The position numbers and the translations under genes are program-made. 64,000 nt of DNA, taken from assembly GCF_963675165.1 (NCBI RefSeq), contig NC_087390.1, positions 4,535,301 through 4,599,300 of the forward strand. Direction: 5' to 3'. This document shows, piece by piece, positions 1-64,000 of the stretch. Under the pieces are notes generated by a model. The model had not been told where the DNA came from. It was given only the letters and a program-made list of their open reading frames with translations, and ran no database searches. Source of the DNA: Halichondria panicea (lineage: Eukaryota; Porifera; Demospongiae; Suberitida; Halichondriidae). The stretch's first letter is position 1; the number at the start of each line of letters is the position of its first letter.

Positions 1-962
1 AATGGCTAGTGGAACAGTCACAACAAGGTAGCAGCAATAGTTAGTGAGACCCTCCAAGCAGTAAAAAGCAGCTTGGACAGCAAATTCTTGAGAGGAGCTC
101 TGTCAGTACCGTTGAGTATTCCAGTACAGTCACAGACATGATAGAGAATTATGGAAATGTAGCAAAGTTCTGTCGTAAATTACTGTGCCGATACGATGAA
201 CCAACTATCAATGAATACAAAGAGACATGTACTTACATTCAATCATTGATGTAACTTTCTAAATGGGTACCCAAAAGTCTGCTTTTAAAAACCAGCTTAC
301 TAAGACAAAAATGAACATTACTTACCAACCTAAAGCCAAGTGGCTTTGATTTTACTTGCATACAATGCCCAGCTACTTAAGAAAGAGGGAATCATTAATA
401 TGTTGGGCTGTAGTCACAGCCTCTCCTTGTAGAAGGTACACAAAGCCACTAGATAGAGCCGAAACGATAATACAACACTCAAAAAACTGCCTTTGAAAGT
501 TTTCAAGCTCTTGGTGAGATACACAACGCTTCTATATGATGCACAGTAGGCGTGGATGCTCAGCACAGGACTAAGAGTCCCAGTGGGGAGCTGTGAATGA
601 TAGTAATAACATTTCCCGCTGGGTTGGCGGGGTGTCTAGAGCCGAAACGCGGATCAACTTTTGGCATTACACAGAAGTGATTGTGCGCACGTGCTCCGTT
701 TCCCATCCCTCTCCCTCTTATATCTATGGTCTAACTGAAAGCACAATGCTTTCTTTTTACTTTCTGATTTTATTGTGAGTTACCAACGTATAGCCACATC
801 ACACACAATAAATAAGATAAATTCTTATACCATACCACGTACGCATGTACCATGGTTTAGTTCTACATATGTAAACCACCTAGCCTCCGGGCGTATTAAT
901 AAACCCCTCTATAATATCACTATGGTATATACGTACATGGTATAGTTTATATCCTCCCCCAG
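1..962. other. No gene seen; probably intron of the integrin gene
   Basis: I find no convincing exon here. The open frames are short and lack family resemblance. The stretch around 540-760 shares a short dispersed-repeat motif (CCGTTTCC followed by CTCTCC) with 15880-15912, and a related form lies near 38295. As the integrin exons downstream continue a protein whose N-terminal half is missing, this is most simply intron, with earlier exons outside the window. Unseen small exons cannot be excluded. Confidence 0.4.
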
Positions 963-3900
963 GCACTTCGGGTACCAGTGTCACTGTGAGTGCGAAAGTG
1001 GTGAAAGACCGTTAAGTGGTGTGATAACTTGCCCTTTGTAAGTTAATTACCGTACTTCTAAAAGAGGCGCCGCTTTCAATATGAGCTAGGGCTATACTCA
1101 TAGATTGAAGAGTTAGAGGGATAGAAAACGGTTGGTGTCTCGGGTAACATCCGAGCTACGCTGCGGTTTAATCGAGGCCATCACAGCAATACCTATTTCT
1201 ACACCCAGTGCATAATAAACTACAAGTAACAGTGCTTAGTCCATGCAACTCACTTATATTTCAAGGTCTATACCTATTGTACTAGTCATAACCAGCACGC
1301 TTACACGTTACATGTTCCTAAAACAGCCTTGGGAACTTATAACTATATTGGAAAGTCTCTTTTTACTGGGTATGGTCAGTCAGCAAGTACTACATGTGGC
1401 TCATGGACTAGGCGTGTTATAAAATTGCTGAAAGAGATATGATGTCTCGAGGAAACACTTATTTTTAGGGAGTTACCCGGCTTAATATATAGCCTCGTTC
1501 ATAGGGCGTAACGCGGATAGTTTTCGAGGCTTCACTGCAGATTCAATGTAAAATCATCACGTGCATCACTCCGTTTCCTGCTGCCTTTGCAGCTCACTTG
1601 GAAGTTTGGGGCTAATAGTAAATTGCAAAAAACCACTTTCTGCAAACTTTTGTTACGGAATGACTGTTAGAAAAGTTTTTGCAGATTTACATGTAATTTT
1701 CGCGGAATAGCAGCCTTTCTGCAGCATGCATGCATGCGAATTAATGTTTGCGATACATGCCCCAGGCCTTACTTTTTCTTGCTGTTGTCACTGTTCATCC
1801 ATAAATCATAAGAAAGACATAGTGAGGCAGCAAAGAAAGAAATGGGCGTACAGTTAAGAAAAAGTAAGGCCTAGTTTGGGAAATCGCGTGATCCACAAGG
1901 ATTTTTATGAACGTGGGCGATATGTAGCCCACAATTGTGACGTAAGGTATTCTCCCACGCATTCAGAGTTTTAATAAGACTGTACTGAGACAACCACCAA
2001 GCTGTGTTGCAAGTCAGATCAGAGAACCAGCGTTGCCAGCTCTGGTGGCAGTAGCTACCTGCTATATGATAATGATGACTAAGCTATTCTTGATCTATAC
2101 TATCAGTAGACTATATAATAGCATGTAGAAAGACACAAGAAAAGGTGATAGTCTGAACACATAACTAGTAGATCATCTAGCTATATATAAGCCTAAGGTA
2201 TAGCTAGCTATATAATTATAGTGCTTGCAAACTTCCAGTTCCAAGTCCATGTCCAGCTTGCTGCAGGCAAAGTTTTATTAGTTATAGATCTCTGCGTGGG
2301 CAGTCCAACATCTCTAGCTCAGCATGCCCACGCTCATTTTCACCCTTCTACCACCCTTCTACCCTCACGCGACTTCCCGATACAGGCTCTCCTTTTTCCT
2401 AACTCTACGTCTATTTTTTTCTTTATTCCTCCAATTAATACCGTATTTTATCTCATTGAACGATTAATACAGTATTTTATCTTATTGAACGATTGTGATA
2501 AAGAACAGAAAAAGGAGAGCCTGTGTAGAGGCTAACTGTATACTTTAAGATTGCTAACCTTGATGGCTAAACTTGCTGACAGTTAATTTGAACAACGTCT
2601 TTTTCTTACAGATTTTTGTCAGATTTTAGTTTTTTATATACGAGATGCTTCTCATGCATGCACGTTGGCCGGGTTTCCTTATTTCTATGGATCCAATCTC
2701 AATAATTATTATTTGTTTTCAGGTTCAATGGCACGGAGTGTGGTGGTGAGATGAGAGGTAACTGCTCTTCTTGCGGCACCTGTATCTGCAACCCTCCAGT
2801 GAGTTTTACTAAATGGGCCTCTAAAAGCATTTCGTTGCACAATGTTTGTGAAATGACTGCTTACCGGAAGCCACACCATTAATCTTTGCACGTTATACAG
2901 TGGCAGATCCAGAGGATGGTCCATGGGGTCCCTTGACCCCCCCTTTTAAAGTTCACTTTAATTAAAAGGCTTAATAACACCAGCTAGCTATTTATCAATT
3001 TTTGTAGCTATTGTAATTTGATTCAATGATTGTACCTGTTGTTTTGATGTATCAACTTCCAAAGGAGTGTTCAGGTTAGCCTATAGTGACTGTTCGTGGC
3101 AGCTAGCTAGCTCTACGCAATTCTATTATGGGACTTCCCCTGGCTGAGTATGGGATTTCCCCTAGTCATGTGTAACCGGAAGTGGGCGTAACCCCAAAAA
3201 ATTCGCGCTGCCTTTTCAATACTAGCGCAGCATGCTCGTTAGTTTGGAATCCCCCCTTTCATTTTTCCTGGATCTGCCACTGTTATAGCAGATAATTCTA
3301 ATTAAAGAACAATTTTCGTGGACTAGCTTAATTTCGTGTAGGATTGGTAACCCACGAAATCTGCGAAAATTAAGCCCCTCGAAAATGTTGCACTACACGG
3401 TATATATATACCATTATTACGAACACATGTACATGTACATGCATATACTAATTTTCTACAGTTCTTTGGACCTGAGAATGGCTGCAGATGTGATGATGCC
3501 TCCTGTAACTGTAATGGTAAGTCATGCAACGTACTACTACAGAAATTTATTACGATGAAGTTTCATCACTCCCTATAAGCTTGAGTATGTGTAGCTCTTT
3601 ACAACTGTATGTTACTATACAGCATAACTTCATCGAATATAGTATAGTTATACCGTATAGCACGAAATTTTTGAGGAACTTATTTCATAGAATATGGCCT
3701 CTAAAAGCATTTTGTTGAATTTTTTCATGGGTTGATTACTTACTGGAAGCCACACCTTCACATTATAGCAGACTAAGTCGTGTAGGATTGCTAACCCACA
3801 AAAACTTCAAACAGCGAAATTAAGCCCCTCGAAAATGTTGCGCTATATGCCATGGTAGCTACAAACAATGTTCACATCAACAAACACGCACAGCCCACTT

Positions 3901-6900
3901 GCGCACGCACACACACACACACACGCACACACACGCACACGCACACACACACATGCATAGGCCGAGGGTCTTGTGTATGTGGTGTACCTCCGGAGTGTGC
4001 ATGTGATGCTCTAGCTCCTGTATCTCAGGAGCAGTATTTTGGTCCCACTTGTGATTGTAATCCTGACATCTGCTTCAATACTAACTGGACCAGTGATGGA
4101 AGGAAAGTGAGTGGGGTCAGAATACTGTTTCATTGTCTAGGTCTGTGTGAAAGGCAATTGATTTGGTTTGTGGGATTGAGTATTTGGTTCTGTCTGTAAC
4201 TTGACAAAGTTGTTATTGCAAAATGCCAAATATTCCTGTGGGTATGCATAGCAAGTGACTGGTTGTAGCTGTCAGATGTGGTGCATGAGTAGTATGCAGA
4301 AGAGGTACGATAGGCACGGTGCAGCTCAGGCAATTAGCCTCTGATTGAACAATAATTATCCGCCCACGTCGTATGTTTTTGCTGAAAGTAATCAGAGGCT
4401 AATTACTTAAGCTGCACCGCGCCTGTTGGACCTCCTCTGGGTAGTATGGTATTACTGCAGTTGTATTTTCCATGGCTGCTTGTCAAATACACACACCATA
4501 ACTATTGTACAGTCATTTTAGTAAAACTTGCAATATTTTGTGTAACTTGGCTGCAACCACAGTAGTAACCACAGGAGGACATGATTATGAATATAATTAA
4601 ACCATGCAGTAAGCAGCAAGACCAAGTCAAATATCAGTTATGTAACAGCAAGCATACATTGAATGACTTCAGCACAGCCTCAGAAAACAGCTCCATATGC
4701 CAATAAAACCTCGTTGAGAATGGTTATGTTATACCCATTATAATTATTTTGCGAGTTTCCCTATAATTATATACATCGCAGGGTGGCAGTGTCAGTGTTG
4801 TAGGCTAGTAGAAAAGGGAAGCAACATGCATTACAGCATGCTGAAAATAAGTTACATGGGTATATGTACATGTATATAATTATAGTGTTATCTCGAAATT
4901 AATGAGAACCCTGGACACTTATACAACATTCTCTTCATTGGCATGTTTGAGCTGTTCTCTGAGGCTGTGCGAAGTCATTATGGTGTACAGTGTACATGCA
5001 GTGCAGAAAAACTAGTGCTTGCTGTTAGACTTTCCATGCTTAATGGTATTCATAATCATCTATGTGGTTACAACTGTGGTTACAGCAAAGTTTATCAGAA
5101 TATTGCAAGTTTTACTAAAATGACTGTAGACATTGTTTCTAGGAGTCGTGGTGCTTTGCAAATAGTTTTAGTGTACCTACATGTACATGTACATGTATGG
5201 TGCCATTAGTACCTCCCTGACCACTGTCAAGTAATTATAACACATGTTGGGTGTATATGCATCTGTTTAGCAATGTGAGCGCTGTGATTGAGCTATATAA
5301 CTCATGGGGCAAGCGTGATGAATGTCATAGATGAACAAAATTGTTTGCAGTAGTTGTTTAATGTATAGAAGAGAACATTGGGTAGCAAACATAATCAATT
5401 GGGAACATAGGTATAATAGTCAATTGGTGAACATAATGGGATATGATACGCAAAATTAATCAATGCAAAGTTAATGGAAACTGCTGTAGGATATGCAGTC
5501 CTGTGGTCAGAAAAATTGGAAGTTTCACAAAAATACCTACATGTAGTATGCACAATTGTTTCCACTGCTTTACATACACGTACTCTATTATAGTAATGTG
5601 TTTAGTGTGTCCATGTATTCCCCAGGCTGAACTGTGTCAAGTGGCAGATGATCCCAACAACAGTGGGATATGTACGTGTAATGGGTGTCAATGTGGACGA
5701 ACTGCCACCGGTACGACGAGCGGGAATGGTCTATGTCTGCCCATGGTGAGAACCATTCCTGGGAGGTGGGGATAATACTTGCCCCTCCTCCTCCAGTTGG
5801 CCATTTAATACCACAGTGTATATGTACAGCTAGTGTAGTACCAGAGGAGGTGCGACACGAGTACCTCGATTAGGCTTGATCATAGGCTTGGTCACGTGCC
5901 AAACTCAACGTTAAAGTCATTGTTGCATGTGACTCAATTTTAGCCTAATCGAGGCACTCCGTGTCGGACCTCCTCTGGTGTAGTACTATACATGTGATTG
6001 GGGGACTTATTAGGACTGCATGAGACTTCCAAATCAATAACCGTAATTATATCCATAGAGCTCTACATTTTTGCACTAAGATCAAAGTGAATGCCTGGAA
6101 TAGATTAATTCACATGTATTAGCTCAGCGGGCTTGGTTCCATCCAACCCAGTTAGCTTTGTGCTTACTACCCTCCTTCCAAACACACACACAGACCCAGA
6201 CGAGTACTTTTCCAACCCCTGCAATGCTATCGTAGGGGGGTGTACCTATGAATTCTCCGTTGGCCGACCATCATTTGCGTACAATTTACCGGTGCTTATT
6301 TTTGAAGACACTATGGATTGTAGAGGACGACCAACTTGGGCCCCCTATACAATAGCTGCTGGTATAGTTCTACTTATTATTCTGCTGGGTTTTCTCATCC
6401 CCTGTCTGCTTAAGATTGGTTGCACTGTTTGGGTAAGCACGTTTTTTTAATACATTCATTTTTGTAAATTTGTAGCCAACTTTTGATTACGGTTACCGTA
6501 CCCTCGCGAAAATAAGCCCATCTTGAATAAATACCCATCCTCTCTTTTGCTTCGAAGTTCGATCTTGCACGAGGGTATTTTAACTCTATAATACGCCCAC
6601 CCAGAATGAAGCATGCGTAGTAGCTATATACCACATGTAATTTTAGTGAAGAAAGCAAGTTTTAGGTAGTATCTAGTTAGACTCTACTCCTTGCTGGACC
6701 AAGATCAGACATAATTATAATGTCTCTGTGTGGATCTGTTTGCCCTTGAAGATGTATATGCAGGGAACAAAGTCCTATTTGCAGAGAAAGGGAACAATAA
6801 CACAAATCTGAGAACAAAGTCATTACCTACGTAGTATTATTCTGAAGTGGGTGTTAATCAATTTTACCTTTCTTGCGGTTGCGCAACCGGACGTGACACC

Positions 6901-9900
6901 GACCACATTAGAAATGCTGTGATCTGACAAATCCTGGCATACATGTAGACTTGAAATCCCTCCCGTCAGGGAAGGTCGGGCCACGCCCATCACCCAGGCC
7001 AATTTTCCAGGTTATTGCCTTGGTTTGCTGAAACAAAGTACCTGCATAGCTCTCTAGGCAGTATAACCTATAACTTTGTCCATCCTTCGGGAAGTTCCTG
7101 CTGCTACATCTGACGAGCAACAAATGGAGTCCATGCACTTCTTTATGTTCATTCTTATCATGCTTTAATCTCATGCTCTAATCATACTCATGCATTAGTT
7201 TATAACATTTTTGTTGTCAATGAAATGTTCATGCTATGTATTGAAAGAAAAATACTCACAAGTAAGCCTCGATTTGAAGCCGCGAGTGGGCGTATATTCG
7301 AGTAAAAAGTCGCCGTTCACGAATAAACACCCAGTCCTCTAAAAATTCTAAACGATGGGCGTATTTTCGCAAGAGTATATACGATTAGTAGTATGATTAA
7401 CAGTGCAATTTAATATGGGATTAATAGCACGATTGAGTAACAAGCAATGGCAAGGCTACTTATTGCACGAGGCTACACCCTTATTGCACTCTTAACCATA
7501 CTATTGATGTATGATGAAGTTCTTTAAAGTAACATTTTCAGCCGCGGCCATTATTCGAAAACAATATGTTCAATGACGACGTGCAATTACTGGACCGAAT
7601 GTGATACGGAATTAATTGCTGTACACTCTCCAGTCACTAATAGCATATCCTAATAATGATTATAGGCTGATTAATAGATTTTGTCTGGTTGCCCATAACT
7701 CCCTGAGTCTAAATCCTCATTACAGGAGAGTTTGAGGCTGTTTTAATTGCTTTCAAAAAGACGATGTACCGTATAGTGCGAAATTTTCGAGGGGCTTAAT
7801 TTTCGCGGATTTCGTGGGTAGCAATCCTACACGAAAATTTCAAGTCCACAAAAATTGTTCTTTAATTAGAATTACCTGCTATAACGTGCAAAGATTTACA
7901 GGCGTGGCCTCCGGTAAGCAGTCATTCCGCAAACATTGTGCAACGAAAATGCTTTTAGAGGCCAATCCACGAAATATAAGTGCCTTGAAAATTTCGCACT
8001 ATACGGTAATTCATTACTTGCTTTGCATAATTATGCCTCGGTGTGCATGCGCAATCGAGGTATACAGTAGTGTGTGTGTCTGTGTGTCTGTGTAGACTGC
8101 TACAGCTGCTCAAGGATCAATAAAGTGCTTCTATAGGCTTCTAGTCATGTTTTCTTGGATTAGATTCATTGCAAAATAATGCTTCGTTTTCGAGTTATAT
8201 CTAGTTTTGCTTAGTACTTGGAATGCCATTGCAGCCTTTTCAGAAGAGTGCGTAGCCAAACTTGTTTACCGAGTGTTGCTACTCTACTTAGTAGTTAGCT
8301 CTGCACTAAAACGCTAGCTATTGGTAGCTGCAAGAGTGAGAAGAGAGCTGCAAGGCTCTGTTGAGCCATTAATAAGTTAGACTTGAACTTTTGGCATCGA
8401 TCGTTTTTAACAACAATCATAGTCGATCATTACCCACTCTTTGAGTTTGCATGCAGCAAATTGAAAAAAATGTTCATCAAAAATTAAGCTATTAGTAGCT
8501 TTTATGTTATGTAGCTTTGGCATCTCCACCGAAGCATCAGCACCTGCGGTGCTTTCATTATGTTCAGTAAATAATTCACAATGTAAACTTTAATGTGTTT
8601 CTTGTTTTGTATGTATGCACTGTATTCGAAGGGTGCATGGCGAGCTATTGGTATTTTATGCTTATTATAGGGCATGCATCAAATGTATGATATAAAAATG
8701 CGTGCTTTTTCAACCTGTAGGATAAAAAGCAGCACAGGATGTTTACTGCAGAGCTACAGCATGCCGACTTCACACCTGTCACACCTGAGGGTGTTCCTAG
8801 CAACGATTGTGTTTAATTTGGTCGGACTGTGTGCAACCAAGTGCGAAATTGATGTTTTGTGTCTTTTATTTCAAACCTACAAATGCACTTAATTACCAAA
8901 TAAATCAGTCACATTACACCCCCTCCACACACACACAAACAGCACGAGAATCCACCTTGTTTGCACTCAGCAATTTTCTCTAATTAAATTTATATACACA
9001 ACCTTTCTATTGTAATGCATGGTTTAATTTTTAGTCTGCATTGTTTTTTCTTGATGTATTTTCTAGTGCCACACACACACACACTACACGCATTGGATCG
9101 CCTTATCATTGTATATACAATCAATATTGATCATGCATTGATCTAGTTACCATAATTATAATTATACATGTGCTTATAATTAATTCGAGTCGCGTGGGCG
9201 GCTACGGGTTATAGTAGTCCGTTGCTTAAGCCTTTGTATGTATGTTTGTTTGTCTGTGTATATACTTCAGTATATTTGGTCCTCTATAACTGGCCGTGTG
9301 CATGTGACATATATGCATCGTGTCTAGATTCAACACTATTATATATACTATCTAGTGCAATCTATTTCTGTCCACTTTTCTGTAAGTTGTATAGCACTCA
9401 TACATCTATTATTATTTAGCGGGAATCATTCAGGAGGTTAACAGTTAAATCCTACTGTACTGGCTTTAACAACATAATGTAACTTGAATTTTCGAATTTT
9501 CTTGGCTCTAATTGTGGACCCATCAATTTTTTTATCCTGCAATTTCAACGTGGTCGTTACTCTAAATTATAGGCACCAGTTCATGTATTTTTCTCCGTTC
9601 TATTTATGCACCAAAGAAATCGGTTTTGGTGGCACCTAACCTTTACACCCTCAAGCTTAGCAATTTTCTGAAAGCAACATTTTTAATATCGTGTCCTAAA
9701 CGTAGCCACACCAGGGCTTCATGCGGGGGGGGGGCGCTCGCCCACTCTGCCTATACATATTGCCCCTCCCCTTTGGGATTAGGTCGTACACACTGCACGA
9801 ACATTGCACACGATCTCGTCCACGCTGCTAGGGGCACAATTGGCAAGAAGGGGTGGCGAACAAAGAAGGATCAAATCGCCAGTGGTGACAACACAACTGT

Positions 9901-10039
9901 TTTCGTAGTCCCGTTGAACTGTCATAGAACGGTATTGGAATCTGGTTGCCTAGGAGGAGAGACCTACGATAATCCGTTAGAGTCAAACCCCATCACTTAC
10001 GCGTCTGAGTCAGTGGAGGAGAGTGTTTCTAAGCAGTAG
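963..10039 (+). CDS. Integrin beta subunit-like gene, 3' part (partial at 5' end)
   Basis: Type I adhesion receptor subunit. Exons read 963-1037, 2723-2798, 3462-3516, 3961-4106, 5626-5745, about 6200-6432 and tentatively 9783-10039. The first five join in matching phases and encode Cys-rich integrin EGF modules: CHCECE, then CGGEMRGNCSSCGTCIC, YFGPTCDCNPDIC and GICTCNGCQC. The exon ending at 6432 gives a beta-tail segment (GGCTYEFSV), a Cys before the membrane and one transmembrane helix (about 25 hydrophobic residues, IAAGIVLLIILLGF). The PSI, hybrid and A domains of the family lie upstream of the window. The junctions 5745/6200 and 6432/9783 do not keep phase, so a small exon is probably missing at each. 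The last exon ends with NPLE and NPITY near the stop. This resembles integrin NPxY/NITY signals but is not canonical, so its assignment is weak. The stop is only 272 bp before the PLXDC start. Confidence 0.78.
2805..3402. mobile_element. MITE family A copy, split by a nested insertion
   Basis: The halves 2805-2897 and 3283-3402 align with the two parts of the intact element at 7767-8008 (in opposite orientation). The right end carries the CGAAAATGTTGCAC..ACGGTA terminus. The left terminus is lost. The interruption is the element at 2898-3282. It lies in an integrin intron. Confidence 0.65.
2898..3282. mobile_element. hAT-like non-autonomous element nested in a MITE
   Basis: Terminal inverted repeats CAGTGGCAGATCCAG and CTGGATCTGCCACTG bound 385 bp without a transposase. 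The host MITE sequence TTATA is duplicated on both sides (2893-2897 and 3283-3287), giving a visible 5-bp target duplication. The CAGnGGCGGATCC-type end is common among hAT non-autonomous elements. The superfamily is inferred, since many hAT families make 8-bp duplications. Confidence 0.65.
3651..3855. mobile_element. MITE family A copy
   Basis: Starts TACCGTATAGCACGAAATTT and ends with the degenerate complement near 3855 (CGCTATATGCCATGG). The interior matches the element at 7767-8008 (CTCTAAAAGCATTTTGTTG, GGAAGCCACACC, TAAGCCCCTCGAAAATG). No coding capacity. Confidence 0.65.
3897..3956. repeat. (CA)n microsatellite at a 3' splice site
   Basis: About 60 bases of CA dinucleotides broken by a few CG steps. 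They run almost up to the acceptor of the integrin exon at 3961 and occupy the place of its polypyrimidine tract. Confidence 0.85.
4286..4450. mobile_element. Fold-back (hairpin) element
   Basis: Imperfect inverted arms: GTAGTATGCAGAAGAGGTAC at the left matches GACCTCCTCTGGGTAGTATG at the right, with internal arms around TTAGCCTCTGATT and AATCAGAGGCTAA. It is related in its outer arm (ACCAGAGGAGGTnCGA) to the element at 5831-5989. It is intronic and non-coding. Confidence 0.6.
5831..5989. mobile_element. Fold-back (hairpin) element
   Basis: Arms 5831-5876 and 5942-5989 are near-perfect reverse complements (outer TAGTGTAGTACCAGAGGAGG, inner CCTCGATTAGGCT), separated by about 65 bp. A short MITE-like insertion in the intron after the integrin exon at 5626-5745. 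It may hide or displace a small exon. Confidence 0.7.
7767..8008. mobile_element. MITE family A, intact copy (about 242 bp)
   Basis: Perfect terminal inverted repeats: TACCGTATAGTGCGAAATTT at 7767 and its complement ending at 8008. The outermost TA on each side is consistent with a TA target duplication, as in Tc1/mariner-type MITEs. There is no open reading frame of its own. This is the reference copy for those at 2805-3402 and 3651-3855. Confidence 0.85.
8030..8570 (+). repeat. Dispersed repeat, inverted copy at 29570-29910
   Basis: Begins with GCCTCGGTGTGCATGCGCAATCGAGG and a GT/CT run. It ends with ATGTAGCTTTGGCATCTCCACCGAAGCATCAGCACC. The same landmarks occur in reverse order at 29570-29910, and a short tail copy lies at 54726-54765. 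Non-autonomous repeat of unknown class. Confidence 0.6.
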
Positions 10040-10311
10040 GACTATTTACTGGTTTAGTATTTTTGTACAGGTGTATGTTTGAGTTGAGTTGTGTGTATTA
10101 TTATTTGTTGCTTACTTTATTGTTTATAAATTAATTGTGTATGGTACATGTGCAGTGCATCCCATAATCCTATTAATATTGGTCACCAGGAAGTAAATTT
10201 AATACTTACAGCAATTTGCTGAGTGTACAAATTTGTGGAGCCATTTAATATATATAGAGCTAACCTACTACTGTAACATCTATCTATTTCCTTTTCGAGA
10301 AACCAACAATC

Positions 10312-12671
10312 ATGGTGAATGTGTTCCAAGCTGTCTCTCTGCTTCTAGGACTACTTGCTGCCTCAGAAGGTGTGATATAAAATAAATATACAGTTATTGT
10401 AGCAATATGTCTAGCTTGCATGCTAGATGCTATGATCTAACTAAATAATTGCTATTAATTTTAGATGGTATAGTCTACTATTGATGTCTAGCTAGCTAGG
10501 TAGATCATCCAAAGAAGCCTTAGAGTCCAGAAAGTGCTGTGAAGCTTCTACAATTCACTTGGGGACATTTACTATGGATACATGGTGTACAGCCTACCAG
10601 GCACACACTAGTTAACTCACTTTCAGGCCCTAAAAATCTAGGCTGGTCACACCCTCCACAAAAGTATACGTGTGTCGGTTCGAGACTACTAACGAATTGT
10701 GTAGTTAATATACTGTACAAGCACTAATTAGTTCTAACCCCCCCCCCCCCCCCCCCCGTGTCTGCTCTCACGTTACAGGTGTATTAGAGTACCAGAGTCA
10801 CAATGCCAAACACCATGGCAATATCATCTTCCGAGAGTTCTCTGAGTCCAAAAATAAGAGACAAGCTCCTCAAATGGTGAGTGACAGTAATACTCTCAAA
10901 GAATTTGCTTTGGATGGTTTCTTTTGTGACTCGTACAATGTGAGTCTCTTTGAGCTTTACGGGAAGCATTAAATTGATACAGTAGTGTTCAGATGTAAGA
11001 ATTAGGGTTGGCAGCATTCAATGTGTGTATATAAGTGTGACAGGAATTAAAGTCATGCACTACGAGTTAATCTGTGTTGATGGTACATGCATGTAGCTGT
11101 CTTTTGGGGTCTTAGTTTGTAAACAGATACCTTAATTATCAATTAAGTTCTTCCGGAAAAGGTACAGATTAGAAGTTAATTGTTGTAACTTGTGACTTCT
11201 TCGACATTAGTAACGATTTTGATGTGGCCTTTTTTGGGAGGTTGTTTTGTACACAAACAAGCATGGGTGCTTGACTTTTATATCGCAGTTGTCCTTTTTT
11301 CAGGGGCGGCCATGCATAGAGAAATTAAGTCTCCCATATCATCTGCAAGTATAAATAAGATTATAATAACCCCTCCCCCCCTACACACACACAAACACTC
11401 ACAGAACGAAACTACGAAGGATGACCATGTCTACTATACGTCCGTGTTCCACCCGCCTGGGGCAATGGCAAACAGCCTCTGGTTCGACATTTCCAATCTG
11501 CCAGACAGAGAAAATGTCAACCTCTCTGATCCAATCCTCTCTAACAACTACAGATTCTTTGCTGTGAGTACAAACTCAGAGAATACATGTATATATCGAG
11601 TTAAGGGATCATTTGTTGTACATATCACTGAGCCTTAGAGAACTCGTTCTTACTAAAATAATAGGCAATTAACTTGATGATAACTGAACCACTGTCAATT
11701 TGTAAGATGGGTTGAATTCACTCTCCTGGCATTATTCAGAAGGTTGTGTGGCATCGTGAATCCATGTGTATAATAATAGCGTATATACGTACATAATAAA
11801 GTACTGTACTGAATCAATGTAGTCACTGACACAGATGTCTGTGCTGCTTATCGTACACTACACAAATATTGAATATTTGCTTCAAATTGCAGTGGCGGAT
11901 GCGGGGAAGTACAGGGCTCGTTTGTTCCCCTCCCTTACTCTTTAATACCTATACATACATATTTACCGGCCAGCTAGTGCTCTAGTTACCGTAGTAAACG
12001 CCTTATTCTCCGATTCCTACATCATTGTGCAGTACTTAGCGTTTAGATAAGCATGTGTGGCCATGACGTATCTACGAAAATTATGCGGCCCGCGTAAATA
12101 TCTAAACTAAATTGATAAAATTGTGAATACCGTATGGTGGGTAATTTCGGGGGGGAGGGGTCAAAACATTCGTGGTTGAACACTATTCTTATGATAAATT
12201 TCGTGGCTGCATGTGTGCACGGCAAGTAAATGTGGTCAATGATCGCTTCATTTGTGGGTAAAATATTCGTGCTCAGGGTTTCAACCACAAAATGTTTGCC
12301 CCCCCCCCCCCCTCCCGAAATTATCCGGTATAGATATAACTTGAACTCAATCTCGGTGCCAGTTGGTGATGCTAATGGTCTTTTATTTACTACTTATACG
12401 CATGTATGACTGACTGCATGGCATTGTGTTTACAATAATATTACACTTAATGTTGGCTTTGCTGAAGGCTGTTTTGTATTACTTCCTGTTACTTGAATCC
12501 AGTGTGTCCCAATTCAATAAGTACATTTCTTGTTTGATAAAAGAGGTTGTTTTTCATTAGTCCCCTTGAGCTGTGCTCAGTTTACGGTAATCAGATCCTA
12601 CACCTTGATATAGCACATGTATTTCGGCTAAAAAGGCAAATTATTATCTACATAGCAAAGTGATATAGCAC

Positions 12672-12709
<38 letters not shown>

Positions 12710-15700
12710 CACACTACCATCTATTTAATGCCTGGTGCTAATTCTAAGAACGATTGTTTTGTGCTTGCCACCTAGAAGAACCACATAGATCCATCCCCAT
12801 TATCAGATACTACCATCACAAAACTGGCCCACAATACAGGCCTGTACCTTATAAATAAGCTCCCTCAAGGTCAGATCTAGTACACAGCCATGCATGCAAG
12901 CTAAGTTGAAGTATTACAGCAGCCAATATCATGTCCAAGATAAGTTCTATACTTTATGTCAACATTACCTCAAATATGAATATAGCTTACAGTCAGCATG
13001 GAAGTGAATAGCTTACAATAATTATTCAGTATACAAGAGGTTTTCAGGTAGGTTGAGGGAATGCTTCAGAGTGTAAAGTTACTCATGCATAAGTTTACTG
13101 TGTTGCATGTATAACTAATTTAATTATAACTTATGCATGAGTAACTTGCACTCTGAAGCATTCCCCCAACCTACCTGAAAACCTCTGTACTAATTGTTCT
13201 GAATGCAAGAGATGAATGGGGAGGAGGGTTGATGCACGTTAAAGACTCTTTAACCCATCATTCTCGACTCTCAAGGTCGGGTATCTGTTTGCTTTTTCTA
13301 CCTGTATGGTTTTGTGCTGTTTGCTCTTTTGTTTTCTTTTTTTTTGTCTATAACCAGATAGGATAATATAAGGTCTCAAGGACCCACCACTAAGTTTACT
13401 ATACCTAAATATTAGGACATTAGATGCCAACCTTTTTAAAGACTAATTTAAGTGAGCATTCCGTTTGAGGTAGTAACGCGAACAGTTGACACAATTTCTC
13501 CCACACAAATGATACTTGTTGTATGCCCTCAAACACACACACACACACACATAGTCACACCCTCTCCTGTTCGACTTTCCCTACTATGGTCACACCATCA
13601 ACTCTATCTCCGTGACAACGGGTGGGTTTCTATACGCCAGTAACTACACACATGCTGAGCTGATTGCACTGACCCACAACATCGCTCCCCTACAAGCTGA
13701 CTTCAACCCTGAGACTAACGACACGGCCAGAATTTTCATCTATTCCACAAGTATGATAGTGTATTACACATTCCCATTGAAATTGCAGCATTTAACGAGG
13801 GAGAAATATCATAATGATATCGCATGATATTTTCGGTGCCTTAAAATTGGCCATAGCCTATTCTCTCATTATTTGTAGCACTACATTACACGTGTGTATC
13901 CTATCCATTTCGGTGAGTCAAATATGTTACGTATGCGTTGATCGTCACTCCACACACACACATACAGGCGATCGCTTCACGGTTCAATGGAACCAGGTGC
14001 ACAATCACGACCATGTCAATGACGGACCCTTCACATTCCAAGTCTCCCTGTTCCAGGATGGCTCCATACACTTTGTCTATAGGGAGGTGAGAAAGAACCT
14101 TTGGATATAATTATACATAGCTACCGGTATATGATATGATAATTTACCATTCCTACATGTATATTTCTCAGGGCTTACGTGTAATTAATTCCTATAATTA
14201 TTACACGCTTTAATTTTGCCTGTACAAATGTCACTTGAGCAAGTAAATACTAATGTACATGTATACGTTCCTATAATTATGTCTAGACTCGTTGCAGGCA
14301 TTCTTTTCCCTAATTAAATTACTTTAATTGGGGTATGTTATTTCAAGCATCAACTCAGTGTACATAGAATAAGGACCTGTGTACTGTTACGCAAGTACAT
14401 AACTACTGTTACTGTATTATTTGTGTGCTCAGATTCCACTGGCTGTGAGTGACATCAATAATGAAAATCATCCGGTGGAGGTGGGACTCTCCGACTCTTT
14501 TTATGTAGACGAGCCGGTCCCCGGAGGATGTGAGTAAGGGGGTGTGGGGGAGGGGCTCTCGTACTCACTGTCTAGCAGGGTGTGTATTTGTAATTGTTGT
14601 GTGTTGATATGATAACTAAGCACTGTATATTGTGCAACTACACGTATAAGGTGTGTGTTGAAAGATTAATATACGTACATAACCATCAAATCACGGTGGC
14701 TTCACTAATGTTTCCTCTGTTCACAGTTATTGTGCGCACGGTGTTTGAGTACAGTCGTATCCAACTCAACGCCACACAGCAGCTGCAGAACAGTGCCTAC
14801 GTCCTCACACCTGTACTCAGTGAGTGATTATTAACTTGTCATTTTATGCTTGGAACGTCGTTGAGTGTTTACTTGTTGGTTGTTAGTGGCTTCATAAATT
14901 TTCTGCATGCCATGAATTTTAATTGCATGGGCACACACATCATCCACATACACTAGTCACCTTGTTTGAAAAGCAATGTTTGCTTGGTACGATTAGTCCA
15001 CTGTGCTTTTGATAAACTTGTAATTAACAATCCAAGTATAGAGAACATTCTATGTGTGTTCTATACTTACAGATTGTGTGTTCTACTTTCAGATTGTGTA
15101 GTGGCTAGCTCGTGTGACGAGTGCATCATGCTCAGCACTACGTCCAGCTTCAACTGCGAGTGGTGTCCCACAGCTGGGAGGTAAGATCAGTGCTGCCAGT
15201 ATATACAGTCACTGTAATTAGTTATGTATAGACTATAGTGTATCTACTTCATCTCACCACAGAGATTAAAGAGGTACATACGACCTGTAGCAACTGCCTT
15301 AATTACTACGAATCCAATTAGCGGTTTGTGTAAGTCAACACACTATTGCAAGCTTGAGTGCACATGGGATTGTTTTGCTTGCGTGCAACAGAATCAAAAC
15401 AAACGCAGAGTACTACGCAAACGGAACAGAAACTTTATTTTGGCCTCTACTGTAGTGGAGGTTGTTTCTAACGTTGAGTAAAATCTAGGCTAGATACACA
15501 TGTAGTACCTTGCTGTCTGCAATAGATTCTACTACATTTGTACTAAAACTTGCACTTCAAACTGTCACTTGAGACCATAATTATGGGACACAGTACACCG
15601 ATGAGTTAAGCTACGTATAATTAAAAGCATTCTGAGATCACATAGCACGACAAAATAACATTTTGTACCTCTATAGCTATCTTCACAAAACCAAATGATG

Positions 15701-18700
15701 CTCACTATTAGGGGGCACAAGAATTATGTTTTAGGGGGTTATGAATGTAGTCATAATATGAAACATGCGCAACCGTACCGCCAGGAGTGCATGAATATAT
15801 TCATGCATGCACTCCTGGTACCACGGATTAACATCAAAAGCTTTTTGTGCCATGCTGCAAATTCAATGTAAAATGCACGTGACACTACTTCCGTTTCCAA
15901 TCTCTCTCCTTTTTAATATGATCTCACTAACAAGCAAGCATTAGTACAAAGTACTGTATGATGTTAATTGTCACCATAATCAATTTTATATACATTTAGT
16001 AACTAGAGCACTAAAGTGCAAACCCTCGGCTGGTGACATGATAATAAAAAAACCTGAAGAGTGATAATGTGCATGTAGCATGTATGACTAGCACAGCAAC
16101 TCAAGAGCAATATAAAAACTAAACCAGACTAGAGGCATGCTGAAACATTGAGTGGTACATGTCACAATAGACATGCACTGTGGACTGGGATGACAGCAAA
16201 GAAGCCTGGAGTCTTAGACTTAGAGAGGTATGGCTCCTGCCAGGCTGGAGTATAGGATCCAGAGTCAGCCAACAACAACCAGTCACAATTTTAGATTTCT
16301 ACTCAATTGTTCCTGGTATGGATCACTTCAGCTGCAACTACGTAATCAAGGCCACGTGTAGCTAGCTACTAGCTGCCAACGTGCAAGTTCAAGCTTCTTG
16401 GCTTTTGCTCGACAAAGAAGCTTTAAAATCATAATCTGCCACTATTTAAATCAAGATATTGTTCTGTGAAGGCTATACATGCTGTAAACGCAGAGCTGTG
16501 GTACCCAGGTGAGTAGATATACCTGTGACAAACAAACAGACCAACAGACTACTATACCCGTGGCCGCCCACGCGCGCCTCGGGTAACTAGTTAAACTCTT
16601 CCATTGGGTCTGGTTGTAATTTAAAAATGTTGTTCCCCAATTGACTAACTGCACGTATGCACTCTGTACAGCTGTAGCATTTAATCTGCACTGCTTTTGG
16701 ACTACAGCATGCAAAAGAAATGTGTACCTTCGGATATCTGTTACCATAGAATTTCCATCACTATTATTATGAACACCTGTGTATATATTTGCAGGTGTTC
16801 TGACGGGATTGATCGATACACTCAGGACTGGTTCGAGAGTGAATGTTCTGAAACGGTGAGTGCAGCACATACTGTATCTCTGAGTCAAATTATATTTCTT
16901 GGTTTATATTTACCAACTTATGAAGTGTTACAGTGTAGTCTGGTTTATACCCGAGGCACGCGTGGGCGGCCACGGGTATAGTAGTATGTTGGTTGGTTTG
17001 TTTGTTTGTGTATTCTGAATCTACTCACCTGGATATCATAGCGCTGCGTTTACAGCATGGATAGCCTTCACACAACTTTTAATAGTGGCAGATTTTGATG
17101 TTAAAGCTTCGTTGTCGAATAAAAGCTGCTTTGAACTTGCATGTTGAGCTAGCTACACTGTGGCCTTTATTACTTGCAGATGAAGTGATCCCGTACCAGG
17201 AACAATGGAAAAGGGTCACTACAATAGAAAGCTAGAATTGTGACTGGATGTTGTCTCTGTTAGCTAGCTGACTCTGGAATCCTACTCCAGGAGCCATACT
17301 TCTCTGAGACTCCAGGCTTCTTTGCTGTGATCCTAGTCCACAGTACATATATCTAGGTACCACTAAAACTCTGTTCTCTATTGTTTCAGCATGTCTCTCT
17401 CTCTGTAGTCTGGTTTAGTACTGAGTTGCTGTGCTAGACAGCTCAGTCACTACCTAGTTCTTCTGGTTTTTTTGTAATCATGTCACCAGCCGAGGGTTTG
17501 CACTTTAGTGCTCTAGGTTTTATTGTTCCTGAGTTGCTGTGCTAGACAGCTTAGTCATACATAACTACGTAGTTCTTCTGGTTTCTTTATAATCATGTCA
17601 CCAGCCGAGGGTTTGCACTTTAGTGCTCTAGTTTGTTTGTCTGTTTGTGACATCTGAGCCTGATCACCTGGCTGCCATAGCACTGCGTTTACAGTATGGG
17701 TAGATAGCCTCCACACAACAATTAAGTTATTAGTGTTAACAATAGCAGATTTTCGATGTTAAAGCGCTGTTATATAAAAGTGAGCAAAAGCTAAGAAGCT
17801 TTAATTTGCAGTTGGCAGCTAACTAACTACACGCAGCTTTATTCGAGAGTAGCTCACGTATTTACAGGTGAAGTGATCCTGTACCAGGTACAATGGAAAA
17901 GGATCACTAAAATAGAAAGCTAGAATTGTGACTGGTATGTTGGCTCTTTAGCTCCAGGACTTGAACTCCAGGAGCCAGACTCCAGGCTTCTTTGCTGTGA
18001 ATCCTGTCCACAGTGCATGTCTCATGTATCACTAAAACTCTGTGCCAGCATGCCTCAAGTCAGTCTGTTAGTTATTTACAGTTGAACTAAGAAATGAGTT
18101 ACTGTGCTAGACAGCTCAGTCATACGTCGCTACATGCACTGCATTATATCACTCTTCTGGTTTCTTTATTCATGTCACCAGCTGAGAGTTTGCACTTTAG
18201 TGCTCTAGTAGTATATTTTCCCCGTAAAGTTTCCCATTAAACTGAAATATTTACCAGAAAAATATCCTGAATAAATATACAGACAAAGAAAACAGAGCTA
18301 TATATAGACAGAGGTGTAGGCTTATTGCAGCAGCTATTTTCTGATAGAGTCTACGTGTAGACTTTCAACAAGGTAGCACTTGGCCTGTCCATAATTATAG
18401 GCTAGTTTCAGCTTTCACTTCATTCAGATGATTGTCATCCACACTGCACTGTTGCAGGCGGTGAGTCTTTTGTTAGCATAGCAGGCTAAGGGTATATAGC
18501 TATCAGATGGACTAGAAAGCTTCACAATCGAACTTCTATCTACTTCCTTCAATCCACTTCCATTCGTTGTGACGTCATTGTTTTACTGAGCATAATTATG
18601 TGGCGCATGCGCAAACAGTCGATACCAGGCCCATTTTCAGTGCGGCCTGGCTAGTGGTAATAATATAGTGAGTTTATGTTTGTACTTTGCAAGGTCTATG

Positions 18701-18886
18701 CAACAGTTATTTTGTTACAAAAACAACTGTAAAGCCACATGCATGTATACTGAAAGTTTATTTTTTCTGTGGTGAAATGAACCTCAGTAAATGTGTGTGT
18801 TGAAATATTGAAAATAGCACCTAACTGTAACCAATCTATCACAGTATCAAGTACATTGTGTGTACTCTTTTTACCTGTACTCCCCT

Positions 18887-18918
<32 letters not shown>

Positions 18919-20068
18919 TACAGGCAGTGACGACATGTAAGTCGAATAGTACAGTGGTACATGCATGTATATAATGATTACATGGCAACCCAACAGGTCA
19001 AGTTGTGTCTCCTTTGTCAGCTGGGGCAGTGGCTGGGATCAGTGCAGCGGTAGTGATCGTTCTCGCCGTGGTGATACTGGGTCTGGGTATTATTGTCATA
19101 GTGTTCATTGCCTACAAGAGACCCACCTCACGAATGGGCCTCTTTTTAATTGAGGTGAGCTCTGTCAGTACATAATATATATACTGTCACAGTGAATCCC
19201 TTTATTACTATTTGAGAATAAGGTTTTGACATGATTTTATGTATATCTTCTAATTTATCAGACACTTTTCTAGGCAAGTTTTGTTGTTCTAATACAGCAG
19301 AAACTCTGGTGTTTAAATATCCGGACAATATCTTGAAGTTGAGATTTTGTAGCCAGCAAGGAGTGCTGCAAGTTAGAGCTTTGAGGATTAGACATGCTAG
19401 TATATACCGTATATGCTTGATCAGGAGCCGCGGCTACTAAATGTTTCATTTTGCTGGAAGAGGAGGCTACAATTCAAGAGGGGCCACTGTTCAAGAGCGG
19501 CGTTTATTAGCTCCAGATAATTTAGTTTGTCATTAAAAGTTGTTTTCACCTGCATAAACTTGAACTCTGTCATGAGAAAGTCTTTGTGAAGCACTAACAA
19601 GCTGCTACGTACATGTAGCTAGCTGCTAGTAATAATTTTTTTGGCTGCCACGTGCAGAAATGCTAGAGTCAAAGTTCACTGAGGCTTATGGGAGGCTACT
19701 ATTTGAGAGCGGCTACTAAATGTTTCATTTTGCTAGCAAGGGAGGCTACTATTTGAGTGCGGCCTTTATACAAGAGCGGCCTCTGATCGAGCATATACGG
19801 TATATACTAATTTGTTGAGGGGCTATTTCAAGCGTTTTGTACACAAACACAAACTGTTTATTTAAGATCTGGGAGCTGAGCTGGTCTTTTTATAGTGCAT
19901 GAGATTTTCGTAATTTGTGGTGATGAATATGCAGTGCTCCAGGTACATAAATATGAATCAACCTTCCCTATACAGCATCGTCCTAAGGCCATGTCTCTGA
20001 ACAAAGGCTCTGCCTCCTACAACGTAGACTCCGGCAATACAATACTCAAGGAAGACCTAAGCACATAG
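10312..20068 (+). CDS. PLXDC: Plexin domain-containing protein (TEM7/PLXDC family)
   Basis: Single-pass cell-surface receptor. Twelve exons: 10312-10369, 10779-10876, 11405-11563, 13555-13750, 13968-14086, 14433-14529, 14727-14819, 15093-15180, 16795-16855, 18924-18936, 18997-19154, 19976-20068. All have GT-AG borders and matching phases, giving 410 residues against about 500 in human PLXDC1. Exon 1 is a signal peptide (LLLGLLAAS). Exons 3-7 follow the family's nidogen-like extracellular domain: DDHVYYTS, FDFPYYGH, TTGGFLYASNYTHAELIA, NIAPLQADFNP, FTVQWNQVH, GPFTFQVSLFQDGSIHF, HPVEVGLSDSF. Exons 8-9 form a PSI domain (SCDECIM, FNCEWCP, RCSDGIDRYTQDWFES). Exon 10 is a 13-nt microexon. Exon 11 gives the transmembrane helix (IVLAVVILGLGIIVIVFIAY), followed by SRMGLFLIE, as in the human tail. 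The family binds PEDF, nidogen and cortactin in vertebrates; function here is inferred. Confidence 0.93.
12128..12330. mobile_element. MITE family C copy
   Basis: Ends TACCGTATGGTGGGTAATTT and AAATTATCCGGTA are inverted repeats, with internal CGTGGTTGAA and GGTTTCAACCAC arms and a C14-rich run at 12299-12314. Same family as 20646-20834, 20929-21115 and the fragment at 24838-24931. Lies in PLXDC intron 3. Confidence 0.7.
12671..12714. repeat. (CA)n microsatellite
   Basis: About 44 bases of almost pure CA in PLXDC intron 3. The AG at 12774-12775 downstream opens a frame that would lead into 12777, but that frame does not fit the exon phases (see rejected). Confidence 0.85.
13033..13188. mobile_element. 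Long fold-back element in PLXDC intron 3
   Basis: Arms of about 57 nt (13033-13090 and 13131-13188) are almost exact reverse complements, from AGAGGTTTTCAGGTAGGTTG inward to ACTCATGCATAAG, around a loop of about 40 nt. The RNA would form a very stable hairpin about 370 nt before the exon at 13555. Confidence 0.8.
15780..15822. repeat. Short palindrome
   Basis: CCAGGAGTGCATGAATATAT is followed by its near-complement TTCATGCATGCACTCCTGG, giving a roughly 43-bp hairpin in PLXDC intron 8. It may be the core of a decayed fold-back element. Confidence 0.6.
16007..16590 (-). repeat. Inverted copy of a roughly 600-bp repeat, left of PLXDC exon 9
   Basis: Reverse complement of the units at 16935-17640 and 17641-18212. 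Shared landmarks: outer end AGAGCACTAAAGTGCAAACC, internal GCAAAGAAGCCTGGAGTC, and inner end CCGTGGCCGCCCACGCG. It has no coding capacity that I recognise. Confidence 0.75.
16935..18212 (+). repeat. Two tandem copies of the same repeat, right of PLXDC exon 9
   Basis: Unit 1 is about 16935-17640 and unit 2 about 17641-18212. Both contain CACCTGG..ATAGC.CTGCGTTTACAG, GTGATCC.GTACCAGG, GACTCCAGGCTTCTTTGCTG, and end with TTTGCACTTTAGTGCTCTAG. With 16007-16590 they place the 61-nt exon 9 (16795-16855) between inverted arms. A fragment also occurs at about 9186-9260. Confidence 0.75.
18888..18917. repeat. (CA)n tract before the PLXDC microexon
   Basis: A CA run ending in ATTACAG at the acceptor of the 13-nt exon 18924-18936. 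It is the clearest case of CA repeat taking the polypyrimidine position. Confidence 0.85.
19405..19802. mobile_element. Inverted-repeat MITE in PLXDC intron 11
   Basis: Ends TACCGTATATGCTTGATCAG and CTGATCGAGCATATACGGTA are inverted repeats; the interior repeats AGGCTACTATTTGAGAGCGG-type phrases. About 398 bp, non-coding. It shares the TACCGTAT terminus with families A, B and C. Confidence 0.8.
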
Positions 20069-20414
20069 CAAAGTATAACTTACCACTGTTACAGTATCGC
20101 TAATAATTATTGGCTGTAAGCATTGTACCATCGATTCGTATGTGCATTTATTTGCATATTTTTATTCAACTTTAAATTATAGAAATTTCTGTACTCATGT
20201 ATATAAGATGTCTGATGATTGAATATAAATATCAGTATCAATTTGCATGCCTATAATTTATTATCAATATTGTAACAATACAAAGTAGTTCAAAACAGAA
20301 CTTCATTTTTATGAGGTTCAAAATGGCCATAATTATGCACTAATGATTGATAATGATTCACTTAGTCAGTGTGTTAACTAGAAGTGCTATAGTGGTATAT
20401 ATGGTGCAATTTGA

Positions 20415-20615
20415 AAGCACATCATCCACCAAATGCTAGATAGTGACTCTCCAGGAGACGCTTTCCCTGGTTCATGGCAGTCCAGCACAGTTGGTCATCT
20501 TTCTCCTCCAGCTCCCAGACGGGACGACGGATCACTGGGACAGGATCAAGGGTGGGGAGGACCAGCATGCGACAAACCTCATCTATGTCCACACCAGAAC
20601 GAAAAAATTGATTGG
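20415..20615 (-). pseudogene. Decayed copy of the last exon of the Reeler-sushi-ITIH gene
   Basis: Read on the minus strand it matches the intact exon 33245-33489 over most of its length: IDEV, RMLVLPTLDPVPV, RRPVW and DDQLCWTAMN are recognisable. Deletions (for example 8 bases within the MEREE codons and a gap in the GYQGKG region) break the frame, and the stop-codon end has diverged. Homology continues into the 3' flank (CACTTAGTCAG here, CACTTATTCAG at 33219). It lies just downstream of, and convergent with, intact PLXDC. This is a duplicate that lost function while the other copy was kept. Sequence similarity is direct; direction of decay is inferred. Confidence 0.85.
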
Positions 20616-20645
20616 CCTAAAAGGTGTTAAGGTAAACTGTTTGTG

Positions 20646-20834
20646 TACGGTATAGCCGGTAATTTCCAGGAATATTTGTAGTTTTCGTGTTGGAGCTAGC
20701 TCTGACCACCAATATTTTACCCAGGCGACTTTGCCTACCTTTACCTGCAGTGCAAGCAGCAACCGCGAACATCCACGAAGTGACTAAATATTGCATGAAT
20801 GTTTACCCCCCGAAAATTATCGGTTATACGGTGT
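20646..20834. mobile_element. MITE family C copy (diverged)
   Basis: TACGGTATAGCCGGTAATTT at the left and AAAATTATCGGTTATACGGT at the right form inverted ends. Internal phrases GCGACTTTGCCTACCTTTACC are shared with 20929-21115. Confidence 0.65.
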
Positions 20835-20928
20835 ATATTGGTGGGTGCATGAAAAAAGAATACCTTAATACGTACCTAACACCCTAATTATAAGGCAACA
20901 AATGAAACCAAAGGTCGAATCTGTTTAA

Positions 20929-21115
20929 TACCGTATAGTGGGTAATTTTCATGATGCAAAATATTCATGGTTTTCGTGGTTGAAGGTCTGACCACAAATT
21001 AAGCGACCTTGCTACCTTTACCTACATACTAGTGCATACTAGCTCCAACCACGAAATGTCTAATATTGCTAAACCACAAATATTTTGTCCCACGAAAATT
21101 ACCCGCTATACGGTA
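20929..21115. mobile_element. MITE family C copy
   Basis: Inverted ends TACCGTATAGTGGGTAATTT and AAATTACCCGCTATACGGTA, with internal GTGGTTGAAGGTCTGACCAC. About 187 bp, non-coding. Confidence 0.8.
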
Positions 21116-21178
21116 ATTGAAGGTTATGTTGATGTCCAGGTGTCGCATCTAATTGGAGGTATATGGTATATACTCATG

Positions 21179-21353
21179 CAGGCTGTGGTGGATCCAGGAG
21201 TATGGAATTGGGGGCTCACCCCCCCCCCCCCTTCCTCCTAAGAACCTTAATCAATTTCAGTGATTCTATCAGCTACTTAGCTAGCTAGCTAGCTATAAGA
21301 AAAAATGTTTTGTGATTTTCCCTTCCCTACCAAAATTCCTGGATCCGCCCCTG
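21179..21353. mobile_element. hAT-like non-autonomous element
   Basis: Ends CAG..GTGGTGGATCCAGGA and TCCTGGATCCGCCCCTG resemble the nested element at 2898-3282 (TGGCAGATCC..GGATCTGCCA). Contains a C14 run and AGCTAGCTAGCT. No transposase. Confidence 0.55.
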
Positions 21354-21704
21354 ATACTTGTACACTTAGTCTCACTTGCCTCGATTTCAGGTTCCAGTGA
21401 ATCGAGGCTATAAGGTGTGTGGCTACATTTATTTAGTCCATTTATGACACGGCAATAAATAATAATTGTCAACGCGGCTATCGCTACTTTTAGGGGTCAG
21501 AAAATTGGCTAAGCTCGCGGGTGTCGCATATTTAGAGGATTGTCTTAATTAGAGGTGTTACAAATCTAAAATTAGCTCTAATATTTTGTAAAGACGCTAT
21601 TACTTTTGGGTACATCTGATTCAGCTTATAGGCTAAGCAATCCATTTGCCTTTAGAAGTGCAATTGTCATAAAAGTGTACGTATAACTATTACTAGATCT
21701 AGAT

Positions 21705-21935
21705 AGAATATTTTGCTGGTGAAAAATAAAATTATTTGCAAATGAGCCAAACTAGCAGAAAAATTGACCCTTTGTGATCTATATAACTACATGTATTGCA
21801 TTCTAGCAAGGATCGTGTGTAATTTACCAGCACTAGTGTAGGATTTTTTTTTCCTCAAAGTGATGACAACGCTTGCAAAGTTTGATGCTTGCTAATGGTA
21901 ATTGTCAAAAGTTTACATTCGGCATAGTTTCGTTT
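21705..21935. mobile_element. MITE family B copy (decayed ends)
   Basis: Interior matches 44202-44402 and the complement of 58388-58608: GAATATTTTGC, GAGCCAAACTAGCAG, AAATTGACCCTTTG, GCAAGGATCGTGTGT, GCAAAGTTTGATGC. The TACCGTATTACTAG terminus is eroded here. Confidence 0.6.
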
Positions 21936-22105
21936 ATTTATGCATTGACCTGAAAGTGTTCACTAACATAACCAGTAACGATGACACGTGCATGTAAACA
22001 AATTAATGGAATTACAAGGACTCTATAGCCACTATTTTCAACATTAGCAAATTTGAGACAGTTTGTGTGCAATACAGTAAAAAAAGTGCTATAGGTAGGG
22101 CAGTC

Positions 22106-23809
22106 ATGGATCAAAATCCAGCATATGAGGTTGCTAAAATTCAGTCAGAGATTACGTATGAAACAGTTGAACCATCCAAAAGTCGAACTAAGAGGGGATC
22201 TCCTAAACCAAGCGCACAACAGAGAAAACCGTCAAAGCACTTGGTCTACTACATTGCAGTGATGGTCATTGCTGTACTAGCTCTAATAATGGCACTAGTC
22301 GCTGTTTCTGTAAGTTTGACAAGAGCCACAAATTCTCAGCAAACTTCTGCAATTCAGTCCCTGTCTGAACAAGAAATTGAGGATTTGAAGGAGCTACTGA
22401 ATCAAAAATATGTAAGCCAATAGTGACGTAATTAATGACCAATTTTGCAGTTTAGCAATTATATACATGCAGATAATTATCGATATAATGCGTAAACCCT
22501 AACCATAACCGTAATACTTTAGCATAATATATAATTATATAGCTACTACACTTTGCCTATAATAATATCAATAAGTAAATGTGATAGCTAATAGACCTTC
22601 TGTTGTTATCCCACAGCAGTGTGTCGTGATTATGATGTAAGACTTGTAAATGGTACAACTGGATTTGAAGGCCGGATTGAAATATGTCTCGCCAATAGGT
22701 GGGGCACTGTGTGTGATGATAGCTGGGATGATAATGATGCGGCTGTTGTCTGCAGACAGTTACAATTTTCGGGTGCTGGTAAGACAACACCAATGCGGCA
22801 ACAAAATTATCAACCATTCCTTCATGCAATTATACTCTCGAGTAAATTACATCACACTAAGCTAGTTATGTCTATATACATGCAGGGGCAGTCGGCTTTT
22901 CAAGAGCCACGTTTGGACAAGGAACAGGACTTATACTTTTAGACAATGTAAAATGCCGTGGGGAGGAAAAAAACTCATAGATTGCTCAAACAATGGACTC
23001 CTTATCCACAATTGTGAACACCACGAAGATGCTGGTGTATTGTGCCTGCCAAAGTCTAAAGGTAAATCACGAACTTATATACATGTATGATACATAATTA
23101 TAGTATTAAGACGTGCATGGAAGACAGAATTTAATCCCATGAATAATAAAGATTCTTCCTGGCAGAGTCAACTTTTCCAGTGCTACTGGAACCAACTTTG
23201 CTAAATTGTTCCCAAGGAAGATGCAGAGATCTTACTTGCCCAAATAATAATTCTTGCATTGTTGATTGTATCCACGAGAACCAAGCACCATGTGGACATT
23301 CTAGCATAATGTGCCCAACTAACCACCAGTGTACTGTGAACTGTGAGGGATCTGACACCTGCAGGCATGCAGATATTACATGTCCACAAGTAGAAAATTG
23401 CAAAATCAATTGTGAAGGAATGAGTGCTTGTTCGTTTGTAGATATTACATGCCCACAATTGGGGAACTGTACAACCAACTGCAAGGACCGTAGCTCATGC
23501 AGTTTTGCAGAAATCTACTGCCCAGACAATCAAGACTGCTTTATCGAATGTGATGGCTATGATGCTTGTGCACACTCGCAAGTTAGATGCCCTGCAAATC
23601 ATAGATGTGAAGTAAATTGTAACGGTCAAAACTCTTGTAGATTCATGAATATTGGATGCTCTGATGCATACGATTGTATCGTCAACTGCAGTGGGAATAA
23701 TGCGTGTAATTTTTTGAGAGTAAGAAATTCTACTATGCTCAACTTAAGCTGCTGCTCACAGGCTACATGCAGTCATGCAAATGTTCAACCATCAGCTGTA
23801 TGCAATTAA
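22106..23809 (+). CDS. Type II membrane protein: SRCR domain plus Cys-rich repeat tail (one frameshift)
   Basis: Exons about 22106-22411, 22617-22778, 22886-23061 and 23166-23809. Exon 1 (102 codons from the first good ATG, next to an NPAY motif) gives a cytoplasmic tail, one transmembrane helix ([20 protein letters not shown]) and a short juxtamembrane helix. Exons 2-3 form one SRCR domain: [67 protein letters not shown]. The last exon encodes about seven 20-residue units of the form CP...C.VNC.G...C..A.IxC, likely a disulfide-rich beta-helix. Two reading problems are seen. The exon 1-2 phase is off by one. In exon 3 an A7 run at 22967-22973 leads to TAG at 22978; one more A would restore the SRCR reading. 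This may be a pseudogene, an assembly error in a homopolymer, or an unusual allele. SRCR proteins usually bind ligands or microbes; the role here is unknown. Confidence 0.8.
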
Positions 23810-23951
23810 CTTCCCCAGTACACAAGTCACACACAAAAGCATGCAGATAGAGTCTACATAGCTAGCTATATCATATAAATGAAACTGAGTGTATAAATAA
23901 TGTGAAAACTTTGAGTAATACTATAGTTCTATAGTTCACATCATATTTGTC

Positions 23952-23957
23952 AATAAA
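23952..23957 (+). promoter_or_regulatory. Polyadenylation signal of the SRCR gene
   Basis: AATAAA 143 bp after the stop codon at 23809, the only match in this short 3' flank before the opposite-strand LRAT gene. Confidence 0.55.
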
Positions 23958-24031
23958 ATGTTGTCTATATAGATGACTTGTCTATAATATTTTATATACT
24001 TATGTCTTCTCTAGTATATACGCATGTATAG

Positions 24032-24556
24032 TCAATGTAATTCAAGATGATTTCGATTTCCACAGACTAAGTAAGCGAATATTCCTCCAAACAAACCTAA
24101 AACACCTCCAGCCACAATTCCAACTGTGCCAAATGCTGCCCCTGTCACAGCCCCACTAGTGAAGCCAATCAATCCTGCCCCATACCCCTCTTTAACCTGT
24201 TGACTCTCTGCTTTCCCAGTTCGAGCCCATGTCACAAAGTGTTCACAATTGTTTCTCAGCATACTATAACCATCGCCTAATCTAGTTCGAGCTCTTGCTA
24301 TAGCTTGTGCTCCACTGAATACACACTCATAATCAAGTACAATAATGTAGCTTGCATCCATTTCAACCAATTTTTCTTCCACTTCCTTTCCACTATTATG
24401 AATGACCATCATTTGAGCATTGTTTTCTATTCTGACTACTAAAGCATGGTGCAAAGCAGTGAGGGTCTTCTTCTTCGAGTTTTGCAGTGTACGGTTGTAT
24501 TTGACATGATCACCGGGCTTTAATTCATGCAGGAAAGATATTTTCCTCTCCTGCAT
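24032..24556 (-). CDS. LRAT-domain protein, paralogue 1
   Basis: Intronless, 174 residues. Matches the LRAT/PLAAT (HRASLS, NlpC/P60-like) thiol acyltransferase fold. KPGDHVKYNR opens the domain, the catalytic His sits in ALHHALVV (about residues 35-42), and the catalytic Cys in NNCEHFVTWART (about 102-113). A Gly/Ala-rich hydrophobic C-terminus (GAVTGAAFGTVGIVAGGVLGLFGGIFAYLV in pieces) could insert in a membrane, as in family members that are tail-anchored. Known members move acyl groups between phospholipids and amines or retinol; the substrate here is unknown. It lies 1.07 kb from a same-strand paralogue, and both share upstream sequence containing GGGACAGTCCC (near 24785 and 26340), so the promoter region was duplicated too. 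Confidence 0.88.
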   Translation of the reverse strand: MQERKISFLHELKPGDHVKYNRTLQNSKKKTLTALHHALVVRIENNAQMMVIHNSGKEVEEKLVEMDASYIIVLDYECVFSGAQAIARARTRLGDGYSMLRNNCEHFVTWARTGKAESQQVKEGYGAGLIGFTSGAVTGAAFGTVGIVAGGVLGLFGGIFAYLVCGNRNHLELH

Positions 24557-24837
24557 TGTATTCTGTGTCCAATATATAGAAATTAAACTATAGATCTAGA
24601 ATATTTACACAGCTATAGACGTCTACAAATTACTCATCTACTTGGCCTGTATAATTATACTTGATAGCTATGATCCTTGATTCATGCCAGTATAGAAGAT
24701 TGAATCTAAAGTGCCAAGTGTTTTTGCTCTAGGTGAAGTAATTTGGGTGTAGTCTACATGTGGGGAAATGTATGGGTTTCCCCAGGGACAGTCCCTTTGT
24801 CTGTAAACAGGAAATTGATAATAACAACTCCTGATAA

Positions 24838-24931
24838 TGAATGTAGAGGGTGATTTTCGTGGGGCAAAATATTCGTGGTTTTCGTGGTTGAATGTCTGAC
24901 CACGAATATTTTACCCACCCGCTATACGGTA
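24838..24931. mobile_element. Fragment of MITE family C
   Basis: GGTGATTTTCGTGGGGCAAAATATTC and TATTTTACCCACCCGCTATACGGTA face each other around GGTTGAATGTCTGACCAC. A short deleted copy upstream of LRAT paralogue 1. Confidence 0.65.
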
Positions 24932-25624
24932 GTTATAGACACTGTTTGGGAGTATAATTTATATCTATATAATTATACCGTCAGAAGTATGAGGAAATGG
25001 AGTGTCTTAATACGTGGATTCTGTATCGTCCTGCTATGCAAACCGCTAAGTGCATGCTACTAACATTATTCATTGTCCTTAATGATATTCATGCACTATT
25101 ATTAGCGCATTATCAGCCGCACTTAGCACATTACAAGCAAGGAAATGTGGTTATTATGATATCGAGGCACTTAAATTGTGGATTGGCCTCTATACAATTC
25201 GTGGGTTAACAGCATTATACTGGTCAGTATAGGCTGCCCCAAACTAGGTTCAATATTAATGTACGTTTATTACGGCCAGATATGATGTTTTGGGTGTGGT
25301 TTGGAAGATAAAATACAAGCAAATCATTATGATTCATTATCCTCAAGACAGAACCGCAAAATTGTATAGTCATTAGATTCTAGGTAGGGTTGTTTTTTAG
25401 CCGCGGCTATTTTCTGAAATGCGGCCACCTTGCTATTCCAGCCAAGCTGCATTGTCCCAAGGGTGGCCGGATTAACGAGAGTCTACTAGCTGTATTAAAT
25501 TACCCATGCAGGCATGTATAGTACAATCCTTTGATGTCTGACCACAATGAGCGTAATTATACATAAAAACAGAATTGTATGAGTGCAGTTATACACAATG
25601 TAGGCAGAGCACTGTACAAGTACT
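24932..25624. other. Non-coding spacer between the LRAT genes
   Basis: No gene seen. It includes AT-rich sequence and a short CGGCCACC-containing repeat phrase near 25420 similar to 19430-19790. Confidence 0.5.
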
Positions 25625-26164
25625 TTAAGATGATTTTGATTTTTTTGGAGTAGTGGAAATGGATACTCCTCCGAACATTCCCAGCGCACCACCAACGATA
25701 CCTCCTGCAACAGTACCCACCACAGGAACAAAAGAGCCAATTGCTGCCCCTGCCACAGCTCCTCCAGCAAGGCCGACCAATCCTGCCCCGGTTCCCTTCT
25801 TAACCTGTTTGCTCTCTCCTTTCCCAGTCCGAGCCCATGTCACGAAGTGCTCACAATTGTCACTAAAAAAATTATAACTATCGCCCAATCGCTTTCGAGC
25901 TCTTTTAATTGCTTCAATTCCACTGTATACACAATCATAGTCTACAACAGTGATGTAGTTTGGATCAATTGTCATTAACTCTTCCTCAACATTTTGCCCG
26001 TCGTTGTGAATGACCATCAATTGAGCGTCATTTTCAACGTTGACTACCAAAGCATGGTGCATAGCAGCAAGGATCTTCTTCTTCTTTTCTTGCAATATAC
26101 AGTCGTATTTGATATGATCACCGGGCTTTAGATCCTGCAACGAAGATATTCTCCTATCTGGCAT
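25625..26164 (-). CDS. LRAT-domain protein, paralogue 2
   Basis: Intronless, 179 residues, clearly paralogous to the gene at 24032. KPGDHIKYDC, catalytic His in MHHALVV, catalytic Cys in DNCEHFVTWARTGKGES, then a longer Gly/Ala-rich hydrophobic stretch (GAGLVGLAGGAVAGAAIGS, GTVAGGIVGGALGMFGG) and a basic, Ser/Lys-rich end. Key residues of both copies are intact, so both may be active acyltransferases. The C-termini differ: paralogue 1 ends CGNRNHLELH, paralogue 2 ends TTPKKSKSS. Confidence 0.88.
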   Translation of the reverse strand: MPDRRISSLQDLKPGDHIKYDCILQEKKKKILAAMHHALVVNVENDAQLMVIHNDGQNVEEELMTIDPNYITVVDYDCVYSGIEAIKRARKRLGDSYNFFSDNCEHFVTWARTGKGESKQVKKGTGAGLVGLAGGAVAGAAIGSFVPVVGTVAGGIVGGALGMFGGVSISTTPKKSKSS

Positions 26165-27009
26165 TGTATTCTGTGTCCGAATGTAGACTAGTAGAATAGA
26201 TTCTCTTAGAGTCTATCTATAAAGAATAGCACAGCTACAATGTATTAAAACTGTACCTAGCTCAGATGCAGTGTAGCGTATATTGTTTACTATTGTTTGG
26301 GATTATGTTATGGTTCTAGGATAACCGGGTTTTCCCCTGGGACAGTCCCATCACGGTGCACCACCACATACCCATGTATAAATGAATTATGCACACAGAC
26401 TAACCACAATACTATTTCCATTAGTTGCTTAGCAACAAATTATAAGGGTCCGATGATGTGTTAAAATGGGGATAATATTATTGGTTTGAGCCAAACTCTT
26501 TGAAACTCCACTCATGCATGCACCGCACACATTTTTTTACAGCACATCATGCACATCTTTAAGACAAAATCACTGAACGTGACAGGTAAAATCGGTGGCC
26601 GAGAAGGTTACTCGCCACCACTACTGCATGCATTTGCCCCCAACAAGTCAACGCGTGGTGTTGGCTATAAAGCTCATAGATTTTCAATCATGAAGTTCAA
26701 AACTGTAGCCATCAACTCGTAGGTGGGAGTGGTCCAGGATTTGCACCATTTTATCAAAGTGCGGTGGTGGTGCATGGTAACCATTTACTGCAACGTGGGT
26801 GCAATTGGCACGCAGTCGAGGTGGTGAGTGACCCTCTCGGCCTCATAGGTATATATATATAATTATGTGTTTATTATAATCACACAGTCTTGTGGACATT
26901 TGAAAAGGTTAGTTTGACCATTGCCAATTTGGGGTATACAATTATTGTGGGTTAAACACCAAGAGAAGCTTTGATTACCCACAATCAGCAGTCCATAAAA
27001 TTGTTTTTT
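26165..27009. other. Non-coding; imperfect inverted repeat at 26592-26847
   Basis: No gene. The left arm GGTGGCCGAGAAGGTTACTC and right arm GAGTGACCCTCTCGGCC enclose about 210 bp and probably mark a small transposon. The LRAT 2 upstream region (26165-26345) lies here. Confidence 0.5.
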
Positions 27010-27485
27010 CACGTCTTCCTTGCTCTGTGGTAAATGGTCCACCGTATCTCGACTTTCCCAGGTCTATTCTTGAAGGTACGTCTTCCTCCCAGTATGTGAG
27101 AGCACTGCGATTGAGGGGGGTCTAGAACTTGGTAAATGGTTGAGGTGTCTTGGGTTCTATTATATTAATCGCGTTCTGGCAAAAAACAAGTTTGTAAAAC
27201 TAAAGTAATACCAATGCATATAACTGGAGCGAGGCTCAACACTTGTCTAATTTGCACACTTTGTTTGTCATTGATGCACTTTCTCTCTACTGTGGTCAAG
27301 ATATCACCTATCCAAAAACCAACATAACATATGCACTGAAAAGGTACCATGCAGGTGTAATAAAACTGGATGTTCTAGAGGATGAGGCATCAGGCATCTG
27401 ATCTAAGCCAAGTTGGAATGAATAGCTAAGCTCCCAATTAGAGATGCCAGGGCAATAAAATTGTAATCAACATCTTTTTGCCGTG
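27010..27485 (-). pseudogene. Inverted relic of a POT transporter gene
   Basis: Read on the minus strand it matches the middle of the transporter at 27810-29369 (about 28120-28640 there): FWIGDILTTVERKCINDKQS, QIRQVLSLAPVICIG, then SRYGGPFTT. Frame breaks occur after the CIG..LV segment, and both ends of the gene are missing. It lies 300 bp upstream of the intact gene in opposite orientation, so it comes from a separate duplication or inversion event. Confidence 0.85.
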
Positions 27486-27809
27486 TCGAAGTTATTTCGT
27501 TGCATGCAGGTCACTTTGAATGCCTCGAAGCGTAGCCCAAGATATGCTATACACAGTTTTAACTTACAGACACTAAAAACCATACTATAGAAGTACAGTG
27601 TGACGTTTCATTTTTGATAAGCAAAATTCAATGTAGGGAATCACCAGTTTCATGTTGCTATGCTAACGCCTGCTAAAGACACTCAATTGTTTACACAACA
27701 AGGAAGCATAGATCATGCCTTGAAGCATCTAACTTACTTCAAAGTCATGCAGTGTCACATTTAATAGATAAAGTAGAATCTACGGCAGTGCTTTCAAGCA
27801 AGATTAATT

Positions 27810-29369
27810 ATGTGTAAGTACAGACCTAGGTGGTTCTATTCCAAGAAAGCACTCCTCATTCTAGTCTGGATTACAGCACTCAGTTTCTCATTCCAACAGT
27901 TTCTAAACAGTAGCAGATTCATAATCTCGAGATCTGAGTTAGGTCACTTGAAGTGGCTAGCTGTCGTTCCTATTGCCACAGCTCTCTTGAGTGCTGTTGT
28001 ATCAGGCTGGCTAGCAGATGCAAAGCTTGGAAATTACAGAGTCGTTAAAGCTGGATTAATTCTGTTGTTCATTGCTTCGGTATTAGCGAGTGTGCTGGTA
28101 CTAAGTGACGAAATACTTCAACGCTACAAAGGGATATTGATTACAATTTTTATTACCCTGGCATCTCTACTCGGAATTGGGAGCTTAGCTTTTGCAACTA
28201 ATTCATTCCAACTTGGCTTAGATCAGATGCCTGATGCGTCATCCTCTAGAATATCTAGTTTTATTACCTGGTACCTTTTCAGTGGATATGCTGGTTTTTG
28301 GATAGGTGATATCTTGACCACAGTAGAGAGAACGTGCATCAATGACAAACAAAGTGTGCAAATTAGACAAGTGTTGAGCCTCGCTCCAGTTATATGCATT
28401 GGTATTGCTTTAGTTACAAACTTTCTTTTTGCCAGAAGGTTGATAATAGAACCCAAGGCACCTCAATCGATCAAAACCATTTACCGAGTTCTTAAGTTTG
28501 CTGCCAAGCATAAAGCTCCCCTCAATCGCAGTGCTCTCACATACTGGGAGGAAGACATACCTTCAAGAATGGATCTGGGAAAGTCGAGATACGGTGGACC
28601 ATTCACTACAGAACAAGTTGAAGACGTGAAGACAATTTTACGACTGCTGATTGTGAGTTTTTCGTTATGGGTAATTGCAGTTTCTCTTGGTGTTCAACCC
28701 ACAAATAATATATCATTTCATGATATTATCCCAAATTGGAAATGGAGTTTTTGTCAAATAAAATTTTTTAACACGTCCACAGGCACTTTGATGTACATAC
28801 TCGTAGGTATATTGATTTATGAACTTGTAATCTTCCCGATATTAAGAAACAAACTACCCAGCATTCTAAAACGAATTGGCATTGCTTCTTTTATGATAAC
28901 ACTTGCAAGTTCACTACTTTTGGCTATGGAGATAGTTTATTCTTTCTATCCTGAAACATACCAAGTACTTCTCATCTTAAGAGTCTTATACCTGGCAGCT
29001 ACAACCTTGTGTATGCAATTTATAGGAACTTCAATGCTGGAATTTGTTTGTGCTCAAGCACCATACAATATGAGAGGACTGTTTGCCGGGTACGTGGCAG
29101 TTTTGGTGGTCTTCATTTTCTCCTTAATTGGATTAGGTCGGGAAATTTATCGTCAAATTTGTGTTAGTGGTAGCAAAGATAACAACTGTGACATAGTATT
29201 TGCTGGTGTGAAGGCAGTGACTACTTTGCTAGTATTCATTCAGTACTGTGTTGTGGCTCACTGGTATAAGAGGAGAGTGAGAGATGAGGATTACGATACA
29301 CAGAGAGTTGTGGAAGAGATCTATGATCGATATCTCACATCAGCCGTCAACCATTATAGGAGACACTAA
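27810..29369 (+). CDS. POT/SLC15-like proton-coupled transporter, copy 1
   Basis: Intronless, 519 residues, about 12 hydrophobic segments. The first cytoplasmic loop reads SGWLADAKLGNYRVVKAGL, the typical D..G.....I pattern of the POT (PTR2) branch of the major facilitator superfamily. The SSRISSFITWYLFSGYAGFW segment corresponds to the family's F.WYY...N.G signature. The ExxER proton-coupling motif expected in helix 1 is not visible, so peptide transport cannot be assumed; this is a divergent POT. A large loop (about residues 225-290) precedes helix 7. The cytoplasmic C-terminus is basic. A close paralogue is at 35280, and an inverted fragment lies at 27010. A family match only; the substrate is unknown. 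Confidence 0.8.
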   Translation: MCKYRPRWFYSKKALLILVWITALSFSFQQFLNSSRFIISRSELGHLKWLAVVPIATALLSAVVSGWLADAKLGNYRVVKAGLILLFIASVLASVLVLSDEILQRYKGILITIFITLASLLGIGSLAFATNSFQLGLDQMPDASSSRISSFITWYLFSGYAGFWIGDILTTVERTCINDKQSVQIRQVLSLAPVICIGIALVTNFLFARRLIIEPKAPQSIKTIYRVLKFAAKHKAPLNRSALTYWEEDIPSRMDLGKSRYGGPFTTEQVEDVKTILRLLIVSFSLWVIAVSLGVQPTNNISFHDIIPNWKWSFCQIKFFNTSTGTLMYILVGILIYELVIFPILRNKLPSILKRIGIASFMITLASSLLLAMEIVYSFYPETYQVLLILRVLYLAATTLCMQFIGTSMLEFVCAQAPYNMRGLFAGYVAVLVVFIFSLIGLGREIYRQICVSGSKDNNCDIVFAGVKAVTTLLVFIQYCVVAHWYKRRVRDEDYDTQRVVEEIYDRYLTSAVNHYRRH

Positions 29370-32300
29370 GAGATTGTGTGCAGAAGTTTTATATACGCAA
29401 CTCGTATACGTAGTTCTATCTAGCACTTAGCACTTAGCACTTATAGACACAGCGGTAGTTGTTAACATGAATGTGAACATCAAAAACCATCCGTGTATGT
29501 AGTATTTAGACCTATAGTAGTTATAGTTCAAATTCGTGAGATTATAATTATGGATACTGCACACATTTTAATAATAAAAAGCACCGCCGGTGCTGGTGCC
29601 TCGGTAGAGGTGCCAAGCTACATAACATAAAGCTACTAATAACTTTTATACACATATTAATTTTGCTGCATGCTGGCTAGAATCACAAGGAAACTCAATG
29701 AGTGAGTAATGATCGACTATAATTGTTGTTAAAAACTATCGGCATAACTCAAAAACCAAGCATTATTAATTACAACCCCACGAATTAAAATCCAATGAAA
29801 CATGCCTTTAGAAACTCTTGATCATTAAGCAGCTGTATCAGTCTACACAGACACACAGACACACACAAACACACTACCGTATACCTCGCTTGCACACGCG
29901 CACCGAGGCATAACTACAATCTTTTACATGCTTGAAAATGATCACACTATAATATATACTGTATATTTCTGCAGCTGCAATGGAACCTCTATAATTATAA
30001 TATTAAATAACCATGCTTAGGGAATAATGTGTTGCACATGTAGGCTTCACGTGAGTGCTTCTATATAGCGAGTCTTTGGGCTGTATACTACTTCTATATA
30101 GGTCTTATAAAATTTTTATAATTATTGCATGTACGCAATAATGCATAATTAAACATTCCTTGCATGTACAAGCTAACACTCGCGTGATCTCGTTCACATC
30201 GACTTGATTTGACTAAAAAAAATTTGCTGACAGTGAATGCAGAGCAAAACGGCATGGTGAGTTTGACCAGACCATTCTTTTAAGAGGCGTGGCTTGCATA
30301 TTACATGGAGGCTACTTACCGTATACTGTCAGACAATGTGATGAAATGCGGTGTCACAGGATTGAGTGACGTGCCTCTCATTTTACGGACAAATAAATGC
30401 CTATATATATAGCGGGCTGTTTTAAGTATACATATAAACTGTGTATAAAACTGTGTATACATTCATGCACACCCAAAACATGAATAAAATGGAATGTTAT
30501 GTGTTTTCTATGCAAGACATGCATGCAGTACCTTTTTATAGTATACAAGGACTTACCTACTATAGCCACTTAATAATGGACCACTCCATTCTTTGCATAT
30601 TATTAATATATACCTCTCCATGCAGTTCTTCAGGGCCTCTGTCTGATAAGAGTTCACTGACTCCACCATGGATAGAAGTATTGGGTATAATATTATCGGT
30701 ACGTATAGAGGATTTTCTCATTTCGATTGTCGATTTGATATCACCGTTTTTTTCGTAGAAGTACAAACAGCACTTGCCATGTCTGTATACTGGTGGAGTT
30801 GGTTTTAGTGCTAAATCTTAATAAAGAAATGTTAGCACATGCACAACTTATACAACAATCATGAATGATACTGTAACAGCTATAAAGGTATACTATATTA
30901 AATGAGTAAACTGATATGATAAGAAGCATGAAGGAATTAAGGAAACTCACCCCAGAGCAATTTATGCTCAGGATATACAGGTTGGCACAAAGTGTTTGAG
31001 CGGCATGCAGGCGAATCAGTCGAGACATGTACTGCATATCTCCTCTGTCGGGGGAGCACAACAAGTCATAACAAACTAGCACATTAATTATGGAAAAATT
31101 CGCTTTGGTCTATATAGTATATATTACTGTACATAATTCATATTACATGCAGCCTTCAGCCTTCAAAGGTTGCAATGCACGTACAGTCTTGTACATTCAG
31201 TAGAAGTGGATACGATTACTCGAGCTTACCATTCCATGTCTAATCCTCACCTATCCCCGGTGGGGGGGGGGGGGGGGGGGGGGGTAGGGCATTAATGTGA
31301 CAAGTGCATAATAAATGGTAAAGAGTTTCAGTCTGTAAAGTTTTCCATGGATGTATCGAGCTATTCTGATTCGATGTCAACGTGAAGTATGAACGTGTGT
31401 TGTAAGTTAAAATGTAGAGTGCATCGATGAGACTTTAGGCTACTCAAGACCGAGTTTCCCGCGACCGTCCTCTTCTATCTGATGATATACAGCTATAGGA
31501 AGGCGTTATACACTCAACAAAGTAACAATAGTATAGCCATTTCTTTTTTATAGTTCTCAGTATTTCTATTGTAACGTGAGTAGGAATAGTGACGTGTCTC
31601 GACTCCAACCGTACATTTATTGTTCAACATCAATAAAATACAAGATTAATAATCATAATAAGCAACTTGAATTCACGAAACACAATAATTGCAATTGTCC
31701 AGGCATTCCGTTTTTTCAGGAATTCGGTGACAATCAATCGTAGGCTTTCAGAAACTCAGTCACGGAAGCATTGTTATGGTAATGAACATTATAAACTTGT
31801 GACATCATTGATCCATTTCATTACAATTCAACATGGTTTTCAGGATGCGGCAGTGTTACAATTATACCTACAGGCTATAGCTTCCACTGTTTAGCTTCCA
31901 GGAATCTAGTAAATACTTTTGCACGCAGAATTATTGGAGTACAAGCATCATATTCAGAGTATAGTGGGAGAAACTAAAGAGTTTCTTCAGCCACAGTGCA
32001 AACTTATAGTGCTAGCAAGAGTATAAGAAGAGAAGAGTGTCGAACTATTGATAGCTCTACATAAAACTGTGAACAAAGTAACAATGCTTTGATAATGCTC
32101 AAACGAATTCCACTGACCTATATAATTTTAGTTCAGATGGAATGACTGTCACCACAACAAACTGATTTTGGCCTCAGTGACACCCCATATATTATCACCT
32201 TGAGAGGCCATGAGCCTATAATAATTGTGCCAACCCTACACCTGTAAATGATTGATTGAACCACTTAAGTGACTCTGCTGTCATACAGCCACTTCTCGTA

Positions 32301-32903
32301 GTCAGCTGCTCCTTCCCTTATTTAGTTTATGGGCTCTTGGTTGATGTCCGTCTATATCTGATCTGAGAACCATAACAACAAGACAGTAATAAGATGCACC
32401 GTCACGAAATCTATAATCGCAGGGGAGGGTGAAGTGTTCGACATGCACCCATTTAGCTCTGTGCTGCTGTGTCCAGTAATTTACAGGGTTTTGTAGACAA
32501 AGGTTGAGGGTTGAACGTTCCTTATATGGAATGCTTCCATATAAGGAACGCTCAACCCTCAGCAAAACCCTGTATGATTATTTAATATTAACATAGGGAC
32601 GTGTGCATGCATGCATTCATATATACACGTCTTAATTGAGGCATACTATATACCCTTTGAATTATCAACCAAAGCTTTAGGGCAATGAAAGCTACAGACT
32701 ATAGCAGACTATTATTTGCATGGTGAAAAAGAGATAATTGTTGCTAAAAGATCCGAAAGGTCAGAGTCCATAATTATTAAATGGCTGTAAGGTCATGAAA
32801 AACATTGTGAGAGGCTCCAATTTTGTTATGTATCTGCATGCATGACTTTTATGTTGAATCAGTGCTGCACTGATAATGCCACGTACCCTCCTCCCCTCTA
32901 CAG
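29370..32903. other. Gene-poor stretch with repeats
   Basis: Holds the dispersed repeat at 29570-29910 (inverted copy of 8030-8570), a 23-base G run at 31262-31284, and a hairpin at about 32487-32574 (GGGTTTTG..GGTTGAGGGTTGAACGTTCC against GGAACGCTCAACCCTC). A short minus-strand open stretch at 32302-32490 (NYWTQQHRAKWVHVEHF) looks somewhat protein-like, but I cannot place it. No supported gene. Confidence 0.45.
31262..31284. repeat. Poly-G tract (23 G)
   Basis: Uninterrupted G run after CCCCGGTG. Long G or C runs also occur at 10738-10757, 12299-12314 and 21220-21233. They are prone to assembly error and to G-quadruplex formation. Confidence 0.9.
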
Positions 32904-32975
32904 CATCATCCCAAAGACATGTCTCTAAATAAGAAGAGAGTATACTCAAAAGGACCTGAGCACAAAGCAAACTAA
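32904..32975 (+). pseudogene. Decayed copy of the last PLXDC exon
   Basis: After CCCTCTACAG the frame reads HHPKDMSLNKK and, after a gap, ends GPEHKAN-stop. Compare the intact exon 19976-20068, which follows CCTATACAG and reads HRPKAMSLNKG and DLST-stop. The deletion of the middle (SASYNVDSGN part) and loss of all upstream PLXDC exons leave it without function. It lies 270 bp upstream of the end of the convergent ITIH-type gene, exactly as the intact PLXDC exon lies upstream of the ITIH relic at 20415. Confidence 0.8.
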
Positions 32976-33244
32976 CTCTACATGAATTCGTATAATAATA
33001 CCACCAAATTATCTTATCAGCTATTATAATGATAAGTATTATATATAGAGCTGGTTTATCTTGCTGACTCGAGAGTTGTCAACTATTATAGAATAATTAT
33101 ATATGTCACAATTGTTACACGTGATTGCAATAAAAATACACAACTGAGTACTAGTTCAATTGAACGTAATAATAGGTTTAATATTTGAGAAACAATGAGG
33201 TTAAAATTAGATACTTGTCACTTATTCAGTTGCTTAAACTAGGG

Positions 33245-36200
33245 CTATGGTGCAAACTTGAACTCACTAGACAGCACATCATCCACCAAATAGTCAAAGT
33301 AGTGACCCTCCAGGAGACCCTTTCCCTGGTAGCCGGGGTTCATGGCGGTCCAGCACAGTTGGTCATCTTTCTCCTCCCGCTCCATGAAGGCCCAGACAGG
33401 ACGACGCATCACTGGGACAGGATCGAGGGTGGGGAGGACCAGCATGCGACGAACCTCGTCTATGTCCACACCAGGACGGAAGAATTGGCCTGGGAGGGTG
33501 CGTGTGCGTGTATAGAAGAATGAGTGGGCGTGTTAGACTGCATGAAACACGAGTGATGATGCAATAACTAATTTGTTGCATGAATGCAGTTCATATAATT
33601 ATACTTCCCTGTGTATGGTTACTCGTAGGAAATTTTATGTGTGTGGCGTTCATCGAGCAACATACATATACAATATTTGCACTGTTAAAGCTGTTTTGTT
33701 TGATTATTGCGGAAAACTGGGATCTAGTTGTCAGTAAAATAGACTAGTAGCCAACTAGCCATGCATGCAGCCGATTTTCTACTCTACTCTTCTTTATTAT
33801 ATACTAATTATCTATACAGTCACTCACATCAACATATTTATATTAAATGCAACGTCATAACTTCTATGCATGCATGTGTACCCTAGGAAGCTGAGGCAAA
33901 TAGTAATTGGAGTGCTGGATCACATGATCTCCAGCCAACCTAAAAGTAGTCAGGTGACTATGTTTAAAATAACTATACCCACAAGAGATCGACATTGGAT
34001 TCAAATGTAGCCAAGACTGCATGGTTTAACAAGTCAAGCTGTATACAAATGGCAAGCTGTATACGAGGCTAGAGATCACGTGACACCAAAATCACGTATT
34101 TTAATGCTGGTGCACTCGGATGCATGGACTCTCAGCCCGGTTACGAAATGCACTCGCCACAACAGATTAAAACACTTAACTTATAACACCTTTGTTATGG
34201 TTTTATTTAGGTTCATTTTACTATTTGCCCCAAACTTACAAGTAACTGTGGAGCTGCATGCAAGGCACAGTGTATAGGTTTTATAAGCGTAATGTAAACA
34301 TTAATTTGTATAGTGGGACATTTTTGATAAGGCAGCATGCAGGGAATTACCAGACAGATTCAGCTTATTATTCTAACACCTGCTAAAGACACTAATTGCT
34401 TACTAATCATGTAGCCAAAACTGCATGGTTTAACAAGTCAAGCTGTATACGAGGCTAGAGATCACATGACACCAAAATCACGTATTTTAATGCTGGTGCA
34501 CTCGGATGCATGGACTCTCAGCCCGGTTACGAAATGCACTCGCCACAACAGATTAAAACACTTAACTTATAACACCTTTGTTATGGTTTTATTTAGGTTC
34601 ATTTTACTATTTGCCCCAAACACTTACAAGTAACTGTGGAGCTGCATGCAAGGCACAGTGTATAGGTTTTATAAGCGTAATGTAAACATTAATTTGTATA
34701 GTGGGACATTTTTGATAAGGCAGCATGCAGGGAATTACCAGACAGATTCAGCTTATTATTCTAACACCTGCTAAAGACACTAATTGCTTACTAATCATGT
34801 AGCCAAAACTGCATGGTTTAACAAGTCAAGCTGTATACAAGGCTAGAGATCACATGACACCAAAATCACGTATTTTAATGCTGGTGCACTCGGATGCATG
34901 GACTCTCAGCCCGGTTACGAAATGCACTCGCCACAACAGATTAAAACACTTAACTTATAACACCTTTGTTATGGTTTTATTTAGGTTCATTTTACTATTT
35001 GCCCCAAACTTACAAGTAACTGTGGAGCTGCATGCAAGGCACAGTGTATAGGTTTTATAAGCGTAATGTAAACATTAGTGGGACATTTTTGATAAGGCAG
35101 CATGCAGGGAATTACCAGACAGTTCTAACACCTGCTAAAGACACATTGCATGGATCATGATTGTTTTACGGCCATCAGATTAGTGTGTTCAGTGTCAAGA
35201 CAATCTTAGATCTATAATTTATAGACAGGGTATAGAATCTACCACAGCACTTGCTATAGCATACCAATAGTAGCAAACAATGTGTAGGTACAGACCTAGG
35301 TGGTTCTATTCCAAGAAAGCACTCCTTATTCTATTCTGGATCACAACAGTCAGTTTCTCAGTCCAACAGCTTTTTAATGGTAGATTAGCAATCTCGAGAT
35401 CTGAGTTAGGTGAGTTCAAGTGGCTAGCTGTCGTTCCTATGGCCACAGCTCTCTTGAGTGCTGTTGTATCAGGCTGGCTAGCAGATGCAAAGATTGGAAA
35501 TTACGGAGTCGTTAAAGCTGGATTAATTCTGTTGTTCATTGCTTCGGTATTAGCGAGTGTGCTGGTACTAAGTGACGAAATAGTTCGACACAATAAATGG
35601 ATATTAATTACAGTTGTTACTGCTCTGGCATCTTTACTCGGAATTGGGAGCTTAGCTTTATTGACTACTTCACTCCAACTTGGCTTAGATCAGATGCCTG
35701 ATGCCTCATCTTCTAGAATATCCAGTTTCATTACTTGGTATGTTTTCAGTGTAAATGTAGGTTTTTGGATAGGGGAGATCTTGACAACACTAGAGAAAAA
35801 ATGCATCAGCAATGATAAACTGAGCACGCAAGTTACTAAAGTGTTGAGCCTTGCTCCAGTTGTGTGCACTGGTATTGCTTTAGCTATAAACTTTCTTTTT
35901 GCTAGAACATGGTTGATAATAGAACCTAGGGCATCGCAATCGATCAAAACCATCTATCAAATTCTCAAATTTGCTGCCAAGCACAAAGCTCCCCTCAATC
36001 GCAGTGCTCTCACATACTGGGAGGAAGATGTACCTTCAAGAATAGACCTGGGAAAGTCGAGATACGGTGGACCATTTACTACAGAGCAAGTTGAAGATGT
36101 AAAAACAATTTTACGACTGTTGTTGCTTAGTTTTTCGTTGTGGATAATCGCAGCTTCTCTTGGTATACAGCCCACAAGATTATCATTCTATGATGATTGG

Positions 36201-39200
36201 CAATTGAATTTGTGTCAAATTAGTATGCTACACACGTCTACAAGCACTTTGGTGTACATATTCGTAGGTATATTGATTTACGAATTTGTAATTTTCCCGA
36301 TATTAAGAAACAAAATACCCAGCATTCTAAAACGAATTGGCATTGCTTTTTTTATGATAACACTTGCAAGTTTACTACTTGTGGCTATGGAATTAGTGCA
36401 TTCGTTCTATCCTGAAACATATCGAGTACTTCTCATCTTAAACGCCATATACTCGGCAGCTACAACATTGTGTACACAAATTATAGCAACTTCAATGCTA
36501 GAGTTTTTTTGTGCTCAAGCACCCTACAACATGAGAGCACTGTTTGCTGGTTATGTGGCATTTTTGCTGGTCGCCATTTTCACATTAAGTGGATTAGGTC
36601 AGGAGATTCATCATCAAATTTGTGTTCGTGGTAGCAAAGATAACAACTGTTACATAGTGTTTGCTGGTGTGAAGACAGTGACTAGTTTGCTGGCATTCAT
36701 TCAGTACTGTGTTGCAGCTCGCTGGTACAAGAGGAGAGTGAGAGATGAGGGTTACGATACACAGAGAGTTGTGGAAGAGGTCTATGATCGAATCCTCACA
36801 TCAGCCGTCAACCATTATAGGAGACACTGAAGATTTTGTGCAACAATTTAGATGAGTTATATGTAACTGATAGTCTTATATACGTATGTATCAGAACTTA
36901 GACACATGGCGGCGATGCAGCGCAGCCGATGTTAACATCACAAACATAAGATGAGTGTACGTGTAACTGTGTGAACAATTATGAGTATTTACTTGATTAA
37001 TTAAACGCCCGGGCATTTATCTGGGGCGTTTAAATGAGATGGGCGCTTATTCGAAATGGGCGTTTATTGCTGTAAACTCTTGCACAGCAGCAGTTATTCA
37101 GCTCTCAGTATCTCTCTCTTTGCCATTATGAATAGTATCTATAGTAGTATTCTATGCTGCCACATGCTTGCAACTGGTTCCACGGGCTACTTCAGCTCCA
37201 CTCACAGCTAGTGCTACGCCCCCTATACATGGGCAATAGGCGTTTATTTTAAAGACAAAGCTTTTACTATGGGCGTTTAATTGAAGTAAATACGGTATAT
37301 GCATGCATTACAAGTATATCCAGTAACAAAATTAACATATCCATGGATAATGCGGGAATTACAACAAAATAATATTACTATTGCACGAAAGTAAGCACAA
37401 TGTAATAGTGGCACGTTCCCATAAATATAATTGAATACCTGATTGACCTATTACTTATAACGTAAACTTTCTAACGCTATTATTATGACGTATAGGGTAC
37501 TTGTATAAAACTCTCACCAATCATTCCATGAGAGTCTTTGGGCTGAGTGGCCACAGAGTCCCAGATCATGTCAAGATGGTTGCTCATATATCGCACAAAA
37601 AAGCTCAAACCAACATCTTTCAGTTCCACCTTCAGACACAAAGTAAAACAATACATAATATTCAATTTAGCCAAAAAGGATAGGGATTAGAAACGAACAT
37701 TTTTACGTGAAACACCCCACGTTAAATAGGGCGTGGCTAAAACTATAGAAGTTGTAGTCAGCATGCTCATTACCTGTCTTGACTACCATACAATGTACTG
37801 TACAGAAATTGATCACCTTAATGTTGCCATTACGCTAATTCTAAATGGTCGACTAAGCAATCCAGCCACTATCACTAAACAAATAAATGCTATACATGTA
37901 AGAATAATAGCCCTTAATATGAAGTCGTGGGAGGTCAAGGCTTGTGATGTGTTTAAAGCAGTTTGAGGGACTATACTGCAAACGTTTATGACAGTACAGC
38001 AGTATGAAGCCATTTTATGTATACTTAGATACATAATAACCAAGCCAAGCAATGTCCTTTGCTGTTTTGACTTCACAGCAGGAAAAGATAAAAGTTGACA
38101 TAGAATTTCAAGCCACAACTCAATAAAAATTCAAAACAGAGTAAGTGGTGTAACTTAATAGAGTACCTCCCAGCCCTGAGTGATTGCTAGTGGATAGAAG
38201 AGCAAAAACAATTACAGAACGATCAACCACGAAAATATTCGCGATCGCTAAATCATAAGCGGAGTGTTGCAACTGTTTACGCAGAGTGGGCCGGTCGTTT
38301 CCAATCCCTGTCCTTTTCTATCTATGGTTTAGCAGAAGAGCAGCTACGTACACTGACCATCTATACATGTATGCACTTGTCAATTGTATTTATTATTTTT
38401 TGTCAATTGTATTTATTTATCTATACATGTATGCACTTGTTATTAGCACTCGAAACCAGGAGCACATGAGGGGATAGAGTGTCTTACACTACGCGGATTT
38501 TGTATCGTCCATCCCCTCATGTGCTCCTGATGAAACTCATTGCACGCCATCAACCCACCTTCACTTCAGGGACCTGTACATCACTATCAGCCTCCGACAC
38601 AGTAAGCTTGCCTCCACTCAGTGAAATCCTTTCCACATTCTTAACGCTCAGTTTCACTTTATCACCGATATAGAGCATTTTTCCTTCCAGTGCAAACCTC
38701 ATCCTGGTAACAGTGGAGTCTTTGTAGGCAGAGTGTTTCACGACCAATCCCAACCCGCCAATCCACGTAACTTCCTCCCTAACTTTGTCTGGTACGAAGA
38801 GAGCATTCATTTGAAGGATACTGTTACTGATGAGGTTAAAGGTGAAGTTGTGTTCACCCTGTACTGAGTAGCAGAGCAACTGACCATTGGGTAACAGGAT
38901 GCTATAGTGAGGATCGTCGCCTAGGCCAATCCTCCCTGGGGGGTGGGTGAAAGTTCATTACTTAATGTGTTTTGGAACAAACTACAAGTGATTGGACTAT
39001 ATAGATTTGTTAGACAAAGCAAATAGTCGACAAAAACCTGCGTGACTCCTAATGCGTATGTATACTTGAGTTAATTAAGCTTTTTAGCGATCTGGTAATC
39101 TACACTCACAGTAATAGAGATAGACGAATACATACTACAAGCTGAGAGTGCACAAACACAGCTTACTATCATTGTCCTCAATGAAGACAGTAGCTCTGTT

Positions 39201-42200
39201 GATGGTCCCAATCACGATATCTGGCTGGCTGGCAGAGGGCAACATCAGTTCCACAGAGAAGGACTCTGTTTCCTCTACGATCGAGTCTTCTCTGATCTGA
39301 ATGCCAAACTGAGACTCAGTGCTTGTAGCTGCTAGCGTGTGAGTGATGCTGACCTCCGCATCAGGGAATGGCCCATAGTCAAGACCACCTGCAGTAATAA
39401 ATTGGGCTGAAAGCAATCAATATAATTATACATATTACGTGTCGAAAGAGAGCTGTGTAAAAAGAGGTTTTTTCATAATTATATATATATATAATATGCA
39501 TGATTTTAAAATCAAAAGTTTGGGCACACCATCTTTGACGAGGAATTATGTAAAACAGATAATACATGCAGACAGTTCTTTGCGAACCCACCCAATGCAG
39601 ATTCGTCCCTGAGTAAAATGATCACATCAATGTCCATGGCAGTCACAGCCGACTTTGTGATGGTGATAGTGACAAAACTGTCACCTTCCTCAGAGAAGTA
39701 CACTGAACTGGAAAGTTCCACAGCAATTTCTAAAACTGCAATAGAGTTAATAACTATTCAGTCAGGTGTATACTAAGATTTCTGTTTTCGTAAGGAAAAT
39801 TCACTAGTTTTATATATAATATTGAGCATACAATTATAGAAAATCAAAATTAACAATAGACAAGACTCACTCTGACAGGATGGTTCTGCCCCGGACCAGG
39901 TGGAGTCGGCCTGACAGATTCTAGTGGAAGCCCCGACTAGATCGAACCCAGTGTTGCAGCTGTATGTGGCAATAGACCCCAACACTGTTGAAAACAGAAC
40001 CACTTGTCCATTGGCAGGATTTGGCAGAGCTCCGCAGTCAACAACTGAATTAGATGTGGATTTGGTAATGAAAGGAATGCTCTATATATACTTATGTATA
40101 TACCATTAGGCATGATTTCAAGATTCTGAGTATTGAACATCTACAATAACTGTATAAAATATACTGCATGTGTACCACCGTTAACACAATAAGGACTCAC
40201 TCTGACAGGATGGTTCTGCCCCGGACCAGGTGGAGTCGGCTTGACAGAATCTAGTGGTGAAACCAACTAGATCGAACCCAGTGTTGCAGCTGTATGTGGC
40301 AGTAGACCCCAACACTGTTGAAAACAGAACCACTTGTCCATTGGCAGGATTTGGCAGAGCTCCGCAGTCAACAACTGAAGGTGTGGATTTGGGAATGCTC
40401 TATATAACTTATGTATATACCATTAGGCATGATTTGAGTATTGAACATCTAGGAAAATATGCTGCATGCATGTGTACCACTGGCGTCCGTTAATACAATA
40501 AGGACTCACTCTGACAGGATGGTTCTGCCCCGGACCAGGTGGAGTCGGCCTGACAGATTCTAGTGGAAGCCCCAACTAGATCGAACCCAGTGTTACAGCT
40601 GTATGTGGCAATAGACCCCAACACTGTTGAAAACAGAACCACTTGTCCGTTGGTAGGATTTGGCAGAGCTCCGCAGTCAACAATGGCAACAACTGAATAA
40701 GTGAATTTGATAATATAATTTTTTGTCCTTTGTCATGCATGGAGTATAGATACAGATGCTTCATTTTCATATATGGCTAGGTTTGCTTACTTTGAAGGCC
40801 TCTTCAGACTTGTGTGTAGCAAAATCTGTTAGGTATTCTACTTAGTATTAGTTAGCACTATACATGTATAGGAGATTTACCACGTATTAATTATTCTATG
40901 CCAGGAAACTATAGGACACAAACACATGCATTGAACATCTGTATTAGGATAACTGTTGTGTACCATTGACACTAGACAGGACTCACTCTGACATGATGGT
41001 TCTGCCCCGGACCAGGTGGAGTCAGCCTGACAGATTCTAGTGGAAGCCCCGACTAGATCGAACCCAGTGTTGCAGCTGTATGTGGAAATAGACCCCAACA
41101 CTGTTGAAAACAGAACCACTTGTCCATTGGCAGGATTTGGCAGAGCTCCGCAGTCAACAACTGAAGATATGGATTTGGTAATGAAAGGAATGCTCTATAT
41201 ATACTTATGTAGATATGGATTTGGTAATGAAAGGAATGCTCTATATATACTTATGTATATACCATTAGGCATGATTTCAAGATTCTGAGTATATGATAAC
41301 TGTATAAAATATGCTGCATGCATGTGTACCACCGTTAATACAATAAGGACTCACTCTGACAGGATGGTTCTGCCCCGGACCAGGTGGAGTCGGCCTGACA
41401 GATTCTAGTGGAAGCCCCGACTAGATCAAACCCAGTGTTGCAGCTGTATGTGGCAATAGACCCCAACACTGTTGAAAACAGAACCACTTGTCCATTGGCA
41501 GGATTTGGCAGAGCTCCGCAGTCAACAACTGAAGATGTGGATTTGGTAATGAAAGGAATGCTCTATATTATATACTTATGTATAATTATACCATTAGGCA
41601 TAATTTCAAGATTCTGAGTATTGAACATCTAGGATAACTGTATAAATTATGCTGCATGTGTACCACTGTTAATACAATAAGGACTCACTCTGACAGGATG
41701 GTTCTGCCCCGGACCAGGTGGAGTCGGCCTGACAGATTCTAGTGGAAGCCCCGACTAGATCGAACCCAGTGTTACAGCTGTATGTGGCAGTAGACCCCAA
41801 CACTGTTGAAGGCAGAACCACTTGTCCGTTGGTAGGATTTGGCAGAACTCCACAGTCAATAACTGCAAAAGTGGTTTTGAAGAACTGCTGTAATATATAC
41901 ATGACGTACATACTGTAAAGCATAATAAAGTGAGGCTATTGAAAGCAAAACTTTTATCTCGACAACTAAAAATATCAAGTGTCTATAATTATATATAGGA
42001 TAACTATTGGTACAATAAACAATAGATAAGACTCACTCTGACAGGATGGTTCTGCCCCGGACCAGGTGGAGTCGGCCTGACAGAATCTAGTGGCAAAACC
42101 AACTAGATCGAACCCAGTGTTACAACTGTATGTGGCAGTAGACCCCAACACAGTTGAAAACAGAACCACTTGTCCGTTGGTAGGATTTGGCAAAGCTCCG

Positions 42201-45041
42201 CAGTCAACGACTGAATATGTGGATTTGATAATGAAAGGAATATACTTATGTATACCATGATAGGCATGATTTCAAGATTCTGAGTATTGAACATCTAGTA
42301 TAAAATATGCTGCATGTGTACCACCGTTAATACAATAAGGACTCACTCTGACAGGATGGTTCTGCCCCGGACCAGGTGGAGTCGGCCTGACAGATTCTAG
42401 TGGAAGCCCCGACTAGATCGAACCCAGTGTTACAGCTGTATGTGGCAGTAGACCCCAACACTGTTGAAGGCAGAACCACTTGTCCGTTGGTAGGATTTGG
42501 CAGAGCTCCGCAGTCAATAACTGAATAGAAATCAGAGATGAATAACTCAAGCATGCAAAAAATAATGTGATTGAATAATGATGATTCACATTGCTGATTT
42601 TCATTACTATAAATCTGTCCCTATTGATTATCAACAGAAGACAGTTATGGAGGCAGGGATGTGCCCACACTGGTTGGTCGGTGGTGCTTGGACAAAAATT
42701 AATAACCATCACATACAAACAACCACGTCCTAGCTTTACTACATACTGGAGTTTGCAGAATCTTTGCAACACATAACTAAAAGTGTTGAGCTGTGGTTCC
42801 ATATAAATACTCACACATTTAAGTAGTAAAACAGACCACAGTGCGTACACAAAATCCATACAAGGACGCTTTTACTGGTGTGTTGCAAAGATTCAGCAAA
42901 CTCCAGTAAAGAGGCAAATTTGTGAGAGTGCATGAGCTACAATTTAGAAAATTCTGGGCACATGCATCACATGGTTATAATTATGTATATACAATACGTA
43001 CTTACTAACTGTTATACAATGTATGTTACCTTGCACTTGCTCTTCAATAACCGCTGTCCTTTGGTTAGCCCAATAGTTTACTCTGACTTGGACTACAGCA
43101 AACCTGTATTCACATGCAGTTCGTACATGATGACCATGAATCCAGTGAACATAATTTATTGCATTTGGAATACATGTTTTGGTGAAAGGAATAGAAACAG
43201 AAAACATATAATTATAGCTATAATATACATACCACTGTTGGCAGGAAGAACATCTAATATGCATGCATGACCATGAACATAATTGTTTGTATTCAGAATA
43301 CGTACACTGGTTTTGGTGAAAGGAATAGAAACAGAAAACTTAATTATGCTATCATACCACTGTTGGCAGGAAGAACAACATGCTCATACTAAGGGATCCA
43401 TATAAGTATGCTAACAAACTAACTGCATGCCGTTGTAGTTAAGTGCTATTAAGTGCACGGTACAGATAGACACAGGTATAATCTCAGTCAGGTACAAGTG
43501 GCTTACCCAAACCAAATGCTTCCTGAGCCAGCAGCTGGGGCTGTCCATGTGAACGTTTCACTGGTTTTGAATGATGCTGAGTTGTGGGTCACTGATCCCT
43601 ATACAGTCATACAAGTGCATATAACTGTATTTAGATCATGTTTGCCATAAATACTGCAATTTGATTGGCTAAAGGAAGTGTTCTATCCAACTTAGAAAAT
43701 CCTGTACTTATTTAGAAAATCATTTACTTACTTAGAAAATCATGTACTTCACTTAGAAAATCATGTAGCAAAGATAAGATAAGAACATTCAAATCTGATT
43801 GACTTATGGTTGCTATGATCTAAAATGCTTAGACACTGTTTAGGAAGTTTCCACATGATTTAGAAGTCCTCAGGGCTAGTAGAACCCTCACTGCGTTCGG
43901 GATACTACAACCAGCCCTTTGGGCTTCTAAATCATGTAGAAACTTCCTAAACAGTGTCTAACTATTATATAGCGGGAATTTTCCTGAGGTGCAAAATTTC
44001 ACAATTTTCGAGGGAAAAGCAGTTAACGCGAAAATTAAAACTGCTCCAACGCACCGGTATTTCATATGCAAAGATATTGGTGGGTGTGGTTTCCTGGCAT
44101 TGAAATGCGAATATTAGAATCCTGCTGCTGAGGGCGCTCGAGCCAAATAAAATGTACGCCTGCGAAATTTCCCGCTATATACGAGTGATGCGTGCATGGT
44201 ATACCGTATTACTAGAATATTTTGCGGGTTAAAAGCAAACGAGCCAAATCAGCAGAAAATTTGACCCTTTGCAATCTAACTATTGCGTTCTGGCAAGGAT
44301 CGTGTGTGTTTACTAGTAGGTTTTGCGGATTTTATTGTTGCGAATTGATCAACCATCGCAAAGTTTGCAAAAATGTTTGATACTCACAATAGTGATACGA
44401 TACACATGCATGCATACACGCAGAGCCCTATATATATACTTTCGATTGAGAGCCCGGCCCTCTTTAGAATTCCGCCCAAATTTTGCACGCCATGCAGTGT
44501 TCATCTGCATGCATAACTATACTGTCGAACTACAGACAATAATTAGCTCATACCGCGGAAGGTGAACACGATCCTAGCCTAGTGGTGGCTGCAGTAATCT
44601 GAGTGAATGATCCCAGCACAGTAGTATCGTCTGCACGTTGTCTTCCCTGGATCAGGAAACCACGAAACATTTCTCCAGAGTTTCCACGCAGAGTGACTGT
44701 AAAAATATTGTGTTTGGCAAGGGCATAATACACAACATCGTACAATACACAACATTGTACACATCTATATAGCAATACTGAATCACACATGCAGCAGCAC
44801 ATTTACTTTGATAAGTGTTCCCGGGCTCGTAAAAGAGCGAGCCTCCCACATCAAAGGCACTAACATCAATGTTGTAAGGCACTGAATTGGTGTTTGGTGG
44901 TGCTCCATGACGGGTGGGGTCAGGAGACAGGCTGCTGCATGCTGCCCCCGGTGCACCAGAAGAGAAACAATCAACCTGATAAATTATTGATAACAACACT
45001 GCTACTGCACACAGCAACTTGACCAAGAAAAGCTCTTCCAT
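33245..45041 (-). CDS. Reeler - 8 sushi - Calx-beta - ITIH C-terminal secreted protein
   Basis: Large extracellular protein, 1020 residues, 17 exons, all phases matching. Exons in transcription order: 44807-45041, 44554-44696, 43507-43598, 43030-43103; eight sushi exons (42347-42520, 42037-42210, 41689-41862, 41355-41528, 40987-41160, 40510-40692, 40201-40374, 39871-40044); 39592-39735, 39167-39406, 38559-38935, 37518-37629, 33245-33489. A signal peptide (LLCAVAVLLSIIYQVDC) precedes a Reeler domain (GAPGAACSSL, VPYNIDVS, FRGFLIQGR, VTHNS, FTWTAPAAGSG). Each sushi exon encodes one CCP module with four Cys. Exons 13-14 form one Calx-beta domain (GGLDYG, EDSIVEETESFSVEL, ATVFIEDND). The last three exons match the C-terminal region of inter-alpha-trypsin inhibitor heavy chains (DDPHYSILLPNGQLLCYSVQG, HGMIGQFF, QLCWTAMNPG, GHYFDYLV). 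No von Willebrand A or VIT domain is present. Likely matrix or humoral protein; role unknown. Confidence 0.92.
34009..35150. repeat. Three tandem copies of a roughly 388-bp unit upstream of POT copy 2
   Basis: Units start at about 34009, 34413 and 34801 with AGCCAAaACTGCATGGTTTA and are nearly identical. Unit 1 has an 18-bp internal duplication (TGGCAAGCTGTATAC); unit 3 lacks a short piece near 35070 and 35120. Sequence resembling the unit's end (TTTTTGATAAGnCA, CACCTGCTAAAGACAC) also precedes POT copy 1 at 27613-27685. The unit therefore seems to be amplified 5' flank of the transporter. The short open frame within it is an accident. Confidence 0.9.
35280..36830 (+). CDS. POT/SLC15-like transporter, copy 2, nested in an intron
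   Basis: Intronless, 516 residues, paralogous to 27810-29369 along the whole length, with long identical blocks (SGWLADAK.GNY.VVKAGLI, SSRISSFITWY, LNRSALTYWEED, KSRYGGPFTTEQVEDVKTIL, FCAQAPYNMRALFAGYVAF). About 12 membrane segments; the ExxER motif is again missing. It lies antisense inside the 4-kb last intron (33490-37517) of the Reeler-sushi-ITIH gene. Both ends of the frame are intact and its differences from copy 1 are largely conservative, so both copies look maintained. Upstream flank is the triplicated 388-bp unit. Confidence 0.82.
   Translation: MCRYRPRWFYSKKALLILFWITTVSFSVQQLFNGRLAISRSELGEFKWLAVVPMATALLSAVVSGWLADAKIGNYGVVKAGLILLFIASVLASVLVLSDEIVRHNKWILITVVTALASLLGIGSLALLTTSLQLGLDQMPDASSSRISSFITWYVFSVNVGFWIGEILTTLEKKCISNDKLSTQVTKVLSLAPVVCTGIALAINFLFARTWLIIEPRASQSIKTIYQILKFAAKHKAPLNRSALTYWEEDVPSRIDLGKSRYGGPFTTEQVEDVKTILRLLLLSFSLWIIAASLGIQPTRLSFYDDWQLNLCQISMLHTSTSTLVYIFVGILIYEFVIFPILRNKIPSILKRIGIAFFMITLASLLLVAMELVHSFYPETYRVLLILNAIYSAATTLCTQIIATSMLEFFCAQAPYNMRALFAGYVAFLLVAIFTLSGLGQEIHHQICVRGSKDNNCYIVFAGVKTVTSLLAFIQYCVAARWYKRRVRDEGYDTQRVVEEVYDRILTSAVNHYRRH
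36995..37295. mobile_element. Inverted-repeat MITE
   Basis: Left TTAATTAAACGCCCGGGC and right GGGCGTTTAATTGAAGTAAATACGGTA face each other, with internal GGGCGTTTATT phrases in both directions. The phrase family also occurs around 7262-7390. It lies in the penultimate-exon flank of the host intron. Confidence 0.6.
39871..42520 (-). repeat. Array of eight near-identical sushi exons with their introns
   Basis: Eight exons of 174 nt (one of 183 nt at 40510-40692, with three extra codons before the first Cys), spaced about 310-480 bp. Each starts and ends in phase 1, so any number can be spliced without changing frame. Introns are also similar (GGTATATACATAAG-type and GATTTTCAAG phrases recur). 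Exons differ at few sites (for example GQVVLFSTVLGS against GQVVLPSTVLGS). This is recent tandem duplication of an exon-intron unit. The copy at 40987 reads CCATCATGT for CCATCCTGT, which changes Ser-Cys coding context little. Confidence 0.93.
43829..43966. mobile_element. Fold-back element in a Reeler-gene intron
   Basis: TTAGACACTGTTTAGGAAGT and ACTTCCTAAACAGTGTCTAA are inverted ends, followed inward by ATGATTTAGAAG and CTTCTAAATCAT. About 138 bp with a short loop. Confidence 0.75.
43966..44181. mobile_element. Inverted-repeat MITE
   Basis: TATATAGCGGGAATTTTC and GAAATTTCCCGCTATATA bound about 216 bp; the interior has CGAAAATTAAAACTGC and GGTGTGGTTTCC phrases. It directly abuts the fold-back element at 43829-43966. 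Confidence 0.7.
44202..44402. mobile_element. MITE family B copy
   Basis: Left end TACCGTATTACTAGAATATT; interior GAGCCAAATCAGCAG, GACCCTTTGCAATC, GCAAGGATCGTGTGTG, GCGAATTGATCAACCATCGC. Matches 58388-58608 in inverted orientation. The right terminus is eroded. Confidence 0.7.
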
Positions 45042-45368
45042 GTTAGCAAGCTAGAATTGCTAGTTTTAGGTAGTTCTAAAATTTAGCTATGAGTTCACCG
45101 AGGTATATTCACAGTTAAACACTAAACAGGTTTATAATTAGTTGGCAGGTTGCAGTTTCCTAGTACAAAAACAGCAAATCTTGTTGTCTTAATTAAAACA
45201 GAAGCAACATACTTACCGGTATATGCGTACGTACCATGCACCAGGGCCAGTGCAGTGAGTTCTATCTACCCGCGCGCAGTGCAAGGCTCCGAGTGGTACC
45301 ATAGCCTTGTGTCGAGTCCACGCCGCGCTAGCCTCCATTCCGTTAATTTTCAAAACTTGTGAATCCAA

Positions 45369-48129
45369 ATGGAGCTGATTGGACTCCTTGACACTGTCAG
45401 CGAGCTTGAGCACACTGTCAGAGAGCTTGAGGACGACCAGGGAGTCTGTTATGACCATGACGAGCCCAGTGATGACGATTTTGAGACAGATCTGGAGAGT
45501 GATTCAGGTTTGTGTCATTGCACCATTAAATAGTGGTTGGGGAGGCAGCATTGTGATGCCCTAACGATATGTGGCCTCTTTTTGGCGGAGGCGTCGTGTG
45601 CATGCCTTTTGTGGCTCCTCCCACATTGTGTGAGCCTGCGTCGCCTTGACTGCAGTACTGTACTGTACCCTAACCCCTAGTTGTTAATGATATTCATAGC
45701 ACCACACGCGTGCGTTACGCCCACATATTGATATTCATGGTTGTTGTGGTTTGTTGGGCTCCTCCCACGAGTCTTTGATGTGGACGAGCTTTTTCCTCTG
45801 ACCTAACCTAACCACCCCCCCAGTAGTTAATGATATTCATAGCACCACACGAGCGTGAGGTACGCCCACGTAATGACATTCATGGTTGTTGTGGTTTGTT
45901 GGGCTCCTCCCACGAGCCTTTGATGTGGACGAGCCTTTTCCTCTGCTGTACTGTACCTATGTGCCCTAAACTCCCCAGTAGTTAATGATATTCATAGCAC
46001 CACACGCGTGTGAGGTACGCCCACGTAATGACATTCATGGTTGTTGTGGTTTGTTGGGCTCCTCCCACGAGCCTTTTCCTCTGCTGTACTGTACCTATGT
46101 GCCCTAAATCCCCCCCCCCCCCAGTAGTTAATGATATTCATAGCACCACACACGTGTGAGATACGCCCACGTAATGACATTCATGGTTGTTGTGGTTTGT
46201 TGGGCTCCTCCCACGAGCCTTTGATGTGGACGAGCCTTTTCCTCTGCTGTACTGTACCTATGTGCCCACCCAGTAGTTAATGATATTCATAGCACCACAC
46301 GCGTGTGAGGTACGCCCACGTAATGACTTCATGGTTGTTGTGGTTTGTTGGGCTCCTCCCACGAGCCTTTAATGTGGACGAGCCTTTTCCTCTGCTGTAC
46401 TGTACCTATGTGCCCTAACCCCCCCCCTCAGTAGTTAATGATATTCATAGCACCACACGTGTGCGGTACGCCCACGTAATGACATTCATAGCCTGTCCCC
46501 CACCTGCACTGGCGAGCACTCTTGTGGTACTCTAATGATATTCATACTTTGTTTTCGTGCAGATGCTGCAGTGGAGGATGATGACGAAATGGTCGATGGC
46601 ATGGCTCCGACTCCCAAACGGAGGAAGCTGGCGAGGGACAATGGACTCCAAAAAGCTAAATCCACAGGAAGATACCCCGTCTTTGGCGGTGTGGTCGGTC
46701 CTGTCGATCAACTTGATCCGTCTGTAACTTCATGCCTAGATTTTGTTAAGTTACTTTGGCCCGATAGTTTGTGTGAGTACATAGCCGAACAGACCAACCT
46801 GTACGCTAGGCAGTGTGGTGCTAAGGGTTGGTCAGCTACAAACAGTGCCGAATTGTGGGTGTTTTTGGGGATTGTACTAGAGATGGGCATTCATAGGCTC
46901 CCTGAAATTACGGACTACTGGTCCAAGGATCCTCTTTTAGGTGTACAATCTGTGAGCAATGTAATGTCGCTCAAAAGGTTCCAAAGTTTATGGCGATATC
47001 TGCACTGTGAGGACAATACGTCCATCACTGATGCACGTAAGGTAACTAGCAAGCTAAAAACTGTTTAGAGACTCTTAAAGCCAACTACTTCATGAGGTAT
47101 AATCCCAGCCAGGAGCTTTCCGTTGATGAGATGATGATAAAGTACAAGGGTCGTAAAAGCGGGAAAATTCATTTGCCCAAGAAGCCTGTTAAACTGGGGT
47201 TCAAGGTATGGTGCTGCTCATGTTCATGCTGTGGGTATCTCTGTGTGTTTGATGTATACAGTGGTAAGCTCACCGATTCCTCTGGGAAAAAGATAGCTGT
47301 GAAAGGGCTTGTGAAAAATGTAGTCCATCGTTTACTCACTCCTTTTTATGGTCATCAGCATGTTGTGTACATGGACAACTTTTACACGTCCGGTCCATTG
47401 ATAGAAGAGTTGGCTAAGCAAAATGTGTTTACTGTCGGCACAATTTTGAAGAATGCTGCTGGTTTCCCAGCAAGTCTTAAGGATGTGGTACTCGACAAAG
47501 GTGACTATACGTCCATGACTGTTGGTGATATTTCTTACTCTATGTTTAACGACCGTAGAGTTGTGTCCTTTGCAACAAATGTGTTCCCTGACCGTATGCC
47601 CTACACTGTAATGCGAATGCACAAAGACGGTACCCTACGCTCTCAGAGTGTCCCCCCCTGTCTCCCTGCATATAACATGTACATGGGAGGAGTTTACAAT
47701 ACAGGGCATATGAGGAAAACCTATGGGTACGATAGAAAGTGTCGGCGGTATTGGTTCAGGATTTTCTTTCAATTCCTTGACGTTAGTGTGAATAATGCAT
47801 ACATTCTATACAGGCACAACTGTGTCAGGGTGGGTTCAAAGGCCATGCCTTTGAAAGGGTTTCGATTGGAACTAATTCATAGTCTATTGGGTGTGCCACG
47901 TACTCGTAGCAGTGCCTCAGGTCTGGCCAGTCTAAATATCGTTTTCCCCCCATCACAGGGCGCACGTGTGAGTGCAAATAGTGTCGGAGTGTCTCGTGGG
48001 CGCTGTCAAGTGTGTGTTCGGGAGAAGATCCCTAGCAGAGAGCAGCAACACACTGCAATGGCATGTCCCCACTGTCGCATAAGAATATGCAAAGGACACT
48101 CCGTTATCGGACACACATGTGCTAGCTAG
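45369..48129 (+). CDS. piggyBac-type transposase (PGBD-like), intron plus one frameshift
   Basis: Exon 1 is 45369-45507 (acidic N-terminus, LESDS), joined in phase to exon 2 starting 46563 (AAVEDDDEMVDG, then a basic KRRKL signal). The product fits the DDE_Tnp_1_7 family. The N-terminal helical domain contains ELWVFLGIVLEMGIHRLPEI. Catalytic-core Asp residues lie in LSVDEMMIKYKGR, VVYMDNFYTSGPL and FLDVSVNNAYILY. A C-terminal Cys/His zinc finger reads CQVC..., ACPHCRIRICKGH, HTC. The frame stops at TAG 47066-47068, and the family reading resumes one frame over at about 47069 (TLKANYFMRYNPSQE). A single base missing from the T run at 47063-47065 explains it. So the gene is either recently inactivated or carries an assembly error. 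I could not find the TTAA-flanked terminal repeats. Start lies 327 bp from the divergent Reeler gene start. Confidence 0.88.
45678..46490. repeat. Minisatellite of about 146-160 bp units in the transposase intron
   Basis: Six copies begin near 45678, 45822, 45977, 46123, 46272 and 46430 with AGTAGTTAATGATATTCATA, continue ACGCCCACGTAATGACATTC and CTCCTCCCACGAGCCTTTGA, and end in a C-rich spacer of variable length; the last is truncated. The array makes up most of the 1.05-kb intron. Confidence 0.9.
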
Positions 48130-48223
48130 CTAATGTGCTGTGTGACTGATTTTTCTTAGATGGTACTCTCCTGGTCTAAATTGGCCTTGGAGAGGGGAGG
48201 AAAGGGGTATTATTTCAATGATT

Positions 48224-48229
48224 AATAAA
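48224..48229 (+). promoter_or_regulatory. Polyadenylation signal of the transposase gene
   Basis: AATAAA 95 bp after the stop codon at 48129. Confidence 0.5.
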
Positions 48230-48375
48230 ATTGTGATAAAGAATTCAGTTGTATATGAGAGGCCCTAACCCACTCTGTTATAAATTCTGTTGTAATTAAT
48301 CGGCCTGGAATCGAGGTTAACGTCGTGCTTGAAAGCCACTAGCGTTCAATTGGAGACGGGTCGGCCTGGGATATA

Positions 48376-48435
48376 GTAACCATACAGTAACCATGGTAAT
48401 AAATTAATATATTACCATGGTTACTGTATGGTTAC
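48376..48435. repeat. Perfect 25-bp inverted repeat with 10-nt loop
   Basis: GTAACCATACAGTAACCATG continues to 48400, and its exact complement occupies 48411-48435. The outer 10 bp is repeated again directly after (TGTATGGTTAC). A cruciform-capable site near the transposase 3' end. Confidence 0.9.
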
Positions 48436-51400
48436 TGTATGGTTACCCAAAATATTTTTTGGGTGAAAAAGGTGCTGGTGTCAACAAGAAATCTTGAGTT
48501 GTTAACAGTACACTTCATCTCAATTTTATGCTGTTTTGCTTTAAAATCTGCCTTAACCGCATGTTTGATGTTCGCAAAACATTCTAGTAATACGGTGAAA
48601 ACAAGCAGGCCTTAAATGAATACTTATTTTAATGGTGTACATAGGAAATCGGAAGATGCATGGATCATCTTTAACCAAGCCTCGTTTAATTAAACGGAAT
48701 GTTTGGGTTAGAGCATCGGCCGTATAATGGACCTATATGCGAGGAGGGAAACACCAAGGACCAATCACTAATATAACAGCCAAGCAACTGGTTACGAAGC
48801 CTGAGTTTCGACAGCAGTATCTCAGCTGTAGTATTTGATGCTTGCCTGCATGATCCCTTCAACTTCAGGACGTTTTGGATGAGGATCTGAGTTTGAGCAA
48901 GCTAAAAGACAAGGCTTCATGCATTCCGCTCCATCAAAGACGTGCAGAAAGTATTTTGCCGGTAATATATAATTATTATGCTAAAGAATTATTATCAGAC
49001 CAGTTAATATAAGTTAATCCTCTGTATATAGTTATGATTACTATAGTACAACGTAGAGTGAGCCGGGCTACACGGCGATTTCCTGAATACTGTAATGGGA
49101 AAAGAAGATACATCCTGCCTTCACAGCTTACTGCAAGGGTGCTTTCTAAGCATGCAGAGCAAAACAAAGATGAAAAGAATAGCACACGTCTCTTTGATAT
49201 TACTGGAATGTCCTGTGAAGTACAAGACGTATAATTATGTGTGCCACTCTTTTCATTGCCGACATTCTAATGGTGAATTTAATACATAGACCATTCTAAC
49301 TGTTATATTAACGCGTTTGCAGGAATGGTCTGAGAAAGAGTTAAAGAACCTTGTGTTCACATGCAAATAGGTCAACATCATCCCAGAGAAGACCATGCCA
49401 ATGTACAATATTGTGCTTATTAGCAATCTTGAGCAACCCAACACTCCATCACCAAGAGTAAGTAGAAAGCTACTGATGCACACTGTTGTATTTTTGCAGT
49501 AATTTGTATTAAACTGGTTTTGTGTATTCCTTCTGATAAGACCGTAGGATTTTCCAAAGCACTGGCCAGAGCTAGGGGTCTGTTGTGGTTGGCCAGTACT
49601 ATTATGGGAGTTTGTTGAACGAGCACTTCAACCTGCATACAAGGAGGACAAACAAACCTCTTTAATGCCGACAAGAACGACCAATCTACATATGAGCCAG
49701 GTCAAGTCCCTTTTAGTATTAATGAGGCAGTGATTCGCTCGCTCTCCTTCGAAGGAAACTGTGTCATTGATGCAACCACTGACTGAGACTGGTACGTTAT
49801 TAATTCCACACTATACACAACAACATGTTCATAGCTGCATGGGAAGAACAAGCAAAACTGAAAACCAAATCTCCGACAGCTTGGGAGTGAGACGTATCAT
49901 GTGATGTGTTTCTCTCCTATATCAGTCTATGGAATTGGGAATTAGCATCCCTCTACTGTTTTACTAAAAGCTGCTAACATACCTTCAAGACAATGGCACT
50001 ACTATACTCTATTTTTTCACAGTCATACCACTCAAAGCCTTAGTAAGTCTTATTGTTATATTTTTAAACTGGAAAGAAGCGCCCATAAGAAATAGGACCT
50101 CATTCCTGAGAAGGTCGTCCTACACCAAAATGGTTCAAATCGGTTGTGACCTATATACAACACAATGCATGCATGGGCAATTATATATGCCTCTCCCAGA
50201 CTCACAAATCTCGCCACCACTCTCTTCGACTCAACAAATTACGATCCCTCTATACTGTCTTAGTGTAACAGGAAATGGAGATGTTCTCCCTATAAACTGC
50301 TAACAAATCGTCCGTCAAGTATCGAGTTTATTCACAAATCGATTCAAATGTATCTATATATAGGTAGTTCGAAAGTGGTGTCTATATAGCTGCTAATAAT
50401 TTACTGCCACTTATAATAAGCTGTTTTGGATAGAATGCTGCATGTCTATATAATATGCCGGTGGTGCATAAACTCATGAACCCGTGTCTTCGGCTGAATT
50501 GGTATATATAATAGATGTGTGTCTGTTTCATCCAGTGTTGCAAAGCATGTATGTTGTCAACATACAACATTGTTGGCTTCTAAATAACCATTAGCCTTAG
50601 AACATACAACCCTTATCTGCATGCATGCATGGTGTCATTGTCGTACTACATAGCTTGCATGGTCACTAAAATGAAGCCATTATGCAGACTGATTTATAGG
50701 AAGTGTTATCTGCACATCACTGTGACTCTCTTCAGGAAACAACGAAACATGACACTCAAAAAATGACCGTGAAAAATAACTTGCACACTTCAAAAGCATG
50801 TGATAATCAGTGGTCAGTACCTATAGGGTTTATCATACCAGCCCTGTGTGATTGATGATTAGGCCACACCAAATTAATCTTAGGTTTCACGGATTTTCTG
50901 GGTCATATTTTGCAGAATTCCAAAAAAATAAACCAATTAGTGGTCCAGGTCAGAGGTCAGAATAGCCACGTGATCTAGCAAAACGTTGTAATGTTTTGCT
51001 AAAGTGACTTTTTGTGGTGTGTTGTGACTCCGTTTGTGGTTTTATAATGATATTCATCAATTTTTTTCTTTTTTGGGGGGATTAAAAGTCCGTGAAACAT
51101 AAGATCAATTTGGTGTGGCCTTATAATAATTATAGCCAGAAAAACTAACATACATTCACACCAAGCACGGCAATTCCACGTCTTGTCACGTCAATTGTCA
51201 TGTGATAAAATAATGTGCTTTACTTATAATAATAGGATATTTTTGTGAGCAATGAAACCCCTCCCTATATACATCCAATGTGACAGCTAGTGCACATGCA
51301 GTCATGATAATTAAAGTATGTATGTGGCCTCCAGTTCCCCCTAAAGTACAGGCACTCACACAATGACAAATTTAATATCGAAATAAATTCACAAAATCTG

Positions 51401-52879
51401 TCGCTAAAATTATTTCGAAATTACATTGGTAGAAACAAAATACTATTATTAGATTGTTCTGTCAACTTCATATTTTGTGGGTAAAATAACATAACATAAG
51501 CATAATTATAAAATAATTAATGATCATGTAATTGATCGACAATTAACCTTTTACACTATGGTGTCATCGTATAATTGGTCACTAAAATGGTTGATCATGC
51601 ATGCAGGGTCGACACAAAGATTGCCAGCAAGACCACTATAGTTTCCACTCAAAGTAAAAATATTATATACTCACTTTAAAGATAATTGTTGTTATGTTGT
51701 CAGTGGCAGATAGGATTTATCATACAAGCCCTTGCTGTGTCAGTGAATGATTAAATGTTGATGATTGATCAACTTGAAAACAGCTAGCATGTTCTGCTGA
51801 GACAGCTTGAAAAGAGTAGATTGATATTGCTTGTGCTCTATATATACGATCAGGATATCTGCTGCAAGCTGATACAAAAAGGCAAATAGAAAATTACGAG
51901 AATAAATTAAAATGACTATATAAATCTAACCTTATATTGAACTCTCAAATTTAGTAGAAACTGTTATGAGAAAGTGCTCCAAAGGAGAAATATAATAATT
52001 GTACAGACTTATAGGTTTTGCATGCTAACCTTACGCTGATCTTCAAATCGTGTCCAAAGCTAGTGCATGCTTAGATATTTATGGCTGTACGAATGCTTTA
52101 GCGAATCTATAGCGAATCTATAGACAGGCGAAACAGCATAATGTACAGTATTTTATCATGGGCAGGGGACTTGCTAATGCAAAAAGCGACATGCAATATC
52201 GAGACTGGAGAGCAAATACTGTGCAACTATTATTTTTCCATGCAGATGTCATCAACATTATAACTCTTCATGCCTTGTACCACCGTCAGAGAATGGAACA
52301 ATCTTCTCTCAGAGCAACCTCAATCTCGAGTTTCAAACTAGCTCTTAGTTGCAGACCAGACCGACCACCAAAGCAAAGAATAATCGTGTTGTACTGTACT
52401 GCTGATTTATGCAGTAATATAAAATGAAGGATAAACAAAAACGCACTGACAGGATCTTGATTGATGCATGAGATACAAGCAGACTTGGAAAACTAGCAGG
52501 GAAAAAATCTGCAATGAGTACTTGGGTACTTTTCACCAAATATATATATACCTTCACCTACATGTAACCATTTTGTTAAGGTTAACTTAAACTAAGCTTA
52601 TATTCATTCCCTCTTATATACCAGGCATATGACATAATACTGCCATCATGTTGGCAAAACTGCATGTGGATTTGACTACCAACTTTGAACTCGATGGATT
52701 TGCTCTATATAATATTTTTATCGTTATTGAATGATGTATATAAGTTGGTTAAAAGGGCATTATTAATAATTATAGATTCTGCATGTATAATTATAATAAT
52801 TATTTAGTTTGTTTTTGCATTTATTTTCTTATTCTGGGATGAACTGGAAGCCACAGATACGAGAGCTAGGTTCATCGGT
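48436..52879. other. Gene-poor, repeat-rich stretch
   Basis: No intact gene. Possible coding relics lie at 49320-49480 and 49680-49790 (GQVPFSINEAVIRSLSF then a stop), too decayed to assign. The MITE at 50861-51120 is the clearest element. The rest is AT-rich sequence without a feature I can support. Confidence 0.45.
50861..51120. mobile_element. Inverted-repeat MITE (AGGCCACACC ends)
   Basis: AGGCCACACCAAATTAATCT and AGATCAATTTGGTGTGGCC are inverted ends, followed inward by AGGTTTCACGGA and TCCGTGAAACAT. About 260 bp, non-coding. Confidence 0.8.
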
Positions 52880-54330
52880 AGACCATAATAGTACGTCCTG
52901 TTTGCTATAATGTACACTTTGATGAGCAGCTGATCCTCTCACTGATCTCCTCAAACCTTTCAATGGTAGTCTGGGAGGTGCTGTGAAGTTTTCCTCAATG
53001 AGTCATCGCTGCTGTCACTCGATTAACTCTCATCCGAGCACACTGAAGGTGTTGGAGATTGGCAAACCAGAAAGTAAAGGTATACGCTTCTTTGCATCAA
53101 AATGTACAACAGACACTTCTGAATTTAATGAATGGTGGCCATTTTGAAACATCCGGTTAGGTGTTTAAAGAGAATGCTGATGACTTGTGAGTCGAAGATT
53201 GGAAGGGATTGTGTCGACCTAAGTATATACGGCATCTGTGATGGTGTCCCCCGAACTAAAGTAGCATCCAGTTTAAGAAGTGATTATACCAGTGAGGATG
53301 ATTCAGAAGAGACAGTTCTGACAGCATCATATTGATAGTCACTATCGTTCAGCAATCTTTCGATATCTATGAGAATATGCTATACAAATCCAGGAATTTT
53401 GTAAATTCTATTGTATGGACGACAAGCATAGATTAAAAGTGGGAGAACCTGGAATACCAGTAGCTGCAGCAGAGAGAGGCAGACAAGTTCTTGTGTCGAC
53501 CACCGAATTAAAGTTTTGAGGTTTGTGTCATCATGACTTTACATGGTTCAGTCTAATTCCTACCATATTGATATACCCGCTGATATGGATTCTGGCTCTT
53601 GGTATGACGAATTGGTCTAAAAAATGTTTTTGAGCCTTCAAATTCGATTCGACATAGAAATGTACAGAAAATTACTTACATATAATCTCAACGCAGCTCA
53701 ATAATCGCACTGTTTCTCAACCTTAACTTAGATTACCTGTGTGCAGCTAGGGCTGCTCCCCATCACTTATGGCGTAATCCAGTGGAAAGAATTATGTCCA
53801 TACTGAATCTTGGTTTCCAAAGCGTTGGCTTGATGAGATCTAAGATGTCAGAAGAAGCAGAAGCAGCTTTAAAGAATTTCGGCAGCCTTCTCTTCTGAAA
53901 AGAAGGCCAGCCTTACAAAGAACAACTTTCAAAGTATTTAGAACCAACCATTCAGCTGCTGTCTAATGTTGTTAGTCGCCTAGAGCTCAAGGGAAGGAAA
54001 TTTGATTGTACAACAGCTGTTCAGATTATCAAATTGAAAGATTCTGGAAAACTCTCTAAACAATGGAGCCTCTACTATCTATGGGTGACACCATGCACAA
54101 AGAAGGATGTTAAAGATAAAAAACGCTTAAGAAAGTTCATGGATGATTGCTGTGTTCTAAGGCATTACTAATGTGGTGAGCCTGATTGTGAAATTTGCAA
54201 ACCTCCACGCATGAATGAAGAAGATTTCAAAAGAATAAAGCACCTGCCAGATCCAATGCCTGCATGGGAAAGATGACCACTACCTTTCATTTGAGGAGGC
54301 ATTATAATTATACAAAATGACTGCAACAAC
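52880..54330 (+). pseudogene. Degenerate mobile-element-type ORF
   Basis: Fragments in shifting frames look like one old protein: CMDDKHRLKVGEPGIPVAAA (about 53410), HHLWRNPVERIMSILNLGFQ (about 53760), GLMRSKMSEEAEAALKNF, and near the end EPDCEICKPPRMNEEDFK with KHLPDPMPAW. Several stops and frameshifts separate them. I recall this kind of protein as a multicopy family in sponges and cnidarians, probably transposon-borne, but I cannot name it with certainty. Boundaries are approximate. Confidence 0.55.
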
Positions 54331-55015
54331 AGAGGAGCATAAACCATCCATATCCCAGCCAATTATAGGAAAAGAAAGGCCCTGTTTTATAGTCCTAGTG
54401 TCCAGTATGTTAACAACGCTCAGATAATGCTTCTGCGAGGAATGTGATCTCTGGAGGCTTATTTTCTCTAAAAGAAAACTGAGTGTGAAGGATAGAGCTA
54501 ACTGAATTGCAAGCATTCTTAGACGATGTTACTTATACATGTGAAGCTAACATTAGAAACACTGGAACTCCCTGAAAAATTGCTTGTGTGGCTATTCGTG
54601 AGCATCACTGTTTTGAACCTATAGAGAGATTGTATTATGTAGTATTGTATATACCTATAGAGAGATTGTATTATGAAGCTTGAGATTGTATTATAGAGTA
54701 TTGTCTATACCTATAGAGAGATTGTATTATGTAGCTTTGGCACCTCCACCGAGACATCAGCACACATTATTATGGGCACTCACACACCTATAAATTAATA
54801 ATTTGTCTTAATATTTGTAGTGTAATTGTGTTGCCTGTCTTTGTTGTGCATGCATGTTCTGTGTGCATGTGTATGTGTTTTTCTCTTTGTGACTCTCTTA
54901 ATCCAAAAAGTCTGTTTCATTGCTTAGTAACAGTATTGAGTTCGTGAAATTCCAATAATAAAGATTTGTCTACTAATTAACATGCATGCATGCATGCAGC
55001 ACGTTGCTTAATAGT

Positions 55016-55250
55016 TGGGCGGGTTTCAAGCCTATGTCAGGATTTGTCTTGCTGAATTATATGACACGCGGATAAGCAGCTATGAATAGATATTCTAAAG
55101 TGGGTGTTAAACCAATTTTACCTTGCTTGAGGTTGCGCAACCGGACGTGAAACCGACCACAGTAGAAATGCTGCAATCTGATTGGGCTGCAACTATAGTT
55201 GCAGCAAAGACAAATTCTGACATAGGCTTGAAACCTGACCTCCCGCCAGG
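55016..55250. mobile_element. Inverted-repeat element
   Basis: GGGCGGGTTTCAAGCCTATG near 55016 and CATAGGCTTGAAACC near 55222 with CTCCCGCC form the ends; the interior has GGTTGCGCAACCGGACGTGA. A diverged partner lies at about 6840-6990 with the same GCGCAACCGGACGTGA core. Confidence 0.65.
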
Positions 55251-55947
55251 GACGACTAGTTGCTTAATTGATCAAAAGATGACAGGGTAATAAAATTAAT
55301 AGACACAATTGACAGACTAGAGTGACAATTAAATAATCACTATAATTATTATAGCCTCCCCGGCCTGAATTGAGGCTATATTGATCGGGATTGGACACTA
55401 TACATAGCTAAATTTATTGAAGAGACTATAACAAATCAGTGTGCATGGGCATTCTCCTTCTCCTTCCCACATCTCACCAAGGAATGGAGACCATAGATAA
55501 CGAGATCAAGAATTAACCTATATGTAAGTTCACCCATGAAATCAGAAACTATAGTGTAATCTATACCCTCACAAAACTCAAGTCTCTCGGCGCAGGAGTT
55601 ACCCGAATTACCTCACAGACCCATGCATTTCAGAGTCAACCATGCATGATGAGGCCAGAAGGTAATAAGTGATAACGTATACATGTAGATATCAAACGAT
55701 ATTAACAGACTCATGCATGACAGAACTATAATTATATAATTATATAAGTCATGCACAGTCAGCACATGCAGATCTGCACCTGTCTTCTACTTGTATAAAA
55801 TATGCATACATTAATTGCTAAATGTATATATATAAATTATATTATGATGGTTAAGTATAAAGCAACAATTATATAGCTATTGAATTAACAAGTACGTTAA
55901 ATCCAGACTGTATCAATATCATAATTATAAAAACATAAAAATATGCT

Positions 55948-58259
55948 TCACTTAAACACCTGAATGCGATCATTGCCATAGTCACTGACATACAGAATTT
56001 TGTTTAAGTCTATGGCTATTCCTCGTGGAGATGATAACTGTCCCAGCCCACTTCCTGGTCCGCCAAAACACTTCACGAATTCCCCTCGAATTGTAAACAT
56101 ACTAATACGGTGATTACGTAGTTCAGTCACAAAAACAAAGCCATCAGGGTCGACACAAAGGTGAGAGGGAGAAAGCAATTGACCAAGAAGCTTGCCTTTA
56201 CTACCAAATTCACGAACAAATGAGCCTTCCTGAGTGAGTACTTGAATTCGGTGGTTGAACGAATCTACAACATATAGTAGACCGTACGCATCGATTGTGA
56301 TATCCGTAGGTTGGTTAAATTCACATTTCCCTTTTCCTCTCTGTCCAATAAACTTGTAATGAGTTAGGTCGCTATTGAGCACTTGGATTCGATAGTTTTC
56401 ACGCTCACAAACAAACACACGACAATTTGTACCGATTGCTATACCCACAGGGTCTTTGAACTGCAGCTTGTCTTTGCCTCTAGTACCGACGGTCTTCAGC
56501 CAAGTTCCATTGGAGTCAAACACTTGCAAGCGATACACAGAATCGGTCACAAAGAGTTGCTCAGAACTATCGACGGCTACACACTGCGGTTGCAGAAATT
56601 TGCCATTATTTTCTCCTTTCTCCCCAATTCTTCGGATCAGAATTCCCTGGTGTGTCAGTATCGATACACAATGATTAGAACCGTTCTCGCAAATGATCAG
56701 GAAGTTTGCCGATGTAATCCCTGAAGGGTGGTGAGCACAGTGAATTTCTCTAACAGCATCACCCTGAACTCTTGGAACACTGACAGTCAAAGGGATTGGA
56801 AACACTTCTTCGTATTTCTGATTTTGTCGAAGTGACTGAAAATCGTCAGTGCTACTGGTAACTTCCGACGTTGAAGGTGTCAGAGACAATTGACTGTCAC
56901 GGAAAGATTGTTTTAGTGAGATTAAGAGACGTGGGGGACCAGGTGGCTTTCGGTTTCCAGGCAATTCGCCTTCAGGCGAGACAGTCCTCAAGGCTCCAAA
57001 TGAAGATATTGAATTGGGTAGTTCATCGTACGAAATGAACTGAAACTGAGGGGACTCCTCAATGGTTGGGATAAATTGGAATTCAGAACACAAGAATCTG
57101 TTATTCTCCATAATTGTTCGCTCTACAGACAAGACTCCAGTTGGACCAGAATTTGAGAGGTTGTTTTCAATGAATGTCCTTGATTCGGCAATTTTCTCGT
57201 GAACTTTCTTGATTTTCTGCTCGCGGCATTGCAACTTTTCGAATGGATCTTTCTCAAGCTCATTTAGCTGTGTCAGCAATTCATCTTGTCTGTATTGGAT
57301 ACTCTTTTTCAATTCCTCAAATTTGGCAACTATTTCATCTCGAAGTTCACTAACATGTGTTGTAAAAACATCTTTTTTGACAGTGGTTTGCCGATCCATG
57401 GCATTCAATTCTTTGGTAGTGTCATCAAGACTAGCAACAATGCTTCTTATATCTTCTTCGTGAGTTGTGAGTAGCTCCCTACTAACTGTTTCTACAGTGT
57501 GTTGTCTGTGATCGACAAGACAGCAATCATGGCATACTAGCTCACGACAATTGTGACAGTAGAACTTAATCTTTGTGTTTAAGTGGAGACGGCAATACGG
57601 GATGTCTTGAGGATTACGATAATCCATGCCTTGAAGTTTAGCCACAAATGTTGGGACATCAAGTGATCTCAGGATATGAGTGCCTGCGTACAAAATATGC
57701 ATGGTGTGATGATAATCAATACGCATGATACACGCTTAGCTAAGTACATGTGCATCACAGCAAAATAGCTGTAACAGAACTAATTTTGATGACAAACGAT
57801 ACCGTTGCCAACAAAGGTGTCAATAGCATGACAACTTGCCAGACAATACTGTGGCAGAGTTTTCAAAACCACACACAAACTAATGATTATGACATTCATT
57901 ATGTCCGTTGTAGACACATTTTAAGTTTTTCTTGCTTCTGGGACTGACCTGTGCTGCTTTGATTATTGAAATCAAGGAATCTGTATAATAGCTAATACGT
58001 ACACCTGTAGCCTCGTCCCCACGCCCACACCCACTCCTAATTGCGTGTAGGAGGCAAAAATCTGCTGCACATCCTACACTCAACTTCTCATGATCATTTA
58101 TAACTTACGGGAGACTCAGTATAGGATTAACAGAACCACAAACTGGACTAAGTTTGTCGACAGAATCCAAGGGAGAATTTAAGCAAGTGGAGGGAGTCAA
58201 AATGATGAACTTGTCCTTCAGTGCTTCAATACGCTGATGTACAAGAACCTTTACTCCCT
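55948..58259 (-). CDS. B-box / coiled-coil / NHL-repeat protein (TRIM-like), 5' end uncertain
   Basis: Main exon 55948-57683 (577 codons plus stop) encodes a B-box type 2 zinc finger (YCRLH, FYCHNCRELVCHDCCLVDH, then H), a long coiled coil of about 110 residues, a Ser/Pro-rich linker, and six NHL repeats forming a C-terminal beta-propeller (for example QPQCVAVDSSEQLFVTDS, NQPTDITIDAYGLLYVVDS, SSPRGIAIDLNKILYVSDY). Upstream a 32-nt microexon 57949-57980 and an exon 58109-58259 have good splice sites and phases that fit exactly (2 then 1). They add about 60 residues but no RING finger. NHL-TRIM proteins usually bind RNA or proteins and act as E3 ligases when a RING is present. Without it ligase activity is doubtful. 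The true start codon is not identified. The divergent gene at 58885 begins 625 bp away. Confidence 0.85.
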
Positions 58260-58387
58260 CTATACCCACATGCAAACACTATAAATACACAATAGCTTTT
58301 CATGTGTTTATTGGTGCCAGAAGGTATAGACGTACGTAATACAAACTTATAGCTATAATTATTATATGCAAAGACTACAAATATGTA

Positions 58388-58608
58388 TACCATATTACTA
58401 GAATGTTTTGTGAACATCAAACATTTGCAAACTTTGCGATGCTTGATCAATTCGCAACAATAAAATTCGCAAAACCTAAATTATTACTAGTAAATACACA
58501 CGATCCTTGCCAGAACGCAATAGTTAGATCGCAAAGAGTCAACTTTTCTGCTGATTTGGCTCATTCCGCAAAGGTTTTTCGCCAGAAAAATATTCTAGTA
58601 ATACGGTA
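58388..58608. mobile_element. MITE family B copy with both ends
   Basis: TACCATATTACTAGAATGTT and TATTCTAGTAATACGGTA are inverted ends of a 221-bp element, in the spacer between the divergent TRIM-like and beta-helix genes. Same family as 44202-44402 and 21705-21935. Confidence 0.8.
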
Positions 58609-58884
58609 TGGCTAACCTTTCTGCCAAATTACAGAGCAACAATTGCTTCAATTTCAAAATTCTAAAATGCTTACAACGGTGGTGTTTACTTTCATCAGCT
58701 CTGAAAGTATAATGGAATAAATAATGTTGAAAGAAAAACACACCTATAGTTATTGATACATTTTTGGCGATAGATATATAGTTATATAGCCAGGGGAAAA
58801 CAAGTATTCAGAACATTTATAACAGTTTGATACTCACAGCAAAAACTAGGAGATAGCTCTCTTACAGGTATAGCACTTACAATT

Positions 58885-61800
58885 ATGACTGCTATTGCAA
58901 CAATTCTTCTCATTTTGAGTATTCTGCTAGCAAGTGCTATATGTAGTTGCTCACTAACATACTGTGTGAGCGAAACTGGAAACTCAACAGTGTGTAGCCA
59001 GAAATGTTACCCTCTAATGTGGTTTGTGAACAGGACAGAGGAAATTGCAAATAATAGCGTCATACTTTTCCTACGTGGAAATCACAGTCTATATAGCAGA
59101 GGACACGATAAAGCTGTCTTGAACTTTTCTAACAAGCACAATTTGACGCTCAGAGGTGAAGGGACGGTTGACTATCATGGTAATCATTCGTCAGTGCTGT
59201 GTAAAGGGATTCAAAGTGCTTTTGTTTTTCAATTATCTACGAACATTCAAATTCATGAATTAACTTTCGAAAATTGTGGAGATATTACGATGAATACATC
59301 AGCTCTTTCATTCAATGCAACATCAAACATTTCACTGACACATGTGACTATTAGAGGAGCCATAGTATACAGTCTCACTGTACATGGTGTCTGCGGAGGA
59401 TATATTCAAATCTCAAATTCAATTTTTACACTTTTCAACAGCACAAAATCAGGCAATACTTTATTTTGGTTTGACTCAAAGACTTGTTTAAAATTGACAA
59501 CTTTGCTCATCACAAACTCAATATTTGCTTCTAGACAACATCAAATTGTAAGTCTAAACAAATACAATCAAAACAAAAGTGGCTTATATATTTGGATACA
59601 CCAACCAGCGGTAAAAGTTACCATTCAAAATGTGACTGCAATTAATGGCACGGCATACTACAATGGAGGAAATATCAAAATTGATATGATCACATTCAAG
59701 TCTAATCCCAGTAACGTACTGATAAGCGATTGCCACATTATGAATGGTCATGCACATGAAGGTGGAGGTGTTTACATAATGCTCTCAAATCAAAAAGAAA
59801 AACCTTCAAAGCTTGCTGAAGTCATTATAGTCAACACCACATTTAAAGGAAACAAAGCAGTCGAGTCAGGTGGAGCACTTCAACTACTAGCAAAGGAGAC
59901 GAGTGCAAAAATTAACATAACACTTTTCAGGTGCACGTTTCAACACAACGGCGCTAAAATTGGAGGAGCTACATTATTCAATGTTTGGAAAATGCCAATA
60001 TTTCTACAGCATTCGGCAGAGTCACAGATGCAAGTGACGTTTAATGAGTGCAATATGAGTTCAAATTACCTCATTTCATACCCTGATCAAGTCAATGATG
60101 ATGGCATTGTGTGCTTGAACACAGTACACAAAACAACCATTAGAAACACCTATTTTATCAATAACAACGGAACAGCTTTGTTGCTAGTGGAAAGTTCTGT
60201 TTTTTTCAAAGATCACGTTACCTTTCGTGACAACCATGCTGCGTATGGTGCTGCAATTCGACTTTGCGAAGTTTCAATGTTTTTTCTTCGCAAAGGCAGT
60301 AATGTTATTTTCGAGGGTAACAGTGCAACAATTGCCGGGGGAGCTATATATGCAGGAAACCAATGTCTTCAAAGAACTCCAACGTGTTTTTATCAACCAA
60401 TACTTACTTCACGCATAACTTTCAGTGAGCTCGCAAATGATATGTCTCTAAGCTTTCAAAACAACAGTGCAATGATTGCAGGAGATGCAATATACGGAGG
60501 TTCAGTAGAAAACTGTTATATTTACGATGCTGACAAGATAAATTCAATAAACGAAGGGCTCTACAATTCTGTATACCAGTGCATTTTCCATTTTTCTCCT
60601 CAAACAGTTTCAATGGTGACTTCTGATCCTGTTAGAGTGTGCATCTGCGATCCTCGAACAGGACAACCTAACTGTACTGTCAGCACTATAACACTGAGTG
60701 AAAAATTCCCAGGCGAGATATTTGACTTGAACTTAACAGCGGTGGGACAGGCACAAGGGACAGTTCCTGCACTGATAAACGTTAGTAGCTCATCTGCGAA
60801 AGTTGTGATAACAACTCTGTTTAACAACCTACCATTGACAACCAAGTGCCAAACAATTAACGTGGCAGTGTTTTCAAAACCAAATGTGACAGCAACTTTC
60901 AATATGTCTCTTGTGCAGATAAATCCAGTGAATGAACACTCCAACTACTATTATAAATCTGAGGTGAATATTAATGTACCGATTGCTGATTGTCCATGGA
61001 TTTTCCAGTTGAATACGACAACTAACACATGTGGCTGTCACAGTACTATACTTAAACATAACAGAAACAAAACAACAGAATGCAATATAACTAGTTTAAG
61101 TGTTCGAAAGACATGTAATATATGGATTAATTGCATTACGGAAACTGTAGAGAACAATTCAGTCAGTAGTGAAGCATGTAATGAAGTACAAGTTGGCACA
61201 GAATGTGAAAATTGCCACTGTAGTCACAACGATTGTCCTATTTTCACTCCATTCAACTTGTCCGACCAGTGCATTGATGGAAGGGAGGGACGACTGTGTG
61301 GCAGCTGCAAGGCAAACTACAGCTACTCACTTGGACCTCCAAAATGCGTTATCATCCAAGGTAACTGTACAGTAAGCCAATCAGTGTTGCTAGTTTTTGC
61401 TTTCCTTTTTGCTGGAATATTCCTGATCTCTTTCCTGGCCATCTTCAATTTCACCGTTGCCGAAGGAACTGTCACTGGGATCCTATTCTATGCAAACTGT
61501 GTCCATGCAAATAGTGAACTCTTCTATAATGGCAGTAAATTTTGTCAGATTGTAAGGGTGCTCATTTCGTGGCTTAACCTTGACTTGGGCTTTCAGGTAT
61601 GTTTCTTTAGTGGGATGACTGTTTACATTAAATTGTGGTTAGAATTTGGCTTCATCGCCTACCTGTTGTTTCTAGGAATATTGATAGTGCTTTTGAGTAG
61701 GAGGTTTGTTTGTTTCACAAAATTGATCGGTCGCAATGTTGTTCCTGTACTATCAACAGTTGTTATATTCGTATTTCCCAAACTCGTGAAAAATTCCCTC

Positions 61801-62571
61801 AAAGTGTTTCGCTGCTCAAGGGACAATTTTTATTCGTCGAAGTACCCTCAAATTCCACTTATATGGAGTGAAGATCAGACCATCGATTGCCTTCAAGGGA
61901 AACACATGATTCTATTTATACTTTCAGTGTTTTGTTTCACAACAGCTTTCTTGTACACACTGTGTTTACTCTCAATCCAGTGCCTAGAGCAAGGGTCTAG
62001 TTGGTATCCCCTGAGGTGGGTCAACAAACTGAGGCCGTTCTTTGATGCCAACACTGGTCCCTGCAGAGATAACTACAGATTCTGGCCGGGTCTCGTCTTA
62101 CTATTCAAACTTGTAGTATTTGTTAGTTCGATACTTTTGGATAACTACAACCGGTTAGTATTTCTGGCTGGCGTTTGCTTGTTTATGTTCTTCCTGATTT
62201 TCATATTTCCTCGTGGAGTTTACAAAAAGTGGCCACTAAATGTCATTGAATTTTCGATGTACGTTCTTTTAGGTTTAACAAGTGCTCTGATGATTGTCGA
62301 CAAACAAAAATCACGGAAAAGAAATGCTAAAACCTCCCTTACTATAGCTACTGGTTTATTCCTACTGGTAATGATCTATCACAGCTACAAAACAGTCAGT
62401 AAAACCAGATGTTGGAAAAAGATTGTCATTTGGATACGACAGAAAAGAGCACAAGCAAAACAAACAAACAATAAAGCAGTAGATGAATGTTCAGCATTGC
62501 TTAGGCCACAAAGGTTGACTCCAGCTACTCAATTCATAGATCTACGAGAACCACTCCTAGAAGATGACTAA
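58885..62571 (+). CDS. Giant beta-helix ectodomain protein with multi-pass membrane C-terminus
   Basis: Single exon, 1228 residues. An N-terminal signal peptide (about 1-20, LLILSILLASAI) is followed by CVSETGNSTVC and WFVNRTEEIANNSVI. Residues about 90-590 are parallel beta-helix (Pbh1-like), with recurrent GG[AG]-type turns (HEGGGVYIM, SGGALQLL, IGGATLF, AGGAIYAGN) and many N-glycosylation sites. A beta-sandwich-like part (about 600-700) follows, then a Cys-rich region (about 700-820, ending LCGSCKANYSYSLGPPKC). From residue 832 about 8-9 hydrophobic helices follow (near 832, 902, 926, 952, 1008, 1067, 1091, 1120, 1153). The C-terminal tail is short and charged. Start chosen at the ATG just before the signal peptide. 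The layout, a large adhesive ectodomain on a multi-pass base, resembles an adhesion-type receptor or channel, but I do not recognise a named family. A paralogue follows at 63065. Confidence 0.85.
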   Translation: MTAIATILLILSILLASAICSCSLTYCVSETGNSTVCSQKCYPLMWFVNRTEEIANNSVILFLRGNHSLYSRGHDKAVLNFSNKHNLTLRGEGTVDYHGNHSSVLCKGIQSAFVFQLSTNIQIHELTFENCGDITMNTSALSFNATSNISLTHVTIRGAIVYSLTVHGVCGGYIQISNSIFTLFNSTKSGNTLFWFDSKTCLKLTTLLITNSIFASRQHQIVSLNKYNQNKSGLYIWIHQPAVKVTIQNVTAINGTAYYNGGNIKIDMITFKSNPSNVLISDCHIMNGHAHEGGGVYIMLSNQKEKPSKLAEVIIVNTTFKGNKAVESGGALQLLAKETSAKINITLFRCTFQHNGAKIGGATLFNVWKMPIFLQHSAESQMQVTFNECNMSSNYLISYPDQVNDDGIVCLNTVHKTTIRNTYFINNNGTALLLVESSVFFKDHVTFRDNHAAYGAAIRLCEVSMFFLRKGSNVIFEGNSATIAGGAIYAGNQCLQRTPTCFYQPILTSRITFSELANDMSLSFQNNSAMIAGDAIYGGSVENCYIYDADKINSINEGLYNSVYQCIFHFSPQTVSMVTSDPVRVCICDPRTGQPNCTVSTITLSEKFPGEIFDLNLTAVGQAQGTVPALINVSSSSAKVVITTLFNNLPLTTKCQTINVAVFSKPNVTATFNMSLVQINPVNEHSNYYYKSEVNINVPIADCPWIFQLNTTTNTCGCHSTILKHNRNKTTECNITSLSVRKTCNIWINCITETVENNSVSSEACNEVQVGTECENCHCSHNDCPIFTPFNLSDQCIDGREGRLCGSCKANYSYSLGPPKCVIIQGNCTVSQSVLLVFAFLFAGIFLISFLAIFNFTVAEGTVTGILFYANCVHANSELFYNGSKFCQIVRVLISWLNLDLGFQVCFFSGMTVYIKLWLEFGFIAYLLFLGILIVLLSRRFVCFTKLIGRNVVPVLSTVVIFVFPKLVKNSLKVFRCSRDNFYSSKYPQIPLIWSEDQTIDCLQGKHMILFILSVFCFTTAFLYTLCLLSIQCLEQGSSWYPLRWVNKLRPFFDANTGPCRDNYRFWPGLVLLFKLVVFVSSILLDNYNRLVFLAGVCLFMFFLIFIFPRGVYKKWPLNVIEFSMYVLLGLTSALMIVDKQKSRKRNAKTSLTIATGLFLLVMIYHSYKTVSKTRCWKKIVIWIRQKRAQAKQTNNKAVDECSALLRPQRLTPATQFIDLREPLLEDD

Positions 62572-63064
62572 TATGTTATCACAATGTCACAGTCATTGAT
62601 TAGCATACATAATTATAACACATGCATACACGTAGCACAACTATTATACATGCAACTTATTCAATAACACATTTTATTATAATAAATATCTTGATGCATG
62701 TACACTGTAGAGTAGTGCATGTGCATAAAGTATAAATATAAGCAGTATAATAGTACGCCATTAGGAAATGAGGATAGAATTCTAACGACAAATGAAACAG
62801 GCTCCATACTATTGTGCCGTAAAGCTTATAATACCAGTATCTATACTGAATGTATACATAATTATAAATACACTTGTTTAAGCTGAAGTTATAGTATTCA
62901 CTCAGATAAAACTAACAGATAACCACCATATTTCTGTTTATGTTTCACACAATAAGAAACGATAAGAAACAACAGCATTCCATCAGTGCATTCACTTTTC
63001 ATGAAAAACTAGAGATAGTCCAGGTAGACAGACACAACTCAGCAAAGATCTACAGTATACAAAC
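62572..63064. other. Spacer between beta-helix paralogues, with poly(A) signal
   Basis: Non-coding. AATAAA at 62681-62686, 110 bp after the stop, is the likely poly(A) signal of the upstream gene. No further feature seen. Confidence 0.5.
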
Positions 63065-64000
63065 ATGCACGAAAGAAAAATTATTCTACTAGTTAGTCTC
63101 TTCCTAGTGATAGCTAGCTGCTCTCAGAGATATTGTGTATGTGAAACATGTAATCAAACATGTAACGAGAACCTTCACTGCAATCGATGTCATCCTCTCA
63201 TGTGGTTTGTGGAACACACACAGGTCATCCAAAACAATAGTGTGATTACATTTCTACCAGGAAATCATAGTCTAGACAGTACATCTGGAAGGAACAATGC
63301 TGTTTTGAAATTCTCACGAAAGAATGGTCTAAATTTGACAGGCAACAACACAGTTGATGCAGATGCTAGTACAGTGGTTTGCAAAGGCAACCGGACGGGA
63401 TTACATTTTCAATTGTCCACGAACATTCAAATTAAGAGATTACGCTTTATAAATTGTGGATTTTCGCTAGCCAATACATCAGCTCTCTCATTCATTAATT
63501 CAACAAACATATCAGTTTCTTACGTGTCCATCACACACAGCTGTACAAAGGTAGAGGGAGCTTTGCTTTGGTTTGACTCTCAGCAACTAAGTATCACTAA
63601 ACCATCAAATTTACTTATTGCGCACTCGATTTTCTCATTCCAAAAATGCAAGCAAAACGGGAAAGGCTTGTACTTGAGAATTCAAATACCAAAGATGAAT
63701 GTCACACTTCACAATGTCACAGTGATGAACGGTGCAGCAGAGCATGGAGGAAACATTGAGATATGCTTGCAAAGATTCATCGATAATCCAAGTAGAGTGG
63801 ACATTACAGATAGTACGATCTTGAGCGGAAAGGCAAAACATGGCGGAGGTATTTATTTGACCTTTGAAAAACACAATGAAGAGTACATTCAACACGAAAA
63901 CAGAACATTTGTAACATTCAGTAACACTACATTCGAAGGCAATTATGCAACAAAATCAGGTGGAGCACTTCGGTTGATGGCTAATGGTTTTACAATACAA
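63065..64000 (+). CDS. Beta-helix ectodomain protein, tandem paralogue (partial, runs off the window)
   Basis: An open frame of 312 codons from ATG 63065 to the window edge, with no stop. Signal peptide (IILLVSLFLVIASC) then YCVCETCNQTC, HPLMWFVEHTQVIQNNSVI, LPGNHSLDS, FQLSTNIQIKRLRFINCG, ANTSALSFINSTNISVSYVS, HGGGIYLTF and SGGALRLMA. These align throughout with the gene at 58885, which has HPLMWFVNR-type, FQLSTNIQIHELTFENCG and SGGALQLL at the same places. It has four extra Cys near the N-terminus. By homology it should continue for about 900 more residues into a membrane domain; this is not visible here. Confidence 0.88.
   Translation, partial: MHERKIILLVSLFLVIASCSQRYCVCETCNQTCNENLHCNRCHPLMWFVEHTQVIQNNSVITFLPGNHSLDSTSGRNNAVLKFSRKNGLNLTGNNTVDADASTVVCKGNRTGLHFQLSTNIQIKRLRFINCGFSLANTSALSFINSTNISVSYVSITHSCTKVEGALLWFDSQQLSITKPSNLLIAHSIFSFQKCKQNGKGLYLRIQIPKMNVTLHNVTVMNGAAEHGGNIEICLQRFIDNPSRVDITDSTILSGKAKHGGGIYLTFEKHNEEYIQHENRTFVTFSNTTFEGNYATKSGGALRLMANGFTIQ

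Follow-up and report, generated by a model that had tools for sequence, protein, structure and literature searches.

PLXDC proteins are marked by a nidogen-like region, a PSI domain and a transmembrane helix, ITIH proteins carry VIT and VWA domains in their upstream part, and in the POT transporters the ExxER motif is placed in TM1. In a published survey of the POT family, the sequences were filtered by this motif, according to the part of the paper considered here (PMC10215352). Direct tandem copies with breakpoints inside genes leave gene fragments next to whole-gene copies in the cases treated in the part of PMC5460883 considered here. The present locus was not found in a literature search made without the species name.

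The gene content suggests that the source is an animal, perhaps a sponge. In the window, i.e. the whole analysed stretch of 64,000 nucleotides, the order PLXDC last exon, ITIH-type last exon, POT gene occurs twice and in the same orientation by blastn, as a preliminary description had stated. The two units consist of the following features:

19943 to 20068, plus strand: PLXDC-like last exon, left copy, intact (VHKYESTF...LKEDLST, then stop), placed by splice phase
20417 to 20616 (recognisable part), minus strand: ITIH-C-type last exon, left copy, a relic, placed by alignment and exon join
27810 to 29369, plus strand: POT-A, single-exon ORF of an SLC15A4-like transporter, 519 aa (phmmer, Ks/Ka)
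about 32852 to 32968, plus strand: PLXDC-like last exon, right copy, a relic (blastn, controls)
33245 to 33489, minus strand: ITIH-C-type last exon, right copy, open to its stop and in frame with the exons upstream
35280 to 36830, plus strand: POT-B, single-exon SLC15A4-like ORF, 516 aa (ORF, similarity to POT-A)

A sensitive blastn comparison of 18500-31500 with 31500-38500 gave three collinear blocks on the same strand: a PLXDC block (19921-20004/32852-32932, 68%, E 1.4e-5), an ITIH-C block (20358-20610/33218-33487, 78%, E 7e-56) and a POT block (27609-29487/35084-36945, 82%, E 0). Controls were calculated within the window as counts of comparison windows scoring at least as high as the observed match. 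The PLXDC exon match was reached by 0 of 2128 control windows, the POT 5' flank by 0 of 1176 and the POT 3' flank by 0 of 1778. The noncoding stretch beyond the ITIH-C stop was matched as well by 1 of 3288, and the weak match in the noncoding spacer between the PLXDC and ITIH-C last exons by 3 of 996. Collinearity outside the POT genes, whose absence had been named beforehand as speaking against a duplication, is present both in blastn and in the controls, and the flanks between the exons do align, with 0 to 3 control windows scoring as high as the match of each noncoding neighbour. Of the two examples of flank sequence given earlier, CACATCATCCACCAAAT sits within the right ITIH-C coding exon (it is the antisense of LVDDV) and is not flank; CACTTA.TCAG is the sole noncoding one. 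The blocks lie where they had been placed, with the bounds of the left PLXDC exon and of both ITIH-C exons corrected to those listed above.

The left unit is 9.6 kb long and the right one 4.1 kb. The PLXDC and ITIH-C last exons are spaced near-equally (about 350 and 290 bp), and the ITIH-C exon is separated from the POT block by about 7.0 kb on the left against 1.6 kb on the right, since the left interval holds other genes and repeats. The left unit carries an SRCR and two LRAT-type genes; that no counterparts were seen in the right unit in the blastn comparison speaks against a single duplication. The unequal distance would suit separate events, i.e. retrocopied POT genes plus unrelated exon copies, and so would the single-exon POT genes, whose similarity ends near the ORF (about 200 bp upstream of the start, 118 bp past the stop) as in mRNA copies. 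We regard such separate events as highly improbable, however, since the exon copies match the POT copies in order and orientation, and the exon spacing is near-equal with a spacer that still matches weakly. For the same reason a retrogene pair, with similarity confined to the mRNA and no collinear neighbours, was rejected: the collinear exon pairs and the weak spacer match contradict it.

The exons that lie outside the units, or on their outer side, are the following:

18997 to 19154, plus strand: PLXDC-like transmembrane-helix exon, donor phase 0; frame and splice signals read by eye
37518 to 37629, minus strand: penultimate exon of the minus-strand gene (...HGMIG/GTGAGA), canonical donor
38559 to 38935, minus strand: exon with the DPH start of the ITI_HC_C-like domain (join, domain search)
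39167 to 39398, minus strand: Calx-beta exon, appears to run in frame into the ITI_HC_C-like part; joined by eye

PLXDC had been described as intact on the left and a relic on the right, and the ITIH exon the other way round, and this is what the reading frames give. The left PLXDC acceptor (CTCCAG/GTACAT, phase 0) fits the phase-0 donor of the preceding exon, i.e. the exon is spliceable; the right copy has lost its acceptor, its stop and about 28 bases. On the minus strand, the three-exon join 38935-38559, 37629-37518, 33489-33245 reads openly to its stop. The right ITIH-C exon thus joins in frame to 37629-37518, and therefore the last intron of this gene contains POT-B. If the left exon is swapped in as the last exon, the frame shifts from the phase-1 donor and a stop follows after about 12 codons. 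The left exon has a 4-base insertion beside the acceptor and a 2-base difference near its end, and the two glycines replaced in it presumably belong to a conserved motif. That this exon serves the minus-strand gene as an alternative last exon, and is not a relic, seems hardly probable at all: the acceptor AG is retained, 64 codons read open, Ka/Ks is 0.23 and a direct splice from donor 38559 would be in phase, but this route would skip the penultimate exon, and splicing from the phase-1 donor of 37629-37518 leads to the frameshift and stop just mentioned. An earlier gene model spliced 38555 (donor GTTGAT) directly to the last exon; it was replaced after exon 37629-37518 with its canonical donor was found.

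The minus-strand gene resembles ITIH at its C-terminus and not upstream, where Reeler, sushi and Calx-beta parts were found. For the three joined exons, Pfam lists ITI_HC_C (PF06668) alone, at the expected position, with E 0.12 and 12.5 bits against a curated cut-off of 27; an alignment to an ITIH sequence serves as a lead only. The Reeler, Sushi and Calx-beta assignments come from a scan of chosen exons and of part of the frames, and the Calx-beta exon (E 1.1e-5) is just under its cut-off. Eight upstream sushi copies were counted by eye. A PDB sequence search with the ITIH-C parts gave 0 matches, as did a search of viral_contigs with the ITIH-C part of the earlier direct-splice model, and NCBIfam gave 0 families for 3 proteins. 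The plus-strand gene is one that we take to be PLXDC-like; on its exon chain joined by eye the PSI domain reaches E 0.047, below the cut-off, and the PDB sequence search gave 2 weak matches (E 0.5 and 0.6).

We consider it very likely that one direct tandem duplication, from the last intron of PLXDC to the last intron of the minus-strand gene, yields every piece of this arrangement. The ancestral locus would have held two genes in tail-to-tail orientation, a PLXDC-like one (plus) and a Reeler/sushi/Calx-beta/ITIH-C one (minus), and the last intron of the second would have contained a single SLC15A4-like transporter gene without introns. The left break would fall in the PLXDC last intron and the right break in that of the minus-strand gene, between POT and exon 37518-37629, which is the outer limit for this breakpoint. 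Both last exons and the transporter would be copied together. In the left unit PLXDC would retain its upstream exons and the ITIH-C exon would be orphaned, and in the right unit the reverse; POT-A would thus come to lie outside the host intron, with POT-B still inside. The two orphan 3' tails, presumably lacking promoters, would decay, and both transporters would be kept.

Each unit retains the flank on its own outer side, and the edge genes are cut accordingly. The PLXDC transmembrane exon lies upstream of and outside the duplicated unit, and no second copy of it was found in the window (query 19000-20700); nor was one found of the ITIH-C exon 38555-38935 or of the stretch 36945-38550 that includes the penultimate exon. 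This break pattern, which any direct tandem duplication breaking once in the last intron of each gene has to produce, and the missing outer-exon copies support the original proposal of one tandem duplication with breakpoints inside both genes. Its further term, reciprocal loss, is right in that one working copy of each gene remains; the implied two later losses are better read as automatic truncation, because a duplication of convergent 3' ends gives, for each gene, a complete copy plus a tail without promoter, and no separate loss is needed. A larger duplication that took in the whole PLXDC and ITIH-C genes, both long functional and then reduced to one exon each by recent separate deletions, would account for a well-kept left ITIH-C exon while most spacers look older (see below). 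It is nevertheless unlikely, since it requires two independent losses, each ending short of the last exon, and remains of the neighbouring exons (PLXDC transmembrane, ITIH-C 38555-38935, 36945-38550) were not found in the window.

Repeats and a further POT fragment lie in and between the units:

20629 to 21115: repeat sequence adjoining the left ITIH-C exon, matching 24844-24917, 12128-12292 and itself
26920 to 27500, minus strand: third POT fragment, inverted, broken, mosaic between POT-A and POT-B (alignment)
29488 to 32851: interval between the two units that must hold the duplication junction
34005 to 35149, plus strand: unit of about 388 bp, repeated three times upstream of POT-B (blastn, repeat search)

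Similarity was not found more than about 20 bases into the intron at either last exon, so the breakpoints and the junction are not visible; beside the left ITIH-C exon, the adjoining repeat would explain the lost similarity. A dispersed repeat lies at 29571-29916 in the junction interval and a palindrome at 32505-32561, and convincing similarity to either expected flank was not found in this interval; matches of the PLXDC body (11380-17000) to this region are short, weak and scattered. Part of the 388-bp unit matches a single segment upstream of POT-A (27609-27694). An extension of the similarity past POT (29907-30568/37355-38042) first seemed collinear and was rejected: the alignment is gap-ridden, 10 of 205 other placements score higher (true repeats in some cases, overlapping windows in others), and a shift of the diagonal would be expected from the repeat inserted at 29571-29916.

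Both POT ORFs are complete and 79% identical, with 5 gaps in the coding alignment, all multiples of three. By sequence they are similar to SLC15 members: POT-A matches SLC15A4 with phmmer at E 3e-12 (best stretch residues 120-366 of POT-A), and Pfam gave no match for POT-A and only a chance match for POT-B. No E..ER occurs anywhere in either protein, and they are therefore termed SLC15A4-like and not filed as canonical proton-coupled POTs. Searches for relatives gave 4 pattern matches for POT-B in viral_contigs and, with two patterns, 66 matches for the pair in genome_contigs, 0 being confirmed in either case. A structure prediction for the pair (mean pLDDT 36.5) was set aside.

The divergence between the copies is of one order for POT (Ks 0.225, Ka 0.111, Ka/Ks 0.49, 514 codons), the ITIH-C exon (Ks 0.20, Ka/Ks 0.23, 57 codons) and the PLXDC exon (JC 0.28, 94 sites). 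The left ITIH-C exon is, at a borderline level, too well kept for a freely decaying orphan: 13 of the 171 aligned bases of its in-frame part differ, with 6 amino-acid differences against 9.1 under random placement (P 0.047). Compared with simulations (K 0.22, 0.1 indels per site), scores under the 5th percentile were obtained for the inter-exon spacer and the intron side of both last exons; the POT 3' flank falls slightly short of this limit and the POT 5' flank just clears it. In other words, most spacers look older than the coding parts, and the divergence of several exceeds that of synonymous sites; the duplication has therefore probably been overlain by later events. Third positions differ patchily between the copies, and the mosaic inverted POT fragment hints at gene conversion. 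We tentatively raise the possibility, itself doubtful, that since the duplication gene conversion acting on coding blocks alone has maintained the similarity among the POT copies inside and outside the intron, the inverted fragment and even the orphan ITIH-C exon, and that the spacers turned over. The orphan ITIH-C exon would then be preserved via overwriting from the working copy and not via use.

The mechanism itself is ordinary, and general views are unchanged by the present case. Duplicating the 3' ends of two convergent genes would come at no cost to either and add a second copy of the intervening sequence for free; here it would also have moved a nested gene out of its host intron. For annotation, the two relic exons should not be taken as independent pseudogenes. 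As regards known systems, the closest solved relative among the SLC15/POT transporters is human SLC15A4, the present pair being without the ExxER motif. In the minus-strand gene the C-terminal match to PF06668, below its cut-off, lies in the place expected for ITIH, and the gene differs by the Reeler, sushi and Calx-beta parts upstream. With the duplications in the part of PMC5460883 considered here, the locus has in common direct tandem copies, intragenic breakpoints and fragments beside whole genes. That part stresses chimeric genes and recruited noncoding sequence, whereas here, because both edge genes are convergent, the orphaned parts are 3' tails only and a chimera would not be expected; unlike the case treated there, the present duplication is old and not a segregating variant.

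The order of a PLXDC-like last exon (+), an ITIH-C-type last exon (-) and a POT transporter ORF (+), which the preliminary description reported as occurring twice, was recovered by comparison. A self-comparison of the window and a high-sensitivity alignment of 18500-31500 to 31500-38500 gave three collinear blocks (left / right unit):

19921-20004 / 32852-32932, same strand, block 1
20358-20610 / 33218-33487, same strand, block 2
27609-29487 / 35084-36945, same strand, block 3

The likeness of the two units is real and extends outside the coding DNA. As a control, exon or noncoding stretches of the blocks were scored against windows from either strand of the whole 64 kb, with the two loci excluded, and the observed score was reached in none of 2128 control windows for the PLXDC exon, none of 1176 for the POT 5' flank and none of 1778 for the POT 3' flank. 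Two spacer matches are weak, i.e. the one between the exons (reached in 3 of 996 control windows) and the noncoding stretch beyond the ITIH-C stop (1 of 3288). A search of viral and genome contig collections turned up no relative.

The left plus-strand gene spans at least ~11.4 kb to 20.07 kb and is presumably a member of the PLXDC family, with a sub-threshold PSI match (E 0.047). Its final exons are as follows:

18997-19154 (+), PLXDC-like transmembrane exon, ending in phase 0
19943-20068 (+), PLXDC-like last exon of the left unit, starting in phase 0

Judged by frame and splice signals, the left last exon is intact. In the right copy the acceptor is lost, ~28 bases are absent and the stop codon is gone; the window yielded no second copy of the transmembrane exon.

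The ITIH-C-type exon belongs to a minus-strand gene:

33245-45050 (-), apparent mosaic extracellular protein gene with Reeler, sushi array, Calx-beta and ITI_HC_C-like end
37629-37518 (-), its penultimate exon, with the usual splice signals

The apparent gene start is a Reeler domain near 45050 (E 6e-11 after two pieces were joined by eye, with no match for the first ORF by itself). Downstream of it are several sushi exons, one of which was tested (E 9e-11) while the rest were recognised as repeats and in translated ORFs, as well as a Calx-beta exon slightly below the cut-off (E 1.1e-5) and, at the gene end, an ITI_HC_C-like domain under the curated cut-off (E 0.12). Strand and order suggest that all these domains belong to one gene. 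The sushi exons and introns at 39776-42620 (-) form a tandem array, ~88-98% alike. Exons 38935-38559, 37629-37518 and 33489-33245, when joined, give an unbroken frame to a single stop, and the right ITIH-C exon is intact by its frame and splice signals. The left copy carries a 4-base insertion beside the acceptor that shifts the frame, and placed after the working exons it reaches a stop within ~12 codons; its exon end is altered as well. For neither the ITIH-C exon at 38555-38935 nor the stretch 36945-38550 was a second copy found in the window.

The left and right single-exon ORFs, POT-A (27810-29369) and POT-B (35280-36830), are both predicted SLC15A4-like transporters; POT-A matches SLC15A4 with a phmmer E of 3e-12 and POT-B is 79% identical to POT-A. 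Pfam gave no meaningful match for either, and the ExxER motif is absent anywhere in both. The two are open across their full length, each of the five gaps inside their coding alignment has a length divisible by three, and Ks is 0.225 and Ka 0.111. Since the three-exon join spans it, POT-B, which is on the opposite strand, lies in the last intron of the minus-strand gene. Immediately upstream of POT-B, at 34005-35149, a ~388-bp unit occurs in three copies that are 96-98% alike along most of the unit.

The single tandem duplication proposed earlier is supported, with two refinements: the truncation is automatic and the transporter was nested. If the segment from the PLXDC last intron to the last intron of the minus-strand gene were duplicated directly in tandem, the whole layout would arise in one step; the upstream PLXDC exons would stay with the left unit and those of the minus-strand gene with the right one, and the failure to find second copies of the neighbouring outer exons in the window agrees with this. 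Because the two genes converge, the duplicated unit carries 3' ends only. The orphaned tails probably have no promoter of their own, therefore neither gene would be lost and no junction chimera is expected. As to the 'reciprocal loss' suggested before, each edge gene indeed has one broken and one intact copy; the losses appear reciprocal because truncation follows automatically from duplicating convergent 3' ends. The net gain would be one transporter gene, with POT-A now outside the host intron.

Three edges of similarity are each within ~110 bases of a repeat:

19398-19809, 20629-21115 and 29571-29916, repeats near the similarity edges (repeat comparison)

The breakpoints are not visible. 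An SRCR gene and two LRAT-type genes, which may stem from the ancestral intron or be later arrivals, separate the left ITIH-C exon from POT-A. The LRAT-type genes (24032-24595 and 25625-26212, both -) are a tandem pair, ~75% alike; ORFs at 22007-23806 (+), perhaps one gene, encode an SRCR domain together with a hydrophobic segment and consecutive cysteine-rich repeats that have no Pfam match. Elsewhere in the window we note a DDE_Tnp_1_7 transposase split over two overlapping reading frames (46451-48126, +), a 1246-aa ORF with a Chlam_PMP-type repeat (58831-62568, +; E 2.4e-6) and, at 63005-64000 (+), another ORF that matches weakly (E 0.03).

Silent or near-neutral divergence is of one order across the three block pairs (POT 0.225, ITIH-C exon 0.20, PLXDC exon 0.28). 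Other observations sit less easily with the proposed history. Against simulations with a divergence of 0.22 and 0.1 indels per site, the between-exon spacer ranked under the 5th percentile, as did the intron-facing side of each last exon; the POT 3' flank was marginally under that level and the POT 5' flank just inside it. In the orphan left ITIH-C exon, 158 of the 171 bases aligned within the in-frame part are kept (not counting two 9-base gaps and the altered end), with a Ka/Ks of 0.23. Third-position differences between the POT genes are clustered, with one difference-free run of 50 codons (P 0.009; dispersion P 0.012). A further POT fragment is beside POT-A:

26920-27500 (-), broken inverted POT fragment, part A-like, part B-like

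Within 28108-28655, to which this test was confined, it carries the POT-A state at 46 of 54 informative sites as far as 28556 and past that position at 1 of 9; just 1 of 5000 permutations gave a split as strong. Along the full aligned stretch, 53 sites go with POT-A and 21 with POT-B. These patterns point to gene conversion among the copies or, for the left ITIH-C exon, to long use before its death. Either would alter the history of the copies and leave the main duplication event unchanged. A published study (PMC5460883) documents tandem duplications that cut genes, and the present locus would be a new instance of this well-known kind of event.
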